NCBI RefSeq assembly: GCF_010725055.1
Contig: NZ_BJKB01000005.1
Span: 1 to 64,000, forward strand
Direction: 5' to 3'
Source of the DNA: Gelidibacter japonicus
GTDB lineage: Bacteria > Bacteroidota > Bacteroidia > Flavobacteriales > Flavobacteriaceae
DNA: 64,000 nt
Shown here: positions 1-64,000 of the stretch, piece by piece
Numbering within the stretch: the first letter of the stretch is position 1
Layout of the letters: each line of letters starts with the position of its first letter
Made by a program: the position numbers and the translations under genes
The notes under the pieces: generated by a model
Told to the model about the DNA's origin: nothing
What the model saw: only the letters and a program-made list of their open reading frames with translations
Databases searched by the model: none

Positions 1-102
1 ATAGGTTGGCAGATTCATCTGGCAACAAAGCTATGTTTTCAAGTCCGTTCGGCTGACAAACCTCTATAACCAACTAAATTTCAAATATTTCAAAGAACAA
101 TT
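1..102. other. Left-edge fragment, unassigned
   Basis: This is the DNA just downstream of the AlbA_2-type gene. On the minus strand one frame stays open from about base 75 to the window edge, without an obvious ATG, and could be the start of another protein. I cannot match it to HsdS, HsdR or any other family, so it is left unassigned. In type I systems of this layout hsdS and hsdR would be expected further left. Confidence 0.3.
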
Positions 103-1620
103 TTAAGTTTTAATGGGACAGTAATGAGGTTCAATGGTTAATAACAATATTCTAATAAGATAGCTTGTTTTTCTATGAAGTAGCTTGGCACCATTTTGAG
201 TCCAGCTTGGCACCTTTTTAATTTCAGATTCTGTAAACACTTGTTTTTTTGGCCAATCAAGCTGATCTAGCTTGGCACCATTTTGGGCCCAGCTTGACAC
301 CAAACGTAGCAAAACGGTTTCCCAATCGGCCTTATTTAAAGCTGTAGGAAGTGGTATTTGCATCAAACTTCTTTTTAAATAATCGCTTATTTCATCTGAG
401 AAATTAAACATCGCAACCAATTCCTTTTGATAATCATGTAAGGTCACATTCACTAAAGGAATTTGAGTAATAAAAATGTCGTTCTCAATAAATACCGGTT
501 TTGCTCCAGGGACATAACTAGTTAAATACTTTTTGATATTTCGCACTCCGGAGCCCAGCTCATCTGTCCAACCAAAAGCTGTAAAAAACTTTCTTATATT
601 AGGGTTTTTGGGATAAGGATTAAATTGGTCCAGGTCCAGTGGGCCATGAAACAAGGCTTTATTTGGATTGGTTACGACCACTTGATCCTTATAAATAATT
701 AATTCAGACGAATGTGCGTTGGTATATTCCCTATGTACAATGACGTTCCCTATCACCTCTCTAAAAATAAGTTCCCTCAAATCTTTACGTTGCCCATCTT
801 CTGTAAAAAACTTTTCATTTAAATGCTTTTTAACAAAGTCTTGCAATTGTAGATAGGTATCAATAAGATTGGTTCTTAGTAGCAATCGATCATCGTATCG
901 ATCTGTATTTTCCTTTCTGACTAAAGCATCTACTTTATAAGCAGGAAGCAAATTAGCTATGGTTTCATCTGTTCCAAAAATTAAAGCTGCCGCAAGTGTA
1001 AATCCCTGTTCTCCTGTTTTATAATCTGTACGATAAAGTGAGGCAGAAGCAAGCATATCTTTATCGCTCATCTGCAACCAAGGATGCATACTATTGACAT
1101 TTTTTATAATTGCTCTTGCTTTTTGCAATAGTTTTGGATCTAGATCATCCATTTTTAAAAACGGATAAATAGTGTTTTCCGAAAAGTACTCTCGTTTTTG
1201 AAAATAAACTTCTGAAATTTTATTTTGATTTCCTGTAATATCTTGGTCACTATCATCTGACCTAAAATAAATTTTTCCAGCATAAGTATGTAGTTGAGAG
1301 GAGACATACACTCTTAAAACAATTAAATTACCTTCTTGAAGACGCACCGTTATTGGTTTAAGATATAAAGGTGGATCAATGCACTCCCTGTTATTTAAAT
1401 TAGCAGTAATATCTTGAATATACTTAGACAAATTACTTTCATCAATACCATGTATCTTTCCATCATTATCAGCACCCAAAACGATTATGCCTCCGTCCGT
1501 GTTACTAAAACTTACCACCGTTTCATACAAAGATCCAGGAACACCAACTTGAGCCAATTTATACTCAATGGTAGTTCCTTCTCTTTTGTTTAGTATATCG
1601 TGAAGTTCTTTGGGACTCAT
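103..1620 (-). CDS. AlbA_2 (Schlafen-type) domain / RecG-C-terminal-like ATP-binding protein
   Basis: The 505-aa protein starts with an AlbA_2 (Schlafen AlbA-like, putative nucleic-acid-binding) domain, roughly residues 10-130, recognisable from the early E-Y-K motif and the following GGxIVLGADNDG stretch. The C-terminal half looks like the HATPase_c_4 / RecG C-terminal-like module, with an N-x-x-x-H-R-E motif near residue 290 and a DELGSGVRN motif near residue 355. Proteins of this family are often found inside type I restriction-modification operons, and this one lies 4 bp downstream of hsdM on the same strand, so the two are probably co-transcribed. Its role there is not established; regulation or accessory DNA/RNA binding is inference. 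The last 60 residues contain two similar W-x-Q-N-G-A-K-L segments. The ATG at 1618-1620 gives the full domain. Confidence 0.8.
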   Translation of the reverse strand: MSPKELHDILNKREGTTIEYKLAQVGVPGSLYETVVSFSNTDGGIIVLGADNDGKIHGIDESNLSKYIQDITANLNNRECIDPPLYLKPITVRLQEGNLIVLRVYVSSQLHTYAGKIYFRSDDSDQDITGNQNKISEVYFQKREYFSENTIYPFLKMDDLDPKLLQKARAIIKNVNSMHPWLQMSDKDMLASASLYRTDYKTGEQGFTLAAALIFGTDETIANLLPAYKVDALVRKENTDRYDDRLLLRTNLIDTYLQLQDFVKKHLNEKFFTEDGQRKDLRELIFREVIGNVIVHREYTNAHSSELIIYKDQVVVTNPNKALFHGPLDLDQFNPYPKNPNIRKFFTAFGWTDELGSGVRNIKKYLTSYVPGAKPVFIENDIFITQIPLVNVTLHDYQKELVAMFNFSDEISDYLKRSLMQIPLPTALNKADWETVLLRLVSSWAQNGAKLDQLDWPKKQVFTESEIKKVPSWTQNGAKLLHRKTSYLIRILLLTIEPHYCPIKT

Positions 1621-1624
1621 TATT

Positions 1625-3106
1625 TTAAATAAACGTCTTTAAAATAGTTTTAAATTTTTCTTCAGCCTTTTGGCTTTCTGCCCAAGCCGATTTTAAATCG
1701 GAAAGCGCTTCTTCTACACTTGGTAAATTATCCTCTATGATTTTTTCAACATATAACGGAATGTTCAGGTTAAAGTCATTTTCTTCAATGTCACTCATGG
1801 CAGCTACTTTCACATAGTTTTCAACATTATCATAGTGATTATACCACTCAAATAATTGATGCACGTGCTCTATTTCAAGATAGTTCTGTGCACGGCCTAC
1901 TCTCACCTGGTCGGAACCATCAATAAACAGGACTTTATCCTTTTTACTTTCTTCTTTGTTCTGTTTAAAAACAAGTACACAAGCGGCTAATTGAGTTCCG
2001 TAGAAAATATTAGGGCCTAAACCAATAACGGCCTCCAACAAATCCTCCTCCAATAACTTCTGTCTGATTTTGCCTTCGGCTCCTTTTCTGAATAAGGCAC
2101 CATGAGGAAGAACAACGGTCATACGGCCGGTACTGTTCATAGATTTAATCATATGTTGCACCCAGGCCATGTCGCCATTTCCCTTTGGTGGCACCCCGGC
2201 AATGTTTCGTCCAAAAGGATCATTGGCCCAATTTTCTGCTCCCCATTCCTTTAGAGAAAACGGTGGATTGGCGATTACGCAATCAAAGGTCTTTAAACCA
2301 TCGGCTGCAAAAAAAGCAGGTTGTCTCAAAGTGTCGCCTCTTGCTATTTGAAAATCTTCAATGCCATGTAAAAACATGTTCATTCTGGCAATAGAACTGG
2401 AGGTTAAGTTTTTTTCCTGCCCGAATAATTTAAGTGTTCTATAATCTTCGTTGTTTTCTTTGAGATGATCTACGCACTCCAACAACATACCACCAGTACC
2501 ACATGCAGGGTCGTAAATGGTTTCGCCCTCATGCGGATCCAAGATTAAACCTAATAAATGGACGACAGAACGCGGCGTATAAAATTCGCCAGCTTTCTTG
2601 TTGGTTAAATCAGCAAAGTGTTTAATAAGATATTCATAGGCATTCCCTAAAATATCTGGTTCAACTAATGAATTTGATAAGGTGTATTGAGAAAAGTGTT
2701 CTATTAAATCAGTCAATAAACGATCTGATAACTTGTTTTTGTTGCTCCATTGAGCATCGCCAAAAATACCATAGAGAGATTCTTGATTGGCCTGTTCAAT
2801 TCCGCGAAGTGCTTTTTCAATGGCCAGTCCAACATTGACAGTTGTTTCTCTAACATCTTTCCAAAGACAACCGTCTGGAATTTCAAATCGGTGAAATTCT
2901 GGTAAAGAAGCATATTCCACATCACCATCAGATTCTTCTAATGCGAGTTGGTATTCTTCATCGTAAACATCGGATAGCCGCTTGAAGAATAGTAGCGGAA
3001 ATATATAAACTTTAAAATCGGAAGCATCAACCGGACCTTTAAGAATCCAAGCTGCTTTTGATAAGTATTGTTCGAGTTGAGATAAGGTTAATTTAGTTTT
3101 TGTCAT
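1625..3106 (-). CDS. hsdM: Type I restriction-modification DNA methyltransferase subunit HsdM
   Basis: This is the N6-adenine methyltransferase subunit of a type I R-M system, which transfers a methyl group from SAM to adenine and forms the M2S modification complex with HsdS. An HsdM N-terminal helical domain (about residues 8-150) is followed by the catalytic domain. That domain contains the FYTPR motif near residue 175, SAM-binding motif I DPACGTGG near 199, and catalytic motif IV NPPF at about 280. The ATG at 3104-3106 gives a 493-aa protein with the usual N-terminus; a longer in-frame start at 3145 adds 13 residues that do not look like the family. The AlbA_2 gene follows 4 bp downstream. 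hsdS and hsdR are not in the window, so completeness of the system is unknown. Confidence 0.93.
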   Translation of the reverse strand: MTKTKLTLSQLEQYLSKAAWILKGPVDASDFKVYIFPLLFFKRLSDVYDEEYQLALEESDGDVEYASLPEFHRFEIPDGCLWKDVRETTVNVGLAIEKALRGIEQANQESLYGIFGDAQWSNKNKLSDRLLTDLIEHFSQYTLSNSLVEPDILGNAYEYLIKHFADLTNKKAGEFYTPRSVVHLLGLILDPHEGETIYDPACGTGGMLLECVDHLKENNEDYRTLKLFGQEKNLTSSSIARMNMFLHGIEDFQIARGDTLRQPAFFAADGLKTFDCVIANPPFSLKEWGAENWANDPFGRNIAGVPPKGNGDMAWVQHMIKSMNSTGRMTVVLPHGALFRKGAEGKIRQKLLEEDLLEAVIGLGPNIFYGTQLAACVLVFKQNKEESKKDKVLFIDGSDQVRVGRAQNYLEIEHVHQLFEWYNHYDNVENYVKVAAMSDIEENDFNLNIPLYVEKIIEDNLPSVEEALSDLKSAWAESQKAEEKFKTILKTFI

Positions 3107-3140
3107 TGAAATTGATTGAAAGCCAATAAAAACATAGCAT

Positions 3141-3170
3141 AACACTCACCCTTACAACAAGATGAGTGTT
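3141..3170 (-). promoter_or_regulatory. Inverted repeat 35 bp upstream of hsdM start
   Basis: A perfect 8-bp inverted repeat (AACACTCA at 3141-3148 and TGAGTGTT at 3163-3170) with a 14-nt centre lies between the hsdM start and any upstream promoter. It could be an operator or a 5'-UTR hairpin controlling modification before restriction. There is no T-tract on the minus strand that would make it a normal terminator of an upstream gene. Confidence 0.35.
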
Positions 3171-3263
3171 TTACGTTTTTTATAAGTTAGGAAAGGTCAA
3201 GATATGAAGATTTTTCAATATTTATCAAGCTTCTTGGATTCCAATCGTGAAATTTTTATGAAA

Positions 3264-3281
3264 ATACGTAGAACTACGTAT
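3264..3281. promoter_or_regulatory. Perfect palindrome ATACGTAG-AA-CTACGTAT (candidate operator)
   Basis: Two perfect 8-bp arms (ATACGTAG and CTACGTAT) separated by AA. The shape resembles a dimeric LuxR/NarL-type regulator site. It lies about 160 bp upstream of hsdM and about 800 bp left of the insertion sequence, with no rightward gene following it, so it may be an orphaned control region. Confidence 0.4.
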
Positions 3282-4078
3282 AGATTCCGCAACTACCCTC
3301 ATTCAATTCTTATTAGGAGTTAAACTATTAGCGCAAATAATGATGGGTTGAACTAAGTTTTAATAAGTGTTCTTCAGGCATGATATTTATAGAAAAACGC
3401 ATCAAATTTTCATTAAATATTAACCGTTTTGACACCAAAATTTCATCAAAAATCTTTGTTTATTCCGTACCTATTTACCTACATTAATTAGTTATTTTTA
3501 GGAACAAAAGTGAACACGATATGGAATACTATCAACAATAGTGAAGGCTTGAAATTGATTTTATCTCACTAAATTCCTTGTCGTACGAGAAATAGCTTTA
3601 GTCAAGTTCATCGGATAGTGGTATTGTTTAGGAATGTCATTTAAGTTACGCTTGATACTTGACTCGTAATGTATAAGACAGGTAAAGCCAAAAAGGTATT
3701 GTACCTGGCTCATGACGCCAAAATTCAGCTCGAAGTATGCATAACGGTGATTGATTATCGTGTTACATAAAAGGAAGAGTGTTTTCCCAGAATATATTAT
3801 TGATGGCCAACAGGCCATTTAATGACAATTCAACGGCATTAATCAACTGTATATATTTATTTTACTTGTAGGAGGGGTGTTCCAAGAGAACATCTATTCC
3901 ACCATTGCGAAATCCATTCCGATGAAGCGAAATGACTTAAGTTCATTATATCACCCGTGTTGACCATTTTAGGGAGTTTTTACCAGATTAGGATATTTTG
4001 CTTAATCTTGTAGTATGATACAAAACGAACAATTATGTTTTAGTAGATAATTAAAAAAACATATATGAACGTAATGCT

Positions 4079-4082
4079 TGGT
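4079..4082. repeat. Target-site duplication TGGT, left copy
   Basis: TGGT abuts the left terminal inverted repeat of the insertion sequence and is repeated directly after its right end at 5730-5733. Confidence 0.6.
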
Positions 4083-5729
4083 AGGCACTTTCAGAAAACA
4101 GTTGATTTTTTGAAACAGGTCTTTACAATTTTTGGCTTTATTGAAGTATTATTGGTTAATTGGTTCTTTTTTTATGATAGGATTGGATTTTACTGTTTTT
4201 TCCTGACGACAGGACGCACGTTCCCCTTAGTTTTTTTGCCAATTTAAAATCAGGCTGCTTTTTGGTTCAAGTTAGCGTGCATTCGCCTTCCTATTTCCAA
4301 TGCATTTGCTGTGTGGATCCCGAAGAATATCCAAAGTATTTCAGTTTTCTTGGTTTTGGCCTTGATCTTTTTGAGGTGGTAATGTTCTTTTTACTTGCCA
4401 AAACTGCCTTCTAATCTCGAAGCTCTTTCTTTGGTGATTTGTGCCTTTAGCTTCTTTTCGTCCGCATAGCCTTTGGGCAGCTTTCCCTTGCGCTTAAAAT
4501 CTGTCTTTATCCCATGCCTGGTCACAAACTTTCTGTTTTTATTGGTAGCGTAGATGGCATCAGCACCCAGTACTTTTAGTTTCCTTTTGGTAAGGCTTTG
4601 TGTTTTATGGACTGTGGATTGCAGCCTTGTGCCCTCATTGAAGGCATCAAAGCTGATATGTTCTATGAAATTGATCCCATCAACCTGTACTTTATTGACC
4701 TTAGCTCCAAACTCAACAGGTTTGACTTCTTTGCCCCTGACAATGGGCCGTATGTAATCTTTCGAGATGCTAACGATGCGATCTTTTATTCTCTCCCCGG
4801 CCCTGAAATGTTCTTCTTGCTGTTTGTATATTTTCCTTATGGTTGCCACTCTTCTGTAGTAGCGTACCGTAAAGGTCAGGTCGTGGGATTTTCGCAATTG
4901 ATCCTCAAAACCTATAAACTTCTTTAGCAATTTGAGCAGCGCTCTTGTCAAGTTTACCCGTTTTTTATTGGTCTTGCGGCGCATCTTGCTAAAGCTTTGG
5001 TAACGACGTTTCCACTTTGGGTACTTACTGCGGACCATCCTAGTCCCTAAAATACGGCAGGTCTTACGTAGCTGATTGTACAACCAGCTCGTTGCCTCCC
5101 ATAACAGTTTCTGTACAGTGGGATAACGCAGTTCACTCTCATAGCAAGTGGCATCTGTGGTGGCTTGATTGGCACTGGCGATAAAGTCGGACCAGTGCCC
5201 GTAGAATATTTTTTCTGTGGAATCTATATCAAGGTGGTCTGCCAGCTCACATCTTATTTGACTGACGATCTTGTAATTATCAAGACGCTTGTCGCCCAAG
5301 GCAATATCACAAAAGAATTGATATTCCAAATTGCCATTTAGCTGTTCTACCAGCTTTCTATCGGAACAGCAGGCATAATGTTTTAAGAACATTAATCCCA
5401 AACGACCTTTGGGACTAAAGAGCATGTCGCGTCCATGTCTTTCTTCGGTAAGGTTGAAATGGGAAACTAAATTGTCCCAGGGAATGGCCTGGTGTATTTT
5501 TCCCAGGTCGCTTTCTATAAATCGCGAGTAAAAATTGCCATAATCCTCGCTCAGGGGAAAAAAGAGAAAAACGACCTTGCAGGTCAGAAATTCTTTGTAC
5601 TTTCATGATAGATTATTTTTGGAAACCCCGTTTTTTGACATTATAGGTCATTTTCGGGGTTTTTGTTACTATAAATATACAATAAAACCCGTGTAAATAC
5701 AAGGGTTTTAAGGCTTTCTGAAAGTGCCT
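4083..5729 (-). mobile_element. Insertion sequence, IS1182/IS5-like, 1647 bp
   Basis: The ends are perfect 15-bp inverted repeats: AGGCACTTTCAGAAA at 4083-4097 and its reverse complement at 5715-5729. They are flanked by 4-bp direct repeats TGGT (4079-4082 and 5730-5733), which marks both boundaries. One transposase gene on the minus strand fills the element. The length, about 450-codon DDE transposase and short duplication fit the IS1182-like branch of the IS5 superfamily; the exact family needs a database check. The transposase is disrupted, so this copy is probably not autonomous. Two inverted repeats at its promoter end (5623-5655 and 5684-5709) could act as hairpins insulating the transposase from outside transcription. 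Confidence 0.85.
4250..5606 (-). pseudogene. DDE transposase, broken by a frameshift and an in-frame stop
   Basis: The recognisable transposase is split over three pieces. From the ATG at 5606 about 18 codons read in one frame. The conserved sequence then continues (residues like LSEDYGNFYSRF) in the +1 frame, so one base was lost, or two gained, in the run of T and C near 5553-5573. The main frame then runs to a TAA at 4391-4393. Beyond that stop the same frame continues for 46 codons with the family's conserved end (EHYHLKKIKAKTKKTEI, then IFFGIHTAN) to a TGA at 4250-4252. The intact gene would encode about 452 aa. Two independent lesions argue for real decay rather than one sequencing error, though programmed frameshifting at the first site cannot be excluded. 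Confidence 0.85.
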
Positions 5730-5733
5730 TGGT
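5730..5733. repeat. Target-site duplication TGGT, right copy
   Basis: Direct repeat of the TGGT found at 4079-4082, immediately outside the right terminal inverted repeat. Confidence 0.6.
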
Positions 5734-5935
5734 ACTTTGATACCCAAAACACTACCTTAATTGCATCGAAACAACAAATACACTATCCTAAATGAAATAT
5801 TCCAATAATAAACCTATATGATAAATTGTATTTATATACTATTATTATAGACAACACCTCCCTCTACTCCATACATTCTATCCCTATTAACTTAGAGCTA
5901 AAAGACAAATTTCACGTTAAAACGGTTCATTTTAA

Positions 5936-6934
5936 TTAAACATTTTTTGCCATTATAATTAGTGTAATGCCAACAATAAACAACAAAAACATCAGCGCTA
6001 TTAATTTATTTGTTCCTTTGGGTGCATCTTTAAATTCTTTCCATATAAAAATTCCCCAAATGGCGGCAACCATTGTTGCCCCTTGTCCTAAACCATATGA
6101 AATTGCAAATCCAGCTTCTCCAGCCGCTATCATATTAAATATAAAGCCTATACACCATATAGCACCTCCCAAAATTCCAATAAAATGAAGTCTAGGCGTT
6201 CCTATATTGAAATAATCTTTATATGTTACTTTACTACCACTTATGGGTTTATACATAAAGTAAGTATTGAATAAAAAGTTAGAAATAAATATTCCTATTG
6301 AAAATACAAACACCGCAGTATATGGGGTCAATAAACCTTCTGTAGGATTTGCGAAATCTGAAGACATCGATGCTGCTACAAATCTATAAAAGAAACCCAT
6401 TAAGACCCCAGCCGCTAAGGAAATCGCTATTCCTTTTGTTGTCGCCGCTCCTTTTGAAATACGCTTATATGCTAATGCATCCACAATTATTGCCAAAGCC
6501 ACCAAACCTACTCCAGTAAACAACAAGATTGGATCTCCCACAGGTATAGCTACGTAATTCACTACCACACCCAACACTAATGCAATCCCTATTCCAATTG
6601 GAAATGCAATTGCCATACCGGCGATATCTATAGCCGCAACTAATAATAAATTGGCCATATTAAAAACAATACCTCCCAATAATGCATAAAAAATTGCATT
6701 CATAGATGCATCACTTAAATTTGGTATAAATGCTTGCCCACTATCACCACTACTTCCCATAGTTAAACCAAAAACAAGAGATATTAGAATCACTCCCAAT
6801 GTATAATCCCAATAAAAAAGCGGAAAACCCCACTTTTTGGAAGCTAACTTTTGTGTATTGGCCCAAGAGCCCCAACACAACATTGTAATTACGCATAAGA
6901 AAACGGCTAAAGAATAATTGTCTATTACAAACAT
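5936..6934 (-). CDS. GRP-family (glucose/ribose porter) sugar transporter
   Basis: A 332-aa inner-membrane protein with about ten hydrophobic segments, a 10-TM DMT-superfamily fold of the RhaT/GRP kind. The early CWGSWANTQKL motif and the GLGQGATMVAAIWGIFIWKEF motif near residue 285 are typical of the glucose/ribose porter family. It is the last gene of the leftward ribose operon, 71 bp after the DUF4595-like gene. The likely job is import of free ribose, or another pentose released in the periplasm, for phosphorylation by the ribokinase at the head of the operon. The substrate is inferred from context. The start at 6934 places the first membrane helix properly. Confidence 0.82.
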   Translation of the reverse strand: MFVIDNYSLAVFLCVITMLCWGSWANTQKLASKKWGFPLFYWDYTLGVILISLVFGLTMGSSGDSGQAFIPNLSDASMNAIFYALLGGIVFNMANLLLVAAIDIAGMAIAFPIGIGIALVLGVVVNYVAIPVGDPILLFTGVGLVALAIIVDALAYKRISKGAATTKGIAISLAAGVLMGFFYRFVAASMSSDFANPTEGLLTPYTAVFVFSIGIFISNFLFNTYFMYKPISGSKVTYKDYFNIGTPRLHFIGILGGAIWCIGFIFNMIAAGEAGFAISYGLGQGATMVAAIWGIFIWKEFKDAPKGTNKLIALMFLLFIVGITLIIMAKNV

Positions 6935-7005
6935 GATTTATTTTTTTGGGTTATTAATATGTTATATTATCTTAATTATTATGTATGGTGCTAACTTAAT
7001 TCAAA

Positions 7006-7800
7006 CTAATCTTCATAGTAGGTATATGACCATGATTCAGAAAAATTTCCTCCACTGCCTGTGCCATTTTTTGTTTGCGTTGCTACTCGGTTTTCATCGT
7101 CAAATGTATATTCATAGCTTGCTCCATAATTGGAATCTGGATCCGATGCCAACTTTCTAACATAGTTTTTCACCAATTTTTTACTTTGTTTACCATATAA
7201 TCCACTGATAACTTTCCACTCTGAATCCACAGCATAAATCTGGTGAATCGAACTTGAATTATCACCAATTGTGTAATCAAAAACCCTATCTTCTCTTATG
7301 GTTGTACCGTCGTCTTCATACCTAATTCTATTGGTAATATTATTTTTAGTAATCTTATTTTCATATTTTAAATGATCTTCCCCATCGTAATGCTCAATGA
7401 TTTTTATTAAAAAACCTTCACTATTATATTCAAAACCTGCGTATTCAGTCCCTTCGTCATTCCATAATTCTCTGCTAATACGACCCTTATCATCAAGTTT
7501 GTAATAAGTACTATTGTTCCCTTTAGTAATTACTAAATTCTCTGCTGAATAATCAAACGTAATTATTTCTGGTTCTCCACCCTCCCATGAATTTGCAATT
7601 GTTGTTACTCTACCCTCTGAGTCATAAGTGTAAACCCAGCTTTCCGAACCCCAGTCAGCGTCAAAACTTATAGACTTAATTTTCGAATCTGGTACTATAG
7701 GATACTCTGCAGTACCTTCTATTTCCGTTGTACAAGAAGACACTAAAAATAATGTCAAGCAAATAGAAATTGCGTTTAAAAATTTAATTGAGTTTTTCAT
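7006..7800 (-). CDS. DUF4595-like lipoprotein with YD-type strand repeats
   Basis: 264 aa. The signal peptide ends in a lipobox with Cys near residue 23 (LFLVSSC), so it is a lipoprotein. The rest is a run of short beta-strand repeats of the form Y-x-Y/F-D-x-x-G-R, typical of YD/DUF4595-like proteins in Bacteroidota. It lies between the esterases and the sugar porter, 49 bp after the esterase gene. Such proteins often sit at the cell surface; a binding role for the locus substrate is inference. No catalytic motif is visible. Confidence 0.65.
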   Translation of the reverse strand: MKNSIKFLNAISICLTLFLVSSCTTEIEGTAEYPIVPDSKIKSISFDADWGSESWVYTYDSEGRVTTIANSWEGGEPEIITFDYSAENLVITKGNNSTYYKLDDKGRISRELWNDEGTEYAGFEYNSEGFLIKIIEHYDGEDHLKYENKITKNNITNRIRYEDDGTTIREDRVFDYTIGDNSSSIHQIYAVDSEWKVISGLYGKQSKKLVKNYVRKLASDPDSNYGASYEYTFDDENRVATQTKNGTGSGGNFSESWSYTYYED

Positions 7801-7849
7801 AATTTATAAGTTTTAATAATTAATAATAGCTTGTTGTTCATAGGGTACT

Positions 7850-9406
7850 TTAATAATGAATCTTTTTTTGACTAAAATCTAAAGCGGTTGGAAGCTCATT
7901 CAAAAACCAATCGATATCCCCGAAGCCTTCACTTACTCTATATTCATGATATATTTCCTTCTCTTTTAATATGATGTGAGTTAAACCGTTTGATTTATAA
8001 TTAAAGCTTTTATCGGTTGTAGATATGAAAAACCAATTAGATTTTAAGGATTTAATTTTAGGCGCGCTTAGTGCATTGAAAATTCGGATATCAATAGGGG
8101 CATCATAAACAGCACATGAGGTAAATCCTGCTGTCCTAACAGCATAGTCCAAAGCTTTTGCCCCACCCTCTTTATAACCTATTAAAGACTGAAAACGACG
8201 ACCTTCACGAATTCGATAATTTTTCTTAACATTGGATATAATAGAATCCAGAGACAACTTAGCATCTACCAAATCAATAAAAACAGAAATACTCAGTGGA
8301 AACTTGTTTTCTTTAGTTTTATCTATTACTGTTTTAGATATGATTTCCTTGGTTGAAGCATCAAATTGACCTATAAAATAAACAGCTGGGTAATAACGAA
8401 AAGAACTCTCATAACCATCTGGCAACAATATGTCAAATTCATTATTTCGTATCAAATTTGAACTTAGTATATTGACCGTAGAATCTTCAAAGATGTTATT
8501 TTTCTCATCTCCCCGATATGGTTTTTGATTGAATGCATCATCTATAAAATTAAGCCCATTTATTAGTGAGCCTCTCCAATAATCAAAAGAATGTCCACCA
8601 TTTCTTACTCTGAATTCATGATCAATATTCAACTCTCTTAGTAGGATATGTAATTCTTCATTACTTTTGCTTAGGGTTTGCTCATCATCCCCATTGTCAA
8701 TGAAAATTTTTAATTTTTTAAATTGATTTAAATTATCTTTGCTTAACAAATGAAAAGGAGAATTATCTTTATAATATTGAGTAATTCTTGCTTGACCATA
8801 TAAACCTACACCGCCAAAAAGTCTTCCCCATTGCTCATCCCATTCGTTTGGGTCTTCTGTCATATATTGATCATCTGTCCGGATTGAGATACTCAAGGGC
8901 ACACAAACTGAGAATATTTCAGGATGTTTTAACGGGAGAATTAAAGCACCAAAACCACCCATAGAAACCCCGATTGTTGCTCTACTCCTATTATCGGGTA
9001 TGGTCCTATAATTGGCGTCAATATATGGAACAAGTTCCTTCACAAACATGTCTTGATAAAGAAATTTACCGTAAAAATCATTTACATAATATGTTCGGTA
9101 ACCTTCCGGCATTACGTAAATCATTGGTTGGATCTCTTCATTCTGTACCTTTTTCTCTATAAACTGGCTCAATCTACCGTACTCTAACCAAGAGTAATGA
9201 CTATCTCCTAATCCGTGAAGAAGATATACTACGGGATAACTTTTATTGCTTTCATAATAATCTTTAGGAAGAATTATGGAATACTTAACAGACTGACTAA
9301 GAATTTCACTATCAATTGATTTTCCTTCATAAGTAAATACCATATCCTGAGTCAAACCTTTGTGAGATTGAAATAGAAAAAACAAAATTATTAGGAGATT
9401 CCTCAT
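7850..9406 (-). CDS. Exported two-domain esterase, second domain degenerate
   Basis: 518 aa with a cleavable signal peptide (no lipobox Cys), so probably periplasmic or secreted. Residues about 30-285 are an esterase-D / feruloyl-esterase-like alpha/beta hydrolase. The nucleophile elbow is GVSMGG near 145, the acid is in DNGDDE near 237, and the catalytic His is in GGHSFDYW near 268. Residues about 300-518 repeat the fold, but the elbow reads GYKEGG (Ser lost, near 418) and the His position reads EGFGDID (His lost, near 500), so this half should be inactive and may bind substrate. It is paralogous to the next gene upstream (9416-11029), 9 bp away. In this locus it could remove acyl groups from ribose-containing substrates; the ester substrate is not known. 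Confidence 0.82.
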   Translation of the reverse strand: MRNLLIILFFLFQSHKGLTQDMVFTYEGKSIDSEILSQSVKYSIILPKDYYESNKSYPVVYLLHGLGDSHYSWLEYGRLSQFIEKKVQNEEIQPMIYVMPEGYRTYYVNDFYGKFLYQDMFVKELVPYIDANYRTIPDNRSRATIGVSMGGFGALILPLKHPEIFSVCVPLSISIRTDDQYMTEDPNEWDEQWGRLFGGVGLYGQARITQYYKDNSPFHLLSKDNLNQFKKLKIFIDNGDDEQTLSKSNEELHILLRELNIDHEFRVRNGGHSFDYWRGSLINGLNFIDDAFNQKPYRGDEKNNIFEDSTVNILSSNLIRNNEFDILLPDGYESSFRYYPAVYFIGQFDASTKEIISKTVIDKTKENKFPLSISVFIDLVDAKLSLDSIISNVKKNYRIREGRRFQSLIGYKEGGAKALDYAVRTAGFTSCAVYDAPIDIRIFNALSAPKIKSLKSNWFFISTTDKSFNYKSNGLTHIILKEKEIYHEYRVSEGFGDIDWFLNELPTALDFSQKKIHY

Positions 9407-9415
9407 GAAGTTTGA

Positions 9416-11029
9416 TTATAATTTTTTATTAATAACAGAAAGTGAGTTACTTAAACCGTTTAGAAATGATTGATATCCATCAATCCCTTGTCTTACTCTA
9501 TATTCATACTCAATGTTTTGCTCCCTTATCGACAAATAGATATTATGGTAGCCCTTATATTGATCACTCTTGTCAACAATATCAAGATAGTAGAAAACGT
9601 TAACAGTTGGCACCACATTCTTGCCTGTTAACTTAGCACCAAACAAAAAACATGAATTAAAAAAAGAAGGTTCAACATTTACAAATTGAGCCGCCATAAG
9701 TCCTCCTTTCGAATTTCCTATGATTACCCTATTTTCTTTGTTTGGTAGTGTTCTATAATTAGTGTCCATATAGCTAATTATTTCATCTATTTTATTCGGG
9801 TTGAGATCTTTAGTTAAAAGGATATCCACAATGATTGAAGATGGAATTATTTTGTCATTCATTGCATTATTAAGTATGGACAAGGTGCTTAATTGATCTT
9901 CAGAGGATTGATCATCAATGTCATGAATCAAATACAAAACAGGAAACTGAGAAGTATTGGAAACATCGTACTCTTTGTTCTTTAATACTTTTAAGGTAAC
10001 GCCAGAAACCGTTTGAATTTCATAGTCGGTTTTTTTAATCGTCTTCCCTATTACCACGGGCTCAGGCTCATCATTATATTCTATTTCTTGAAATGCATTG
10101 CTAATAAATTTTAGAGCCTCAGGATAAGATTCTTTCCAATAATCAAACGAATGACCTCCATTTCTCACTCTATATTCATGCGAAATATTCAAATCTTTTA
10201 ATAAAGTGTGCAACTTATCGTTCGTAACAGAAAGAGACACCTCGTCATCTCCGCAATCAATCAGTAATTTTAAATTAGAAAAATTACTTGTAGCTTGATC
10301 TTTAAAAAAATGAAAAGGACTGTATTGTTTAAAATGATCTGTGATTCTATTTTGTCCGTTCGCTCCAATTCCACCAAAAATGGGACTCCATTGATAATCA
10401 TAAACCCCTTGAGGCTCTTCAATATATTGACCGTCTGTTCTAAATGACATACTTAAAGGAACCCCAATTGAAAACACACGCGGGTTTAGGGCCGGTAGAA
10501 TTAATGCTCCATACCCCCCCATAGAATACCCCATTACTGCTCTGCTTTTACTATCACGTTTCGTCCTATATATTTTATCTATTTCTGGCACCATTTCTGT
10601 TGTAAGCATATTCATAAAAGGATATCTTCCATCATACCGATTAACATAATATGTATTGTATGCCCTTGGGATAACAAAGATCATTGAGGTAATCTCATCT
10701 TTGAATCGGTCAGAATAATATTGTATCATACCATCATAATACCAAGCTTTTTCATCATTCCCGTAGCCATGTAATAAATATACTACAGGATAATCATCCT
10801 TCGATTTATCATATCCATCAGGTAATAAAACAGCGTATTGGAAATCCTCTCCTAACGCATTACTATAAAATTTCTGATTAGTAATAAGTCTTGAGAACGG
10901 TATTTCATCATCCTTAGGGAATGGGTTCTGTTCAGAAACAAAATCGTTGGTACAGCTAACCAAGAGTATGGGTAGTGCAAAGAACCACAACGATTTATAA
11001 AAACCATTTATTAGATTAAGGACGAACAT
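9416..11029 (-). CDS. Two-domain esterase lipoprotein, second domain degenerate
   Basis: 537 aa with a lipobox (ILLVSC, Cys about residue 26), so membrane-anchored. The N-terminal esterase domain has GYSMGG near residue 166, DCGDDE near 260 and GGHSFDYW near 291, a complete Ser-Asp-His triad. The C-terminal domain keeps an elbow Ser (GNSKGG near 438), but the His motif is replaced (RVRQGIDG near 515), so it is probably non-catalytic. It is a paralogue of the 518-aa esterase immediately downstream, and the two look like a tandem gene duplication of a protein that already held an internal domain duplication. It is separated by 23 bp from the last ADP-ribosylglycohydrolase gene, consistent with one operon. 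Confidence 0.82.
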   Translation of the reverse strand: MFVLNLINGFYKSLWFFALPILLVSCTNDFVSEQNPFPKDDEIPFSRLITNQKFYSNALGEDFQYAVLLPDGYDKSKDDYPVVYLLHGYGNDEKAWYYDGMIQYYSDRFKDEITSMIFVIPRAYNTYYVNRYDGRYPFMNMLTTEMVPEIDKIYRTKRDSKSRAVMGYSMGGYGALILPALNPRVFSIGVPLSMSFRTDGQYIEEPQGVYDYQWSPIFGGIGANGQNRITDHFKQYSPFHFFKDQATSNFSNLKLLIDCGDDEVSLSVTNDKLHTLLKDLNISHEYRVRNGGHSFDYWKESYPEALKFISNAFQEIEYNDEPEPVVIGKTIKKTDYEIQTVSGVTLKVLKNKEYDVSNTSQFPVLYLIHDIDDQSSEDQLSTLSILNNAMNDKIIPSSIIVDILLTKDLNPNKIDEIISYMDTNYRTLPNKENRVIIGNSKGGLMAAQFVNVEPSFFNSCFLFGAKLTGKNVVPTVNVFYYLDIVDKSDQYKGYHNIYLSIREQNIEYEYRVRQGIDGYQSFLNGLSNSLSVINKKL

Positions 11030-11052
11030 CGTAATTCGGATTTAATATCTTA

Positions 11053-12621
11053 TTAAATACTTGGAGTGTCAGCGTAGATCACAATTGATTTCATATAAAT
11101 ACTGAAATCAGCGTTTTTATTTACCCATTTAATTCCTACGTGATGGTCCTTATTATCTAATAAATACTTATGAAAAATATCATATTTTCGGACGATATAA
11201 TCATAGGGCATCTTTACTTGCTCTACTTTTTCGCCGTCAATATAAACATCCAAAAGTGCGACATAATCACTTGATGGTACACTACAAATACTGTTTACAT
11301 TTCCTAAAACCACAATACCATTCCCAGTGAAATCTATATTAATATCTTCGGTTGTATAATGTTCTCTTAGATAACGTTCTTCAGAAGGATAAAGCCCAGT
11401 GAAGGACTCTTCAAATCTAACCGTTTCTGGTTTTTGTATTTTTATTTTTATTGTTTCCCCGTCAATTTCCCCTCCATTTTGCTCAATCAACTGCAGACTA
11501 TGTTTATAGGTTAAAGCGTAAACATCATTTAAAGTTATATCCATATATGGAAAGTTTATGTCCTCCACTTCCTCTAATGCTGGCTTCCAATAATCTGGTA
11601 TAGCATCGTAACCAAACATTACACCTAAAATCCCAGCAGCTGTTGCTGGGTTACAATCTGAATCCTGTCCACATCTAGTCGCGATATCCATTGTCTTAAA
11701 AAAATCTTTTTCGCCATATAACAACCCGACAACAACATATGCTGCATTTAACCTTGCGTCTATATTGAACGAATTAAAGACCCCCTCTGGACATCCTTTC
11801 TCCGATGTATGTTTTTTTTCTATTTCAAACCAAGTTTGTTTCCAATCATCAGGATATTGTTTGTGCCATTGAATAACATCTGCTATAGTTTTATAAAAAA
11901 GACTTTCTTTTGGTATTGTACTTAACGCCTCTGCAATTACGTAATCAAGATCATCATTCACATAAGCCAGTGTGTACATAGCAGAAACAAAAACACCACC
12001 ATACCAACCATCTCCATAGTTCATAATATGACCAATTTCATCACAATATTTGGATGCGGTATTAGTCATGCCAGGCGCCATCATACCAGCAAAATCAGCC
12101 TCAATTTGAAAATCGATATCATCGGCATGTGGATTGTTCATCCAATGACCAGAGGCAGGAGGCATTATTCCATTTAATATATTATACCGTGCCGCTTGGT
12201 TAGCATGCCATAATTTATAGTCTTCGTTCGCAAATTCTATAGCAAATGAATCTATCGGTGCATTTAACCCCACCTTTTCTAAAATATTGACAAAAGTAAG
12301 GTCGAGATATACATCGTCATATAGTCCCGGGTCTGCTTCAAAAGTTTCCTTTATGTAATGGTCATGCCAGATTATTTTTTGATAGTCCTGTATCATAGTC
12401 CCCTTAAAGCGAAATTCTGTTGGACCACCAAACGTTACCCCAATAGTCTGTCCAGCCCAACCTCCTCTTATTTTATCTTTCAATTCTTTTTTTGAAAAGA
12501 TTTTAAATGTCTCAATAGGAATGGTATTATTTGCTGTTTGAGAATTTAGTTTAGCACAACTATATATCAAAACGCCGAAAATAAAGGAGAGAAAAAAATA
12601 TTTTAAAAATCTAAATTTCAT
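11053..12621 (-). CDS. ADP-ribosylglycohydrolase-family lipoprotein (third of three)
   Basis: 522 aa with a lipobox at Cys22 (LIYSC). The ADP-ribosylglycohydrolase (ARH/DraG) fold spans about residues 45-400. It has GGWAGQTIGV near 54, an acidic metal-binding motif DDVYLD near 104 and the second metal motif GQDSDCNPAT near 320, as expected for the two-Mg centre that hydrolyses ADP-ribosyl bonds. A C-terminal beta-sandwich of about 110 residues (FTGNGIVVLGN onwards) resembles small carbohydrate-binding or CE2 N-terminal-type modules. Known ARH enzymes mostly act in the cytoplasm, so an exported anchored form suggests nutrient scavenging. The true substrate (ADP-ribose conjugate, NAD-derived or another riboside) is not shown by sequence. 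Confidence 0.85.
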   Translation of the reverse strand: MKFRFLKYFFLSFIFGVLIYSCAKLNSQTANNTIPIETFKIFSKKELKDKIRGGWAGQTIGVTFGGPTEFRFKGTMIQDYQKIIWHDHYIKETFEADPGLYDDVYLDLTFVNILEKVGLNAPIDSFAIEFANEDYKLWHANQAARYNILNGIMPPASGHWMNNPHADDIDFQIEADFAGMMAPGMTNTASKYCDEIGHIMNYGDGWYGGVFVSAMYTLAYVNDDLDYVIAEALSTIPKESLFYKTIADVIQWHKQYPDDWKQTWFEIEKKHTSEKGCPEGVFNSFNIDARLNAAYVVVGLLYGEKDFFKTMDIATRCGQDSDCNPATAAGILGVMFGYDAIPDYWKPALEEVEDINFPYMDITLNDVYALTYKHSLQLIEQNGGEIDGETIKIKIQKPETVRFEESFTGLYPSEERYLREHYTTEDINIDFTGNGIVVLGNVNSICSVPSSDYVALLDVYIDGEKVEQVKMPYDYIVRKYDIFHKYLLDNKDHHVGIKWVNKNADFSIYMKSIVIYADTPSI

Positions 12622-12633
12622 AATATTATTGGT

Positions 12634-14298
12634 TTATATGGGCAAATTGCTCACTGGTTTATTTTTTGAGAATACAATTAAATCATTAATTCTGTATTCA
12701 TACTCAGATTTATGGTTTATCCACTTTAATCTCAAAGTATGTTTTCCTTCTGGAAGATTATATTTCCACGCGGGCTCCAATCTTCGTGCTGAATTCATCA
12801 TTGGTAATTTTACAGTTTCTTCAAGTTCACCATCTATATAAACTTCCATTATTGCAACATAAGGATCATCGGGCTCTGCCAATCCAAATGACTCAGAACC
12901 ATAAGTTCGTTTGGAAACTCTATCTACATATTCCACGTCAACTTTAGACCGTTTTACCATATTACCATAAAGCAGAAATCCATTACCCGTAAATTCAAAA
13001 TTTATCTCATCTGTAAAAGACTCATCTATTTTATTTCTCTCTATCGGATGAGTATTTTCAAAATTCTGTTCAAAGGCTACAGCAATTGGTTCCATTAAAG
13101 GAATTGTCAATTGGTTTTGTTCTACTGTACCTCCTTCACCCTCTATAATTTGCAATGCATGCTTCATACTCAAGTCATAGGCTTTACTTAAGGACATATC
13201 TGTGTTCTCAAAATTATCATTTTCAATTTCCTGAAGCGGTTTCAACCAAAAATCTGGAATATCATTATAACCTACCATCACTCCTAAAACACCACCAACT
13301 GTTGCAGGGTTACAATCAGCATCTTGCCCACAACGAGTAGCAATATCTATCGACTTAGAAAAATCCGCATCACCATACAACAAACCAATGGTTACATATG
13401 CGGAATTTATTTTTGCATCTATATTGAAACCTAAGAAAATACCTTTTGGACAACCAACAGGTTTGTTCCATTTTTTTTGTAGCTCAAACCAAGTTTGTTT
13501 CCAATCATTTGGATATTCTTTTTTCCATTTTATAACATCATCTATGCACTCGCGAAACTTAGTCCCCTCAGGAATAGTTTTAATGGCATTTTCTACAATC
13601 ATTGTTGGATCATTAAAAATAAAAGCAGATGAATATAATGCCGACACATAGACACCGCCATACCACCCATCACCACTATTCATTACATGACCGACTCGAT
13701 CCGCAATTTCTGTGGCCTTATTAATCATTCCAGGGGCCATTAAACCAATAAAATCGGCTTCGATTTGAAAATCAAGGTCATCTGCATGTGGATTATTTTT
13801 CCAATTGCCGGATTCTGGTGGCAAAATCCCATTTAAAATATTGTAACGTGAAGCTTGATTTGCATGGGCTAAATGGTACGCAGTATTTGACCAATGTTCT
13901 GCGATGGATTTAGAACTCGCATTCATCCCATATTTTTCAAATGCACTTACAAAATTTAAATCTGTATAGATGTCATCAAAAAGTCCTGGTTTTTTATCCC
14001 ACCAATATTTTACATAATGATCATTCCATGGTATGTTTTGATACTCATCGATTAGGGAGCCATTATATTTAAACTCCACAGGAGCTCCATAAACAACCCC
14101 TATAGTTTGTCCTGCCCATCCTCCTTTAATTTTATTTTGTAAATCCTCTTTTGAAATTACTAGTGATTCTTTTTGAATTGGCGAATTTGAATTAATATTA
14201 CTGTCTGATGTTTTCGGTGTTTTATCACTACACGATAGAACTCCAAATACTAAGACAACAATTAATCCTTTTAAAAAACTCTGATTTTTTAAATTCAT
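12634..14298 (-). CDS. ADP-ribosylglycohydrolase-family lipoprotein (second of three)
   Basis: 554 aa with a lipobox at Cys23 (GVLSC). It is closely similar to the 522-aa neighbour: GGWAGQTIGV near residue 58, DDIYTD near 105, GQDADCNPAT near 325, and a C-terminal beta-sandwich ending in a G-KHTLRLKWINH stretch. This copy has a longer insertion in the C-terminal module (around residues 455-480). It lies 2 bp after the 670-aa ARH gene and 12 bp before the 522-aa one, so tight co-transcription is likely. The two similar lipoproteins look like a tandem duplication; the 670-aa ARH is more distant. Substrate unknown; see the locus-level finding. Confidence 0.85.
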   Translation of the reverse strand: MNLKNQSFLKGLIVVLVFGVLSCSDKTPKTSDSNINSNSPIQKESLVISKEDLQNKIKGGWAGQTIGVVYGAPVEFKYNGSLIDEYQNIPWNDHYVKYWWDKKPGLFDDIYTDLNFVSAFEKYGMNASSKSIAEHWSNTAYHLAHANQASRYNILNGILPPESGNWKNNPHADDLDFQIEADFIGLMAPGMINKATEIADRVGHVMNSGDGWYGGVYVSALYSSAFIFNDPTMIVENAIKTIPEGTKFRECIDDVIKWKKEYPNDWKQTWFELQKKWNKPVGCPKGIFLGFNIDAKINSAYVTIGLLYGDADFSKSIDIATRCGQDADCNPATVGGVLGVMVGYNDIPDFWLKPLQEIENDNFENTDMSLSKAYDLSMKHALQIIEGEGGTVEQNQLTIPLMEPIAVAFEQNFENTHPIERNKIDESFTDEINFEFTGNGFLLYGNMVKRSKVDVEYVDRVSKRTYGSESFGLAEPDDPYVAIMEVYIDGELEETVKLPMMNSARRLEPAWKYNLPEGKHTLRLKWINHKSEYEYRINDLIVFSKNKPVSNLPI

Positions 14299-14300
14299 AT

Positions 14301-16313
14301 CTAATTTTGTTTTTGGGAATTATGAACACTTAGTTCGCTTATTGATGTGAAACTCGATACATTTTTAGTGTATTTATGCCAATGATCTTGGACAGCAGCA
14401 TCTCCGATAATTCGGATTGCATTAGTCGACACAGGTTGAAAAGTCAGAATATAATCTGCAAAATGAGGTTGAAAAAAAACAACATCGGTTTTTGGTAAAT
14501 TTGGTTCTATACTTTGATTTTCAACCGCGACCCATTTACCCTCATTGTTTTTGTACTGGACATTTAAAGATGTAAACCACCCTCCAAACTCTTCCATTCC
14601 TCCTGTGGAAAAGACCATCATATCAATAGTTTGAGGCTTATTCCATTCATAACCATAGTAATCAACTTTAGGTATTTTTGCTTTAGCGGCAATACTATAA
14701 AAAACCGAATTAGGACCATTGAAAATACCGTCATTAATTATAGTTGGTGATTTAGAATAAATAGAATTGCCAAAAGTTGTCCAACAAGAATCTAAAACTG
14801 AATCATTCAAAATATTAACATTGGTGATTATGGAATCAGCATTCAAAGCAAGATTTTCGTTCTTTACCAATAAATCAAATGTTTTTGATAAAAAGGTTTT
14901 ATCATTGTCAAGTTGTAATTTAATAGGAAACACTCCAAATGATTTTGGAACACCTTGGAGCCTTCCCTTATCGAAAGTAGTACCTGGAGGAAGATCCCCT
15001 CCAATCAATGACCAATTATAATCCTTATTTGCATTACTATAGAATGTAAAATCTACAGGTTGATTAATTTCCATTTTCACAGGGGGACCTAGATAAAATT
15101 CTATAGGAGCTTCAAATTGCGCACTGATATTTATATCAACAGTTTTAATATTATTCATTACATATACTCTACCTCCTTTTTCTTCAATAAGCTTTATAGC
15201 TATAGCTAAGGTTCTGTCTATTAAATCATCGATACTAGCGTCTGGCAATTCATGGCGAGTAATATTTATATAAGTATCGTTAAATGCTTTAGTCCACCCC
15301 TCTATTGGTAAGTACAAGTCTTTAGGCAATGATTTAAATCCGGAAGTAACGCCTAACAAACCTGCCAAGGTTGCTGCTTGATTATCCGCATCAAACCCCA
15401 TTGCACAAGATAAATCCAAAGTATTTTGAAAATCTCCTTCTCCATAGAGCATTGCTAAAATTCCGCAGGCTCCATTTAAATTAGCATTCCAAATTGTTTT
15501 GGTTAGATTAGGTTCATTGATATAATACTTTTGAGCCATTTCTTTCCATGCATCTTGCCACTTTGGATGTTTCTTGTGAAGTGCAATCATATCGCGAACA
15601 GTTTGTGCGTATCTACCGTCGTTGGGTAATGCACTTAAACCAATTTCAATTAATTTATTAATGTCTTTTTCAAAAAAAGCTGCTGCATACATAGCACCAT
15701 AATGTATAGTAGGTTCTGTACCCCAATCATCACTAGTAACACGAGCAGCCCAATCAGATTTTTGAGCGGCATAATCAACCATTCCTGGAGCTGTATAAGC
15801 CCATATTTCATTTATTAGTTGAGGGTCAATTTGAAACCAATGTGGGTTAATTTCTTTCTTACCCGTAAAAGGAGGGGTATAACCATAATGCATCAACCCG
15901 AGCGTTGCGCGATTCGCCAACCAAACACGATCTCTGATATGAAACATCCATGCCTCTCTCATTTGCTCATAGGTTGGTTCCACACCATATTTCTCCATAG
16001 TCAATAGATACATATACTCAACATCTGTATCGTCATCAGAAAATGCACCATTATATTGTCTAAGCTTATCAATGTTTTTCATATAGCCATAGGGCCAATT
16101 TTCCTCTCCAGGGGCATCTATATATTTATTCTCATGTGGTAAACCATATATATTGCCGATCATCTGACCTATCCACGCTCCAGCTATTTTATCTCTTAGC
16201 TCATTAACAGTTATAGTTTTATATTTTTTTAACTGAGGTTCAATTTTCTTAATACTATCGGCATTAATAAATAGTAGAGAGGAAATAAGACATATTAACA
16301 ATTCCTTCTTCAT
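14301..16313 (-). CDS. Exported ADP-ribosylglycohydrolase with Ig-like and discoidin-like modules
   Basis: 670 aa with a signal peptide but no lipobox Cys, so periplasmic or secreted. The ARH domain covers about residues 35-390: AGAWIGQMIGNIYG near 45, DDDTDVEY near 92 and GFDADNQAATLAG near 310 carry the metal-ligand acids. Residues about 400-480 contain a putative Ig-like (He_PIG) module (the W-x-L-x-GGDLPPG motif). Residues about 485-665 look like an F5/8 type C (discoidin/CBM32-like) domain. Attached binding modules argue for a bulky or polymeric extracellular substrate. The gene starts 2 bp after susD, linking it directly to the outer-membrane uptake pair. Confidence 0.83.
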   Translation of the reverse strand: MKKELLICLISSLLFINADSIKKIEPQLKKYKTITVNELRDKIAGAWIGQMIGNIYGLPHENKYIDAPGEENWPYGYMKNIDKLRQYNGAFSDDDTDVEYMYLLTMEKYGVEPTYEQMREAWMFHIRDRVWLANRATLGLMHYGYTPPFTGKKEINPHWFQIDPQLINEIWAYTAPGMVDYAAQKSDWAARVTSDDWGTEPTIHYGAMYAAAFFEKDINKLIEIGLSALPNDGRYAQTVRDMIALHKKHPKWQDAWKEMAQKYYINEPNLTKTIWNANLNGACGILAMLYGEGDFQNTLDLSCAMGFDADNQAATLAGLLGVTSGFKSLPKDLYLPIEGWTKAFNDTYINITRHELPDASIDDLIDRTLAIAIKLIEEKGGRVYVMNNIKTVDINISAQFEAPIEFYLGPPVKMEINQPVDFTFYSNANKDYNWSLIGGDLPPGTTFDKGRLQGVPKSFGVFPIKLQLDNDKTFLSKTFDLLVKNENLALNADSIITNVNILNDSVLDSCWTTFGNSIYSKSPTIINDGIFNGPNSVFYSIAAKAKIPKVDYYGYEWNKPQTIDMMVFSTGGMEEFGGWFTSLNVQYKNNEGKWVAVENQSIEPNLPKTDVVFFQPHFADYILTFQPVSTNAIRIIGDAAVQDHWHKYTKNVSSFTSISELSVHNSQKQN

Positions 16314-16315
16314 TA

Positions 16316-17824
16316 TTAATCAGGATTTTGAGTTAAATTAGGATTCGTATTTAAAGCTGTTTGAGGAATTGGAAAAAGCTTTTTGTTTGGTCCCGATGCT
16401 GGTTTTTCCCACCAAGAATTTCCATATACACCGAAACGAATTAAATCTTGTCTTCTTCTTCCTTCCCAAGCAAACTCTCTACCGAATTCATCTAATAACT
16501 CAGAATCTGATAAATCACCTACAGTATAGGGAGTTAGCCCCGCTCTAGTTCGTATCTTCTGCAAATCAGAATTATCAATAAATTCGCCGGCTCTTCCTAA
16601 CCTATATAAAGCTTCTAATTTCATATAAAGTACATCTGCATATCTAAACAGAACGAAGTCATTTTCCATATCGGCTCCGTAATTTATATTTTTTTGATAT
16701 TCATATTTAGCTATTCTAGCACCTTCCCATTTAGTACGAGAATTATAATTTGCAATTGTAGGTGAGTAAATAAAAGGCTCCCCATTCTCAACAATAGGGT
16801 TTCCATTACTATCATACTGTTGTCCGAATAAAAATGAATTGCGTCTAATGTCATTTTCAGAAAATTTAGTAAAAAAGTCTGGTTGAACCACAAAACCATC
16901 CCATGGATCGGCAATCATATCGAAAGAAGCTTTACTTGATGAATTTAGTGTTAAATAACCCCAGTAAAAACCGTCTCCTGTAAGACTAGGATGAAATGGA
17001 ATGACAAAAATATTCTCAAAAGAATTTTCATTATGAACTAAAAAATTAGAAAAATAATTATCCTCAATAGCATAGGCCCCAATTTCAATCACTGCATCAC
17101 AAGCTGACACAGCTTCCGAATATTTATCTTCACCAATCCATTCTTTCGCATTTAGATACATTTTTGCCAGTAGTGTATAAGCCATTCCTTGGGTTACTCT
17201 ACCATAATATTCTGGAGTAGGAAGCTCTTGAAGTGCACCTATATTATCATTAATCTCTTTCACAATAAAATCAAAAATAAATTTACGATTTTGTTGTTGA
17301 GGAGGTCCTGGTTCAGAAAAGTCAATTGAAAAAGGGATGTTTCCCCAATAATCTAACGCCCAATAATAATAATAAGCTCTTAAGATTTTAATTTCGCCTT
17401 CTACTCTTAATTTACTCTCAAATTCCATAGGACCAATTACAGAAAGTATTTCATTGCAGGCACTAATCCCTTCAAAAACCATATTCCATGATTTAGTAAG
17501 AATTTTGTTGTTAGCAGTTGAACTATTCAATGTGTGTTTTTGAATTACTTGCCACCGGCCTTGCTCATACCAATCACCATTATCTTTACCAGGTATGACC
17601 ATTTCGTCAGATGCATTCTGCCCAAGTGACCATAAAAACTGTTCTCCAGGATAATCTTGCAATTTGGTGTATGCTCGCCCTGTGTAGGCTAATAAATCTT
17701 TTTCACTATTGAAAAACTGACCTGCTTCTATTTCTGAATATACTGTTTCAGACAAATCAGTACATGAAAATACTGAACAAACTATTAGTAATAAGCTTAC
17801 GATTTTTAAAGAATATGATTTCAT
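16316..17824 (-). CDS. SusD/RagB-family nutrient-binding lipoprotein
   Basis: 502 aa with a lipobox at about Cys21 (SVFSC). The helical SusD fold is recognisable from the N-terminal TPR-like segments (the SWNMVFEGISACNEIL region and the LRAYYYYWALDYWGNIPF motif) and the C-terminal EFAWEGRRRQDLIRFG motif. Surface-exposed SusD proteins form the lid of the SusC channel and capture the substrate. It is 19 bp downstream of susC and 2 bp upstream of the first ARH gene. Substrate specificity cannot be read from the sequence; the neighbours point to ribose-containing compounds. Confidence 0.92.
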   Translation of the reverse strand: MKSYSLKIVSLLLIVCSVFSCTDLSETVYSEIEAGQFFNSEKDLLAYTGRAYTKLQDYPGEQFLWSLGQNASDEMVIPGKDNGDWYEQGRWQVIQKHTLNSSTANNKILTKSWNMVFEGISACNEILSVIGPMEFESKLRVEGEIKILRAYYYYWALDYWGNIPFSIDFSEPGPPQQQNRKFIFDFIVKEINDNIGALQELPTPEYYGRVTQGMAYTLLAKMYLNAKEWIGEDKYSEAVSACDAVIEIGAYAIEDNYFSNFLVHNENSFENIFVIPFHPSLTGDGFYWGYLTLNSSSKASFDMIADPWDGFVVQPDFFTKFSENDIRRNSFLFGQQYDSNGNPIVENGEPFIYSPTIANYNSRTKWEGARIAKYEYQKNINYGADMENDFVLFRYADVLYMKLEALYRLGRAGEFIDNSDLQKIRTRAGLTPYTVGDLSDSELLDEFGREFAWEGRRRQDLIRFGVYGNSWWEKPASGPNKKLFPIPQTALNTNPNLTQNPD

Positions 17825-17843
17825 AATAGTTTTATTTTAATAA

Positions 17844-20786
17844 TTAAAATTTCGCATTTAATCCAAAAGATATCGAAGTTGTTCGCGGATAATAAGACAG
17901 CGCATCTATTCCTGGTTCTATCCCTCCTAAATTCACCTCTGGGTCTATGCCCTTATATTTTGTTATTGTAAAAACATTTTGTGCTGATGCAAATACGCTT
18001 AAGCTGGAAATTACTTTAGAATCAATTTTAAAATTGTGGTTTAAAGTAATATTATCCAATTTTAAAAAAGTCGCGTCTTCGATATATTTTGATGAATAAG
18101 TAATATTTCCAATAAACTCTGGATTTTCGTATTGTGAATGCACAACATTTTTAAGTCCTATAACATTCCATGATTCGTAATAAAGCCTATATGAATTTAA
18201 AACGTCTCCACCAATACCTGCGCGCATTGCAAAACTTAAATCCCAGTTTTTGTAACTCATAGAGTTACTCCATCCAATAATTGCATCTGGATTAGCATTT
18301 CCAATCTTTTCCCAATCACTTTTATCTACTTCTCCTAAAGGATTTTGATTTTTAAATACATCAACACCATCTTCACTTACCCCTAACCACACTGGACCAT
18401 AAAAAGACCCAAGTTCTTGACCCTCTTGAATTCGCTGTGTATTCACAGTAACTGCTCCTCCCACGAAACCGCGTTCATAAGATGTTTGTGTAAATTCAGC
18501 ATTTGATATTTTATCCAAGATATTTTTATTATGACTTGCGGTAAGCGTCATAGCCCACTTAAAATCAGAATTGTTAATGATTAATCCATTTAAAGTTACC
18601 TCAACACCAGAATTACTAATTGTCCCCACGTTTGTGAACAACTCATTGAATAAATAAGGTGGCACGGGCACTTCAAAGTTCCATAGGAGATCCTCTGTTT
18701 TACGCTTATAAAATTCTATACTTCCTCCAAATCTTTGATTAAAAAGAGAAAAATCAACACCTAAGTTATACTCCTTCTTTTTTTCCCACCTCAAATCAGG
18801 ATTTGGGTTTTGTCCCGGGCCATATGAATTGATCCATTTTTGATTGTAATACAAACTCCCTACTCTTTTCAATAAGATAAGGGACTGATAAGATCCAAAG
18901 TCCTGATTACCAGTGACACCATAACCCAGACGTATCTTTAGATTATCCAACCATTCAACATCTTTCAAAAATTGCTCTTCATTTAACCTCCAACCTACGC
19001 TAACAGCTGGAAATAAACCCCATTTATTGTTATCTCCAAATTTTGAAGATCCTTCGCGTCTCAGAGACGCGGACAATAAATATTTTTCTTGATAATTATA
19101 CATAACTCTACCAAAAAATGAAATCAATCGACTCATTCCCTTATATGATCCTAAACTCGCATTACCCTTAGATAATCCTAAGCCCGCACCAATGTTATTG
19201 TATAAAAATGAATCTGAATCAAATTCCGAATTGCTCATTGAAGAACTATTATATTCACTTTCCTGAAAGGAATAACCTGCAATAACCCCTAAAGTATGAT
19301 CACCAAAGTTTTCATGAAAATCTAAAACACTTTCAAGTTGTGTATCTCGATTTCTTCCGTTTGAAATTTCTGCTTTGCCTCCTGACCCAAGTGAATTAGG
19401 ATAAAAATTAGTTCTATAAGAACTGTCTTCCCATTCAGATTTTTGTTCTGATACAAAATTATCCCAAGTCAAATAGTCTGTGATCTTTGTTGTTATTCTT
19501 AAATTTGTTAATAGTTCATTGGTTTTACCGTCTCTAATTCTTTCATTGAGCAAAGCCACTGGATTGTAGTACTCTATACCCGAAACAAAAGAATAGCCCC
19601 CTGTTTCAGGGTTGGAATCATCATAGACGGGTTGAGTTGGATTCTGTATGAATGCCTGTCTGAAAACATCATAACTTGCAGGCTTGTAATTTCTACTACT
19701 ACTAGTTAAATTGAAATCCAACTTAATGATATCATTAAATAAGCTCTGAACAATATTTGTCTTTACCAATAATCTGTTGGATTCATTTTGTTTCAACAAA
19801 CCTTCATTTTTATCGTGGGTAAATGATGTTCGGTGTGACAAAACCTCATCTCCTCCTGAGAAAGATAGTGTGTTTTGAAAACTAATTGGACTTGACCTAG
19901 TAATTTCTTTAAACCAGTCTGTCTTACTCCCATAGAGACTACCGGTTTTTGATGGCTGATAGGTGTTAATAGCATCCACAAATTCATCAGCTGTGAGGTT
20001 TCTGACACTTTTGGGAGCAACTTGAGTTGATATCCGGGATGAATATTCAAAAGTCATTTTACCACTCTTCGCTCGTTTAGTTGTGATGATAATCACTCCA
20101 TTTGTTCCTCTTGTCCCATATATTGCAGCTGCAGAACCATCTTTTAGAACATCAAAAGATTCAACATCTTGAAAATTTATATTCTTTAAATCAGCTCCTA
20201 TTACTCCATCAATTATTATCAATGGCTCCTGCCCAGAAGTTAAGGTGTTTGCACCTCTCAGTAAAATTTGATAACCCGACATGGGATCTGCCCCATTTGG
20301 CGCAGTAATAGACAACCCTGCAACTTTTCCTTGAATTAGCCCCATGGGATCACTATAAGCTCCTTTATTAAATTCATCAGATTTGATTGAAGTAACCGCA
20401 CCAGTATTTTCCTTTTTTGTAGACTTTCCATAACCAATTAAAAGGACCTCATCTAAACCCTCAATAGATTCCTGAAGAACAACATTGACAATCGAGTTCG
20501 TTGCATTAACTTCTATCTCCTGAGTATTATATCCAACGTAAGAAAAAACTATAATTGCGATTGAAGGGGCTATTATTTGATAATTTCCATCAAAATCTGT
20601 AAGAGCGCCGGTTTGTGAGTTTTTAACATAAACATTGACACCGGCAAGAGGCATTCCTTCCTCATTTGTCACCTGTCCAGTAATATTTATATTTTGCGCA
20701 AAAAGGGTACTAGTTGTAAAAATAAATATTAGAAGGAATGTCACTATTCTAAAGTCCTTTAATTTAAAGATAAGATGTGTTGCCAT
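17844..20786 (-). CDS. SusC/RagA-family TonB-dependent outer-membrane transporter
   Basis: 980 aa. A signal peptide ends near FAQN; residues about 32-110 form a carboxypeptidase-regulatory-like beta-sandwich (ITGQVTNEEGMPLAGVNVYVK); then comes the plug domain (EVLLIGYGK, with the family's DG-x-AAAIYG-x-RG-x-NGVIIITTK motif near 225), followed by a 22-strand barrel ending in F. It imports the substrate captured by SusD using TonB energy. Its position directly after ribokinase and before susD makes it the core of the ribose locus. Confidence 0.94.
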   Translation of the reverse strand: MATHLIFKLKDFRIVTFLLIFIFTTSTLFAQNINITGQVTNEEGMPLAGVNVYVKNSQTGALTDFDGNYQIIAPSIAIIVFSYVGYNTQEIEVNATNSIVNVVLQESIEGLDEVLLIGYGKSTKKENTGAVTSIKSDEFNKGAYSDPMGLIQGKVAGLSITAPNGADPMSGYQILLRGANTLTSGQEPLIIIDGVIGADLKNINFQDVESFDVLKDGSAAAIYGTRGTNGVIIITTKRAKSGKMTFEYSSRISTQVAPKSVRNLTADEFVDAINTYQPSKTGSLYGSKTDWFKEITRSSPISFQNTLSFSGGDEVLSHRTSFTHDKNEGLLKQNESNRLLVKTNIVQSLFNDIIKLDFNLTSSSRNYKPASYDVFRQAFIQNPTQPVYDDSNPETGGYSFVSGIEYYNPVALLNERIRDGKTNELLTNLRITTKITDYLTWDNFVSEQKSEWEDSSYRTNFYPNSLGSGGKAEISNGRNRDTQLESVLDFHENFGDHTLGVIAGYSFQESEYNSSSMSNSEFDSDSFLYNNIGAGLGLSKGNASLGSYKGMSRLISFFGRVMYNYQEKYLLSASLRREGSSKFGDNNKWGLFPAVSVGWRLNEEQFLKDVEWLDNLKIRLGYGVTGNQDFGSYQSLILLKRVGSLYYNQKWINSYGPGQNPNPDLRWEKKKEYNLGVDFSLFNQRFGGSIEFYKRKTEDLLWNFEVPVPPYLFNELFTNVGTISNSGVEVTLNGLIINNSDFKWAMTLTASHNKNILDKISNAEFTQTSYERGFVGGAVTVNTQRIQEGQELGSFYGPVWLGVSEDGVDVFKNQNPLGEVDKSDWEKIGNANPDAIIGWSNSMSYKNWDLSFAMRAGIGGDVLNSYRLYYESWNVIGLKNVVHSQYENPEFIGNITYSSKYIEDATFLKLDNITLNHNFKIDSKVISSLSVFASAQNVFTITKYKGIDPEVNLGGIEPGIDALSYYPRTTSISFGLNAKF

Positions 20787-20818
20787 ATTCTTTGGTTTTT
20801 ATTAGTTAGTTTAAATTA

Positions 20819-21730
20819 TTAGTTATCCGTTAGTTCTTTTTTATATGGAATTGAGGATTGAGCACCCATTTTTTGCACACATAGTCCAGATGCCTTTACG
20901 GCTAACTTTACAGACTCCACAATTGACTTCCCCTCCGAGAGGCCTACACACAAAGTTCCATTAAAGCAATCACCGGCTGCAGTAGTATCAACAGCAGTAA
21001 TTTTCCTTGCAGCTATTTCGAAATACTTATCTCCTTCTTTTACAAACGCTCCAAGCGCCCCCATTGTAATTACCACATTAGACACGCCTTTACCACTAAT
21101 AACATCGGCAGCCTCCTTTGCTTTTTCATAATCCTTGACTTTTATTCCTGACAGTATTTCAGCCTCACTTTCATTAGGTGTAATAAGAAAAAGACCTTTT
21201 AATAATTTTTCAGGCAAACTTCTTGCTGGAGCTGGATTCAGAATCACGGGTATATTTTTTTCAAAGGCCAATTCAGACACATATTCTACAGTTTCAATAG
21301 GTATCTCCAATTGCATTAAAATCAAATCAGCAATACCAATTTGAGTCTTAAACTTCTCAATATCCTTTGGCATTAAATTGGCATTAGATCCAGATGCTAC
21401 AGAAATACAATTTTCACCCTCAGAATTAACCATAATAAGCGCTACTCCAGAGGGATTTTTAGAATCAGACAATATTAAATCAATGTTTATTCCTTCCGAA
21501 TTGTATAACTCCAGAGATTGCCTACCGAACACATCGTTTCCGGTTTTGGCAATAAATGTAACATTACCTCCTTGACGAGCGGCAGCAACCGCCTGATTAG
21601 CCCCTTTTCCCCCCGGATTCATCAAAAATGTACCTCCAATAACCGTTTCCCCTGGCGTTGGCAATCGGTCACTTTTAATAACCATATCTGTGTTGCAACT
21701 ACCTATAACAAATATTTTCTTCTTATTCAT
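20819..21730 (-). CDS. rbsK: Ribokinase (PfkB family)
   Basis: 303 aa, the normal length for ribokinase, which phosphorylates D-ribose to ribose 5-phosphate with ATP for entry into the pentose phosphate pathway. Visible motifs are GSCNTDMV at the N-terminus (substrate pocket), the PfkB signature GGKGANQAVAAARQGG near residues 40-55, and the catalytic DTTAAGDCFNG near 245 with the base Asp. It has the same N-terminal GG hinge as family members. It is the first gene of the leftward operon and the clearest evidence that the locus feeds on ribose. A cytoplasmic location is expected from the lack of a signal peptide. Confidence 0.92.
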   Translation of the reverse strand: MNKKKIFVIGSCNTDMVIKSDRLPTPGETVIGGTFLMNPGGKGANQAVAAARQGGNVTFIAKTGNDVFGRQSLELYNSEGINIDLILSDSKNPSGVALIMVNSEGENCISVASGSNANLMPKDIEKFKTQIGIADLILMQLEIPIETVEYVSELAFEKNIPVILNPAPARSLPEKLLKGLFLITPNESEAEILSGIKVKDYEKAKEAADVISGKGVSNVVITMGALGAFVKEGDKYFEIAARKITAVDTTAAGDCFNGTLCVGLSEGKSIVESVKLAVKASGLCVQKMGAQSSIPYKKELTDN

Positions 21731-21782
21731 AAATTATTTTATTATCACAATGAATGTATTGTTTAATTTAAAACTGAAATGA

Positions 21783-21812
21783 CAAATTTTTTATAAAAAA
21801 CACAAGGTCAAA
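21783..21812 (-). promoter_or_regulatory. Candidate promoter for the ribose operon
   Basis: On the minus strand a TTTG (21812-21809) is followed after 18 bp by AAAATTTG (21790-21783), close to the Bacteroidota TTTG / TAnnTTTG pattern though the TA is missing. It would start transcription about 45-50 bases before ribokinase. A perfect 12-bp palindrome AATCAATTGATT lies just upstream at 21830-21841 and could be an activator site. Confidence 0.35.
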
Positions 21813-21942
21813 TCATCACTTGGATTAACAATCAATTGATTATTATGGCTTTAATAGTATTTATTTTAATTGTTTTTATATTTATAAATAACTTTTTATA
21901 TAGTATTTTAAATCAATAATTAAGTAAATGATAAAACAAAAT

Positions 21943-23514
21943 TTATCTGCCTGGATTAATAACCCTTCTGACGGAATCAATTACAGTACCGTCAACCCAT
22001 TTAATCACCGCAACAACCTCTTCTCCAAATATTGGTTTACTCGGAACACCACAAATTCGTTCCGCTTCATCTTTTAATTCATAGATTGATTTAATTGGCA
22101 ATCCAGAACCCTTTGTTTTCTCAATCAAATCTTTTCGCAAAGGATTAATAGCAATACCTCTTTCCGTTATTATAACATCAATCAATTCCCCTGGACCACA
22201 AACGGTTGTGACACGATCCTTAATTACTGGTATTCTATCACGAAATAAAGGGATAGGTAAAATTGTACATTTAGAAAAAAGACAGTTTTGCCAACCACCT
22301 AAACCATGTAATAATAGACCGTCTGAATGGGTAGCCACATTTCCATTAAAATTGACATCCACTTCGGTGGCTCCCAAAACAACCACATCTACCAGTTGAG
22401 CGAAATTGCCTTTGCCGTGAAAATTATAACTTGTAAATGGACTGGTATCAGCATGATTAGGATTTAGCCTCATCGAATTCACGCCATCTAAATCGAAAGT
22501 CTGTCCATCCAAAATGAAATCTAACAAATTATCCCTTAACATATTTACCAAAAACTTATTACTGCCACCTCTAGCAAAGCGTGCCTTTATTCCTTTTCTT
22601 TTTAGAATTTCTGCAAAATAAAAACTAACAGCCAAAGATGTTCCGCCAGCTCCTGCCTGAAAAGAAAATCCGTTTTTGATTATTCCTGCCTGTTCACAAA
22701 AACGAGCTGTCAGTTTAGCAAGAAATAATCGATCGGGACTTTTTGTAATTGCTGTGGTTCCAGATAATATCCTTTCGGGCAAACCAATCTTATCTACTTT
22801 TACAACATAATCAACATTGTTACCTTGAATTTGCCAAGGCAAACAAGGAAAAGGCACTAGATTATCCGTTACAACAATAACTTTATTGGCATATTGAGAA
22901 TCTGCTAACGCAAAACCCAACAAACCGCAAGCAGAAGGCCCATCAACACCATTAGCATTTCCAAAGCTATCTGCTGTTGGTGCTGCAATTACAGAAATAT
23001 CTATTTGGACCTCACCATCTTGAATAGCTTGATATCGTCCTCCATGAGACCGTAGAACGCCCACGCCTTTCATTTTTCCGTGTGAAACATATTCCCCGAG
23101 CGCTCCATTTAGACTACCCTCTATATGGTGGATTGTACCATTGTCTAAGTATTTGATCAATTTAGAATGGCATTCAAATGAAGCCGAAGGAAACCATATC
23201 AAATTTTTTACGTTTAATTCGGAAGCAATTTCAAATATCCTATTAGCAATTAGATCCCCGTTTCTAAAATGATGATGTGTAGAAACTGTCATCCCATCTC
23301 TCAATCCGGATTTAATTAACGCTTCTTTTAAACCTTGAATCAACTTATTTCCATCTTCAGGAAAGTCAATGCATGTAGCAACTTTAGGAGCATGTTTAAA
23401 GCCTTCAGGTCTGTGCTTGTTAACTCCTTTGAAAGGAATCACATTCATATTATTTACAGTACTAGGCACCTCTCTATCAAGAGAATTAATAAGCATCATA
23501 TTTTCTCGTTTCAT
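21943..23514 (-). CDS. citF: Citrate lyase alpha subunit (citrate CoA-transferase)
   Basis: 523 aa, the usual CitF length. CitF moves the acyl group from acetyl-ACP to citrate, giving citryl-ACP for cleavage by CitE. Recognisable family stretches are STHHHFRNGD near residue 78, GVLRSHGGR near 153, FSFQAGAGG near 285 and a C-terminal GIAINPLR. It ends the citrate operon, 9 bp after the CitD-CitE gene, and 212 bp upstream of ribokinase on the same strand, so read-through into the ribose operon is possible. No ligase (citC) or prosthetic-group enzymes (citG, citX) are nearby, so maturation factors must be encoded elsewhere, if the enzyme is active. Confidence 0.9.
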   Translation of the reverse strand: MKRENMMLINSLDREVPSTVNNMNVIPFKGVNKHRPEGFKHAPKVATCIDFPEDGNKLIQGLKEALIKSGLRDGMTVSTHHHFRNGDLIANRIFEIASELNVKNLIWFPSASFECHSKLIKYLDNGTIHHIEGSLNGALGEYVSHGKMKGVGVLRSHGGRYQAIQDGEVQIDISVIAAPTADSFGNANGVDGPSACGLLGFALADSQYANKVIVVTDNLVPFPCLPWQIQGNNVDYVVKVDKIGLPERILSGTTAITKSPDRLFLAKLTARFCEQAGIIKNGFSFQAGAGGTSLAVSFYFAEILKRKGIKARFARGGSNKFLVNMLRDNLLDFILDGQTFDLDGVNSMRLNPNHADTSPFTSYNFHGKGNFAQLVDVVVLGATEVDVNFNGNVATHSDGLLLHGLGGWQNCLFSKCTILPIPLFRDRIPVIKDRVTTVCGPGELIDVIITERGIAINPLRKDLIEKTKGSGLPIKSIYELKDEAERICGVPSKPIFGEEVVAVIKWVDGTVIDSVRRVINPGR

Positions 23515-23523
23515 TCTTCATAG

Positions 23524-24738
23524 TTATTTACATGTCCAATTTTCATCTAACCTACCTAATTCAATTGCATGTTTAATTATATGTTTTGCTTTTTCAACTA
23601 CCGGAACGTCAATCATTTTAGTCCCCAACGAAATAACGCCCAATCCTTTTTCAATCGCCAAATTATATGCGACAATAATCGATTTAGCTTCTTCAATTTC
23701 ATCATCAGAAGGCGCGAAATATCTTCTAATAATCTCAATCTGTCTCGGATGAATACATCCCATGCCTTCAAAGCCTAAAGACTTGGATGCAAGTACATTT
23801 TCCTTTAACCCCTCCAAATCTTCTACATCACTAAAAACTGAGTCTATAGGCTGAATTCCAAAGGCTTTACATGTTGTAATAATTTGTGACCTTGCAAAAA
23901 GTGATTCTATACCTAAATGGGTTCTACTTACGCCCAGATCAGCTGTTAAATCTTCCAATCCAATAGCAATTGCAACGATCGTATTTGAAGACTTAGCTAT
24001 TTCTACAATGTTTAAAACACCTTTAGCGCTTTCAATTATTGGCATTAACCAAACGGGATTGATTGTTTTTGATTTTTTCTGAATCATTTCTATATGACCT
24101 ACAATTGTTTTGATCTGAACTTCATTTTCACACTTAGGAATTAATATAACATTTACATTATGAGGAATTAAATATGGCAAATCCTTTAACCCTTCTGGAA
24201 ATTGATTTATCCTAACCATTCTTTCTGCACCTAAAAAATTCAAACTTCTAAGAGCATTTCTCACTAAAAAACGTGCTTCATGCTTCTTTAAATATGCCAC
24301 AGAATCTTCTAAATCCAAGATGACACCGTCAGGCTGATGAATTCCAGAATTAATCATTAGGCTAGGTGTATTACCAGGCAAATACAACCTTGTAATTCGA
24401 TTCCGCTTTTTATTGGTTATCAACGTGTTCTCAGTAATCAGCTCTTGTAAAAACTCCTTATCTGAAGCTTTCGATTGCTTTATAACAGACTCAAGCCTAG
24501 CTGCTATAACAAAATCTAAAGCGCCACTATCTTCGATATCTAGTACCGCATGTTTTACTTCAAAATAATCAAGAATCTTAAGACATAATAACCTTATATG
24601 TTCGCCATAAATCGATTCAACCTTGCTAGACAAGGTCAGTTTTATGCCTCCTTCAGTCTTTAATTCAAAAGTCATAAAACAATCAGATCTCACTTTTTCA
24701 CCTCTATTTCCAGCAGAAAACCTATTGATTTCTTCCAT
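23524..24738 (-). CDS. citE: Citrate lyase acyl-carrier (CitD) - lyase beta subunit (CitE) fusion
   Basis: 404 aa. Residues about 1-90 match the acyl-carrier gamma subunit CitD (FSAGNRGEKVRSDCFMTF, then YGEHIR and the DSGALDFVIAARLE end). Residues about 105-400 are the HpcH/HpaI-type CitE barrel (RRNRITRLYLPGNTPSLM-like start, GVILDLEDSV near 140, MPIIESAKGVLN near 225, GMGCIHPRQI near 345). CitE cleaves citryl-ACP to oxaloacetate and acetyl-ACP. The two are usually separate genes; the fusion is notable. The classical prosthetic-group Ser of CitD lies in an E-S-x-D context, whereas here the motif is V-R-S-D, so Ser18 is the likely attachment residue. Confidence 0.85.
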   Translation of the reverse strand: MEEINRFSAGNRGEKVRSDCFMTFELKTEGGIKLTLSSKVESIYGEHIRLLCLKILDYFEVKHAVLDIEDSGALDFVIAARLESVIKQSKASDKEFLQELITENTLITNKKRNRITRLYLPGNTPSLMINSGIHQPDGVILDLEDSVAYLKKHEARFLVRNALRSLNFLGAERMVRINQFPEGLKDLPYLIPHNVNVILIPKCENEVQIKTIVGHIEMIQKKSKTINPVWLMPIIESAKGVLNIVEIAKSSNTIVAIAIGLEDLTADLGVSRTHLGIESLFARSQIITTCKAFGIQPIDSVFSDVEDLEGLKENVLASKSLGFEGMGCIHPRQIEIIRRYFAPSDDEIEEAKSIIVAYNLAIEKGLGVISLGTKMIDVPVVEKAKHIIKHAIELGRLDENWTCK

Positions 24739-24756
24739 AATAATATGATTAATGTT

Positions 24757-26262
24757 TTACACTTGCGATGCCCAAGTAGGCAATTCCAATTCAATACCAA
24801 GCCATGGAATAATCACAAAATAAAATACCAATGGCAGCATTAACAAAATAATTAAATTTAACCAAAAACCACACTTTATCATCTCTGGAACTGAGACTCG
24901 ATTACTTGCAAAAACTACAGTATTTGGTCCAGTAGCGGCTGGCATCATAAAGGCACATGAACAAACTACCGTTGCCGGAATCATAAAAAGTAATGGATTC
25001 ATATTTGCTGCTAGAGCTGTACTTGCCAAAATAGGAAGAAGAATGTTAGCACTAGCGGTATTAGAATTAAACTCTGTAAAAGTCAAAACAAAAGCTATAA
25101 CAACAATAAGAATGGTAAAAAAGGAAAAATTACTAACAAAATTGAGCTGACCACCCAACCAATTTGCTAAGCCAGTAGCATCAAATCCATTAGCAACAGC
25201 ATAACCACCACCTACAATGATAACCACACCCCAAGGAACCTGTTTGGCTTCTTCCCAATTTAATAACTTTCTATCTTTATTTGCGGGAACAATAAACAGC
25301 AATATCGCCGAAGCCATTGCAATAGTCCCATCATGTACTCGGTCGGAAATTCCTAAAATTTCAGTCCAACCATAAACATGAAATTCTCCTATATAAATTG
25401 CATCTTTAAATACCCAAGCAAAGACAGTTAAGACAGCGATATACAAAACTCGTTTTTCCCCTGACTTGATGTGACCTAAATCTATTAACTCTTCCCTAAC
25501 AACATTTAAATTATCACTTAATTTGCCCTTTATTTTAAAGTATTTTATAATAAACAGCCAAAAAATCGGTAAAAAGATGAAGACTACTGGAACGCCAATT
25601 TTCAACCATTTAAAGAAATTGAATGTCGGAGCTTCGGGGAAAAGCTTTTCAAATATTCCTATAAAAATCATATTGGTTGGAGAACCTATTAAGGTGGCAA
25701 GCCCTCCTATGGATGCCGAATAAGCAATGGACAGCATCAAGGCAGGTGCGAAATCGTTTTTGCCGCCAGTTATATTTTCGTCCTTCTCAATAATTGACAG
25801 ACCTATGGGCAACATCATTAACGCCGTTGTAATATTAGCTATCCACATTGATACAAATGCCGTAGCAACCATCATACTTAATATTATCCTCGAACGGCTG
25901 GTACCGAAGAAAGTGAGTATTTTTAATGCTATCCTTTTATGTAAGTTCTGAACTTCTATAGCTTTAGCTAAGAAAAAGATTGCCAAAAACATGAGAACAT
26001 AGTTGTGTCCGTAATTTGAAGAAGTTTCTGAGGGTGAAAGAATATTAAAAAATGGAAACAAAACAAGTGGAACAAATGCAGTCACATAAACGGGTACAGC
26101 TTCTGTAATCCACCAAACACTCATGAGCACAACTACAGCTGCAGTCCCTTTTGCTTCATAGCTCATACCTTCTGGCGTTGGCAAAAGTTGAATAATAATA
26201 AAAAGTGAAAAACCGAGAACTATTCCAATATTTTTTTTCAAAGCGCCTATATTTATTCTCAA
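24757..26262 (-). CDS. SLC13/DASS-family di- or tricarboxylate transporter
   Basis: 501 aa with about 11-13 membrane segments. Family motifs are WWITEAVPVYVTAFVPL near residue 50, ANITTALMMLPIG near 145, ATLIGSPTN near 190 (substrate/Na binding SNT-like loop) and FNSNTASANILLPI near 400. It probably co-transports citrate or a related carboxylate with Na+. It heads the leftward citrate operon, 18 bp before the CitD-CitE gene, which supports citrate as substrate. It is divergent from the 509-aa helical protein across 148 bp. Confidence 0.87.
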   Translation of the reverse strand: MRINIGALKKNIGIVLGFSLFIIIQLLPTPEGMSYEAKGTAAVVVLMSVWWITEAVPVYVTAFVPLVLFPFFNILSPSETSSNYGHNYVLMFLAIFFLAKAIEVQNLHKRIALKILTFFGTSRSRIILSMMVATAFVSMWIANITTALMMLPIGLSIIEKDENITGGKNDFAPALMLSIAYSASIGGLATLIGSPTNMIFIGIFEKLFPEAPTFNFFKWLKIGVPVVFIFLPIFWLFIIKYFKIKGKLSDNLNVVREELIDLGHIKSGEKRVLYIAVLTVFAWVFKDAIYIGEFHVYGWTEILGISDRVHDGTIAMASAILLFIVPANKDRKLLNWEEAKQVPWGVVIIVGGGYAVANGFDATGLANWLGGQLNFVSNFSFFTILIVVIAFVLTFTEFNSNTASANILLPILASTALAANMNPLLFMIPATVVCSCAFMMPAATGPNTVVFASNRVSVPEMIKCGFWLNLIILLMLPLVFYFVIIPWLGIELELPTWASQV

Positions 26263-26410
26263 ATTTATCAGAATTAAATTACCATATTCATCAAAAAATT
26301 AACTAATTTCATATACTCAAAATCATTCTTTAATTTCTAAAGAACTATATACCAGCACTTTGCAAGGTAAATGCGATTAAAATATTATATATCTAAAATA
26401 AATTTTCGAA

Positions 26411-27940
26411 ATGACGAAATCAGAATCATTAATTTATCTTATAAACTCATTAACAAAAGCTGAAAAAAAATCAATAAGTAGTTCTTTGTTATACTCAACA
26501 TCGAACTTTGAGAAACTATATCATATCATCCTTAATAAAAAAAATAGTACCTCTGATTCAGTTAGAAAGGATTATAATATGATTTGTAAAGGGACTTCAT
26601 TTGAAACTTCAGTAATTTATCTTCATAATTTTTTACTCAATGCCATCTTAGATTTGAGAAAAAATCAAGATCTGAATTTCTTATTATTTGATAATATTTC
26701 CAAGGCGCGAATATTATTTGAAAAATCTCTTTATAAAGAATGTTTTAAACTATTAAAAAAGACCAAAAACCTGGCTTTAAAACACGAATATCAATACGCT
26801 TTTCTTTTATCATCTCGTCTTGAATTAGATTATCTCCTCTCTTTAAACTATCCTGAAATAGACGAAAACACATTACTTAAAAAACAATTTAAACTGAACG
26901 AAGCGTTACTGACTATTCAAAAAGCAAATCAACTTTCATCTTTATTAGAACTGTTGAAACATAGATCTGTTTATGTAGGAAACGCTAGAACAGAATTACA
27001 AAAAAATAAGCTCAATGATCTAGTCATGAGTGAAATGAGTATCATCAATTCATTTACTAAAGAAAATGTAGAAATTGATAAGTTACATCAACTTTTTCAG
27101 GCAAATTATTTAATTGATGTAGGAGATTTTAAATCGGCTCAACGATCATTTTACGAACTAAATTCGTTAATGGAGAAAAATAAACATTTATGGTCTGAGC
27201 CTCCAATTTATTATTTATTTACCTTAGAAGGAATTTTAGACACCTTGAGATTCCAGCGAAATTATGAAGGCATGACTTATTTTATTGAACAATTAAAAAA
27301 GCTTCAAGGGGCTCATCAATATTTTAATTTAAGAATTCAATGCACTATATTTCTTTATGAATTAATACCATTGCTTGATAATGGCGATTTTGCTTCCGGC
27401 TTAGAAAAAATGAAATTGAGTGCTAAAGATTTAATTAAAAATGAAAACCTTCTTAGTCTATCTCAAAATGCTGAACTCAAATTGCACATGTCTTTAATTT
27501 ATTTTGGTTTGGGAGAATTTAAAAAAGCTCAAAAAATTCTAAATAAAATTTTATTTGCGAGTAGAGATTACACGCAACTTCCACTTTATAGAACTATAAG
27601 ATTAGTGAATTTATTGATATTATATGAGATGAAGGATTTTGAATTTATAAAGTATGAATCTCGAACTTTAAATAGAGAAATACAAATGGCAAAAAAAAGC
27701 TATAAAATAGAAAGGGAGATTATTAAATTTGTAAATAAGCACAATCTACCATACTTAAATTCAAAACGCTCAAAACTTTGGTCTGAAAAAGAAGAAAAAT
27801 TCAAACTTATTTCTAAAGATATTTACGAGAAACAAACCTTGAAGTATTTTGATTTTCTAATCTGGATAGAAAGTAAAATCAAGAGAGTTAAATTATGCCA
27901 CTTATTATCTGCTAAAGCAAATTCCGACATAGTAAATTAA
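26411..27940 (+). CDS. Helical-repeat (TPR-like) protein, possible locus regulator (RusR-like)
   Basis: 509 aa, no signal peptide, Lys- and Leu-rich, predicted almost entirely helical with TPR-like periodicity. The N-terminus (YLINSLTKAEKKSISSSL) has the TKAEKK-type start seen in a family of Bacteroidota proteins of unknown biochemical function. There is no obvious HTH. It is divergent from the citrate/ribose genes at the island's right edge. In B. thetaiotaomicron the rus ribose locus has an adjacent regulator, RusR, without a classical one-component layout; the position and repeat character here suggest a comparable protein, but homology was not tested. Confidence applies to the gene being real; the function is inference. 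Confidence 0.7.
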   Translation: MTKSESLIYLINSLTKAEKKSISSSLLYSTSNFEKLYHIILNKKNSTSDSVRKDYNMICKGTSFETSVIYLHNFLLNAILDLRKNQDLNFLLFDNISKARILFEKSLYKECFKLLKKTKNLALKHEYQYAFLLSSRLELDYLLSLNYPEIDENTLLKKQFKLNEALLTIQKANQLSSLLELLKHRSVYVGNARTELQKNKLNDLVMSEMSIINSFTKENVEIDKLHQLFQANYLIDVGDFKSAQRSFYELNSLMEKNKHLWSEPPIYYLFTLEGILDTLRFQRNYEGMTYFIEQLKKLQGAHQYFNLRIQCTIFLYELIPLLDNGDFASGLEKMKLSAKDLIKNENLLSLSQNAELKLHMSLIYFGLGEFKKAQKILNKILFASRDYTQLPLYRTIRLVNLLILYEMKDFEFIKYESRTLNREIQMAKKSYKIEREIIKFVNKHNLPYLNSKRSKLWSEKEEKFKLISKDIYEKQTLKYFDFLIWIESKIKRVKLCHLLSAKANSDIVN

Positions 27941-28016
27941 TATAAATTACACAATTAAGCTTTTATACTATCGATGGTTTGAAACCCTTATAAACACTGG
28001 GCTTACCGATTTATAA

Positions 28017-28053
28017 GCTGCCTTCATAACCTGGAGATCCGGGGTTCAAGTCA
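28017..28053 (+). pseudogene. Degenerate tRNA remnant with CAT anticodon loop
   Basis: The stretch resembles the 3' half of an initiator-type tRNA-Met: anticodon loop TTCATAA, then CCTGGAGATC as anticodon-stem 3' side and variable loop, then GGTTCAAGTC as T-loop. The anticodon stem does not pair properly and the T stem is not closed, and there is no acceptor partner, so it cannot be a functional tRNA. Such remnants are typical of integration scars. Confidence 0.35.
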
Positions 28054-28292
28054 AGATTTTACTGTTTGACAATCAGGCAATTAAATTATTCTATCGTTTC
28101 CACTATTTATTACCATAAAGAACCATAAATCCTAATTCAAGGTGGGCTATTTTTTAAAAGTTAAGCATAAATCCTTAGGAGAACTTATTGACCTGACAGC
28201 AAATAATCGTCACAACCTATAGACTGTCAAACACTTGAAGCAAGATTCAAAAAAAGATATCATGGCACCCCTTTTTGGAATAATTTTTGAAC

Positions 28293-28325
28293 AATTGATT
28301 GGCTTTAATCTTTAAACAATCAATT
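28293..28325 (+). promoter_or_regulatory. 9-bp inverted repeat abutting a start codon
   Basis: AATTGATTG (28293-28301) and CAATCAATT (28317-28325) form a perfect 9-bp stem with a 15-nt loop ending directly at the ATG of the outer-membrane protein gene (28326). It could hide the translation start in mRNA or be an operator. Confidence 0.4.
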
Positions 28326-28883
28326 ATGAAAAAACTTTTATTATTATCAACGTTTGTTGTTTTCGGACTCTCTACGTCTATTAAAGCCCAAAATGTAGAT
28401 TTTGGATTAAAAACAGGTCTTAATATGGCCAACTTAACGGGAGGTGATGCCGATAGAAACAATCTCTTCAGTTTTCACGTGGGTGGATTCACCGAATTTA
28501 AAATAAGTGATACCTTCTCGCTTCAACCAGAACTGTTATACACCAGACAAGGTTCGGAAGTAGAGAATTCATTAAAAGTCAAAGTAGATTATCTTGCCAT
28601 TCCGTTGATGGCCAAATATTATCTGACGGAGAAGCTCAGCCTGGAAGCAGGGCCGCAGCTTTCATTTTTAATCAATGACAAAGCCGAGTTTGACGACAGC
28701 AGCATCCCTGATGCTGAGACGGATGCCTCAAGTTTTGATTTCGGACTTAATATAGGCTTGGGCTATGCCATTACTTCCAATGTATTTACGCAAGCGCGCT
28801 ACAACTACGGGGTGACTACGGTTGCGGAAAACCCGGATATCAAGAATAGCGTCTTTCAAATTTCATTGGGCTATAAATTCTAA
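28326..28883 (+). CDS. Outer-membrane beta-barrel protein, PorT-like
   Basis: 185 aa from the ATG at 28326, which begins a good signal peptide (MKKLLLLSTFVVFGLSTSIKA). A longer in-frame start at 28299 would add nine residues before it. The mature part is an eight-strand-type barrel of the PorT / outer_membrane_beta-barrel (OMP_b-brl_2) family: FGLKTGLNMANLTG at the start, FSLQPELLYTRQG near residue 80, LEAGPQLSFLI near 115, and the final strand FQISLGYKF ending in F as outer-membrane proteins do. Specific function unknown. A Rho-independent terminator follows at 28904-28934, so it is a single-gene unit. Confidence 0.85.
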   Translation: MKKLLLLSTFVVFGLSTSIKAQNVDFGLKTGLNMANLTGGDADRNNLFSFHVGGFTEFKISDTFSLQPELLYTRQGSEVENSLKVKVDYLAIPLMAKYYLTEKLSLEAGPQLSFLINDKAEFDDSSIPDAETDASSFDFGLNIGLGYAITSNVFTQARYNYGVTTVAENPDIKNSVFQISLGYKF

Positions 28884-28903
28884 GAAATCCCACATTTCAT
28901 CCC

Positions 28904-28934
28904 AAAAGGCATCTTATCAGTAAGGTGCCTTTTT
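28904..28934 (+). terminator. Rho-independent terminator after the barrel protein
   Basis: Stem AAAAGGCATCTTA / TAAGGTGCCTTTTT with one G-T pair and a TCAG loop, followed by a T-run, 20 bases after the stop codon. Confidence 0.8.
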
Positions 28935-29146
28935 GATTTAAATGTCTTGTGATTTAGGAGGTTTTCTGCCCACACCATATTTAGTTTATAGCACTGCAAA
29001 TTGCGCTTTACTGCCCTCACCTTCCCTTGGTCGTCTTATTTAAAAGCGTCTTAAACAAAGGGACTGTTTTATCTTCATAACAAGCGCCTGATCCTTCTCT
29101 CGCACTTGTCCATCAAAACACCAGGGACCACAAACCTCGAACTATC

Positions 29147-29177
29147 TTTCAATCCGAGTGGAATACACTTATATTTG
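29147..29177 (+). promoter_or_regulatory. Bacteroidota-type promoter for the methyltransferase gene
   Basis: TATATTTG (29170-29177) matches the TAnnTTTG -7 element exactly; TTTC at 29147-29150, 19 bp upstream, fits the -33 TTTG in three of four positions. Predicted transcription start is about 22 bases before the gene. Confidence 0.5.
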
Positions 29178-29205
29178 AGGCAAAAATTTAAGGGTCATAA
29201 GAAAG

Positions 29206-30009
29206 ATGAAAAAAGGAAAGATCTCAAACTTACTACGTCAACTCGGGTTAATATATCCGGCAGATTGGGCGCGTTATTATTTGGAGAGGTTTAAAAACAG
29301 GAAGGTTAACAAGCGTTTTAAATTAGAGCATCCTCATGTTAAGTTACCGCCAGATTACCTATTATATGAATCCTTTCAGATCAATTATCAGAAATATTAC
29401 ACCGGGAGTATGGAGACCGTTAAGTGGTTGAAAAACCATTTTGAGAAACATATTGAATTAAAGGATAAACGGATACTGGATTGGGGATGTGGCCCTGGTC
29501 GGATCATTAGACATCTACCACAGATCATCGGCAATAGATGCGACTATTATGGGACCGATTATAATAAAAGATCGATTGATTGGTGTTCAAAAAACTTGCC
29601 CGATATTCACTTCAACAACAATTCGCTGAAGGCCCAATTACCCTACGATGACCATTTTATGGATATCATCTATGGCATCTCAATTTTCACCCACCTTTCT
29701 GAGCAACTCCATTACGATTGGTACCATGAGCTATATCGAATTTTAAAGCCCAAAGGCATCATGTTCCTAACGACGCATGGCGATAATTACAAGGTCAAAC
29801 TAACAGATCCAGAAATGAACACCTACAACAATAACCAACTGGTGGTGAGGGGAAAGGTAAAAGAAGGCCATAGGACCTACACGACGTTTCAACCCAAGGC
29901 ATTTATGGAAAAACTATTCAGCAATGTTGAGATTTTAGAGCATATCGAAACAAAACCTGAAGCTGGATCATGGATACCGCAAGATATTTGGATCGTCAGG
30001 AAGCATTAA
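29206..30009 (+). CDS. Class I SAM-dependent methyltransferase
   Basis: 267 aa. The Rossmann SAM-binding motif I is LDWGCGPGRI near residue 97, the acidic loop at the end of strand 2 is GTDYNKRS near 121, and the post-I region IYGISIFTHLSEQ near 158 is typical of Methyltransf_11/25 proteins. An N-terminal 50-residue basic segment precedes the domain. The substrate is not visible; small-molecule or glycan-precursor methylation are options. It stands alone with its own promoter. Confidence 0.85.
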   Translation: MKKGKISNLLRQLGLIYPADWARYYLERFKNRKVNKRFKLEHPHVKLPPDYLLYESFQINYQKYYTGSMETVKWLKNHFEKHIELKDKRILDWGCGPGRIIRHLPQIIGNRCDYYGTDYNKRSIDWCSKNLPDIHFNNNSLKAQLPYDDHFMDIIYGISIFTHLSEQLHYDWYHELYRILKPKGIMFLTTHGDNYKVKLTDPEMNTYNNNQLVVRGKVKEGHRTYTTFQPKAFMEKLFSNVEILEHIETKPEAGSWIPQDIWIVRKH

Positions 30010-30099
30010 CGCCACATTTTCCTAACATATATATCTATAAAAGGATGGCATTCTTTATCAATTGTATGCACTGAATAGCATCCTAAAACAGTCCGCCAT

Positions 30100-30234
30100 C
30101 GCCAATAAACCACCTCGGGGCTCGTCCGACCGGCAGGGGCGGTCAAAGCCCAAGAGGTATTCAAATTCCAATAAAAACAAAACGAAGTAGAGCCTCGGGG
30201 AATTAAACCCGAAGATCCCGCTTTTCAGCGGGAT
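30100..30234. repeat. G+C-rich intergenic repeats, REP-like
   Basis: The stretch contains two copies of a CCTCGGGG word (30113 and 30193 regions) and a hairpin with arms ATCCCGC (30215-30221) and GCGGGAT (30228-30234). Similar G+C-rich words recur at 38270 and 46480, so this is probably a dispersed intergenic repeat family and not a gene. Confidence 0.5.
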
Positions 30235-30295
30235 TAGTTCAACTATCAATTTTTAATGCATTGCTTGGCAATTTTTAAAAATTGAGTTTCACTAA

Positions 30296-32044
30296 TTAAA
30301 ACGCGCCAAACAACTTTGCCTCTATTTCAATTTCGTTGAAGCTGCTCTGATTGCCGCTTTTATTTACCGCAGTCACACCAATACTCGTCAGCAGATCCCT
30401 ACTCTCCAGTTCGTCCAAATAGAGGGACAGTTCAAAACTGTTTTTAGTCTTGTCCAAGATGATATATTCCCAAGTATCGGCATATTTATAGAACACCACC
30501 CAATTAAAAACCGAGGATGATTCTGCATGGTTCCAAGAAACAACCACCTTATCGCCATTAATCAGGGCGTCCACCACTGGGGCTTCCGGTAGTTGGTCAT
30601 TCAGCCAAGGACTCGCCGGCACCAAGGCCTGTTTTTTATACGGACCCTCCACCAAGGCTTTTGAAAGGTTTGGATATTTCAATAACGGACTAATACTCCA
30701 ATGTGCAGTGCCTTTACTTTCGGCAGCCATTCCACGCGTCAACATGATCTGATTGATGGTTTCGTCCACATTGGCGGCATCCCCGCCATAATCGATCCTG
30801 AGGCCAGGCCATAAGTGTCGGTTCTGGGTGTTTTCGGTTTCCCACCACGACAATAATACGGGGAAGCTTTGACCAACCTGATCGATTTTCCAATACAACT
30901 GAGGTGTGAAATAATCAATCCATCCTTCGTTCAGCCATAGCTTGGCATCTGCATAGAGTTCGTTGTATTGATCCATGCCTGTAATGGATTGCGGATAACC
31001 TGGTCGCCAGATGCCAAACGGACTGATCCCAAATTTCACTTCCGGCTTTTCAGCTTTTATTTCCTGATAGATGCGCTTTACAAATCTGTTGACGGCCGCT
31101 CTTCGCCAATCGGGCTTGCTGAGCTTTCCTCCTGACTTTAAATAGCTCTGATAACTTTCGGTATCGGGAAAGTCCTGCCCTCCGTTATAGGATGCATAAG
31201 GGTAAAAGTAATCGTCAAAATGAATCCCATCAATGTCGTATCTTTTTACGATATCCATGACCACCGCCGAAGAATGATCTTGTGTGGCCTTTTTGGATGG
31301 ATCCATCCACCACATGCCATTCTTTAAGCCCACCATCAATTCCGGATGTGTTTTTACCAAGGATTTCGGGACCAGGTCGCCACCGGTACTGTGGTGGGAG
31401 CGATAGGGATTCAACCAGACGTGCAGTTCCAATCCGCGTTCGTGGGCCGCTTCTATCCAAAACTGAAGTGGGTCATAATAAGGCGACGGCGCTTTCCCCA
31501 CTTCACCGGTCAGAAAGAAAGACCAGGGCTCGAAATGGCTTGGATACAGGGCATCCGCTTGGGGTCTGGCCTGAAAAATGACTGCATTGTAATTATGGGC
31601 CTTTAAAAAGTCGAGTAATCTTAAGGCCTCGTCCTGCTGTTGTTTGGTGGACAGACCGCGCTTACTTGGCCAATTGATGTTCGCCACGGTTGCAATCCAC
31701 GCAGCACGAAATTCGCGCATGACAAAGGGACTGTGATTGAATTGAGGAGCGATTTCGGTCTTTTCTTTGGATTCAATTGCATCCTTAACTTCTACTTTAA
31801 CTTCTTTATTGATCTCTTTATTGATCTCTTTCTTGAGGTCTTCCTTGAAGTCTTCCTTGACTTCTGCGTTGGTTGCAGGGCGTGACGGTTTGGTTGCAGG
31901 AAGTGATGATTTGGGTTTTGCAACCACCCGTGGAACTTCTCTTTTTGGAAGCGAAGGTCGTGAAACCACCTTGGGCGATTTACAGGAATGAAAGGCTACA
32001 ACAAGAAAAAGGAGTAGCAAAACCGATTTAATTTTAAGCGACAT
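30296..32044 (-). CDS. GHL10 (DUF187) family glycoside-hydrolase-like lipoprotein
   Basis: The ATG at 32042-32044 gives a 582-aa lipoprotein (VVAFHSC lipobox); the upstream in-frame ATG at 32095 would bury the signal peptide. After a Lys/Glu-rich charged linker (about residues 45-100) comes the GHL10 barrel: MREFRAAWIATVANINWPS, FQARPQADALYPS, LHVWLNPYRSHH, DGIHFDDYFYPY and KFGISPFGIWRPG. A C-terminal fibronectin-like module ends the protein. The E. coli relative DigH (YddW) cleaves denuded peptidoglycan, so cell-wall glycan is the best substrate guess. It is a paralogue of 55807-57405. Confidence 0.87.
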   Translation of the reverse strand: MSLKIKSVLLLLFLVVAFHSCKSPKVVSRPSLPKREVPRVVAKPKSSLPATKPSRPATNAEVKEDFKEDLKKEINKEINKEVKVEVKDAIESKEKTEIAPQFNHSPFVMREFRAAWIATVANINWPSKRGLSTKQQQDEALRLLDFLKAHNYNAVIFQARPQADALYPSHFEPWSFFLTGEVGKAPSPYYDPLQFWIEAAHERGLELHVWLNPYRSHHSTGGDLVPKSLVKTHPELMVGLKNGMWWMDPSKKATQDHSSAVVMDIVKRYDIDGIHFDDYFYPYASYNGGQDFPDTESYQSYLKSGGKLSKPDWRRAAVNRFVKRIYQEIKAEKPEVKFGISPFGIWRPGYPQSITGMDQYNELYADAKLWLNEGWIDYFTPQLYWKIDQVGQSFPVLLSWWETENTQNRHLWPGLRIDYGGDAANVDETINQIMLTRGMAAESKGTAHWSISPLLKYPNLSKALVEGPYKKQALVPASPWLNDQLPEAPVVDALINGDKVVVSWNHAESSSVFNWVVFYKYADTWEYIILDKTKNSFELSLYLDELESRDLLTSIGVTAVNKSGNQSSFNEIEIEAKLFGAF

Positions 32045-32185
32045 AGGGTTAGGGAAATATTTCGGCAAATTATACACTTTAATTCCAGCATTCAAAATCT
32101 ATTAACAAAAGAGAACGACCGGAATCCCAGTATATGGGGTTGGTGATAAAAACAATTGAAGTAATACGGATAGGAACAGCCGTTG

Positions 32186-33007
32186 TTAACGATCTCCTCG
32201 TGCAATTTCCTTGCACTTATTCCGCAACATTCTGACGTTATTGATAACGCCTGGGTTTCCAGCAATATTTAACAAAGGCATGTGTTCTTTGATCAACTTG
32301 GCCTCTACTGCTTTCAGATCGGTGTCGGTGGCTATCCAATTAACTATCAAATGCTCTTCCATCCACTGTACAATCTCCTGCTCATGATCAGGAGCAAACT
32401 TATAATTGTTCTGATTGCTCTTCCCTATCAATGAACCTTTCTCTGGCACGTATCCAAGGACAGCTCCCATGGTCCTAAAAAAAGTACCGTGTCCTATGGC
32501 CCGTAGTTCTTCCTCTAAAAACCTTTTCCGTAAACTTTTGGACGCATGGCCGATATACATCAGGGTATCGTTTCGTTCTGCCAAGACATTTAAAAACACA
32601 GTATCCAAGGCCTTGATGTCCTTGATGCGCACGGCATAAAGTCCCGGTGCCTCTGGAATGTTCTGCTCACAGTCTGCAATAGATTTAAAGTTCTTTTCAT
32701 TGATGAGCACTTTCATCATCAAGTTATCATCCAACACTATTTTCTTTACGGGCACTTGCTTTTGTTTGGGTGTCGATTTTTTGGGAATGATGCCCGTTGT
32801 ACTTTTTAAACCAATCAAGTTATTGGTCCTACTGAACAGATGCGGATAGTTTTTAATACGAGCTCCCACCTGACTGCTTTTGAGGTCAGACCCATCCTTC
32901 TTACTGTACCAGCTGTTTGCATTTAAAATTTTGGTGATTTCTGGAACTGTTAAGGACTTACCTCCTGCTTGTAATAACACTTGTTGTATGGCTTCGTGTA
33001 GGGTCAT
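32186..33007 (-). CDS. HARE-HTH domain fused to a GIY-YIG-like nuclease domain
   Basis: 273 aa. Residues about 1-68 look like the HARE-HTH winged-helix domain (TLHEAIQQVLLQAGGKSLT...ITKILNANSWYS). Residues about 115-250 look like a GIY-YIG nuclease: PGLYAVRI as the GIY strand, LMYIGHASKSLRKRF with YIG and the conserved Arg, and AKLIKEHMPLLN carrying the catalytic Glu near residue 240. HARE-HTH domains have been linked to DNA-modification and restriction proteins. The gene stands alone on the minus strand, so a solo DNA-damage or defence nuclease is possible. Target unknown. Confidence 0.72.
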   Translation of the reverse strand: MTLHEAIQQVLLQAGGKSLTVPEITKILNANSWYSKKDGSDLKSSQVGARIKNYPHLFSRTNNLIGLKSTTGIIPKKSTPKQKQVPVKKIVLDDNLMMKVLINEKNFKSIADCEQNIPEAPGLYAVRIKDIKALDTVFLNVLAERNDTLMYIGHASKSLRKRFLEEELRAIGHGTFFRTMGAVLGYVPEKGSLIGKSNQNNYKFAPDHEQEIVQWMEEHLIVNWIATDTDLKAVEAKLIKEHMPLLNIAGNPGVINNVRMLRNKCKEIARGDR

Positions 33008-33605
33008 AATTTAAAACACTTGATTATTTAAACTTTTTTTAGGGAAGCGGACCCCATGATTTCAATTTTTATCTAAAAGCCCAAGGCTTACCTTCTCCAA
33101 TTCCATTCGCTACGGCAGCGCCCCAGGCCGCATGGAATTTGTACGCGACATATTAGCTCCGTTCATATAGTGACAGCGTTCCATTTTACGCTTCTGATTG
33201 AATTATCATATTCATTTCCAAGCGTTTATCCATTGCCAATTCGGTCCTACAGTTTTTGTAGGTACAGGTCTTGAAACAAGCTTTGGGGATTTGTATGGAT
33301 TTAGTGCTACAGTAAGGCACATGTCTATTAAAACAGATAAATTTTGTACACTATTAGGGTGAGGGGGTAAAATTAGGGAAAATTTTGAACTTTAAATCCT
33401 GTGGGAAAAAGTATTTAGGGTTTGTGAGGGATTTCTGCAAAACAAAACTTTGCCTTTTTCTGAAATTTCAAACCACAAAGGACCAAAGATCTTTTTGTTC
33501 GGACTGAAATGTCTGTTATGCGAATTATTCTTCAACTCTAATATTAATAAGAATATTCTCTAATGTTTTCGATTTTTCAATTATTCGCTTTTAACTGATT
33601 ATTAC
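33008..33605. other. Intergenic region, nothing recognised
   Basis: About 600 bases with many stops in all frames. I see no RNA gene, operator or insertion-sequence end. Confidence 0.5.
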
Positions 33606-34196
33606 TCATGAATAAAATTTATCCTCCTTCCAGTTTTTTGGATTATCCACAATATACTGGGCTATCTTTTGATACGACAGGTCATTTCGAATGACATGAT
33701 CATGGAATCGGGATTGCCACCCAAATGCCGCAACGCTTTTCTTGATTTCGAATGTGCATCGTCCCTTATACCATCGGATGATTCGTGAAATGTTATCGTG
33801 AAACATCGGGTTTTTGTTGCCGGTGATGCCACCGGGGGATTTTGGTGATGGCGCGGATGGCGCGGATGGCGGCGGTAGAGACGCGATTTATCGCGTCTCT
33901 ACCGCGGACGACGAATACCCCATTTTATCAATCGCCAATATCCCATGGACATGGTTGGGCATGACCACAAAATTTCCCAATGCCACATACGGAAATTGTT
34001 GTGGGATTTGCATCCAAACGTCATGGGCTACCTGCCCCGATGCATTCAATACCATTTTTTGATCATTTATATTCCCAAAAAACCATTTGCGATCCTGGGT
34101 GCAAATGGTAATAAAATAGGCGGCATCAGACCCGTAATCACAATTCGGCATTCGTGCCGATGGTATGCGGTATTTATTTCGGAATTTTTTGGTCAT
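33606..34196 (-). pseudogene. REP-associated tyrosine transposase (RAYT, TnpA_REP), nonsense-disrupted
   Basis: One frame runs from the ATG at 34196 to a TAA at 33606, interrupted only by a TAA inside the palindrome at about 33886-33888. Before it are the typical start (KYRIPSARMPNCDYGSDAAY), YFITICT and the HUH motif MPNHVHGILAI; after it are LSRIIRWYKGRCTFEI-like residues (here NISRIIRWYKGRC), WQSRFHDHVIR and the YIVDNPKNWKEDKF end. Intact relatives read through this place with a Leu codon, so a single T-to-A change explains the stop. Catalytic His residues are present in the N-terminal part, the active Tyr in the C-terminal part. The function of an intact RAYT is to process REP palindromes. 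Confidence 0.85.
33872..33905. repeat. REP-like palindrome (GTAGAGACGCGAT type) inside the RAYT gene
   Basis: Two perfect 16-bp arms (33872-33887 and 33890-33905) around a TT centre, containing GGTAGAGACGCGAT and its complement. This is the shape of REP elements mobilised by RAYT enzymes. It lies in frame in the transposase coding region, encodes a V-E-T-R-(stop)-I-A-S-L segment, and is flanked by short GGCGCGGAT repeats. Confidence 0.8.
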
Positions 34197-34281
34197 TTTT
34201 TTAGTTCATTGTTCATTTATAAGGCTGAATCTCATTTGGGATCCATAATTGGAAGATGACAGACATCGACAGTTCTACGTC

Positions 34282-34742
34282 CTAAGTCTTTCGGTTTTTT
34301 GAAAACGATGCTACCAAATCCCGCGCAAATTGTTTTATCTTTTCTTTGTCTTTGGGCTCAGGTGCGAGATTTATTTTTAGCGGATCTGCGCCTCGTATGG
34401 CATGGGTTTTTTCGAATTGTTTATCAAAATCGTCCACAGAAGGACAGAATTTATCGTAAATCAGATCTCCCGACCCTAGCACTCCAAAGATCTTTCCTGT
34501 GAGATCGACCTCCTGGAGATCATAAAAAAGTCTTCTGCTTCTTCTGGTAAGGCACCATCAGATCCGTAGGTATAGGTGGCCATGACACAGATGTCATTCT
34601 CCAAATATTCCGCGGGATACACCTCTGTACATTCCCTTATAAGTACTTCAACCTGATGTTCTCTTAGGTCGGCTGCCAAGATTTCAGCAATTCCTTTGGT
34701 GGTGCCGGTAAAGCTTGCGTAAACGACTAATGCCTTGATCAT
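34282..34742 (-). pseudogene. Flavodoxin, broken by a one-base deletion
   Basis: The N-terminal part from the ATG at 34742 has the FMN phosphate-binding loop SFTGTT near residue 10 and TYTYGSDGALPEEAEDFF. The frame is lost at a run of six A on the plus strand (34524-34529); with one extra base the protein continues without break as YDLQEVDLTGKIFGVLGSGD and on to the normal end SFSKNRKT. The restored protein would have about 153 aa, the length of a short-chain flavodoxin. A homopolymer error in the sequence is as likely as a real mutation. The two visible fragments would otherwise look like two small genes. Confidence 0.8.
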
Positions 34743-35224
34743 CTTTTTTTGAATGTATACGTTCACATGGTATTAAAGAGATTAAAGTTAGTAAAAACAG
34801 ATCAGGATAGATTGTGCGATGTCAAGTATTCACTAATCCGTAGTCTGGCGAAATAGATTGCCAGTTTCTTATATCAATGTAAATCAAAAGCAGTCCATGT
34901 TATTTGGGCATGGTTTGAGTTCAGACTAAAGAACATAGAGAATAGAATAAAGATACAAGATGCAGGAGTCACGAGCCAAGATGCGGGATGCGAGATGTAA
35001 GAGTCAAGATTTAAGACCTATAAATTTGTATGTCCACTACATTCCACAAAAATGCAAACAAGAAACGAGCCTGCCCGTGCGCCTGCCCGCCCGCCTGCCC
35101 GACCGTAGCGAAGTGAAGGCGGGTAGTGAAGCGAAGGCGGGTAGCGAAGCGAAGGCGGGCCTGCCCGTCCGTAGCGCAGCGAAGGCGGGAAACAAAACAA
35201 CCCGCACGTTTATCTTTAAACAGC
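34743..35224. other. Intergenic region with low-complexity repeats
   Basis: From about 34952 to 35016 there are degenerate repeats of the AAGATGCGAGATG kind, then a G+C-rich repeat block (35069-35190, listed separately). No gene; the long ORF drawn across it (34960 to 35364) is repeat-derived until its last 33 codons. Confidence 0.5.
35069..35190. repeat. G+C-rich tandem repeat block (GCGAAGGCGGG unit)
   Basis: Alternating CTGCCCGNCCG and AGCGAAGGCGGG words, with at least four GCGAAGGCGGG-type copies between 35110 and 35190. Composition contrasts sharply with the A+T-rich DNA on both sides. It is a dispersed non-coding repeat type that I recall from other Flavobacteriaceae; the spacing is irregular and it is not a CRISPR. 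Confidence 0.65.
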
Positions 35225-35254
35225 TTGTTTATCCTATATTATTCCCTAACTTTG
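35225..35254 (+). promoter_or_regulatory. Bacteroidota promoter of the tyrS leader
   Basis: CTTG at 35224-35227 (-33 TTTG-like) and TAACTTTG at 35247-35254 (exact TAnnTTTG) with 19-bp spacing. Transcription would start at about 35260, at or just before the leader ATG. Confidence 0.65.
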
Positions 35255-35262
35255 CCCCCGAA

Positions 35263-35364
35263 ATGAAATTTTTGAACCACATATTACGCCTTCCGTATTT
35301 CAGCACTTATTATATTTCTAATACTTGCTCGGATAGGTTATATACATACGTGAAATTGATTTAA
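35263..35364 (+). CDS. Candidate Tyr-rich leader peptide of tyrS
   Basis: A 33-codon ORF starting 9 bases after the promoter -7 element and ending 69 bases before tyrS. It has five Tyr codons (12, 16, 17, 27 and 29), two of them adjacent, in a gene that precedes a tyrosyl-tRNA synthetase. Codons 22-24 contain TGCTCGG, which can pair with the left arm of the terminator downstream. This is the layout of a ribosome-mediated attenuator. The ATG would be nearly leaderless, so translation needs proof. Confidence 0.45.
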   Translation: MKFLNHILRLPYFSTYYISNTCSDRLYTYVKLI

Positions 35365-35390
35365 ACAAATTATATATAGTAACATACCTA

Positions 35391-35420
35391 AGGCCCGAGC
35401 ATTTTGCTCGGGCTTTTTTT
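35391..35420 (+). terminator. Intrinsic terminator in the tyrS leader (attenuator)
   Basis: GCCCGAGC (35393-35400) and GCTCGGGC (35406-35413) form a perfect 8-bp stem, followed by seven T. It stands 13 bases before the tyrS start codon, downstream of a promoter and with no other rightward gene before it, so it should regulate tyrS and not end another gene. The competing pairing is with TGCTCGG at 35326-35332. Confidence 0.75.
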
Positions 35421-35433
35421 ATTTAATAATGAT

Positions 35434-36639
35434 ATGGAAACAGTAAACAGATTAAAAGAGAACGTAGACATTATTCTACCAGAAAATGGGTTGGACCAGA
35501 AGTTGGAACAGGCGGAAAAAGAAGGCAGGAAACTCATCATCAAACTTGGGTTTGACCCCACCGCCCCCGATTTACATTTGGGTCATGCCGTGGTACTGAA
35601 AAAACTAAAGGAGTTTCAGGACTTAGGTCATCAAATTGTTATTTTGGTGGGCGATTTTACCGCCAGAATCGGTGATCCGACCGGGAAGAATAAAAGTCGC
35701 CAACCCTTAAGCAACAACGAGGTAGTTAAGAATGCCGAAACCTATATCGCCCAACTATCCAAGATCATTGATGTTGAAAAAAGCAAGATCGTTTTCAACT
35801 CCGATTGGTTGGACCAACTGTCCTTTTCTGAAATCATTCAGATTTTATCAAAAGTGACCGTGGCGCAATTGATGCATCGCAAGGATTTCAATCAGCGGTT
35901 TACCGAAAATACGCCCATTGCCATGCACGAGTTGGTGTACCCTATTTTACAAGGCTATGACTCTGTAAAAATTGACTGCGACATTGAAATGGGTGGCACC
36001 GACCAACTCTTTAACTGTACCATGGGGCGGCAATTGCAACAAACCTACGGTATGGAGCCACAAACGGTCATGTGTATGCCTTTGTTAAGAGGTTTGGACG
36101 GGAAAGAAAAGATGAGCAAATCGCTACACAATACCATCGGTTTGACCGACGCCCCCAATGAGATGTTTGGAAAAACCATGTCCATGCCCGATACGCTAAT
36201 TACAGAGTTTTTGGAGTTGACCACCGACTTTTCCCTCGAAGAAAAGCAGGCCTTAAAAGAGCGGTTGGCCGTCGGAGAGAACCCCATGAATCTTAAAAAA
36301 ATCATCGCTAAAAACATCATTACCCAATACCACAGTCCGCAGGAAGCGCAAGATGCTGAAGATTTTTTCACCAATCAGTTTCAAAATAAAATATTTGAAG
36401 AGAAAGCATTTGAGCCTGTTTCCATAGCGTCCATGACTTCCGAAAACGGCAGCCTTAGTCTGATTGATTTATGCAGCCATTTAAAGGACGATTTGAGCAA
36501 ATCCGCTCTCAGACGACTCATTGAAAGCGGTGCCATACAAATTGACACCAAAAAAATGACCGATCCTTACCAACGTATTCCGCTAAAAAAAGATTTACGG
36601 ATCAAGGTGGGGAAACGCGGGTTTTATGAGCTGAGGTAG
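35434..36639 (+). CDS. tyrS: Tyrosyl-tRNA synthetase
   Basis: The ATG at 35434 gives a 401-aa class I synthetase that charges tRNA-Tyr. Motifs are HLGHAVVL near residue 47 (HIGH signature), the tyrosine pocket GGTDQLFN near 185, and KMSKS near 227; an S4 RNA-binding domain (SKSALRRLIESGAIQID onwards) lies at the C-terminus. The length and sequence fit the TyrZ-like subgroup. An ATG at 35404 lies inside the terminator and is not used. Upstream attenuator features suggest expression rises when tyrosyl-tRNA is scarce. Confidence 0.93.
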   Translation: METVNRLKENVDIILPENGLDQKLEQAEKEGRKLIIKLGFDPTAPDLHLGHAVVLKKLKEFQDLGHQIVILVGDFTARIGDPTGKNKSRQPLSNNEVVKNAETYIAQLSKIIDVEKSKIVFNSDWLDQLSFSEIIQILSKVTVAQLMHRKDFNQRFTENTPIAMHELVYPILQGYDSVKIDCDIEMGGTDQLFNCTMGRQLQQTYGMEPQTVMCMPLLRGLDGKEKMSKSLHNTIGLTDAPNEMFGKTMSMPDTLITEFLELTTDFSLEEKQALKERLAVGENPMNLKKIIAKNIITQYHSPQEAQDAEDFFTNQFQNKIFEEKAFEPVSIASMTSENGSLSLIDLCSHLKDDLSKSALRRLIESGAIQIDTKKMTDPYQRIPLKKDLRIKVGKRGFYELR

Positions 36640-36816
36640 TGGGGAGTGGTGAGTGGGGAGTTTTCTTCCTACCATTTTACGGCACACCTCTGGAAGCTGA
36701 TTTCAGTATAAACAAAACATGGGGCTTGGGATTGATTTAGTTAATGATAGAATTAGGTCGGCCAGATGCCCTGAATGGACCGTTCGGTTTTGTGAAAAGA
36801 TCCTATGACCGAGTTC

Positions 36817-36848
36817 AAAAAAAAATGCTCCTCATTGGGAGCATTTTA
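36817..36848 (-). terminator. Rho-independent terminator of the NlpC/P60 gene
   Basis: On the minus strand AAAATGCTCC / GGAGCATTTT form a stem, followed by nine T (the A-run at 36817-36825 on the plus strand), about 70 bases after the NlpC/P60 stop codon. It may also stop tyrS transcription, since T follow on the plus strand too. Confidence 0.75.
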
Positions 36849-36914
36849 CTTTATCATACTATTGGAGTTTCTTATGAGGTCAACTCAACCTGCCAATTGT
36901 TTCTGACTGGAACC

Positions 36915-38141
36915 TTATTTCTTAAGAGGTTGTGCCTCTGACTTGTCCATGAAAATATCAGTTTCGGCGAGGTACGTAAGCCCTGGGCCTTTTTGGTCAT
37001 GGATTCTTTTGGTTCGGAGGTAGCGGTCGTAATTGTATTTGTCAAAATCGTCAGCGGTCGTATCCATATTGCTGATATGGACATCGCCCATGGCATGGAT
37101 GAATTTGTTATCGCCTATCCACATACCCACATGAACTACTCTTTCCTTTGAGGTATCGGTTGCTTTCTTTCCAAAGAACAACAGGTCTCCAGGAACTAGG
37201 TTTTCAAAATTTTTGGTCGAATCGACTAATTCGCCCGTATGGATTTGTTGCGAGGCATCTCTCGGAATGATCAAGCCGTTCAGGAAAAAGACGGTTTTCG
37301 TAAATCCGCTACAATCCATCCCCTTAGGAGAAGTACCACCCCATAGGTACGGCGAGCCCATCATCTTTTTGGCGGAAGCCACCAAGTCTTCCTCCGATTG
37401 GTCGACAGATGCCACCCACACCAAATAAGGTTTGGCCTTGTCTTTTTCTATAAATGCCTTTTTGCCATCAGGATATTTGATTTCATAAAATCCATTTCGT
37501 TCGCCCACTACCTCAATAATATTACCGGCCACCAAATCTGAAACCACCTGGCTATTAGGGTCGGGGTTTTGATAAGAAGAACCATAGGGATTTAAATAAA
37601 TGAGTTTATCGGCGGCTTTCCACGCGGCAAATTCGTCATCGGTCAAACTCACGATCCCGCCATTATCTACCCAAGAGATATAACCTTCCGGAGTTTGGAT
37701 TAAGCTCCACCCACCTGTTTTCTTTAATATTGTTAAGGGTGTGCCCAACATGGCCTGGGTAACCAATTCAGCCGAATGGGTTCCTTTTCCTCTTAAATTG
37801 GCAACGGATATTTTCACAAGTCCGTGGGTCTTCTCCTCTTTTGCCATTGGGAGTACCTGAATACTGTCGGTATAAGAAAGACCTTCGGCATCTAATTTCT
37901 CTTTTAATGCGTTGACGGCATCTGGTAAATTCGATTCGCCTTTTAAGATATAGGTGTCATTGGATTTTTTTGCGTCCACATCAAACAAGGCCACTCTCTT
38001 ATCTGGAGCATAGGCGTTTCTTATTTCTGAAATATAGACTTCAGCTTGATTCTCCTCCTTCTCTTCTGTCTTTTTAGTGCAAGACGCCAATATTAAAAGT
38101 CCAATGAGGCTTAATAGATTAATTTTTTTCAACCGATTCAT
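36915..38141 (-). CDS. NlpC/P60-family cell-wall peptidase lipoprotein with SH3 domains
   Basis: The ATG at 38139-38141 gives a 408-aa lipoprotein (LLILASC lipobox); the upstream ATG at 38174 precedes the signal peptide by 11 residues. The middle has bacterial SH3-like segments (GTPLTILKKTGGWSLIQTPEG and a second near residue 225). The C-terminal NlpC/P60 domain has the catalytic Cys in KGMDCSGF near residue 290, His in VVHVGMWIG near 345 and the third His in FIHAMG. It should cut peptidoglycan stem peptides, probably at the gamma-D-Glu-diaminopimelate bond. It forms its own transcription unit. Confidence 0.88.
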   Translation of the reverse strand: MNRLKKINLLSLIGLLILASCTKKTEEKEENQAEVYISEIRNAYAPDKRVALFDVDAKKSNDTYILKGESNLPDAVNALKEKLDAEGLSYTDSIQVLPMAKEEKTHGLVKISVANLRGKGTHSAELVTQAMLGTPLTILKKTGGWSLIQTPEGYISWVDNGGIVSLTDDEFAAWKAADKLIYLNPYGSSYQNPDPNSQVVSDLVAGNIIEVVGERNGFYEIKYPDGKKAFIEKDKAKPYLVWVASVDQSEEDLVASAKKMMGSPYLWGGTSPKGMDCSGFTKTVFFLNGLIIPRDASQQIHTGELVDSTKNFENLVPGDLLFFGKKATDTSKERVVHVGMWIGDNKFIHAMGDVHISNMDTTADDFDKYNYDRYLRTKRIHDQKGPGLTYLAETDIFMDKSEAQPLKK

Positions 38142-38551
38142 TCTAATAAATTTAATTGATTTTATAGTTAACACTTGTATTTCAGATCCATACCCTTTGG
38201 AACAGACATTTTTCTTTAATACAGCTCTTTATACCTCGGGCAATATAATGCTTTTTTATAAATATCCTCGGGGCAATCCCTCGGGTGTGATACCTTGGAT
38301 CCTGTTATCCCTATAGCCATTGGGAACTGAATTAACCTGCTTGTCGCCAGGCAGGCTCAACCACCAAAGATACTCATTTTATATGCGATAACATTCCCCA
38401 ATTAATATGTCCACAACCCCAAGCAATATATCCACCGAAGGATTTGTATCAATTGGTTTTTGACTTCAGATCTGAACTTATGACCTTATTATTTTAACTA
38501 TTAAGACTAATTTAAGCGGCACATCGAAAAGGTTGTTATAATTTTGCAGGA
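38142..38551. other. Intergenic region with REP-like words and MATE promoter
   Basis: It contains CCTCGGG repeats (about 38268-38285) and a CCTGC...GCAGG hairpin (38336-38355) related to the element at 46451. A TAATTTTG at 38539-38546 matches the -7 promoter element and lies 5 bases before the MATE start codon, suggesting a leaderless or very short-leader mRNA. Confidence 0.45.
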
Positions 38552-39940
38552 ATGAGTTCCACAACTAAAAATAAGTTTACCGAAGGAAATATATTTAGCT
38601 CGCTATTGAGTTTGGCGCTGCCCATTATTTTCGCCAATATTCTTCAGTCCGCCTATCAGCTCATCGATACGTTTTGGTTGGGAAGGCTGGGTGCCGATGC
38701 GGTTGCTGCAGTGAGTCTTAGTTTTCCTTTGTTATTTCTGGTCCTTTCAATTGGCTCAGGACTTACCTTGGCCGGTACCGTTATGGTGGCGCGCTACCAA
38801 GGTGCCAATAACCGGAAGGCGGTGGATTTCAGTTCGTCACAAAGCGTCTTTTTGATCTTTTTAACGTCCATCGTTTTGGCTATCCTAAGTTATTTTGCAT
38901 CAGGGCCCTTAATGAAAATCATCGGCGCCGGACCGGATATCATAGAGGATTCAGTCACTTATTTCAAAGTCTCTTCCCTCGGCTTTGTTTTCCTATTCCT
39001 CTTTTTTATTTTCCAATCGCTTATGCGTGGCATCGGAAACGTGATGCTTCCTGTTTATATTGTGTTGTTCACGGTGATCCTCAATGCGGGATTGGATCCC
39101 CTATTTATCTATGGCTACGGTCCGATTCCGGGATATGGGGTGGCGGGAGCGGCGGTGTCAAGCGTCATTACGCAAGCTATTGCGGCTACAATCGGATTAT
39201 TCATTCTTTTTAGGGGCAAACATGGTATTACCATTTCCTTGTCGTCCATGTATTTCAATATGGAAAATCTAAGAAGAACCTTCACCATTGGTTTTCCAGC
39301 AAGTATTGAGCAATCCACTCGGGCTCTTGGAATGACGTTTATGATGGTGATCGTGACCAGTTTTGGAAGTGATATTGTAGCGGCCTACGGCATTGGTGCA
39401 CGAATGTTGAGTTTTATAGTGGTGCCCGCATTGGGACTTGGCATTGCCACGACTTCCTTGGTAGGCCAAAACATTGGGGCCCTAAAGATCAAACGAGCTG
39501 AAAAAGTGGCCAATCTGAGTGCCAAGGTGGCCTTCTTCGGGTTTACCGGTATGGGACTGATCATGTTCTTGGTAGCAGAACCCTTAACGGCATTCTTTAT
39601 TCCCGATGACCCCCAAGTCATCCGAGACGGAGCGCTGTTCATTAAGATCATGTCCACGAGTTTTGGTTTTCTCGGTCTGCAACAAGTGATGAACGGCACC
39701 TTTAATGGCGCTGGATTTACCAAAGCCTCCATGTTTATTTCCATCTTGGGCCTATGGGTGGTGCGGTTTCCATTGGCCTATATTCTTTCATATATCCTTG
39801 AAATGGGACCGGTGGGAATTTGGTGGGCCTTCCCCATCTCCAATCTTATTGCCGGTACGGTGGCCTTTATTTATTACAAAACTGGGTATTGGAAAAAACG
39901 GGTGATCAGGGATCGGAGCTTTTTAACGGCGCATGAATAA
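38552..39940 (+). CDS. MATE-family efflux transporter
   Basis: 462 aa with 12 membrane segments in two six-helix halves. N-terminal motifs LSLALPIIFANILQSAYQLIDTFWLGR and PLLFLVLSIGSGLTLAGTVMVARYQGA, and the second half starting at FPASIEQSTRALG, fit the MATE / NorM-like exporters that expel drugs or metabolites in exchange for Na+ or H+. Substrate is not visible. A perfect 8-bp inverted repeat follows at 39971-39993. Confidence 0.9.
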   Translation: MSSTTKNKFTEGNIFSSLLSLALPIIFANILQSAYQLIDTFWLGRLGADAVAAVSLSFPLLFLVLSIGSGLTLAGTVMVARYQGANNRKAVDFSSSQSVFLIFLTSIVLAILSYFASGPLMKIIGAGPDIIEDSVTYFKVSSLGFVFLFLFFIFQSLMRGIGNVMLPVYIVLFTVILNAGLDPLFIYGYGPIPGYGVAGAAVSSVITQAIAATIGLFILFRGKHGITISLSSMYFNMENLRRTFTIGFPASIEQSTRALGMTFMMVIVTSFGSDIVAAYGIGARMLSFIVVPALGLGIATTSLVGQNIGALKIKRAEKVANLSAKVAFFGFTGMGLIMFLVAEPLTAFFIPDDPQVIRDGALFIKIMSTSFGFLGLQQVMNGTFNGAGFTKASMFISILGLWVVRFPLAYILSYILEMGPVGIWWAFPISNLIAGTVAFIYYKTGYWKKRVIRDRSFLTAHE

Positions 39941-39970
39941 TAATATCCTGGATTTATGTTTCACTACAGA

Positions 39971-39993
39971 TTGTTGGTGGAAAAGACCAACAA
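39971..39993. repeat. Inverted repeat TTGTTGGT / ACCAACAA
   Basis: Perfect 8-bp arms with a 7-nt loop, 30 bases after the MATE stop codon. It has no T-tract, so it may be a weak or Rho-assisted stop or mRNA-stabilising hairpin. Confidence 0.45.
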
Positions 39994-40044
39994 TGGCCCA
40001 ATAATTAACAGAAGTTCGGGTCCTGATTGTCCAGAATTTACAGA

Positions 40045-40368
40045 CTATTCGACGCTTTGCAACCAGCGTTGCACATAATCGTCATTTCGCGCATACCATT
40101 GTGTATTCATGGCATAGGCAAATCCGTTGCGTTTAAACTCAAAGTCCCAGGTCCAGCGGTTCACCCCTTTTACATCTTTTAGGGCATTCGCTTTTTCAGT
40201 CTCGGTAAAATGCTCTGGTACTTTTAAAAACAGCGGCGTACTGATATCGAAAACCGTTTTTGAATGCGATTTCTTGCAGAACTTGTCTACTTCCGCATCG
40301 GATAGGTTTTTAATGGCAGCGGCGATTTTTTCTTGGATTTCGGTGTTGGAATAAATTCTTTGACTCAT
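40045..40368 (-). CDS. Hypothetical protein, 107 aa
   Basis: A small soluble protein without signal peptide or membrane segment; I do not recognise the family. It has an N-terminal helix (NTEIQEKIAAAIKNLSDAEVDKF) and a C-terminal aromatic part (RWTWDFEFKRNGFAYAMNTQWYARNDDYV). Codon pattern and convergent placement between MATE and amidase genes are compatible with a real gene. No functional clue. Confidence 0.6.
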   Translation of the reverse strand: MSQRIYSNTEIQEKIAAAIKNLSDAEVDKFCKKSHSKTVFDISTPLFLKVPEHFTETEKANALKDVKGVNRWTWDFEFKRNGFAYAMNTQWYARNDDYVQRWLQSVE

Positions 40369-40704
40369 AATGGGGACTGAGATTATATGGGTTGATTTAA
40401 ATAAATGGACTTCCCAAGTGGATCCCGGATGAGCTCAAATATTTGGTAAAAGTAAGCATATATATTTGTGGTTTTCTCTACAACTTATGATTAATTGATT
40501 ATTTAAGGCTTTTGATGTGGGAACGAGTAAAAGTGCGCTGGGTAAATAACTTAGCTATGGTTAGAATTATTGATAGGAAACACTATCAACGGCTGAGGCG
40601 GGGCAGATTTCTAAAACTTAGATGGAGTAAGTTTGTAAATACAAAACGGATGACAGCATTTATCATTAATTTTGAAACCACAACCACTGAAAATATCATT
40701 ACCA
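40369..40704. other. Intergenic region, nothing recognised
   Basis: About 336 bases between divergent genes. Presumably it holds promoters for both, but I could not find a full TTTG / TAnnTTTG pair. Confidence 0.4.
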
Positions 40705-41643
40705 ATGAAAAGAATAAACGCCATCATCTTATTATTTGCCATTGTTTCTATAATGGTTTCCTGTGCGGGAAATCCTTATGCACCCACAAATAGAGTACAT
40801 AAAAAGCAGGCTAAGGCACTCAGTAAAGAATTAAAAGTCCTACCTCCACCTTCACCAGGGCCTAATGCCATGCAGAACTATGCAGAAGATTGGGTCGGCA
40901 CTACAAACTTTAGCTTAAGACGCCCAAATATCGTGGTGATTCACCATACGGCTCAAAACTCTGTTGATCAGACGCTTAAAACCTTTACGTTGAAAAGAAC
41001 CCAAGTGAGCTCTCACTATGTGATTGGAAGAAACGGTGAGGTGTATCATATGCTCAACGATCTTTATCGGGCTTGGCATGCTGGAAACGGCCAATGGGGC
41101 TCCAACACCGATATCAATTCCGCCTCTATTGGTATCGAATTGGACAATAATGGATTTGAAGCGTTTTCGCCGCTGCAGATGGCCAGTCTGCTGGAATTAT
41201 TAGAAGACCTAAAAACCAAGTACAACATCCCGACGGCCAATTTTATTGGCCATTCGGATATTGCACCTACCCGTAAAAATGACCCCAATAGAACATTTCC
41301 TTGGAAATTACTTTCAGAAAAAGGCTTCGGATTATGGTATGATGAGCCGATTGCAGAATTTGGACACGATTTGGAGGACAGCAGTATGACACTCGAAGTC
41401 ATAACTCCAGAACTCAGGATTGCAGTGACCGATTCGGTTACTACCACTACAACACCAGACTTGACTCCAGTATTATTGGATGTGAGCCCTCGGATTGCTC
41501 TAAAAATAATTGGTTACGACGTGACCGATCTCCCCGCGGCAATCAAAGCTTTTAAACTCCACTTTATACAAACGGAAGTCGATACTACATTAACAGATTA
41601 TGATTTAAAAGTGCTCAATAATCTTTATAAGAAATATTTGTAA
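40705..41643 (+). CDS. N-acetylmuramoyl-L-alanine amidase lipoprotein (Amidase_2)
   Basis: The ATG at 40705 starts a lipoprotein signal (SIMVSC lipobox, Cys about residue 20), giving 312 aa. The Amidase_2 / AmpD-like domain spans about residues 70-215: VVIHHTAQNSVDQTL with the first Zn ligand His, RAWHAGNGQWG, NSASIGIELDNNG with the conserved Glu, and FIGHSDIAPTRKNDP with the last His and Asp ligands. It should split the amide between MurNAc and L-Ala in peptidoglycan or muropeptides. A C-terminal region of about 80 residues (ISPRIALKIIGYDVTD-like) resembles a peptidoglycan-binding helix. Confidence 0.88.
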   Translation: MKRINAIILLFAIVSIMVSCAGNPYAPTNRVHKKQAKALSKELKVLPPPSPGPNAMQNYAEDWVGTTNFSLRRPNIVVIHHTAQNSVDQTLKTFTLKRTQVSSHYVIGRNGEVYHMLNDLYRAWHAGNGQWGSNTDINSASIGIELDNNGFEAFSPLQMASLLELLEDLKTKYNIPTANFIGHSDIAPTRKNDPNRTFPWKLLSEKGFGLWYDEPIAEFGHDLEDSSMTLEVITPELRIAVTDSVTTTTTPDLTPVLLDVSPRIALKIIGYDVTDLPAAIKAFKLHFIQTEVDTTLTDYDLKVLNNLYKKYL

Positions 41644-41921
41644 AGGACGAGATTTAAAGGAACTCCTTTTGGTCATTGAAAGAGCGCAAGTGAGATCTCA
41701 GTACTAGGACTTTCTTCTTTGCAATACCTCTGTATGGATTTAAAAACAAGAGATCTAGCATTGGATGGATGGACAAGCAAGTTTCGAGTTTGTCCGTTGT
41801 TCTAAACTTCGATATGTGATATTCAAAGTTCGATATTCGATATTTAAAACTTAATAAATCATCTTCCAGCCTTTGTTAATTCGCTTTGAATCTAATCAAT
41901 TTCAACTTTCGCCCAGCACAT

Positions 41922-43673
41922 CTAATCCGCATAAATTTTCGCGAAAAGCGCTTTATACTTTTCTTTGATCACTTTTCGTTTCAGTTTTAATGTAGGCGTC
42001 AGGTGTCCCGCCTCAACCGTCCATTCATCTGGGGTAATTTCAAACTTTTTGATCTTTTCCCAGTTGCCTAGGCTTTCGTTATAGTCATCAATATCTTCTT
42101 GAATTCTGGCGATAAGTTGGACATCTGTAGTGATATCTTTAATCTGATGATGATTCTTTTCTGCCCAATCGTTAACAGATTCATGATTCACCTGAATGAG
42201 TGCAGCAGGCATCTTATACCCTTCTCCTATCACCATAATCTGTTCTATAAAAGGCGATTGTTTCATGATGTTTTCAATGATGGCTGGCGCAATGTATTTT
42301 CCTCCTGAGGTTTTGAATATGGCTTTTTTCCGATCGGTAATCTTTAAAAATCCGTCCTCGCAGATTTCGCCAATATCCCCCGTATGAAAAAAACCATCTC
42401 TAAAAGCCTCGGCGGTATTCACCTCATCTTTATAATAACCTTTAAAGATATTCAGTCCTTTTAAAAGGATTTCACCATCTTCAGCGATTTTAACTTCCAA
42501 ACTCGATATAACCTTACCGACGGTTTTTAAACGTGATTCTCCTTTTTTATAGCCATTTATAGAGATCACTCCAGAAGACTCTGTCATCCCGTAACCTTCA
42601 TAAATGGGCAATCCGGCCGCGGTAAACACTTTAATCAATCGCTCGTGTAACGGTGCGGAACCTGATACCAAAAACCGTAACTCTCCTCCGAAAATCGCAC
42701 GCCATTTACTGTAGATTAATTTGTCTGCTAGTTGAAGTTGCCAACCTCTTTTCTGATCGATTTCCGTACGTTCGGCAAGACGTACTGCCCAGAAGAATAG
42801 TATTTTTTTCAGACCTGAGAGCTCGTTGCCTTTCGCTATAATTTTATCGAATATCTTTTCGAGCAAACGGGGCACAATTGGAAGAAATGCGGGTTTTATC
42901 TCTTGTAAATTATCGACCAGTTTTTCTAAAGATTCTGCAAAATAAATTTCAAATCCCATATACTGGTAGTAGTACATGACCAAACGTTCAAAAACATGAC
43001 TGATGGGCAAATAACTCACCATCGGGAGATGAGGCTCGTGTAAATTTAATAAGTCCTTACACAGGGTCGCCGTATATAACAGTTCTTCATGGGTAATCAT
43101 CACGCCTTTTGGAACTCCAGTAGTCCCCGAGGTGTAAATAATAGTGGCGAGATGTTGTGGGGAGATGTTTGCTTTGCGCGCTTCAACTTCTGAATGATGA
43201 GCTGCGTTTTTTCCTAAGACTAATAATTTATTCCAGTTGTCATCAGAAACTGTATTATCAAAACTGAAAACTGAAGTGACCTGTGTGTTCTTTTGAACCG
43301 ATTGTACTTTCTCGAATAAATCCTTATTGGAAACAAAACACAATTTCGAATCGGAATGGTTTAAAATAAATTCGTAGTCTTTTGAGGATAGGGTTGCATA
43401 TAGAGGCACGTTGATAGCGCCAATCTGTAAAATAGCCATATCCAAAATATGCCATTCCACGCAATTCTTCTCCGTTACTATGGCAATCTTATCATCAACT
43501 TGAACCCCTAATGCCATTAAAGCATTACTGATGACAGCGATTTGTTGACAGTAGTCTTGTGTGCTTAAAGCCACCCATTGCCCATCAACTTTCGTATTGA
43601 AAGCTTTGTCTTGAGGACTATGCCGTAACTGATAGTCTGGCAAATCGAATAAGCGCGTGAGGTGTTTAGACAT
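41922..43673 (-). CDS. Long-chain fatty-acid-CoA ligase (AMP-forming)
   Basis: 583 aa. Acyl-adenylate-forming motifs are TIIYTSGTTGVPKGVMITH near residue 175 (P-loop), YEGYGMTESSGV near 355, and FHTGDIGEICEDGFLKITDRKK near 425. It activates fatty acids to acyl-CoA and feeds the beta-oxidation genes upstream. It ends the leftward cluster, 19 bp after the CoA-transferase gene. The N-terminal region lacks membrane helices, so it is likely cytoplasmic or peripheral. Confidence 0.9.
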   Translation of the reverse strand: MSKHLTRLFDLPDYQLRHSPQDKAFNTKVDGQWVALSTQDYCQQIAVISNALMALGVQVDDKIAIVTEKNCVEWHILDMAILQIGAINVPLYATLSSKDYEFILNHSDSKLCFVSNKDLFEKVQSVQKNTQVTSVFSFDNTVSDDNWNKLLVLGKNAAHHSEVEARKANISPQHLATIIYTSGTTGVPKGVMITHEELLYTATLCKDLLNLHEPHLPMVSYLPISHVFERLVMYYYQYMGFEIYFAESLEKLVDNLQEIKPAFLPIVPRLLEKIFDKIIAKGNELSGLKKILFFWAVRLAERTEIDQKRGWQLQLADKLIYSKWRAIFGGELRFLVSGSAPLHERLIKVFTAAGLPIYEGYGMTESSGVISINGYKKGESRLKTVGKVISSLEVKIAEDGEILLKGLNIFKGYYKDEVNTAEAFRDGFFHTGDIGEICEDGFLKITDRKKAIFKTSGGKYIAPAIIENIMKQSPFIEQIMVIGEGYKMPAALIQVNHESVNDWAEKNHHQIKDITTDVQLIARIQEDIDDYNESLGNWEKIKKFEITPDEWTVEAGHLTPTLKLKRKVIKEKYKALFAKIYAD

Positions 43674-43692
43674 GATCTCCGAGATTTAGTAG

Positions 43693-44751
43693 TTAGCTAT
43701 AGGTTTTAAATGGTGCCGCATAAGTTTTAATCGTTTTGTCCATGACCTTAGTGTCCATAAAAACTTGGCGTCCTTGAATATGCTTATGGTCGATAACTTC
43801 TTCTATTTCTAAGATTGGAGACAAGCAGGTGTCGTAATCTTTACTTAATCGTGCCCATTCGTCCCTTGTTTTGGTTTTAAAAAGCAATTCCAAATCCTTT
43901 TTGGGAAAGATGCCATCGATCAATTCCATATCTGTTTTTCTTTTCCAGTCTGGTTTATCCACCATCTCACAGAAGGCATTCCAAAATTTCGGTTCCAAAG
44001 CTCCCAAGGCCACCCATTTCCCATCCAAGCACTCATAAACATTATAGTTGACCAACATGCCACTTAAAATAGGTGATTTTTTATAAGAAGCACCGCCTTG
44101 GGACATACTGTGGGCAATGGCATTTAAAGGAATGGTGGCATCGAGCAAGCTAAGATCGATATACTGTGGTTTATTCTGTAATTTCTGAGCCAACAAGCCT
44201 GACGTACATGCCGAAAGCAGCATATATGATCCGCCGGCAATATCGGCGATTTGAAACCCGGGAATAACGGGTTTCCCTTGGCTATCCCTATTTAAATCCA
44301 AAAAGCCTGCCGTAGCCAAATAATTAATATCATGGCCGGCTTTGGTATGCAGATCTCCATTTTGTCCGTAGCCTGTAACCGAGACATAAACAATATTGGG
44401 GTTGGTTTTTTTTACCGTCTCAAAATCCAAATTAAAACTGGCCATGGCACCCGGACGAAACTGTTCGATCAACACATCGGCAGTGGCTATTAAATCGGTT
44501 ATTTTCTGATAGCCTTCTTCAGTTTCATAATCGATAATGACCTGTTCCTTAGAATGGTTCATTGCATGAAACATGAGCGAACCATCTCCTATTTTAGGCT
44601 CGTAAAAACGGGTATAGTCCAAGCGTTTCGGGCTTTCTATTTTGATGACCTTAGCGCCCAATTGGCTTAATAAATGCGTGCCCAAAGGGCCTGGCAATAA
44701 GCGGGTAAAATCAATAATGGTAATCCCTTGAAGTGGCTTTGTTTCTTGCAT
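43693..44751 (-). CDS. Class III CoA-transferase (CaiB/BaiF; alpha-methylacyl-CoA racemase-like)
   Basis: 352 aa. The N-terminal ITIIDFTRLLPGPLGTHLLSQLGAKVIKIE motif and DVLIEQFRPGAM near residue 95 are diagnostic for the family, and the catalytic Asp lies in NYLATAGFLDL-type context (AGHDINYLA near 140). It may racemise branched 2-methylacyl-CoAs or move CoA between acids. Its start codon overlaps the stop of the thioesterase gene by one base (TAATG), so translation is coupled. The neighbours point to branched or unusual fatty-acid breakdown. Confidence 0.87.
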   Translation of the reverse strand: MQETKPLQGITIIDFTRLLPGPLGTHLLSQLGAKVIKIESPKRLDYTRFYEPKIGDGSLMFHAMNHSKEQVIIDYETEEGYQKITDLIATADVLIEQFRPGAMASFNLDFETVKKTNPNIVYVSVTGYGQNGDLHTKAGHDINYLATAGFLDLNRDSQGKPVIPGFQIADIAGGSYMLLSACTSGLLAQKLQNKPQYIDLSLLDATIPLNAIAHSMSQGGASYKKSPILSGMLVNYNVYECLDGKWVALGALEPKFWNAFCEMVDKPDWKRKTDMELIDGIFPKKDLELLFKTKTRDEWARLSKDYDTCLSPILEIEEVIDHKHIQGRQVFMDTKVMDKTIKTYAAPFKTYS

Positions 44752-45185
44752 TAATTTTCTATTTGATGGATCTCATCCATAATCGATTGAGGAATTGCAA
44801 TTTTTTGTTGTTTGTTATAATCGACAATTACAACTTCGTGTGTTTGTATTGCAACCAATCGGTTTTGCTGGTTACTGAAAAAGTAAGATTTTAACACAAA
44901 TCGATCGTCTTTAATGGCATCGGTCTTTGTTCCAATAATAATGGTATCCGGATACACCACAGGAGCAATATACTTTACCGATTGAAACCCTAAGATTGGT
45001 GCATAGAGCATCTTTTTAGGATCCTGATTTATAATAAAACCCATAGCTCTAAAATAATCCACTCGAGCGGTTTCTCCCCAACGTACATAATTTACATTAT
45101 TCACATGTTGGTAGGCATCCATCTCCCCCCATTGCACAACAATAGTGGTTTGAATTTTAAAATCTGCTATAGTCACTTCCCGCAT
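44751..45185 (-). CDS. Acyl-CoA thioesterase (4HBT hotdog fold)
   Basis: 144 aa, the size of single-hotdog thioesterases of the YbgC/4HBT type. The N-terminal VVQWGEMDAYQHVNNVNYVRW motif carries the catalytic Asp. It should release free acids from acyl-CoA. Both ends overlap neighbours by one base (TAATG junctions at 45185 and 44751), showing tight coupling with the acyl-CoA dehydrogenase and CoA-transferase genes. Confidence 0.88.
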   Translation of the reverse strand: MREVTIADFKIQTTIVVQWGEMDAYQHVNNVNYVRWGETARVDYFRAMGFIINQDPKKMLYAPILGFQSVKYIAPVVYPDTIIIGTKTDAIKDDRFVLKSYFFSNQQNRLVAIQTHEVVIVDYNKQQKIAIPQSIMDEIHQIEN

Positions 45186-46390
45186 TATTTCTTTTTTTGC
45201 TGACGCGCGGCCTTCATTTGCGCAAACAACTCTTTAAATAGGCCTCTTGCCACCACTAATTTCATGATTTCATTGGTTCCGGCATAAATTCGTGCCACCC
45301 GATTATCGGCATACATTCTCGCGATAGGATATTCCCACATATAGCCATAGCCTCCAAAGAGCTGTAAACATTCGTCAACCACTTTACTGTGCATGTCGGT
45401 TGCCGAAAACTTGGCCATGGACGCACTTTCCGCGGAGAGTTTATGCTGTGCTAAATCTTCTGTACAACGGTCCACAAAAGCTTGATGAATCTGCAATTGT
45501 GCTGCAGCCTCGGCGAGTTTGAATTGGGTGTTTTGAAACCCTGCGATCGGCTGTTTAAAAGCTGTGCGTGTAGAGGTGTACGCTACAGTTTCTTCGATAG
45601 CACCTTCGGCACCTCCAATGGCCGCCAAAGCTACGGACAAACGCTCCCGCGCCAATTCCTTCATCATAATGACAAAACCTTCGCCTTCTTTGCCTAAGAG
45701 GTTCTCTTTGGGCACTTTGACATTATCAAAAAAGAGTTCGCAGGTGTCTTGTGCTTTCATTCCAATTTTATGGAAAGGCACTCCTTTTTCGAAGCCTTCC
45801 CATTTGCTTTCCATAATCAATAAGGACACGCCTTCTTCCGGAGTCCCTGAATTTGTTTTTACAGCCACAATGGCCATATCACACATATAGCCATTGGTGA
45901 TAAATGTCTTTTGTCCGTTGACCAAATAATGGTCGCCCTTATCTACCGCTGTTGTGCGAAGGGCTTGCAAATCGGATCCACAATTTGGTTCCGTCATTCC
46001 AATGGCGGTGATTATTTCTCCAGTGGCCATAATGGGCAAATATTGCTGTTTTTGAGCCTCTGTTCCCCATTTTAATAGATAGGGTGCAATAATATCAGAG
46101 TGCAATGAAAATCCAGGACCACTGATGGCTTTTTTAGCTAATTCTTCAATGAACAACGCATTAAAACTAAAATCCAATCCAGAGCCTCCATAGGCTTCTG
46201 GCATATCTATGCAAAGTAAGCCCAGATCTCCTGCCCGTTTCCAGATGTCGCGACTCACCATGCCATCTTTTTCCCAAGCGTCCATTTGAGGCAAGATTTC
46301 ATTGTTTATAAAATCCTGAATCATGCCCTGCATCATCTTGTGTTCTTCTGAGGCATATATTTTCCGTTCTAATAATACGTTTTGTAACAT
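45185..46390 (-). CDS. Acyl-CoA dehydrogenase
   Basis: 401 aa, the normal ACAD length. It has the FAD/substrate motif IGMTEPNCGSDLQALRT near residue 135, FITNGYMCD near 165, and the C-terminal QLFGGYGYMWEYPIARMYADNRVARIYAGTNEI signature with the C-terminal-side FAD contacts. It performs the first, FAD-dependent oxidation of acyl-CoA. It is separated by about 470 bp of repeat-rich DNA from the fadJ-like gene, so the four genes from here leftward may form their own operon. Confidence 0.92.
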   Translation of the reverse strand: MLQNVLLERKIYASEEHKMMQGMIQDFINNEILPQMDAWEKDGMVSRDIWKRAGDLGLLCIDMPEAYGGSGLDFSFNALFIEELAKKAISGPGFSLHSDIIAPYLLKWGTEAQKQQYLPIMATGEIITAIGMTEPNCGSDLQALRTTAVDKGDHYLVNGQKTFITNGYMCDMAIVAVKTNSGTPEEGVSLLIMESKWEGFEKGVPFHKIGMKAQDTCELFFDNVKVPKENLLGKEGEGFVIMMKELARERLSVALAAIGGAEGAIEETVAYTSTRTAFKQPIAGFQNTQFKLAEAAAQLQIHQAFVDRCTEDLAQHKLSAESASMAKFSATDMHSKVVDECLQLFGGYGYMWEYPIARMYADNRVARIYAGTNEIMKLVVARGLFKELFAQMKAARQQKKK

Positions 46391-46450
46391 GGCTACTTTA
46401 TTTAGTTATTCATTGATGTACGATAAAGAATCAAGACCGCTTCGCTTATA

Positions 46451-46496
46451 CCTGTCTGCCGAACAGGCAGGGAACAATCCCGAAAGCTTTCGGGAT
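46451..46496. repeat. REP-like double hairpin
   Basis: A CTGCC/GGCAG hairpin at 46451-46471 followed 5 bases later by the perfect palindrome ATCCCGAAAGCTTTCGGGAT at 46477-46496. Related half-elements occur at 38336-38355 and 30215-30234, indicating a dispersed family. Confidence 0.65.
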
Positions 46497-46694
46497 GATT
46501 GTAACAAGGTGACAAACAGCTCTTGTTTAAATTATAATGCCCAAACACACTCCTATAAAAAGCGTTTTAAAAGTAAGGTATCAATTTGAAAACTCTGTAT
46601 ATCCATTACTTTAAAAGACTTTCTTAACTTTTTTTTGCATATCCTCAATTAATCCTAAAAAATTGAGATTGCTCATTTAAAATCCGAATAAGTA

Positions 46695-46773
46695 TTGCCC
46701 CGGTCCTAAAGGGTGGCTTATTCTTAAATTAATTAATCATTTGAGATTTTTTGCTCCCTTTAGGGCGGGGCAA
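46695..46773. repeat. Long inverted repeat with 42-nt loop
   Basis: Left arm TTGCCCCGGTCCTAAAGGG (46695-46713) and right arm CCCTTTAGGGCGGGGCAA (46756-46773) are complementary except for one mismatch and one indel. It is too wide for a terminator and resembles a small mobile repeat. Confidence 0.6.
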
Positions 46774-46856
46774 ACAAAAAATCGGTATTGTATTTTCAGT
46801 TTTTAATTCTTATGACTAAGATCGGATATGCAAACTTTTTTTTACGGACACTAATG

Positions 46857-48998
46857 TTAGTTTTTATAGAACATGCGATTGGTTCCTGCTTTTTCTATTC
46901 GCTGCAAAAGTGATTCTGGCAATTGGAAACGCTCTCCATACTTTTTAGCCAAAACAGCGGCATAGTCTTTAAACTTTTGTGCGCCTATATAATCGATATA
47001 AGACATGACGCCACCTGTGTGAATTGGGAATCCAAGCCCTAAGATAGAACCTATATCGGCATCTTTGGCTTCTTTTAACACGCCACTATCCAAACATTTG
47101 TACGCATCGATGACCATTGCAAACAATAAACGTCTTCCTATTTCTTCTTCGTCGTAGTCCTCTACAGTTGAATAAATGGTACTCCACTCTTTCCAGAGGT
47201 GTTTTTTTGCTCCTTTTGGATAATCGTAAAAGCCTTTGCCTTCCTTTTTACCAGGTCTCTTGTGGGTATGGACTATCGTCGAAATTATTTTTTCCAGTTC
47301 TTTTTCAAAATCCGTTAATGTAGGGTCTTCACTCATAATGTCCAGCATGAGTTTCAAATTCACCTCATCTGAAATTGCCAATGGCCCCACCGGCATGCCG
47401 ATCTTCTTGGCTACATTTTCTATGACTGCTGGCGGAATGCCTTCCGTTAACATGGTGATGCCTTCATTTACAAATTTCCCAAAAACGCGAGAGGTGAAAA
47501 ATCCGCGACCATCATTCACGATAATGGGTACTTTTCGTATTTTAATAACATAATCAATAGCCGCTGCCAAGGTTTCATCAGACGTTTTTTTACCAACGAT
47601 AACCTCAACCAAAGGCATTCTATCTACCGGCGAAAAGAAATGTAGGCCTATAAATTTATCAGGTTTAGATGAAGCTTTAGCTAAGCTGGTAATTGGAATT
47701 GTTGAAGTATTACTCGCATAAACGACTTCCGGTCTTATAACCGCTTCCGTTTCCTTTGTGACCCGATTTTTTAAGTCTTCATTTTCAAAAACAGCTTCGA
47801 TAATTAAATCACAATCTTTTAAATCGCCCACACTTTCCGAAGGGATAATATGATCCAAAATTACCGTTGCCTTTTCTTGAGTACTTCTTCCCTTCTCTAT
47901 TTTTTGCTGTTCAATAGTTGCTGCATACCCTTTTCCTCTTTCAGCACCTTCTAAAGATACATCTTTTAAAATCACATCCAAGCCTGCTTTTGCCGACTCA
48001 TAAGCAATTCCTGCACCCATCATTCCCGCACCTAAAACACCAATTTTTTTGAATTTTGCATGCTCAAAGCCTTTAGGCTTCGCTTTTCCTTTGGCTGCAT
48101 CGCCTATAAAAATGAAAGAGGCTCTAATAATATTTTTGGTTTCTTTAGTAAATAAGGTATCCACAAAATAACGCGCTTCAACTTCTAAAGCATTGTCAAT
48201 TCCCGTAGAACTCCCATGGTATAAGGCACTCAATACGTTTTTGATGTGCGGCATATTGCCATGGGTCGTTTTATAGGCCATGGCATTGGAGACGGAGTAA
48301 AACTCAGTATACCCAGATAGTTGTCCGATGCCATTTGGAGTGCCAGGAACTACAAATCGCTTGTCATCCCAAGGTTGTCTGACTTCAGGATTTTGCAAGA
48401 TCCATGCTTTCGCCAAAGCATTGATATCGTCCTCTGGTTTACAGATTTGATTGACCAATTGATCTTTTAAAGCCTGATCGGCAGTTAGTTTTTTGGCCTG
48501 AGTAATATATTCTATCGCTTTTTGAGGTCCCAACATTCTCAAGAAACGCTGTGTTCCACCTGCACCTGGAAGCAATCCCACAGAGCACTCCACCAATCCA
48601 ATTCTGTTGGCTGGATGATCCGTCATAATTCGATAATTACAAGCTAAGGCAATTTCCAATCCGCCACCTAAGGCCAATCCGTTTATTGCCGCTACAACTG
48701 GTTTAGAGGATAATTCCAATTGTCGAAGGGCATGGTGGGTCTTCATAAGCATTTCAAAGCAATCCTCTTTGGATTTGTCGTAATCTAAGAACCACTTCAA
48801 ATCGCCTCCAGAAATAAAATCCCTTTTTGCTGAATTAATAACGATTCCTTTCACTGAATCATCTGCCGTAGCCATATCCACCGCTATTGAGAATTCCCCA
48901 AAAGTGGCTTCATTCATGATATTAACTGATGAGTTGGCGACATCCCAAGTAATAAAAGCGATTCCGTCCGTATCTATTGAATAGTTTATATGTTGCAT
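46857..48998 (-). CDS. fadJ: Multifunctional enoyl-CoA hydratase / 3-hydroxyacyl-CoA dehydrogenase
   Basis: 713 aa. The N-terminal crotonase domain (about 1-190) has LSSKPVVAAINGLALGGGLEIALACNYR and VGLLPGAGGTQRF with the two catalytic Glu regions. The 3-hydroxyacyl-CoA dehydrogenase NAD domain (about 310-490) begins with KIGVLGAGMMGAGIAY and contains GLHFFSPVDRMPLVEV; the C-terminal HCDH domain follows from FVNEGITML. It catalyses steps two and three of beta-oxidation and forms a complex with the thiolase encoded 18 bp upstream. I choose fadJ over fadB from length and lack of a long linker; the distinction is soft. Confidence 0.9.
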   Translation of the reverse strand: MQHINYSIDTDGIAFITWDVANSSVNIMNEATFGEFSIAVDMATADDSVKGIVINSAKRDFISGGDLKWFLDYDKSKEDCFEMLMKTHHALRQLELSSKPVVAAINGLALGGGLEIALACNYRIMTDHPANRIGLVECSVGLLPGAGGTQRFLRMLGPQKAIEYITQAKKLTADQALKDQLVNQICKPEDDINALAKAWILQNPEVRQPWDDKRFVVPGTPNGIGQLSGYTEFYSVSNAMAYKTTHGNMPHIKNVLSALYHGSSTGIDNALEVEARYFVDTLFTKETKNIIRASFIFIGDAAKGKAKPKGFEHAKFKKIGVLGAGMMGAGIAYESAKAGLDVILKDVSLEGAERGKGYAATIEQQKIEKGRSTQEKATVILDHIIPSESVGDLKDCDLIIEAVFENEDLKNRVTKETEAVIRPEVVYASNTSTIPITSLAKASSKPDKFIGLHFFSPVDRMPLVEVIVGKKTSDETLAAAIDYVIKIRKVPIIVNDGRGFFTSRVFGKFVNEGITMLTEGIPPAVIENVAKKIGMPVGPLAISDEVNLKLMLDIMSEDPTLTDFEKELEKIISTIVHTHKRPGKKEGKGFYDYPKGAKKHLWKEWSTIYSTVEDYDEEEIGRRLLFAMVIDAYKCLDSGVLKEAKDADIGSILGLGFPIHTGGVMSYIDYIGAQKFKDYAAVLAKKYGERFQLPESLLQRIEKAGTNRMFYKN

Positions 48999-49016
48999 GT
49001 TGTCATTTTTTAGAGA

Positions 49017-50216
49017 TTATACACGTTCGATGATGGTGGCAATACCCATTCCTCCCCCTACGCAGAGCGTGGCTAAGGCGGTGCTTTTATCTTGCCGTTC
49101 CAATTCGTCCAAAGCCGTTCCAAGAATCATACAGCCTGTAGCCCCCAATGGATGGCCCATAGCTATGGCACCTCCGTTGACATTGACGATGGAGTGGTCT
49201 ATCTTCATGTTGTCCATGAGGCGCAACGGCACGACGGCAAAAGCCTCATTGACTTCCCACAAATCGATATCTGAAGCCGTCATCCCTGCTTTGCGTAAGG
49301 CTTTTTTAGTGGCGGGGGTTGGTCCTTCCAACATGATCAAAGGTTCTGAACCAATGATACTTCCCATTCTGATTTTTGCTCTTGGGATCAAACCCAATTT
49401 TTCGCCAATTTCTTTGGTACCAATGAGCATCAATCCAGCGCCATCTACAAGGCCAGACGAATTTCCGGCATGATGGACGTGATTGATGCGTTCGATCTCG
49501 ATATAAGTGTCCAAGGCCGTTTGATTGAATAATAGCTCGCCCATCATTTCAAAGGATGGATTCAATTTCCCTAAAGCCTCTAAGGTGGTGTTCGCACGAA
49601 TATATTCATCTGTTGATAAGTGTTCCAATCCGTTGAGATCCCTGACCGGAATGATCGATTTATCAAATGCTTTCTTAGCCCACGCTGCGGCTGCCCTTTT
49701 TTGGGATTCTACAGCAAAGGCGTCCACATCGTTTCTTGAATAGCCGTATTTGGTGGCGATTAAATCGGCCGAAATCCCCTGGGGTACAAACTTCCCAAAA
49801 GCAGCATCCGGCTCCATGACCCAAGCCGAACCGTCGATGCCCATAGGAACTCTCGACATGGATTCTACACCACCTGCAATGATCAAATCTGACCATCCGG
49901 ACCTTACACGGGCTGCGGCTTGATTGACCGCCTCCAATCCAGAAGCACAATATCTGTTGAGGGACACTGCCGCTAAATGATCGCCATAATTCGCCACTTG
50001 GGCCGCTACCTTAGCAATATTCCCACCTTGCTCCCCTGCTTGCGTGACACAGCCCATTACCAAATCTTCCACATAAGAAGTGTCCAAATTATTGCGCTCT
50101 TTTAATGCTGAAAGCAGTGTTGTTACCAATTGCACGGGACTAACTTGAGATAGGCGTCCCGTTTTTTTTCCGATGCCTCGAGGAGTTCTTACTGAATCAA
50201 AAATATATGCATCCAT
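49017..50216 (-). CDS. fadI: Acetyl-CoA C-acyltransferase (3-ketoacyl-CoA thiolase)
   Basis: The ATG at 50214-50216 gives 399 aa starting MDAYIFDSVRTPRG, the normal thiolase beginning; the longer frame from 50252 adds 12 unrelated residues. Active-site Cys is in LNRYCASGLEAV near residue 88, the His in GGAIAMGHPLGATG near 350 and the second Cys in TLCVGGGMG near 385. It cleaves 3-ketoacyl-CoA to acetyl-CoA. First gene of the leftward beta-oxidation cluster, with a clear promoter and two operator-like sites upstream. Confidence 0.92.
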   Translation of the reverse strand: MDAYIFDSVRTPRGIGKKTGRLSQVSPVQLVTTLLSALKERNNLDTSYVEDLVMGCVTQAGEQGGNIAKVAAQVANYGDHLAAVSLNRYCASGLEAVNQAAARVRSGWSDLIIAGGVESMSRVPMGIDGSAWVMEPDAAFGKFVPQGISADLIATKYGYSRNDVDAFAVESQKRAAAAWAKKAFDKSIIPVRDLNGLEHLSTDEYIRANTTLEALGKLNPSFEMMGELLFNQTALDTYIEIERINHVHHAGNSSGLVDGAGLMLIGTKEIGEKLGLIPRAKIRMGSIIGSEPLIMLEGPTPATKKALRKAGMTASDIDLWEVNEAFAVVPLRLMDNMKIDHSIVNVNGGAIAMGHPLGATGCMILGTALDELERQDKSTALATLCVGGGMGIATIIERV

Positions 50217-50234
50217 TATGTCAAATTGTTTAGA

Positions 50235-50250
50235 GTTACTAAGTGGTAAC
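50235..50250. promoter_or_regulatory. Operator-like site A (GTTACTAAGTGGTAAC)
   Basis: A palindromic 16-mer located between the predicted transcription start and the thiolase start codon. It matches site B at 13 of 16 positions. Confidence 0.55.
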
Positions 50251-50267
50251 ATGAGTAGAAAAAAAAT

Positions 50268-50283
50268 GTGACCAAGTGGTTAC
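50268..50283. promoter_or_regulatory. Operator-like site B (GTGACCAAGTGGTTAC)
   Basis: An imperfect palindrome 33 bp, about three helical turns, from site A and overlapping the end of the -7 promoter element of the thiolase gene. The likely binding protein is the TetR-family regulator encoded at 51226; repression of beta-oxidation genes until acyl-CoA appears is the model. Confidence 0.55.
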
Positions 50284-50314
50284 AAACTTATACAAAAGAA
50301 TTATATTTGTCAAA
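50283..50314 (-). promoter_or_regulatory. Promoter of the beta-oxidation cluster
   Basis: On the minus strand TTTG (50314-50311), 20 bp, then TAAGTTTG (50290-50283): both elements match the Bacteroidota consensus exactly. An overlapping TATATTTG at 50302-50309 on the plus strand may serve the divergent transglutaminase-like gene. Confidence 0.75.
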
Positions 50315-50400
50315 TAAAACATCAGTAAATATTAAGATTGACTACAAATTTACAATATGCAACTCACTGCTAACCTATCGCTTAAATTAAGCTAAAACAT

Positions 50401-51063
50401 ATGGAACCGACTTATTTAGAAGAGAATAGTAATTTTGATTATTCCTCTGAGGGTATTCAGGATTTGGTTAAAACGATTGAGGACGGCGCATCGGATGCCT
50501 CTCCCCTTGATTTTGCCCTAAAAGCCTATCACTATATTCGAGATGCCTGGCCCTACAATCCCTATCGTTTCAGTTTAATTGAAAACGATTGGCGTGCGTC
50601 AAAAATCTGCACCCGTAAAACAGGCCATTGTTTGGATAAAGCTATTTTATTGATCAGTGTTTTACGTGCCAAAAACATCCCTGCGCGATTAGGGCTGGCG
50701 AAAGTTAAAAATCATATTGCCGTTGAAGACATTATTGAAAAATTCGGTAATGATGTTTTGGTGCCACACGGCTATGTTGAACTCTATTTAAACGGCAAGT
50801 GGGTGAAAGCAACTCCAGCGTTCAATAAATCCTTATGCGAAAAATTGAATGTCGTGCCCTTAGATTTCGATGGGACAACTGATTCTTTGTTTCAGGCTTA
50901 TGACAGCTCTGGCACATCGGTATTCATGGAGTATATAGAAGATTATGGGGCCTTTGATCACGTCCCGTTAGCCTATATGTTCGATTTAATGAAAGACACC
51001 TATCCCCCATTACGGGAAAAAAATATAGACCTAGGAATGGTATTAAACCTCAATCAATTATAA
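50401..51063 (+). CDS. Transglutaminase-like superfamily protein
   Basis: 220 aa, no signal peptide. The transglutaminase-like core has the Cys in TRKTGHCLDKAILLISVLRA near residue 78, His in VPHGYVELYLNGKWVKATP near 122 and an acidic or polar third position after it. Such small bacterial proteins are usually cysteine proteases or amidases of unknown substrate. It is divergent from the thiolase gene and shares its control region, so it may be part of the fatty-acid regulon. Function is unknown. Confidence 0.78.
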   Translation: MEPTYLEENSNFDYSSEGIQDLVKTIEDGASDASPLDFALKAYHYIRDAWPYNPYRFSLIENDWRASKICTRKTGHCLDKAILLISVLRAKNIPARLGLAKVKNHIAVEDIIEKFGNDVLVPHGYVELYLNGKWVKATPAFNKSLCEKLNVVPLDFDGTTDSLFQAYDSSGTSVFMEYIEDYGAFDHVPLAYMFDLMKDTYPPLREKNIDLGMVLNLNQL

Positions 51064-51224
51064 TACCAATTAAACATTCAAATGCCGCATAAAATTAGTT
51101 TCTTTTTAGCTCATTTGTCGTCATAAAAATGAACCGTAACTAAGGCTATGCTTAATTTTTCTTCCTAAAGTGAACTAAAAATAATTCAAATTTTTAATAC
51201 GACATTTAAAAATCCAATTGGTAT
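51063..51224. mobile_element. MITE-like imperfect palindrome, 162 bp
   Basis: The ends ATACCAATT (51063-51071) and AATTGGTAT (51216-51224) are perfect inverted repeats. The similarity continues inward: AAATGCCGCAT against AAATGTCGTAT, and TTTTTAGCTCA against TTTTTAGTTCA when the right arm is read in reverse complement. The first 28 positions match at 21. The element fills exactly the space between the stop of the transglutaminase-like gene and the TetR start, has no coding capacity and could fold into one long hairpin. No target duplication is clear. Confidence 0.6.
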
Positions 51225-51225
51225 A

Positions 51226-51795
51226 ATGAAAAAAGACAGAGCCGCTACCGAAGATAAAATATACGAAAGCTTTTTAAGCCTTTTAGAAGAAAAAGGACCT
51301 CAGGCCGTAGGCATTAATGCCATTGCCAAAAAAGCTGGGGTTTCTAAGGAACTCATCTATCGTTATTTTGGAGGTTTGCAAGGACTGCTCCTTCAACTGG
51401 CCAAAAAAGGTGATTTTTTCAGATCGATGTTAGCACTTCACGATAAGGATTTAGCAACGGTGGAGGATCTTAAGGAATTTGCGAAAGCAGGAACCCAAGA
51501 GCTGCGAGAAAATAAACTCACACAGGAAATCTTGCGTTGGCAATTGCTCGAAAACAACGAGGTGACGCGCGATTTGTTTAAGTACAGCAATAAAGAAATA
51601 GGTAAAATGTTCGCCATTTCTGATAAGGACAGTTCTCTTAACCACGCCTTTCAATTAATGATTGGCGGCTATGTGTATTTTACACTGCTGTCCAAGTTCA
51701 ATAAAAAGTTTATTACCACCGATTTGACCTCTCAGGAGTCATGGGACAATTTTGATAAAGCGATTGAAAAGACGATTGATTTGTTTAACAAATAA
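51226..51795 (+). CDS. TetR/AcrR-family transcriptional regulator
   Basis: 189 aa. The N-terminal HTH (about residues 8-55; the ILE-x-GPQAVGINAIAKKAGVSKELIYRYFG-like stretch) is typical of TetR proteins; the C-terminal part is a helical ligand-binding domain. The ATG at 51226 comes right after the MITE-like element, which thus provides its 5' leader. Context makes it the best candidate to bind the tandem sites at 50235-50283 and sense acyl-CoA; this is inference. Confidence 0.87.
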   Translation: MKKDRAATEDKIYESFLSLLEEKGPQAVGINAIAKKAGVSKELIYRYFGGLQGLLLQLAKKGDFFRSMLALHDKDLATVEDLKEFAKAGTQELRENKLTQEILRWQLLENNEVTRDLFKYSNKEIGKMFAISDKDSSLNHAFQLMIGGYVYFTLLSKFNKKFITTDLTSQESWDNFDKAIEKTIDLFNK

Positions 51796-51948
51796 ACATC
51801 TCGATTTTTGATAAAAATTTGATAATCAATATATGATTATCAGTAAAAAACACCAATAATGGCAAAAACAAAAAACGAATCGCTCAAGTAAAGATTTTCA
51901 CAACACCACTATGAAATTTTTTGTCATTTAACCAACCAATATAACCAG

Positions 51949-54900
51949 CTAACTAAAGAGGGCCTGGATTTCTTGGGCATCAAATGATTTCTTTCCTCGG
52001 TCAACCTGTATGACAGCGTCTGAAACACTTTTTTTACTTTTTTGAAGGTTGATAATTTTCTCTTCAATGGTATCCTTACAGATCATTTTATAAGCCATGA
52101 CGTGCTTTGTCTGTCCTATCCGATACGACCGATCAATGGCTTGGTTCTCTACCGCAGGATTCCACCAAGGATCCACCAGAAACACATAATCGGCAGCTGT
52201 CAGATTGAGTCCTACGCCACCGGCTTTTAGACTTATTAAAAATACCCGTAAGGCATCGGTGTCCTGAAAATTGGAAACCTTATCCTCTCTTTTTTGGGTT
52301 TTTCCGTCCAAATATTCATAATCGATATTTTCATTGTCCAAACGGTCCTTAATAAGCTGAAGCATGGAGGTAAATTGTGAAAACACCAATACTTTGTGCT
52401 GGGTAGTCTTTGTTTTGATATGGTCGATCAAGACATCCAATTTTACCGATGATTTGCCATAATCTTCAGCATCGCTCAACAGTTCGGGCGAATTACAGAT
52501 CTGACGTAATTTCGTTAAGCCTTCCAATACGTACATTTGAGATTTTGCAGCGCCATTTTCGTCAATTTTATTCAGTAAATAATCCCTGTATTTATCCTTA
52601 AAATAATTATAAACCTTGCGTTGTTCCGCTCCCATTTCGCAATAAATAATACTTTCTGTCTTCTCGGGAAGTTCGGTAGCGACTTGTTTTTTAGTGCGAC
52701 GCAACAAAAACGGATGGATCATCTTACTTAGCAACTGGGAGGTTTCCTCACTTTTGACCTTGTCGATCGCATCGGCAAACTCGTTCTTAAAATGGCTCAT
52801 GGCACCCAACAGTCCCGGGTTAAGGAAGTTCATCTGCGCGTACAGATCGAAGGTATTGTTTTCAATGGGCGTGCCGGTAAGCGCCAATCGGTTTTTGCTT
52901 TTTAACATCCTTACCGCTTTATACCGCTTGGAGTTGGGGTTTTTAATTGCCTGGCTTTCGTCCAAAACCGTATAACCAAAATTCAGATCGGTCAGGATTT
53001 CAATATCGTTTAAGATTGTACCATAAGTTGTTAAAACAATATCCGATTTTTTAAAATCCTTGCGCTTTTCTGATCGGTTGGCACCGGTATAGATCAGTGT
53101 TTTTAAGGAAGGGCAGAACTTTGACACCTCGTTTTCCCAATTAAAAATCAAAGAGGTCGGAGCCACTACCAAATGGGTGTCTTTTTCTTTCCTTACAAAT
53201 TTCAAGTAGGCAAAAAAAGCAATGACCTGAATGGTTTTGCCCAGTCCCATATCGTCTGCCAAACAACCGCCCAATTTATTTTCGTGTAAAAATGCAAGCC
53301 AATTCAATCCTTCTTTTTGATAGGGACGGAGCGTGGCCTTTAATTGTTTTGGGAGGATGATATCGGCTAAGTTTTTTAAATTTTGGAGTTGTTTCTTCTT
53401 TCGTTGCAATTCCAATAGAAACGCTGGCGTTGATTCTATGGATTCATAAAGCTCATCAATAATATTGAACTGGTAGTTGGATATTTTAATTGCATTATTT
53501 CCAACCTCACCTACTTTAAAATAGTTCGTAAACTTCTGAAGCCATTCTTTGGGCAAAACCCCAAGAGTACCATCGCTCAATACCACATATTTGCTTTTGT
53601 TAATAATCGCTTTTTTGAGGTCTTTTAGGCTCACCTTCTCGTTGCCAAATTTTATTTCGAGTGCCAGGTCAAACCAATCGGTATTGGCGTTTACACTCAT
53701 GGTCATCGTGGGCTTGTTCAAGTTGTACTTAAATGATTTTAATTGCTTGGCTCCAAAGATGGCAATGCCCATCTGTTCCATTTTCTGTGAGGCCTTTAAC
53801 AGCCATTGGTCCTCAATCAGCTGATAAGGTGTGAGAAAAAACACGCCGTCCTGTTCCTGAAATTCGGGATGTAACTCTTTAAACTCCTCTATAAATTCAT
53901 TTTCAAAAGTGTCATTGCGCATTTGGATGCGTTGTGTCTTTTCATCATAGAGCTGTTCTTTAGTATGCAGCAACACGAGCGTATCATTATATTGCACGCC
54001 CAGTTTGAATAGAATATATTCACCTTCATAATCCGATAGATAAACCTGGCGCTTCAATTGGTCGTCGGCAGTTTGATTTTTGGCGTGCTTATATACTTTT
54101 GAATTGATTTCAAAATGTTGCGACAGCGGTTTTAAAACTTCAGTATAAAGATGGTCAGAGTCCGTTTTTATAAAATTGATCTCATTTCTCATGTTCAACC
54201 TATTGATATACACATATTCATTAGGCGTTTTAAACCTGTAAACCGTATGTTCATGCAAACAAAAAAACGGGAATATCCTTATCTTGGAACTTGTTAATTT
54301 ATAGCTTTTGTCGGCTATTGTAATTTTAGGTTTGAGGGTAAATACATCCTTGTTTTCGATCAAATCAAATGATAGGATGGCATAATCATCAGAAAAAGCC
54401 AAAGGCGATAAGTTTTTTTTGACCAAACTCTCCGATTCCTTTTTAATATAATACGGATAAGTGGATGTCTCATCCAAAAGTTCATTGAATTGTATAAAAG
54501 CATTCCGAAACGTGTCCAGCGAAAACTCATGAAAAAACGCGTCATGAACCTCCGAAAAACCCAATGCCTTTATAACCAGCAGATGATTCGATTCCGGTAT
54601 GTTTTTTAATTGGGTCATAAAATAAAATGGATCGATCTGCTTATATGATGAAACAAACGTTGTGGAATGTTTTTTATACTTGGCTTTAAAGACCAAATAA
54701 TTAAAATAATCAATGCCTGCGTTTTCGTAGATTTCAAAACAAAACCCAATCCCGTGCGTAAATTCAGTGATTTTCGCTTTTTTGGGAATGAGCAGTCCAT
54801 CGGTCTCATTGGCGCTAAATTTGGGCAATAAATTTTCAGTGGCACTTTTGAGTGAGGGCACAAGGTTTTTTATTTTCTCAGTGATCTTCAGGCCTTGAAT

Positions 54901-55653
54901 GTCGAACGAAAAATCAAAATACTTTTGGTAGTCATCGGTTAGCGTAAGCCCATAATCTTTTAAAAACAACGCTTTTTGGTTGTCGACATATCGTGGATTA
55001 AAAAAGTCTTGCCCAAAATGTTCCTCAATTCTGATTAATGCAGATAGGATATGGTCGCACCATTTTTTTTTGGATTCTTTACAGGAACAGGTTGCCGTTA
55101 AGGTGCTGGTCTCGCGATTGTATTTAAATTCCTGAAAGGATTTGGTCCAATCGCTATACTTCGTTTTTACAACATCGGTTTCTATGGCCGTGATGTCCAC
55201 AAAATAGCCTCGGAAATTATGGAGATTATTTTTAATTCGTATCGAATCAATCAATCCTTTTGTGAGTTGATGGTTCAATAAAACAATCTGATTTACATGA
55301 GTTTCACGTGCAATGGCACCAGCTGGCTGGTCGTTCTTTCTCTCATCTGAGATGACATTGCCAAAAAGATCAGTGCTGGCAACCACTTTAAGGTCGCGAT
55401 AGATTAAAAAATAAAGGGCAGCAACTTCATGTTTGCATAAACCGACATAGTCATAAGGGCAGCTACAAGAGGTACGCACCTTGGAATCCTTATAGGATAC
55501 TTTTATAGTGTATGGTTCCCACCCTGAACCTTCATAGGAAAAAACATAAGAATGATCCCGCTCTGATGTAAGTTCTAAATCAATACTTTTAGCCCGACTA
55601 CGGATGATCGCTGCAGAATTGTGCTGAATGTGTTTTTTAAATTCGGAAACCAT
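51949..55653 (-). CDS. SWIM zinc-finger / SNF2-family helicase
   Basis: 1234 aa. Two SWIM-type CxCx(n)CxH fingers are visible near residues 58-75 (CSCPYDYVGLCKHEV) and 190-206 (CSCKESKKKWCDH). A long middle region precedes the SNF2 ATPase: Walker A DDMGLGKTI near 800, DESQ (motif II) near 900, LTGTPIEN, and the C-terminal helicase domain with VFSQFTSML, the FLISLKAGGVGLNLTAA motif and DPWWNPAVENQAIDRSYRIGQ. It should move along or remodel double-stranded DNA and protein complexes, but the bacterial role is unsettled. It stands alone, so a defence role is not supported by neighbours. Confidence 0.9.
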   Translation of the reverse strand: MVSEFKKHIQHNSAAIIRSRAKSIDLELTSERDHSYVFSYEGSGWEPYTIKVSYKDSKVRTSCSCPYDYVGLCKHEVAALYFLIYRDLKVVASTDLFGNVISDERKNDQPAGAIARETHVNQIVLLNHQLTKGLIDSIRIKNNLHNFRGYFVDITAIETDVVKTKYSDWTKSFQEFKYNRETSTLTATCSCKESKKKWCDHILSALIRIEEHFGQDFFNPRYVDNQKALFLKDYGLTLTDDYQKYFDFSFDIQGLKITEKIKNLVPSLKSATENLLPKFSANETDGLLIPKKAKITEFTHGIGFCFEIYENAGIDYFNYLVFKAKYKKHSTTFVSSYKQIDPFYFMTQLKNIPESNHLLVIKALGFSEVHDAFFHEFSLDTFRNAFIQFNELLDETSTYPYYIKKESESLVKKNLSPLAFSDDYAILSFDLIENKDVFTLKPKITIADKSYKLTSSKIRIFPFFCLHEHTVYRFKTPNEYVYINRLNMRNEINFIKTDSDHLYTEVLKPLSQHFEINSKVYKHAKNQTADDQLKRQVYLSDYEGEYILFKLGVQYNDTLVLLHTKEQLYDEKTQRIQMRNDTFENEFIEEFKELHPEFQEQDGVFFLTPYQLIEDQWLLKASQKMEQMGIAIFGAKQLKSFKYNLNKPTMTMSVNANTDWFDLALEIKFGNEKVSLKDLKKAIINKSKYVVLSDGTLGVLPKEWLQKFTNYFKVGEVGNNAIKISNYQFNIIDELYESIESTPAFLLELQRKKKQLQNLKNLADIILPKQLKATLRPYQKEGLNWLAFLHENKLGGCLADDMGLGKTIQVIAFFAYLKFVRKEKDTHLVVAPTSLIFNWENEVSKFCPSLKTLIYTGANRSEKRKDFKKSDIVLTTYGTILNDIEILTDLNFGYTVLDESQAIKNPNSKRYKAVRMLKSKNRLALTGTPIENNTFDLYAQMNFLNPGLLGAMSHFKNEFADAIDKVKSEETSQLLSKMIHPFLLRRTKKQVATELPEKTESIIYCEMGAEQRKVYNYFKDKYRDYLLNKIDENGAAKSQMYVLEGLTKLRQICNSPELLSDAEDYGKSSVKLDVLIDHIKTKTTQHKVLVFSQFTSMLQLIKDRLDNENIDYEYLDGKTQKREDKVSNFQDTDALRVFLISLKAGGVGLNLTAADYVFLVDPWWNPAVENQAIDRSYRIGQTKHVMAYKMICKDTIEEKIINLQKSKKSVSDAVIQVDRGKKSFDAQEIQALFS

Positions 55654-55806
55654 TTTTCACCTGTTTTTTTCCAGTTTAAGAGGGACTAAAAATAGATAAA
55701 AAATAGATTTTCGCGAAGATATCCGGATTTAAATTGGCGATTGGCGGCAATTTCAAAACTGAATTAAAACTGCTTCACTTTCTATTGCATTGGAACAACT
55801 CTGACA

Positions 55807-57405
55807 TTATTTCATGTTCAATTCAATTTCATTAAAACTGCTCTGGTTTCCAGTTCTACCTATCGCCGTAATCCCAATGGCCGACAAAGCCAGCTGATTT
55901 TCATTGGTGGTTCTATGCAATTGCAATTCCGTTGTCTTGTAAGTCCTGTCCAAAATCTTATATTCCCAATTTTGGCCATATTTATAGAAAACCACCCATT
56001 TAAAGACTTCTTCAGATCCTATTGGGTCCCAAGAGACAACCACTTTTTGTCCCTCAATTTTGGTGTGGACCTTTGGGGCATCGGGAAGCTTACTGTTGAG
56101 CCAAGGACTCGCAGGAACCAAGGCCTGTTTTTTGTAAGGCCCATTTAATATGCCTTGCGCAAGGTTGGGATAGGTGATCAACGGACTGATACTCCAATGG
56201 ACGGTACCCAGACTTTCAGGAAGCATGCCCCTGGTGATCATAATCTGATTGATGGTTTCATCAACATTTTCAGGACCACCACCATGGTATAAGCTGATTC
56301 CTGGCCACAAATGCCGGTTTAAGGTGTTTTCACTTTTCCACCACCCCAACAACACTGGAAAACTTTGTGGAATTTGGTTGATTTTCCAATACAGTTGCGG
56401 TGTGAAATAATCGATCCATCCCCTATTTAGCCAAAGCTTGGCATCAGCATAGAGGGCATCATACTGATCCATACCGGCAATTGAACTTGGGTGGCCAGGT
56501 CTCCAAATCCCAAATGGGCTCAGACCAAATTTGACTTTAGGTTTTTCTGCTTTGATTTCGTTGTAGATCCGTTGCACAAAACTATTGACCGCATCTCTCC
56601 TCCAATCCGGTATTGACAGTGAGCCTCCTGTATTTAAATAGTTTTGATAGCTTATGGAGTCTGGAAAATCCTGTCCATCATTATAGGAGGTATATGGATA
56701 GAAATAGTCGTCAAAATGAACCCCATCAACATCATATCGTTTTACGATATCCATAACAACTGCTGCGGAGTGATCTTGGGTCGCTTTTTTGGAAGGATCC
56801 ATCCACCACATTCCGTTTTTCAATGGCACCATAATTTCAGGGTGTGTTTTTACCAACGATTTTGGACTCAAATCACCTCCGGTTGTATGATGTGAACGAT
56901 AAGGATTCAACCATACGTGCAGCTCCAAACCTCTGTCGTGCGCAGCTTCGATCCAGAAACTGAGTGGATCGTACCAAGGTTCTGGAGCTTTCCCTACTTC
57001 TCCCGAAAGAAAGTAAGACCAAGGCTCCAAGGAACTGTTGTATAAGGCATCTGCCTGGGGCCTTACTTGAAAAATTACGGCGTTATAATGGTGATCCTTT
57101 AAAAGATCGAGTAATTTCAGGGCTTCCTCCTGCTGTTCTTGGGTGGACAGTCCGGGTTTGCTGGGCCAATTGATGTTTGCGACCGTTGCAATCCAAGCCG
57201 CTCTAAATTCGCGCATCACTTCAGGGCTGTTCCTGAATTGTTGCCCCGTGACTGTCCTTTGGTCTTCCCCTACCTCGTTATTTGGTCCTTGTGGAAATTC
57301 CACGCCAGTTTTCGAAGTAGAAGTTGAAGGTTTTATAGGTTTACAAGAATTTAGCACGATACCACAAAGCAGCATCAAAACAATAGATTGAATGTGTGTT
57401 GACAT
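55807..57405 (-). CDS. GHL10 (DUF187) family glycoside-hydrolase-like lipoprotein
   Basis: 532 aa, lipobox GIVLNSC (Cys about 20). It has the same core as the 30.3-32.0 kb paralogue, with nearly identical motifs (VMREFRAAWIATVANINWPS, LHVWLNPYRSHH, DGVHFDDYFYPY, KFGLSPFGIWRPG) but a shorter linker after the lipid anchor. The catalytic acids of the barrel are in the HFDDYF and related strands. By analogy to DigH it may process peptidoglycan glycans. It is followed leftward by the SNF2 gene and lies 114 bp from the end of the SusC-SusD-DUF4397 operon on the same strand, with a terminator between. Confidence 0.87.
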   Translation of the reverse strand: MSTHIQSIVLMLLCGIVLNSCKPIKPSTSTSKTGVEFPQGPNNEVGEDQRTVTGQQFRNSPEVMREFRAAWIATVANINWPSKPGLSTQEQQEEALKLLDLLKDHHYNAVIFQVRPQADALYNSSLEPWSYFLSGEVGKAPEPWYDPLSFWIEAAHDRGLELHVWLNPYRSHHTTGGDLSPKSLVKTHPEIMVPLKNGMWWMDPSKKATQDHSAAVVMDIVKRYDVDGVHFDDYFYPYTSYNDGQDFPDSISYQNYLNTGGSLSIPDWRRDAVNSFVQRIYNEIKAEKPKVKFGLSPFGIWRPGHPSSIAGMDQYDALYADAKLWLNRGWIDYFTPQLYWKINQIPQSFPVLLGWWKSENTLNRHLWPGISLYHGGGPENVDETINQIMITRGMLPESLGTVHWSISPLITYPNLAQGILNGPYKKQALVPASPWLNSKLPDAPKVHTKIEGQKVVVSWDPIGSEEVFKWVVFYKYGQNWEYKILDRTYKTTELQLHRTTNENQLALSAIGITAIGRTGNQSSFNEIELNMK

Positions 57406-57464
57406 AAGAAAGTAAGATTAGAATGGATTGAAAGTTCACATTTTAGTCTTATCCTATTTAACAA

Positions 57465-57494
57465 AGAAAGAGCCACATTTGGGTGTCTCTTTCT
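57465..57494 (-). terminator. Hairpin after the DUF4397 gene
   Basis: AGAAAGAG and CTCTTTCT (57465-57472 and 57487-57494) are a perfect 8-bp stem, about 25 bases after the DUF4397 stop codon; inner ACA/TGT bases extend it. The T-rich tail on the minus strand is weak. Confidence 0.5.
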
Positions 57495-57518
57495 CAGTTT
57501 AAGGATTTAAAATAAGGC

Positions 57519-58310
57519 TTAGCGCTCTCTCCAATAATCAATATTTTTTGAACTTGGTGTAGGAGCATAGGTTCCTCTAATTTGTGTAGAATATACTCTA
57601 CCCAAACTTCCAAGGGTAATGGTGTTTTGAATATAAGGTGTCGATGTTTCCACATCATAATCAGTCCCCGATTCAAAAATCCTGTAGTTATATTTTCCAG
57701 GCTTTAATTCTTTATAGTCTCCTGCTTGTTTAAAAGCTAGGCCTGTACCCAGAGTGACGATCTCAACAGGTTCAGCAGGCGTATTCTCTGTGGCTGGAAC
57801 CGCAGCTCTAACCGCATAAGCATCCACTGCAAACGGCATGTTGGCCATGGAATTGACAAATCTCCAATAGATCTTTTCATAATTAGCTTCTGGAAGATCA
57901 TCTTCGATAGTAAAGATCTCATAGTTCTCTTCTGTACCGCCAAGATACACTGAATAATGTGAATCAGCGGCAAAGGTCAGGGAATTGGCAGCCACCGTAT
58001 TTCCTTCCAAATCTCGCACCGACACATTAAAAGTGCCCGATGGGATCAAGGCATAGGCGTTGGATGGAAAAACAGATCCGTAGGCATTTCCCTTGACTTC
58101 ATCAGATGTGGATGAGGCTACTGAACTCACCTTTTTTTCATCAAAATAGAAATTGACTTCTGGAGCATTTTGTACATGAAAAAAGAATTTGCCATAGGTT
58201 CCTCCATCAGGGACATTCTCTGTAACTTCAGGAATTGCATTTTCATCGCACGCATTAAAAACGAGACTTACTGCGAATAATAGTAGTATAGTATTGAATG
58301 ACTTTCTCAT
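57519..58310 (-). CDS. DUF4397-domain lipoprotein
   Basis: The ATG at 58308-58310 gives 263 aa with a lipoprotein signal (SLVFNAC lipobox); the longer frame from 58379 overlaps susD and is rejected. The body has the DUF4397 beta-sandwich pattern (KFFFHVQNAPEVNFYFDEKKV early, SVYLGGTEENYEIF in the middle, LKPGKYNYRIFESGT late). It begins 10 bp after susD, in the position where SusE/F-like surface glycan-binding proteins occur in polysaccharide loci. Binding role is inference. Confidence 0.75.
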   Translation of the reverse strand: MRKSFNTILLLFAVSLVFNACDENAIPEVTENVPDGGTYGKFFFHVQNAPEVNFYFDEKKVSSVASSTSDEVKGNAYGSVFPSNAYALIPSGTFNVSVRDLEGNTVAANSLTFAADSHYSVYLGGTEENYEIFTIEDDLPEANYEKIYWRFVNSMANMPFAVDAYAVRAAVPATENTPAEPVEIVTLGTGLAFKQAGDYKELKPGKYNYRIFESGTDYDVETSTPYIQNTITLGSLGRVYSTQIRGTYAPTPSSKNIDYWRER

Positions 58311-58320
58311 AATTTTATAG

Positions 58321-59937
58321 TTATTCAGGTTTGCTAAACCAAGTTTCATAAGTGTGATAATCTTCTTCATAGGCACCAATAACCTCTAATGCTGCTTTGT
58401 TCCACATGTATTCTGAGTTATACCTTGGTCTGGCACGATAGGCCGGTTTACCATTATTGGTAATATACAATGGATCTGGAAGTTCGAAGCCCTTATAGAC
58501 AGGATCGGCAGCATCAACGTCATAATGATAACGTCTCATGTCAGACCAAGTTTCGAAAAAGCCCCATCCCCACGTGGCGATATATTTTTGAAGCATAATC
58601 TTGGATAAGGTCAAATCTTCAGTAGCCACTGGAAACAATTCGGAACTGGACAAATAAACTGCTTTTCTTTCTTCAAAAGTTGCAGGATCCGGCGCATATT
58701 GTTTGGCAAACTCCATGTGCGATTTTACGCCCTCTTGGTAGGCAGTAAGCGCCACATCTTTTTTATTGGAGATAAATGCAGCTTCTGCCTTGATAAATTG
58801 TAATTGCGCATAGGTCATCAATGGAAATCTCTCTGAATTATTAAAGAAATAAATCTGAGGTGACGGCGATGAGCCTTTATAGCCCACCTCGTTCCAGAAA
58901 TTCTTAGGCACTTGGCTTGCCTCTGCAGAAGACCATTCGTTGATTCCTAATTCGGGAGAAACGCCGCGGTACTGTCCATCTGGAGATGGTGCCATCATAG
59001 CGGTAATACGCGGATCTTTAAGATGTTCGGCAGAATTTTCAGGCAATGGGTCAGCACCAATGAGGCTTGGATCTGTAAGTTCTGGATTGGTGCCATCAAG
59101 AAGTCCTATCATAAATTTCGTCTGACGGTAATATCCGATATTATCTCTCAGAGGACCAAAAAAGTTGGTATCAGAACTTATCGTGCCATCAAAACCGATG
59201 CTGGCATCATCTTGGTTTCCGGCCAATGACTTATCAACATAGGCAATCACTTGATCGGCGTTATAAGAACTCTTGTTGGTTAGCCTCTGGGCATTCATGG
59301 CAAGCAGGCCATAGGCAAATTTTATCCATTTGTCACGGTCGCCATTATAGATAAGATCAGCTTCACGTAAGCCAGAATCGGTAGGGCTCAATCCGTCCGT
59401 TCTTTCCAAATTTTCTATTCCCAAGAGCAACAGTCTTTTAATCTCTTCATAAACCACAGATTGTTCATCATAATTAAAAACGCGCTGACTGGAATTAAAG
59501 GCTTCTGTTACAATAACAGGCCCGTGATAGTCGGTCAACATCTGCCACCCGTAAGCTCTCATGATATGCCCTACTCCGACAAAATCATACTTTTTATTGA
59601 GCTCCCCGCTTTCGATCATATCGGAGAGATTGTATCCCATACTCCAATAAACCGCTCTCCAGAGTTGCGCATAAGAGTCGGACAACGGATTGTTATGGAG
59701 GTTGAGCGAATAGCCTGCTCCAGAGGTATGGGCCCAGTTTTGAGTGTAAAACCCTGTGAAACGTCCGTCCCATTGTACGGCTACTGCCATCTCAGATTGT
59801 ATCTGTGGCAGGAAAAGTTCAGGTTGCAAAAGTGCATCCGGTCCATTGGGATTGGTATTGACGTCTAAATAATCAGAACAACCTGAAAAGGCCAATGTAC
59901 CGGTAATTATTAAAAATGTATATAGTATTTTTTTCAT
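58321..59937 (-). CDS. SusD-like lipoprotein (SusD-like_2 type)
   Basis: 538 aa with a lipobox at Cys20 (AFSGC), followed by the YLDVNTNPNGPD start typical of SusD-like_2 proteins and helical repeats (QLWRAVYWSMGYNLSDMIE, VGVGHIMRAYGWQMLTDYHGPV). It binds glycan or oligomer at the surface and works with the SusC encoded 12 bp upstream. Confidence 0.9.
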   Translation of the reverse strand: MKKILYTFLIITGTLAFSGCSDYLDVNTNPNGPDALLQPELFLPQIQSEMAVAVQWDGRFTGFYTQNWAHTSGAGYSLNLHNNPLSDSYAQLWRAVYWSMGYNLSDMIESGELNKKYDFVGVGHIMRAYGWQMLTDYHGPVIVTEAFNSSQRVFNYDEQSVVYEEIKRLLLLGIENLERTDGLSPTDSGLREADLIYNGDRDKWIKFAYGLLAMNAQRLTNKSSYNADQVIAYVDKSLAGNQDDASIGFDGTISSDTNFFGPLRDNIGYYRQTKFMIGLLDGTNPELTDPSLIGADPLPENSAEHLKDPRITAMMAPSPDGQYRGVSPELGINEWSSAEASQVPKNFWNEVGYKGSSPSPQIYFFNNSERFPLMTYAQLQFIKAEAAFISNKKDVALTAYQEGVKSHMEFAKQYAPDPATFEERKAVYLSSSELFPVATEDLTLSKIMLQKYIATWGWGFFETWSDMRRYHYDVDAADPVYKGFELPDPLYITNNGKPAYRARPRYNSEYMWNKAALEVIGAYEEDYHTYETWFSKPE

Positions 59938-59949
59938 CGCTTTTTTTAT

Positions 59950-62900
59950 TTAAAATCCAACTTTTAATCCAAAATTCAATCCTCTTGGAAGCGGAAAGTT
60001 TCCGTAATCCAATCCTGCTCCTCCAGCACCACCTACAGCAGCAGAGTTTCCATTAGCCACAGGATCTAAACCAGAATAATTTGTAAATAAGAACAAATCA
60101 GTCCCTGTGATAAATAAACTGGCGCTTCTTAAGAACTTAGTTCTATCCAAAAAGCTTGATGGCAAATTATAACCTAAGGTAACATCTCTTAAACGCACCC
60201 AATTGATATCCTTTTCAATAAAACTTTGATGTGGATAGATTGAACTCCAATAGGTTGAGTTGCGGTACAGATCAATTGGAATATTGTTCTCGGTAGGATT
60301 GGCGGAATTTTCGTTCCCGTCTTTTAGCACCCCTGTTACAATTCGTGGCACTTCCCTATCCAAGGTTCTTTTACTTAATCCTCTTGTGGTTAAATAATGT
60401 TCCGTAGCATTATAGACATCGCCGCCAACTCTGAAATCCAACAGGAAGTTCAAGGAGAAGTTCTTATATCTGAAGGTATTGGTGAGACCCATGGTGAATT
60501 TAGGGTTTCGATCTCCAACGATGATCCATTCGCTCGTGTTCAATATTGGTAATCCGTTGGAAGGATTGATCAACACCTCGCCTTGGTCATTGCGCTGATA
60601 ATCGTATCCGGTGAATGTAGTCAAAGGACCACCCACTCTCGATCCCACACGTACGTTTCCGTATAGCCAGGTATCCGAATTATAAAATTCTTGAACATCG
60701 CCAGGAAGTTTTACAAGCTCACTCTTGTTTTGAGTATAGTTGGCCAAAATATCCCAACTAAAGTTGTCGGTTCTTACAGGTGTGGCATTCAATTGGAATT
60801 CAATACCTTCGTTTTGGATCTCTCCGGCGTTAAATGTCATAAGAACGAAACCTGTAGCGTAGCTGAGCCTTAGGTTCTGGACAATTTGATCTACAGATTT
60901 TTTATTAAAATAGGTAACATCAAACCCTAACCTGTTCTTAAATAATTTTAGCTCAATACCATACTCATAAGAGGTGGTCATTTCAGGTCGTAAATCCAAA
61001 CTTGGTCCGGTAAATCCATATCTGAATCCGCCTCCCGTAGTCAAAGCATTTGTATAAAATGGTCGTATGTTATACGGATTAGCATCCTTTCCTACCTGAG
61101 CGATAGAAGCTCTCAGTTTACCATAAGACAGCACATCCTTGATGCCTTTTAAAGGCTCCAATTCCGTAAAGACAAAACTCAAACCTGCGGATGGATAAAA
61201 GAAGGAATTGTTCTTTTTGGGCAAGGTAGAACTCCAGTCATTTCTGGCGGTTAAACTTAGAAAGAGCATATTGTCATAATTGGCATTGAAGGTAGCAAAA
61301 GCACCCACCAAGCGACGCTCAGTCAAATTATTGAATGCTCTATGGGTCTTTAAATCGGTATTGTTTATGGACCATAAATCAGGCGCTTGAAAGTTTTCAC
61401 CCCCGGCTGCAGCGCTGAACGTATTGTAATCATACACCGCACTACCTATTTTGATATCCGTAGTAATCTTATCGTTTAACAATTTTGGTGGCGTAATTTG
61501 CGTATAATATTGAAACGTCAGATTTCTTGTAGTTACCAAGGCCTGATCAAATATACCGTTACGACTTTTTCCGGTGTTTGATTCCGGGTGCCTTACAATT
61601 GTGCTTTTGGTAGTGAAATAGTCAATTCCTACCTGTCCCACGAACTTCAACCAATTTAATGGCGTCACCGTGACTGATGTGTTTAATTTATAACGATCAG
61701 TCAGGGAGTTGAGAATGTTCTTATTGACATTGAAGAATGGATTTTCAACCGCATTGGCATATTCCGCGTAATCCCGTCTTTTGCCGGACGGTGTCAAATA
61801 ATTACTGGCATCATCTGTAGATGGCCATAATAACAAATGTAACAACGGACCACCAGTACCTCTAAAAGTTTGATCATTATCTGATCGGGTATAATCAAAG
61901 GTCACATCGGCAGATAGAAATCGGTTGAATTCTGCAGTGAGCGCAGATGTCAAATTCAACTTCTCCAAGCTTGTGTTGGGAATAAAACCTTCTGAACTTG
62001 TATTGGATGCAGATACACGGTATTGGGTTTTCTCACTCCCTCCAGAAACCGAAATATTATGTTTTTGACTGTAGGCATCACGAAAGAAACTCTTCACGTT
62101 GTCATAAAATTGTGTTCCTGCCGGATAAGGCTGTCCAAAATAATACAGTTCCTCGTTGCCTTCCTCAGTATATCCGTTGGCACCTCTATCATAAACTTGC
62201 TGAATTTCCGGATATTCCACAATCCGATCTACTCTCATACTTGTGCTGTAATCGATTCGCGGCGTACCAGCCTGTCCTCTTTTAGTAGTAATCACAATTG
62301 CTCCTGAGGCCGCTTCTATTCCATATAAAGCTGCTGCTTCCGGACCTTTCAAAATGGTTACCGAGGCAATATCTTCAGGATTGATGTCAGCACCCCTATT
62401 GGTAAAATCGATACCTCTATTCTCAAATGAGGTTGCCGTATTAAGAGAGGAAGCAAAAACTGAAGTGGCGGTGGTATTGTTACTGATAGGAAGACCATCC
62501 ACTACAAATAAGGGCTGATTGTTTCCACTCAACGAACTGATCCCCCTAATGACAATGGATGAAGAAGATCCGGGAAGTCCCGAAGTACTGTTGACTTCAA
62601 CTCCAGCCACCCTACCGGCTAAACCATTGATAAAGTTTTCACGTTGTGTTTCTGCCAAGGTAGAACCTTTGATTTCAGTCACGGCATATCCAAGGGCCTT
62701 TTTCTCTTGTTTGATCCCTAATGCAGTGACCACCACTTCATCAAGGCCTTCCAAGTCTTCCTTTAACGTGACATCAAACCGGGTACGGGTCCCGATGGTT
62801 ATTTCCTGGGTGTCAAAACCAATGGATGAAATCACCAATACTGCATCATTATTATCTGGCGCAGCAAAAGTAAAATTCCCGTCCATATTGCTCACGGTGC

Positions 62901-63045
62901 CCTTACTCGTGTTCTTGATATACACTGAAGCCCCTGAAACCGGCAAACCTTTCTCGTCAATGACCTTTCCGGTCAAGATCCGCTCTTGGGCAAAAGCTTG
63001 AAATCCCATAAAGCAGAGTAAAATTAAAAGTAATCGTTTTTCCAT
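59950..63045 (-). CDS. SusC/RagA-family TonB-dependent transporter
   Basis: 1031 aa. After a signal peptide ending in FAQ come a carboxypeptidase-regulatory-like domain (LTGKVIDEKGLPVSGASVYIKN), the plug (EDIASVTILKGPEAAALYG, ASGAIVITTKRG near residue 250) and a long barrel ending in FGLKVGF. First gene of the operon susC-susD-DUF4397. The nearby GH20 suggests an amino-sugar glycan as substrate. Confidence 0.93.
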   Translation of the reverse strand: MEKRLLLILLCFMGFQAFAQERILTGKVIDEKGLPVSGASVYIKNTSKGTVSNMDGNFTFAAPDNNDAVLVISSIGFDTQEITIGTRTRFDVTLKEDLEGLDEVVVTALGIKQEKKALGYAVTEIKGSTLAETQRENFINGLAGRVAGVEVNSTSGLPGSSSSIVIRGISSLSGNNQPLFVVDGLPISNNTTATSVFASSLNTATSFENRGIDFTNRGADINPEDIASVTILKGPEAAALYGIEAASGAIVITTKRGQAGTPRIDYSTSMRVDRIVEYPEIQQVYDRGANGYTEEGNEELYYFGQPYPAGTQFYDNVKSFFRDAYSQKHNISVSGGSEKTQYRVSASNTSSEGFIPNTSLEKLNLTSALTAEFNRFLSADVTFDYTRSDNDQTFRGTGGPLLHLLLWPSTDDASNYLTPSGKRRDYAEYANAVENPFFNVNKNILNSLTDRYKLNTSVTVTPLNWLKFVGQVGIDYFTTKSTIVRHPESNTGKSRNGIFDQALVTTRNLTFQYYTQITPPKLLNDKITTDIKIGSAVYDYNTFSAAAGGENFQAPDLWSINNTDLKTHRAFNNLTERRLVGAFATFNANYDNMLFLSLTARNDWSSTLPKKNNSFFYPSAGLSFVFTELEPLKGIKDVLSYGKLRASIAQVGKDANPYNIRPFYTNALTTGGGFRYGFTGPSLDLRPEMTTSYEYGIELKLFKNRLGFDVTYFNKKSVDQIVQNLRLSYATGFVLMTFNAGEIQNEGIEFQLNATPVRTDNFSWDILANYTQNKSELVKLPGDVQEFYNSDTWLYGNVRVGSRVGGPLTTFTGYDYQRNDQGEVLINPSNGLPILNTSEWIIVGDRNPKFTMGLTNTFRYKNFSLNFLLDFRVGGDVYNATEHYLTTRGLSKRTLDREVPRIVTGVLKDGNENSANPTENNIPIDLYRNSTYWSSIYPHQSFIEKDINWVRLRDVTLGYNLPSSFLDRTKFLRSASLFITGTDLFLFTNYSGLDPVANGNSAAVGGAGGAGLDYGNFPLPRGLNFGLKVGF

Positions 63046-63623
63046 AATGTGAACCCCTTTAATAAATTGTTATTAGTTGATATTGAAATATTCAAATTGC
63101 ACGGCACTATTTGACTAAGCAATTTTAGACAATCAATATTAAGGATTTTTTTCTTAAAAAATGTTAAAATTGCAGATTTTTTACGAAAAAAACCAAAAAT
63201 ATGCACATTTTATGAGGCTTATTTCGACATTTATGCCATATTTATACCTCAAACACGCATTTTTAGAAATTTGATAAAAGATAGATATGGCAGTGATTAG
63301 CGTTTTTTTCATTAATAATATAAGCCTCGGCCCATAAAACCCATTTATGAAATCAACCCTAAGGAAAGATTGCCGTTTGTTTACAACAGACATCACAAAA
63401 GATTTGGATGAAGGGTTTTCCTCCATCTTCATGCAATCAAAATCTTATCAGAATATGATGATGGACTATTAACAGAGAAAGAAAGATCGGTCAGGATCAA
63501 TAATAGATCTTAAACATGAGCGACGTCGTGTTATACTTATCTAATCTGTGCCGCTAATTCTTATATCAGATGTTAAGATATATAGATTGAGAGATCAAAT
63601 GAATGCTCACAAATGCACACTTA
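63046..63623. other. Intergenic region upstream of the second susC
   Basis: About 580 A+T-rich bases between the GH20 end and susC. On the minus strand TATTTTTG (63201-63194) fits the -7 element, but no TTTG is found at the right distance. The two small ORFs here (63024-63206, 63181-63432) look like chance. Confidence 0.45.
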
Positions 63624-64000
63624 TTATGGATTAAGTTCTGGTGCAGGATAAAAGTCTATTTCCAGAGCTTCCAGTCTCGATTTATGCAGGCTTAAACGTT
63701 TGGAAAACTCTTTAAAATCATCGTGGGACGACGACCAGCCAATTTCCGCAACCGCCATCAATCGAGGCCAAAGTCGGTTGTCCAACATGGCATCCGAAAC
63801 TACCAACTCTGTCCATACGGGTGCCTCCAGTCCAATGATTTCGTCGGCCTTATCGTTGAAATTATAAACATCTTCCAATGACACACCAGATTTTTGACAC
63901 CAGTTGTTGGTTTTTTCCTGTCCGGTTACATTGGCATGGTCAAAGTAAAAACTCGTGCAAATGGACTCAATAACTTTTGATTTTTTTAAGGGTGTAGTTT
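63624..64000 (-). CDS. Glycoside hydrolase family 20 (beta-N-acetylhexosaminidase), 3' end
   Basis: Partial gene that begins beyond the right window edge; about 125 C-terminal residues are visible. The IIGLEAPVWTELV motif followed by NRLWPRLMAVAEIGWSS and DFKEFSKRL is the typical end of the GH20 barrel (substrate-contacting Trp and Glu). The enzyme removes terminal GlcNAc or GalNAc. The frame stays open to base 64000, so the apparent internal start near 63884 is not a true start. Confidence 0.85.
   Translation of the reverse strand, partial: TTPLKKSKVIESICTSFYFDHANVTGQEKTNNWCQKSGVSLEDVYNFNDKADEIIGLEAPVWTELVVSDAMLDNRLWPRLMAVAEIGWSSSHDDFKEFSKRLSLHKSRLEALEIDFYPAPELNP

What the first reader, a model, noticed from the sequence alone, without database searches (positions are those of the whole stretch)
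5936..27940. Expanded rus-like ribose/ADP-riboside scavenging locus
Seen: ribokinase, SusC, SusD, three exported ADP-ribosylglycohydrolase-family proteins, two double esterases, a DUF4595-like lipoprotein and a GRP sugar porter, in one direction with mostly 2-70 bp gaps. Known: the B. thetaiotaomicron rus locus for ribose scavenging combines SusCD-like proteins, ribokinases, an ADP-ribosylglycohydrolase, a nucleoside hydrolase and a transporter. Inference: this is a distinct variant without a visible nucleoside hydrolase, built around three exported ARHs plus esterases, which suggests acylated or ADP-ribose-like extracellular substrates (O-acyl ribosides, ADP-ribosylated macromolecules, NAD breakdown products).
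Basis: partly seen in the sequence, partly recalled or inferred. Interest (0 to 1): 0.8.

Follow-up and report, generated by a model that had tools for sequence, protein, structure and literature searches.

The report
Ribose-ester locus with citrate arm
A gene set shared by many Bacteroidota seems built to take up an acid-decorated ribose compound, cut off the ribose and, in a number of relatives, also use a citrate-like acid; what the compound is remains unknown, so the locus points to an unrecognised nutrient.

Summary
In detail: ribokinase, SusC, SusD, three exported ADP-ribosylglycohydrolase-family (ARH) proteins, two CE1-like esterases, a lipoprotein and a GRP-like porter lie on one strand with 2-71 bp gaps. 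It is no chance cluster: 38 of 80 fetched relatives carry the set, 26 with all eight core genes in the same order, most others cut by contig ends; the three ARHs are separate conserved lineages. The rus comparison is fair, but no nucleoside hydrolase was found in the 38 loci, and each 'double esterase' has one intact catalytic domain.

Not in the finding: a citrate arm in the same interval (DASS transporter, CitD-CitE fusion, CitF). It lies at the locus in the window and 10 of 32 relatives, in three arrangements, and a CitMHS citrate symporter stands in for DASS in some. CitG and CitX are missing in 22 of 24 genomes, and Arg replaces the prosthetic-group Ser in 23 of 23 fusions. Genome-level co-occurrence is not significant inside one family (p 0.52), so a chemical link of citrate and ribose is inferred. 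Best reading: scavenging of acylated ribosides, possibly citrate esters.

The parts
5936..6934 (-). GRP-like inner-membrane sugar porter (predicted ribose uptake)
   Evidence: PF07168 74.7 bits (cut-off 27), PF06800 26.4 (26.3); TIGR00776 31.2, far under its cut-off 319.6; also beside RbsK/ARH1 in rus-type loci
7006..7800 (-). Lipoprotein LP, unknown; possibly surface substrate binding
   Evidence: No Pfam family over cut-off; relative in 29 of 38 full-type loci
7850..9406 (-). EstB, predicted exported CE1-like esterase; N domain Ser148-Asp240-His272, C domain degenerate
   Evidence: PF00756 131.9 bits; residues invariant in 19 of 19
9416..11029 (-). EstA, predicted exported CE1-like esterase; N domain Ser169-Asp261-His293, C domain degenerate
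   Evidence: PF00756 106.8 bits; profile match to ferulic acid esterase 7xrt 215.4 bits; 17 of 17
11053..12621 (-). ARH1, predicted exported ribosidase; Asp102, Asp103, Asp320, Asp322; lineage nearest to rus-type rows
   Evidence: PF03747, alignment A2, tree
12634..14298 (-). ARH2, predicted exported ribosidase; Asp108, Asp109, Asp326, Asp328; its clade holds only full-type rows
   Evidence: PF03747, alignment A3, tree
14301..16313 (-). ARH3, predicted exported ribosidase with about 340-residue C-terminal extension; Asp93-95, Asp97, Asp308, Asp310
   Evidence: PF03747 98.7 bits on residues 45-332, alignment A1
16316..17824 (-). SusD-like surface lipoprotein
   Evidence: PF07980 98 bits
17844..20786 (-). 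SusC-like TonB-dependent outer-membrane transporter
   Evidence: PF07715, PF00593, PF13715
20819..21730 (-). Ribokinase RbsK
   Evidence: TIGR02152 351.2 bits (cut-off 299.65); E. coli-type ribokinase 1gqt 240.7 bits
21943..23514 (-). CitF-like citrate lyase alpha subunit
   Evidence: PF04223 447.2 bits; TIGR01584 490.7, just under cut-off 501.45; 38% identical to E. coli CitF over 483 positions
23524..24738 (-). CitD-CitE fusion with Arg at the column of the prosthetic-group Ser
   Evidence: PF06857 + PF03328; GNxGxxxRSD in 23 of 23 distinct full-length fusions; alignment with E. coli CitD
24757..26262 (-). DASS (SLC13) di/tricarboxylate transporter
   Evidence: TIGR00785 264.3 bits (cut-off 198.6)
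26411..27940 (+). Divergent TPR-like protein, candidate regulator of the locus
   Evidence: Relatives divergently upstream in full-type and several rus-type loci; only weak TPR matches, no HTH family

Best explanation
A SusCD-type catabolic locus for an acylated ribosyl (probably ribofuranosyl) glycan or conjugate. SusC/SusD import the substrate; exported CE1-like esterases EstA and EstB remove acyl groups; ARH1, ARH2 and ARH3, three non-redundant metal-dependent ARH-family ribosidases, release ribose from different linkages; the GRP-like porter carries ribose in and RbsK makes ribose 5-phosphate. In a number of lineages, the window's included, the acid is used too: DASS (or CitMHS) imports a citrate-like acid, CitF loads it and the CitD-CitE fusion splits it to acetate and an oxo acid (oxaloacetate from citrate), probably as free CoA thioesters because the prosthetic-group machinery is missing. 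The divergent TPR-like protein is a candidate regulator. Shown by sequence: gene content, order, conservation, families, catalytic residues, absence of the maturation genes. Inferred: enzyme activities, export, sugar and acid identity, and that acid and ribose come from one molecule.
For: Ribose: RbsK over its equivalog cut-off, closest solved chain a ribokinase; ARH1 lies beside RbsK and often a GRP porter in minimal loci too. Conserved set: of 38 full-type loci (out of 80) 26 hold RbsK, SusC, SusD, ARH3, ARH2, ARH1, EstA and EstB in this order; 9 are cut by the end of the stretch, L050 has ARH1 missed by my ORF caller, L076 and L077 lack EstA. Three ARH lineages, each on one side of one branch (SH-aLRT 99, 97, 100; 18 rows each), metal Asp invariant in 25, 19 and 27 rows. 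Esterases: triad intact in one domain each, EstA profile nearest to a ferulic acid esterase. Acid arm: CitF beside the ribose locus in the window and 10 of 32 relatives (L030-L035, L041, L043, L057, L082) in three arrangements; CitMHS over its cut-off in L036 and L082 (543.8, 538.9 vs 259.7 bits), L038's being 84% identical to L082's, in place of DASS in L036 and L038. Transporter at the locus against CitF in the genome: 23 both, 1 CitF only, 1 transporter only, 5 neither (p 2.4e-4); leaving out L054, L059 and L065, where one side is not in view, 23, 0, 1, 3 (p 1.4e-3); neither corrected for kinship. CoA-type lyase: CitG 2 of 24, CitX 2 of 24, CitC 3 of 24 genomes (one a 55-position match), the full ones beside a second, canonical cit cluster.
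Against: Inside the family of G304 (16 genomes) CitDE and ARH3 are not associated: both 9, CitDE only 4, ARH3 only 1, neither 2 (p 0.52), so the contrast 24 of 32 full-type genomes with CitF against 4 of 394 other genomes of the class with CitDE is inflated by kinship. In 14 of 24 CitF-bearing full-type genomes CitF lies elsewhere, with CitDE in 13 of them and without it in one (L142), and no ribose gene in the stretches held; the pair also occurs in genomes without the full ARH3 (L174-L177). 8 of 32 full-type genomes lack CitF over the cut-off. ARH3-lineage genes occur without ribokinase or GRP porter in the stretches L159-L163, so that lineage need not mean ribose. No ribose-citrate ester turned up in searches (listings only) and I recall none. 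The Ser next to the Arg is conserved in the CitD domain, so another attachment site is not excluded. 212 bp separate CitF from RbsK, so the arms may be separate transcripts. No structure could be predicted and there are no activity data.
Confidence: 0.5

Rival explanations
1. The ribose genes alone are one system for generic acylated (acetyl, feruloyl or similar) ribosides; the citrate genes are a separate nutrient module that shares the neighbourhood and perhaps the regulator, with no chemical link.
For: CitDE-CitF away from ribose genes in many genomes; no association inside one family; 212-bp gap between CitF and RbsK; CE1 esterases are best known on acetyl and hydroxycinnamoyl esters (recalled; 7xrt match).
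Against: CitF beside the locus in the window and 10 of 32 relatives, on either side of it; a citrate-type transporter at the locus in 24 of 30 genomes as far as the held flanks show, and exchange of DASS for CitMHS at the same place.
Confidence: 0.3
2. One reading: scavenging of ADP-ribose, NAD breakdown products or ADP-ribosylated macromolecules by three ADP-ribosyl hydrolases.
For: PF03747 family with conserved metal Asp residues; ribokinase and porter.
Against: No phosphatase, nudix or nucleotidase family returned for the locus proteins; no nucleoside hydrolase found in the 38 loci; Tyr/Phe before the Asp pair in ARH1/ARH2; ADP-ribosylarginine hydrolase and DraG equivalog cut-offs not met (18.2-19.5 bits vs 490 and 337); esterases and citrate genes unexplained.
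Confidence: 0.1
3. The acid is not citrate but a relative such as citramalate or 3-hydroxy-3-methylglutarate, which would explain why an aerobe needs a C-C lyase instead of feeding the acid to the TCA cycle.
For: The window's CitE part scores below the citE cut-off (243.7 vs 443.4) and also matches RipC (151.2 vs 375); missing maturation genes; the closest solved chain is CLYBL 5vxc (a citramalyl-CoA lyase, recalled), then a malyl-CoA lyase.
Against: CitMHS relatives well over a citrate-symporter cut-off at the same place; CitF of L113, L141 and L082 over the citF cut-off (535.4, 504.2, 531.6 vs 501.45); the canonical CitE of L152 also fails the citE cut-off (318 vs 443.4).
Confidence: 0.15

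Closest known systems
B. thetaiotaomicron rus locus (BT2804 and following genes; ribose utilization)
   Same: Ribokinase, SusC-like, SusD-like, sugar porter; ARH1 lineage and TPR-like protein have relatives in rus-type loci of other species. A passage of PMC10434189 lists ribokinase, TonB receptor, SusD, DUF4969, nucleoside hydrolase and a DMT permease there; the original rus paper was not held, its content is recalled, and the B. thetaiotaomicron DNA itself was not compared.
   Different: No nucleoside hydrolase; three ARH lineages; two CE1-like esterases; frequent citrate-type transporter and lyase.
Citrate lyase CitDEF(CXG), E. coli type
   Same: CitF, CitE and CitD homologues; CitF 38% identical to E. 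coli.
   Different: CitD fused to CitE; Arg at the attachment-Ser column in 23 of 23; CitG and CitX missing in 22 of 24 genomes, the other two having a second canonical cluster.
PF03747 ADP-ribosylglycohydrolases (Tri1, DraG, ARH)
   Same: Family and metal Asp residues; the DxD block of ARH1 aligns with Tri1 6dre.
   Different: Predicted exported; Y/F-D-D and DxDC/S in ARH1/2, SDDDTD and DxDN in ARH3; far below Tri1 and DraG equivalog cut-offs.
CE1 feruloyl/acetyl esterases
   Same: PF00756 family and triad; 7xrt ferulic acid esterase 215.4 bits for the EstA profile.
   Different: Second, degenerate hydrolase-like domain; acyl specificity unknown.

Membership tests
rus (ribose utilization) locus | Ribokinase plus SusC/SusD plus sugar porter in one locus | tested here: met
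rus (ribose utilization) locus | Nucleoside hydrolase in the locus | tested here: not met
   None returned for the window locus; none in the 38 full-type loci by BLAST with the L064 protein
rus (ribose utilization) locus | ARH of the rus-type lineage | tested here: met
   ARH1 lies nearest to rus-type rows; ARH2 and ARH3 are separate clades
rus (ribose utilization) locus | Induction by ribose/nucleosides | not testable with these tools
   Needs transcriptomics
PF03747 ADP-ribosylglycohydrolase | Family score and metal-binding Asp residues | tested here: met
PF03747 ADP-ribosylglycohydrolase | ADP-ribosyl hydrolase equivalogs (Tri1, DraG) | tested here: not met
   18.2-19.5 bits for ARH1 and ARH2 vs cut-offs 490 and 337; no match for ARH3
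Canonical citrate lyase | CitF, CitE, CitD homologues | tested here: met
   Pfam, E. coli CitF 38%; the window proteins lie under the NCBIfam equivalog cut-offs, CitF of L113, L141, L082 over it
Canonical citrate lyase | Ser carrying the phosphoribosyl-dephospho-CoA group (site recalled) | tested here: not met
   Arg at that column in 23 of 23 fused proteins; Ser kept in E. coli and in canonical copies of L152, L155; neighbouring Ser conserved, so not decisive
Canonical citrate lyase | CitC, CitX, CitG in the genome | tested here: not met
   Own genome none; among 24 genomes CitG 2, CitX 2, CitC 3
CE1 esterase | PF00756 with Ser-Asp-His | tested here: met
   N domains only
PUL (SusCD locus) | SusC/SusD pair with exported hydrolases in one operon-like array | tested here: met
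   export judged by hydrophobicity and lipobox pattern only; transcription not tested

The most novel reading that the evidence does not exclude
The locus degrades an undescribed natural product or polymer in which ribofuranose is esterified with citrate (or a close tricarboxylate); both halves are eaten, the acid by a citrate lyase that has given up its special prosthetic group and works on free CoA thioesters.
Probability: 0.25. Interest if true: 0.85.

Novelty: new variant of a known kind. Interest (0 to 1): 0.6.

Why it matters
An ordered set of three ARH-family enzymes, two CE1-like esterases and a ribokinase kept in Flavobacteriaceae, Chitinophagaceae, Cyclobacteriaceae, Flammeovirgaceae and Bacteroidales implies a ribose-bearing substrate met by many Bacteroidota that I could not find named. 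If confirmed it would add exported ribosidases to a family known for protein de-ADP-ribosylation, and the fused citrate lyase without maturation genes is a testable biochemical oddity by itself.

Tried and rejected
Literature: searches were seen as listings only and showed no description of this locus, of ARH enzymes as ribofuranosidases, or of a ribose-citrate ester (one search listed one MALDI review, not read); passages were read in PMC10434189 and PMC5219744 (ATP citrate lyase only, not informative). Promoters: the Bacteroidota-type pattern (recalled) gave 3 matches in the window, 3.36 expected, none at the locus; sigma-70-type scans of two stretches were near shuffle level. Solved structures: ARH3 had no match, ARH1 only a weak Tri1 match.

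Considered and rejected: that the triple ARH is a recent tandem duplication (three separate clades); that 'double esterase' means four active sites; that genome co-occurrence proves the citrate link (searches do not bear it out inside one family). A first Fisher table used a wrong count (22,1,1,7); the corrected table (23,1,1,5) is, with L060 and L063 left out because their contigs end at the locus, and a stricter one (23,0,1,3) also leaves out L054, L059 and L065. One search left out two truncated CitDE rows (L120, L127) and duplicates by their last 60 residues. The tree used 17 of 38 full-type loci plus the window, and a chosen part of the other loci. The 38 full-type loci were picked by eye. 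One search was given 32 of the 38 full-type loci (L039, L040, L042, L048, L049, L058 left out) and 8 others; L030 and L075 were not held, so 31 + the window and 7 were searched.
Full report
Observation. Pfam and NCBIfam agree on ribokinase, SusC, SusD, three PF03747 proteins, two PF00756 esterases and a GRP-like porter. The same interval also holds a DASS transporter, a CitD-CitE fusion, CitF and a divergent TPR-like protein, which the finding does not mention.

More than chance. 38 of them (L030-L063, L065, L076, L077, L082) I call full-type. 26 of these hold RbsK, SusC, SusD, ARH3, ARH2, ARH1, EstA and EstB in this order; of the other 12, nine are cut by the end of the stretch, L050 has ARH1 missed by my ORF caller, and L076 and L077 lack EstA. 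Porter and lipoprotein follow in either order, but in L065 the porter follows RbsK. Named carriers include Gelidibacter, a Lutibacter MAG, Ferruginibacter, Cyclobacteriaceae, Flammeovirgaceae, Paludibacter MAGs and many Bacteroidales MAGs. The set is rare overall: ARH3 at E <= 1e-100 is in 1 of 395 genomes of the class, the window's own, and in 3 of 299 of the window's family (window, G047, G183), of which G183 has other neighbours (L159). Two other genomes of the window's genus have no match at E <= 1e-20.

The ARHs. ARH1, ARH2 and ARH3 of full-type loci each fall on one side of one branch (18 rows each). ARH1 and ARH2 lie in the part of the tree with most rus-type rows, ARH3 in a different part; profile comparison still aligns ARH3 with ARH1 over 345 columns. 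The paired Asp and DxD residues are invariant in all 27 (ARH3), 25 (ARH1) and 19 (ARH2) rows; the residue before the pair is Tyr (ARH1), Phe (ARH2) or Ser (ARH3), and the DxD is followed by Cys/Ser (ARH1, ARH2) or Asn (ARH3). With the recalled rule that Thr/Ser sits at these places in protein ADP-ribosyl hydrolases, this fits hydrolases of another riboside. No solved relative beyond a weak match to Tri1 was found. Against a simple ribose reading of ARH3: ARH3-lineage genes in L159-L163 have no ribokinase or GRP porter in the stretches held; in L161 one lies beside an EstB-like esterase, with an apiosidase-like and a nucleoside-hydrolase-like protein close by.

The esterases. EstA is CE1-like by its profile; both have one intact domain, and the second domain has lost its nucleophile in 15 of 17 EstA and 19 of 19 EstB rows.

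The citrate arm. In the window and in L031, L032, L034, L035 and L043 the order is TPR, then divergently DASS-CitDE-CitF-RbsK; L030 shows CitF before RbsK at the edge of the stretch held. In L033, L041 and L057 DASS-CitDE-CitF follows the lipoprotein; in L082 CitDE-CitF-CitMHS comes after the porter and one unrelated ORF. In many Bacteroidales only the transporter is at the locus (DASS, or CitMHS in L036 and L038) and CitF lies elsewhere. CitF over the Pfam cut-off is in 24 of 32 genomes reached through full-type loci (the window's own included) and in 0 of 7 reached through minimal or rus-type loci. CitDE was found in 5 of 395 genomes of the class, the window included. Against this, within the family of G304 the two are not associated (9, 4, 1, 2; p 0.52), and CitDE-CitF occurs without ribose genes in the stretches L174-L177. 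I therefore rest the link on physical embedding and on the exchange of transporter families, not on genome counts.

The lyase. CitC, CitX and CitG gave no match in the window's genome (99.98% complete). Among 24 CitF-bearing full-type genomes CitG and CitX occur in two (G311, G314) and CitC in these two plus a 55-position match in G310; in G311 and G314 they lie beside a second, canonical citrate lyase cluster. In the CitD domain of the fusion, the column of the E. coli attachment Ser (site recalled) is Arg in 23 of 23 distinct full-length proteins, while the canonical copies of L152 and L155 keep Ser. The fused CitD stays under the citD cut-off in the 4 proteins scored (45.6, 63.4, 52.6, 57.2 vs 63.5; one by 0.1 bit), the two canonical CitD pass (72.7, 75.8). 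The simplest reading is an enzyme on free CoA thioesters: acid + acetyl-CoA to acyl-CoA + acetate, then acyl-CoA to acetyl-CoA + oxo acid. The conserved neighbouring Ser leaves room for another attachment.

Mechanism. Outer-membrane import, deacylation by EstA/EstB, ribose release by three ARHs, GRP-type import and phosphorylation; the acid goes through DASS or CitMHS to the lyase. The sugar assignment is the firmest part, the acid assignment moderate, their union in one molecule a hypothesis.

Relation to rus. Minimal loci in Parabacteroides and relatives are RbsK-ARH1-(NH)-GRP, and a printed passage lists the B. thetaiotaomicron operon with ribokinase, TonB receptor, SusD, DUF4969, nucleoside hydrolase and permease (PMC10434189, passage). 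L066 (Parapedobacter) is intermediate: RbsK-GRP-SusC-SusD-ARH3-ARH1-NH. The window locus works like rus but fails the nucleoside-hydrolase feature, so I call it a rus-like variant, not rus.

Noticed in passing
window 23524-24738 and 21943-23514: Fused CitD-CitE plus CitF without CitC/CitX/CitG matches in the genome and with Arg at the prosthetic-group Ser column: possible CoA-dependent citrate lyase, also found away from ribose genes in Bacteroidales.
   Followed up: yes
window 4391-5425: Transposase-like ORF (DUF772 over its cut-off, DDE_Tnp_1_2 just under) downstream of the locus; in L030 a 364-aa ORF that looks like a transposase by eye also follows the porter.
   Followed up: no
L161 (G217): An ARH3-lineage gene beside an EstB-like esterase, with a second EstB-like gene, an Sde182 nucleoside-hydrolase-like and an apiosidase-like DUF5060 protein nearby: the ARH3-esterase pairing exists outside this locus.
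   Followed up: partly
L149, L154: A 591-aa protein that looks like an aconitase/LeuC-type dehydratase (by eye) lies close to CitDE-CitF.
   Followed up: no
PMC10434189 (passage): The B. thetaiotaomicron operon at BT2804 (ribokinase to permease) is listed with values of -6.4 to -4.5 in the iron-dependent stimulon; an iron link to ribose and citrate use may be worth a look.
   Followed up: no
window 41922-50252: Acyl-CoA degradation cluster: AMP-binding, family III CoA-transferase, acyl-CoA dehydrogenase, ECH/3HCDH fusion, thiolase.
   Followed up: no
window 55807-63045: Second SusC/SusD pair with a GHL10 protein; another GHL10 protein at 30296-32095.
   Followed up: no
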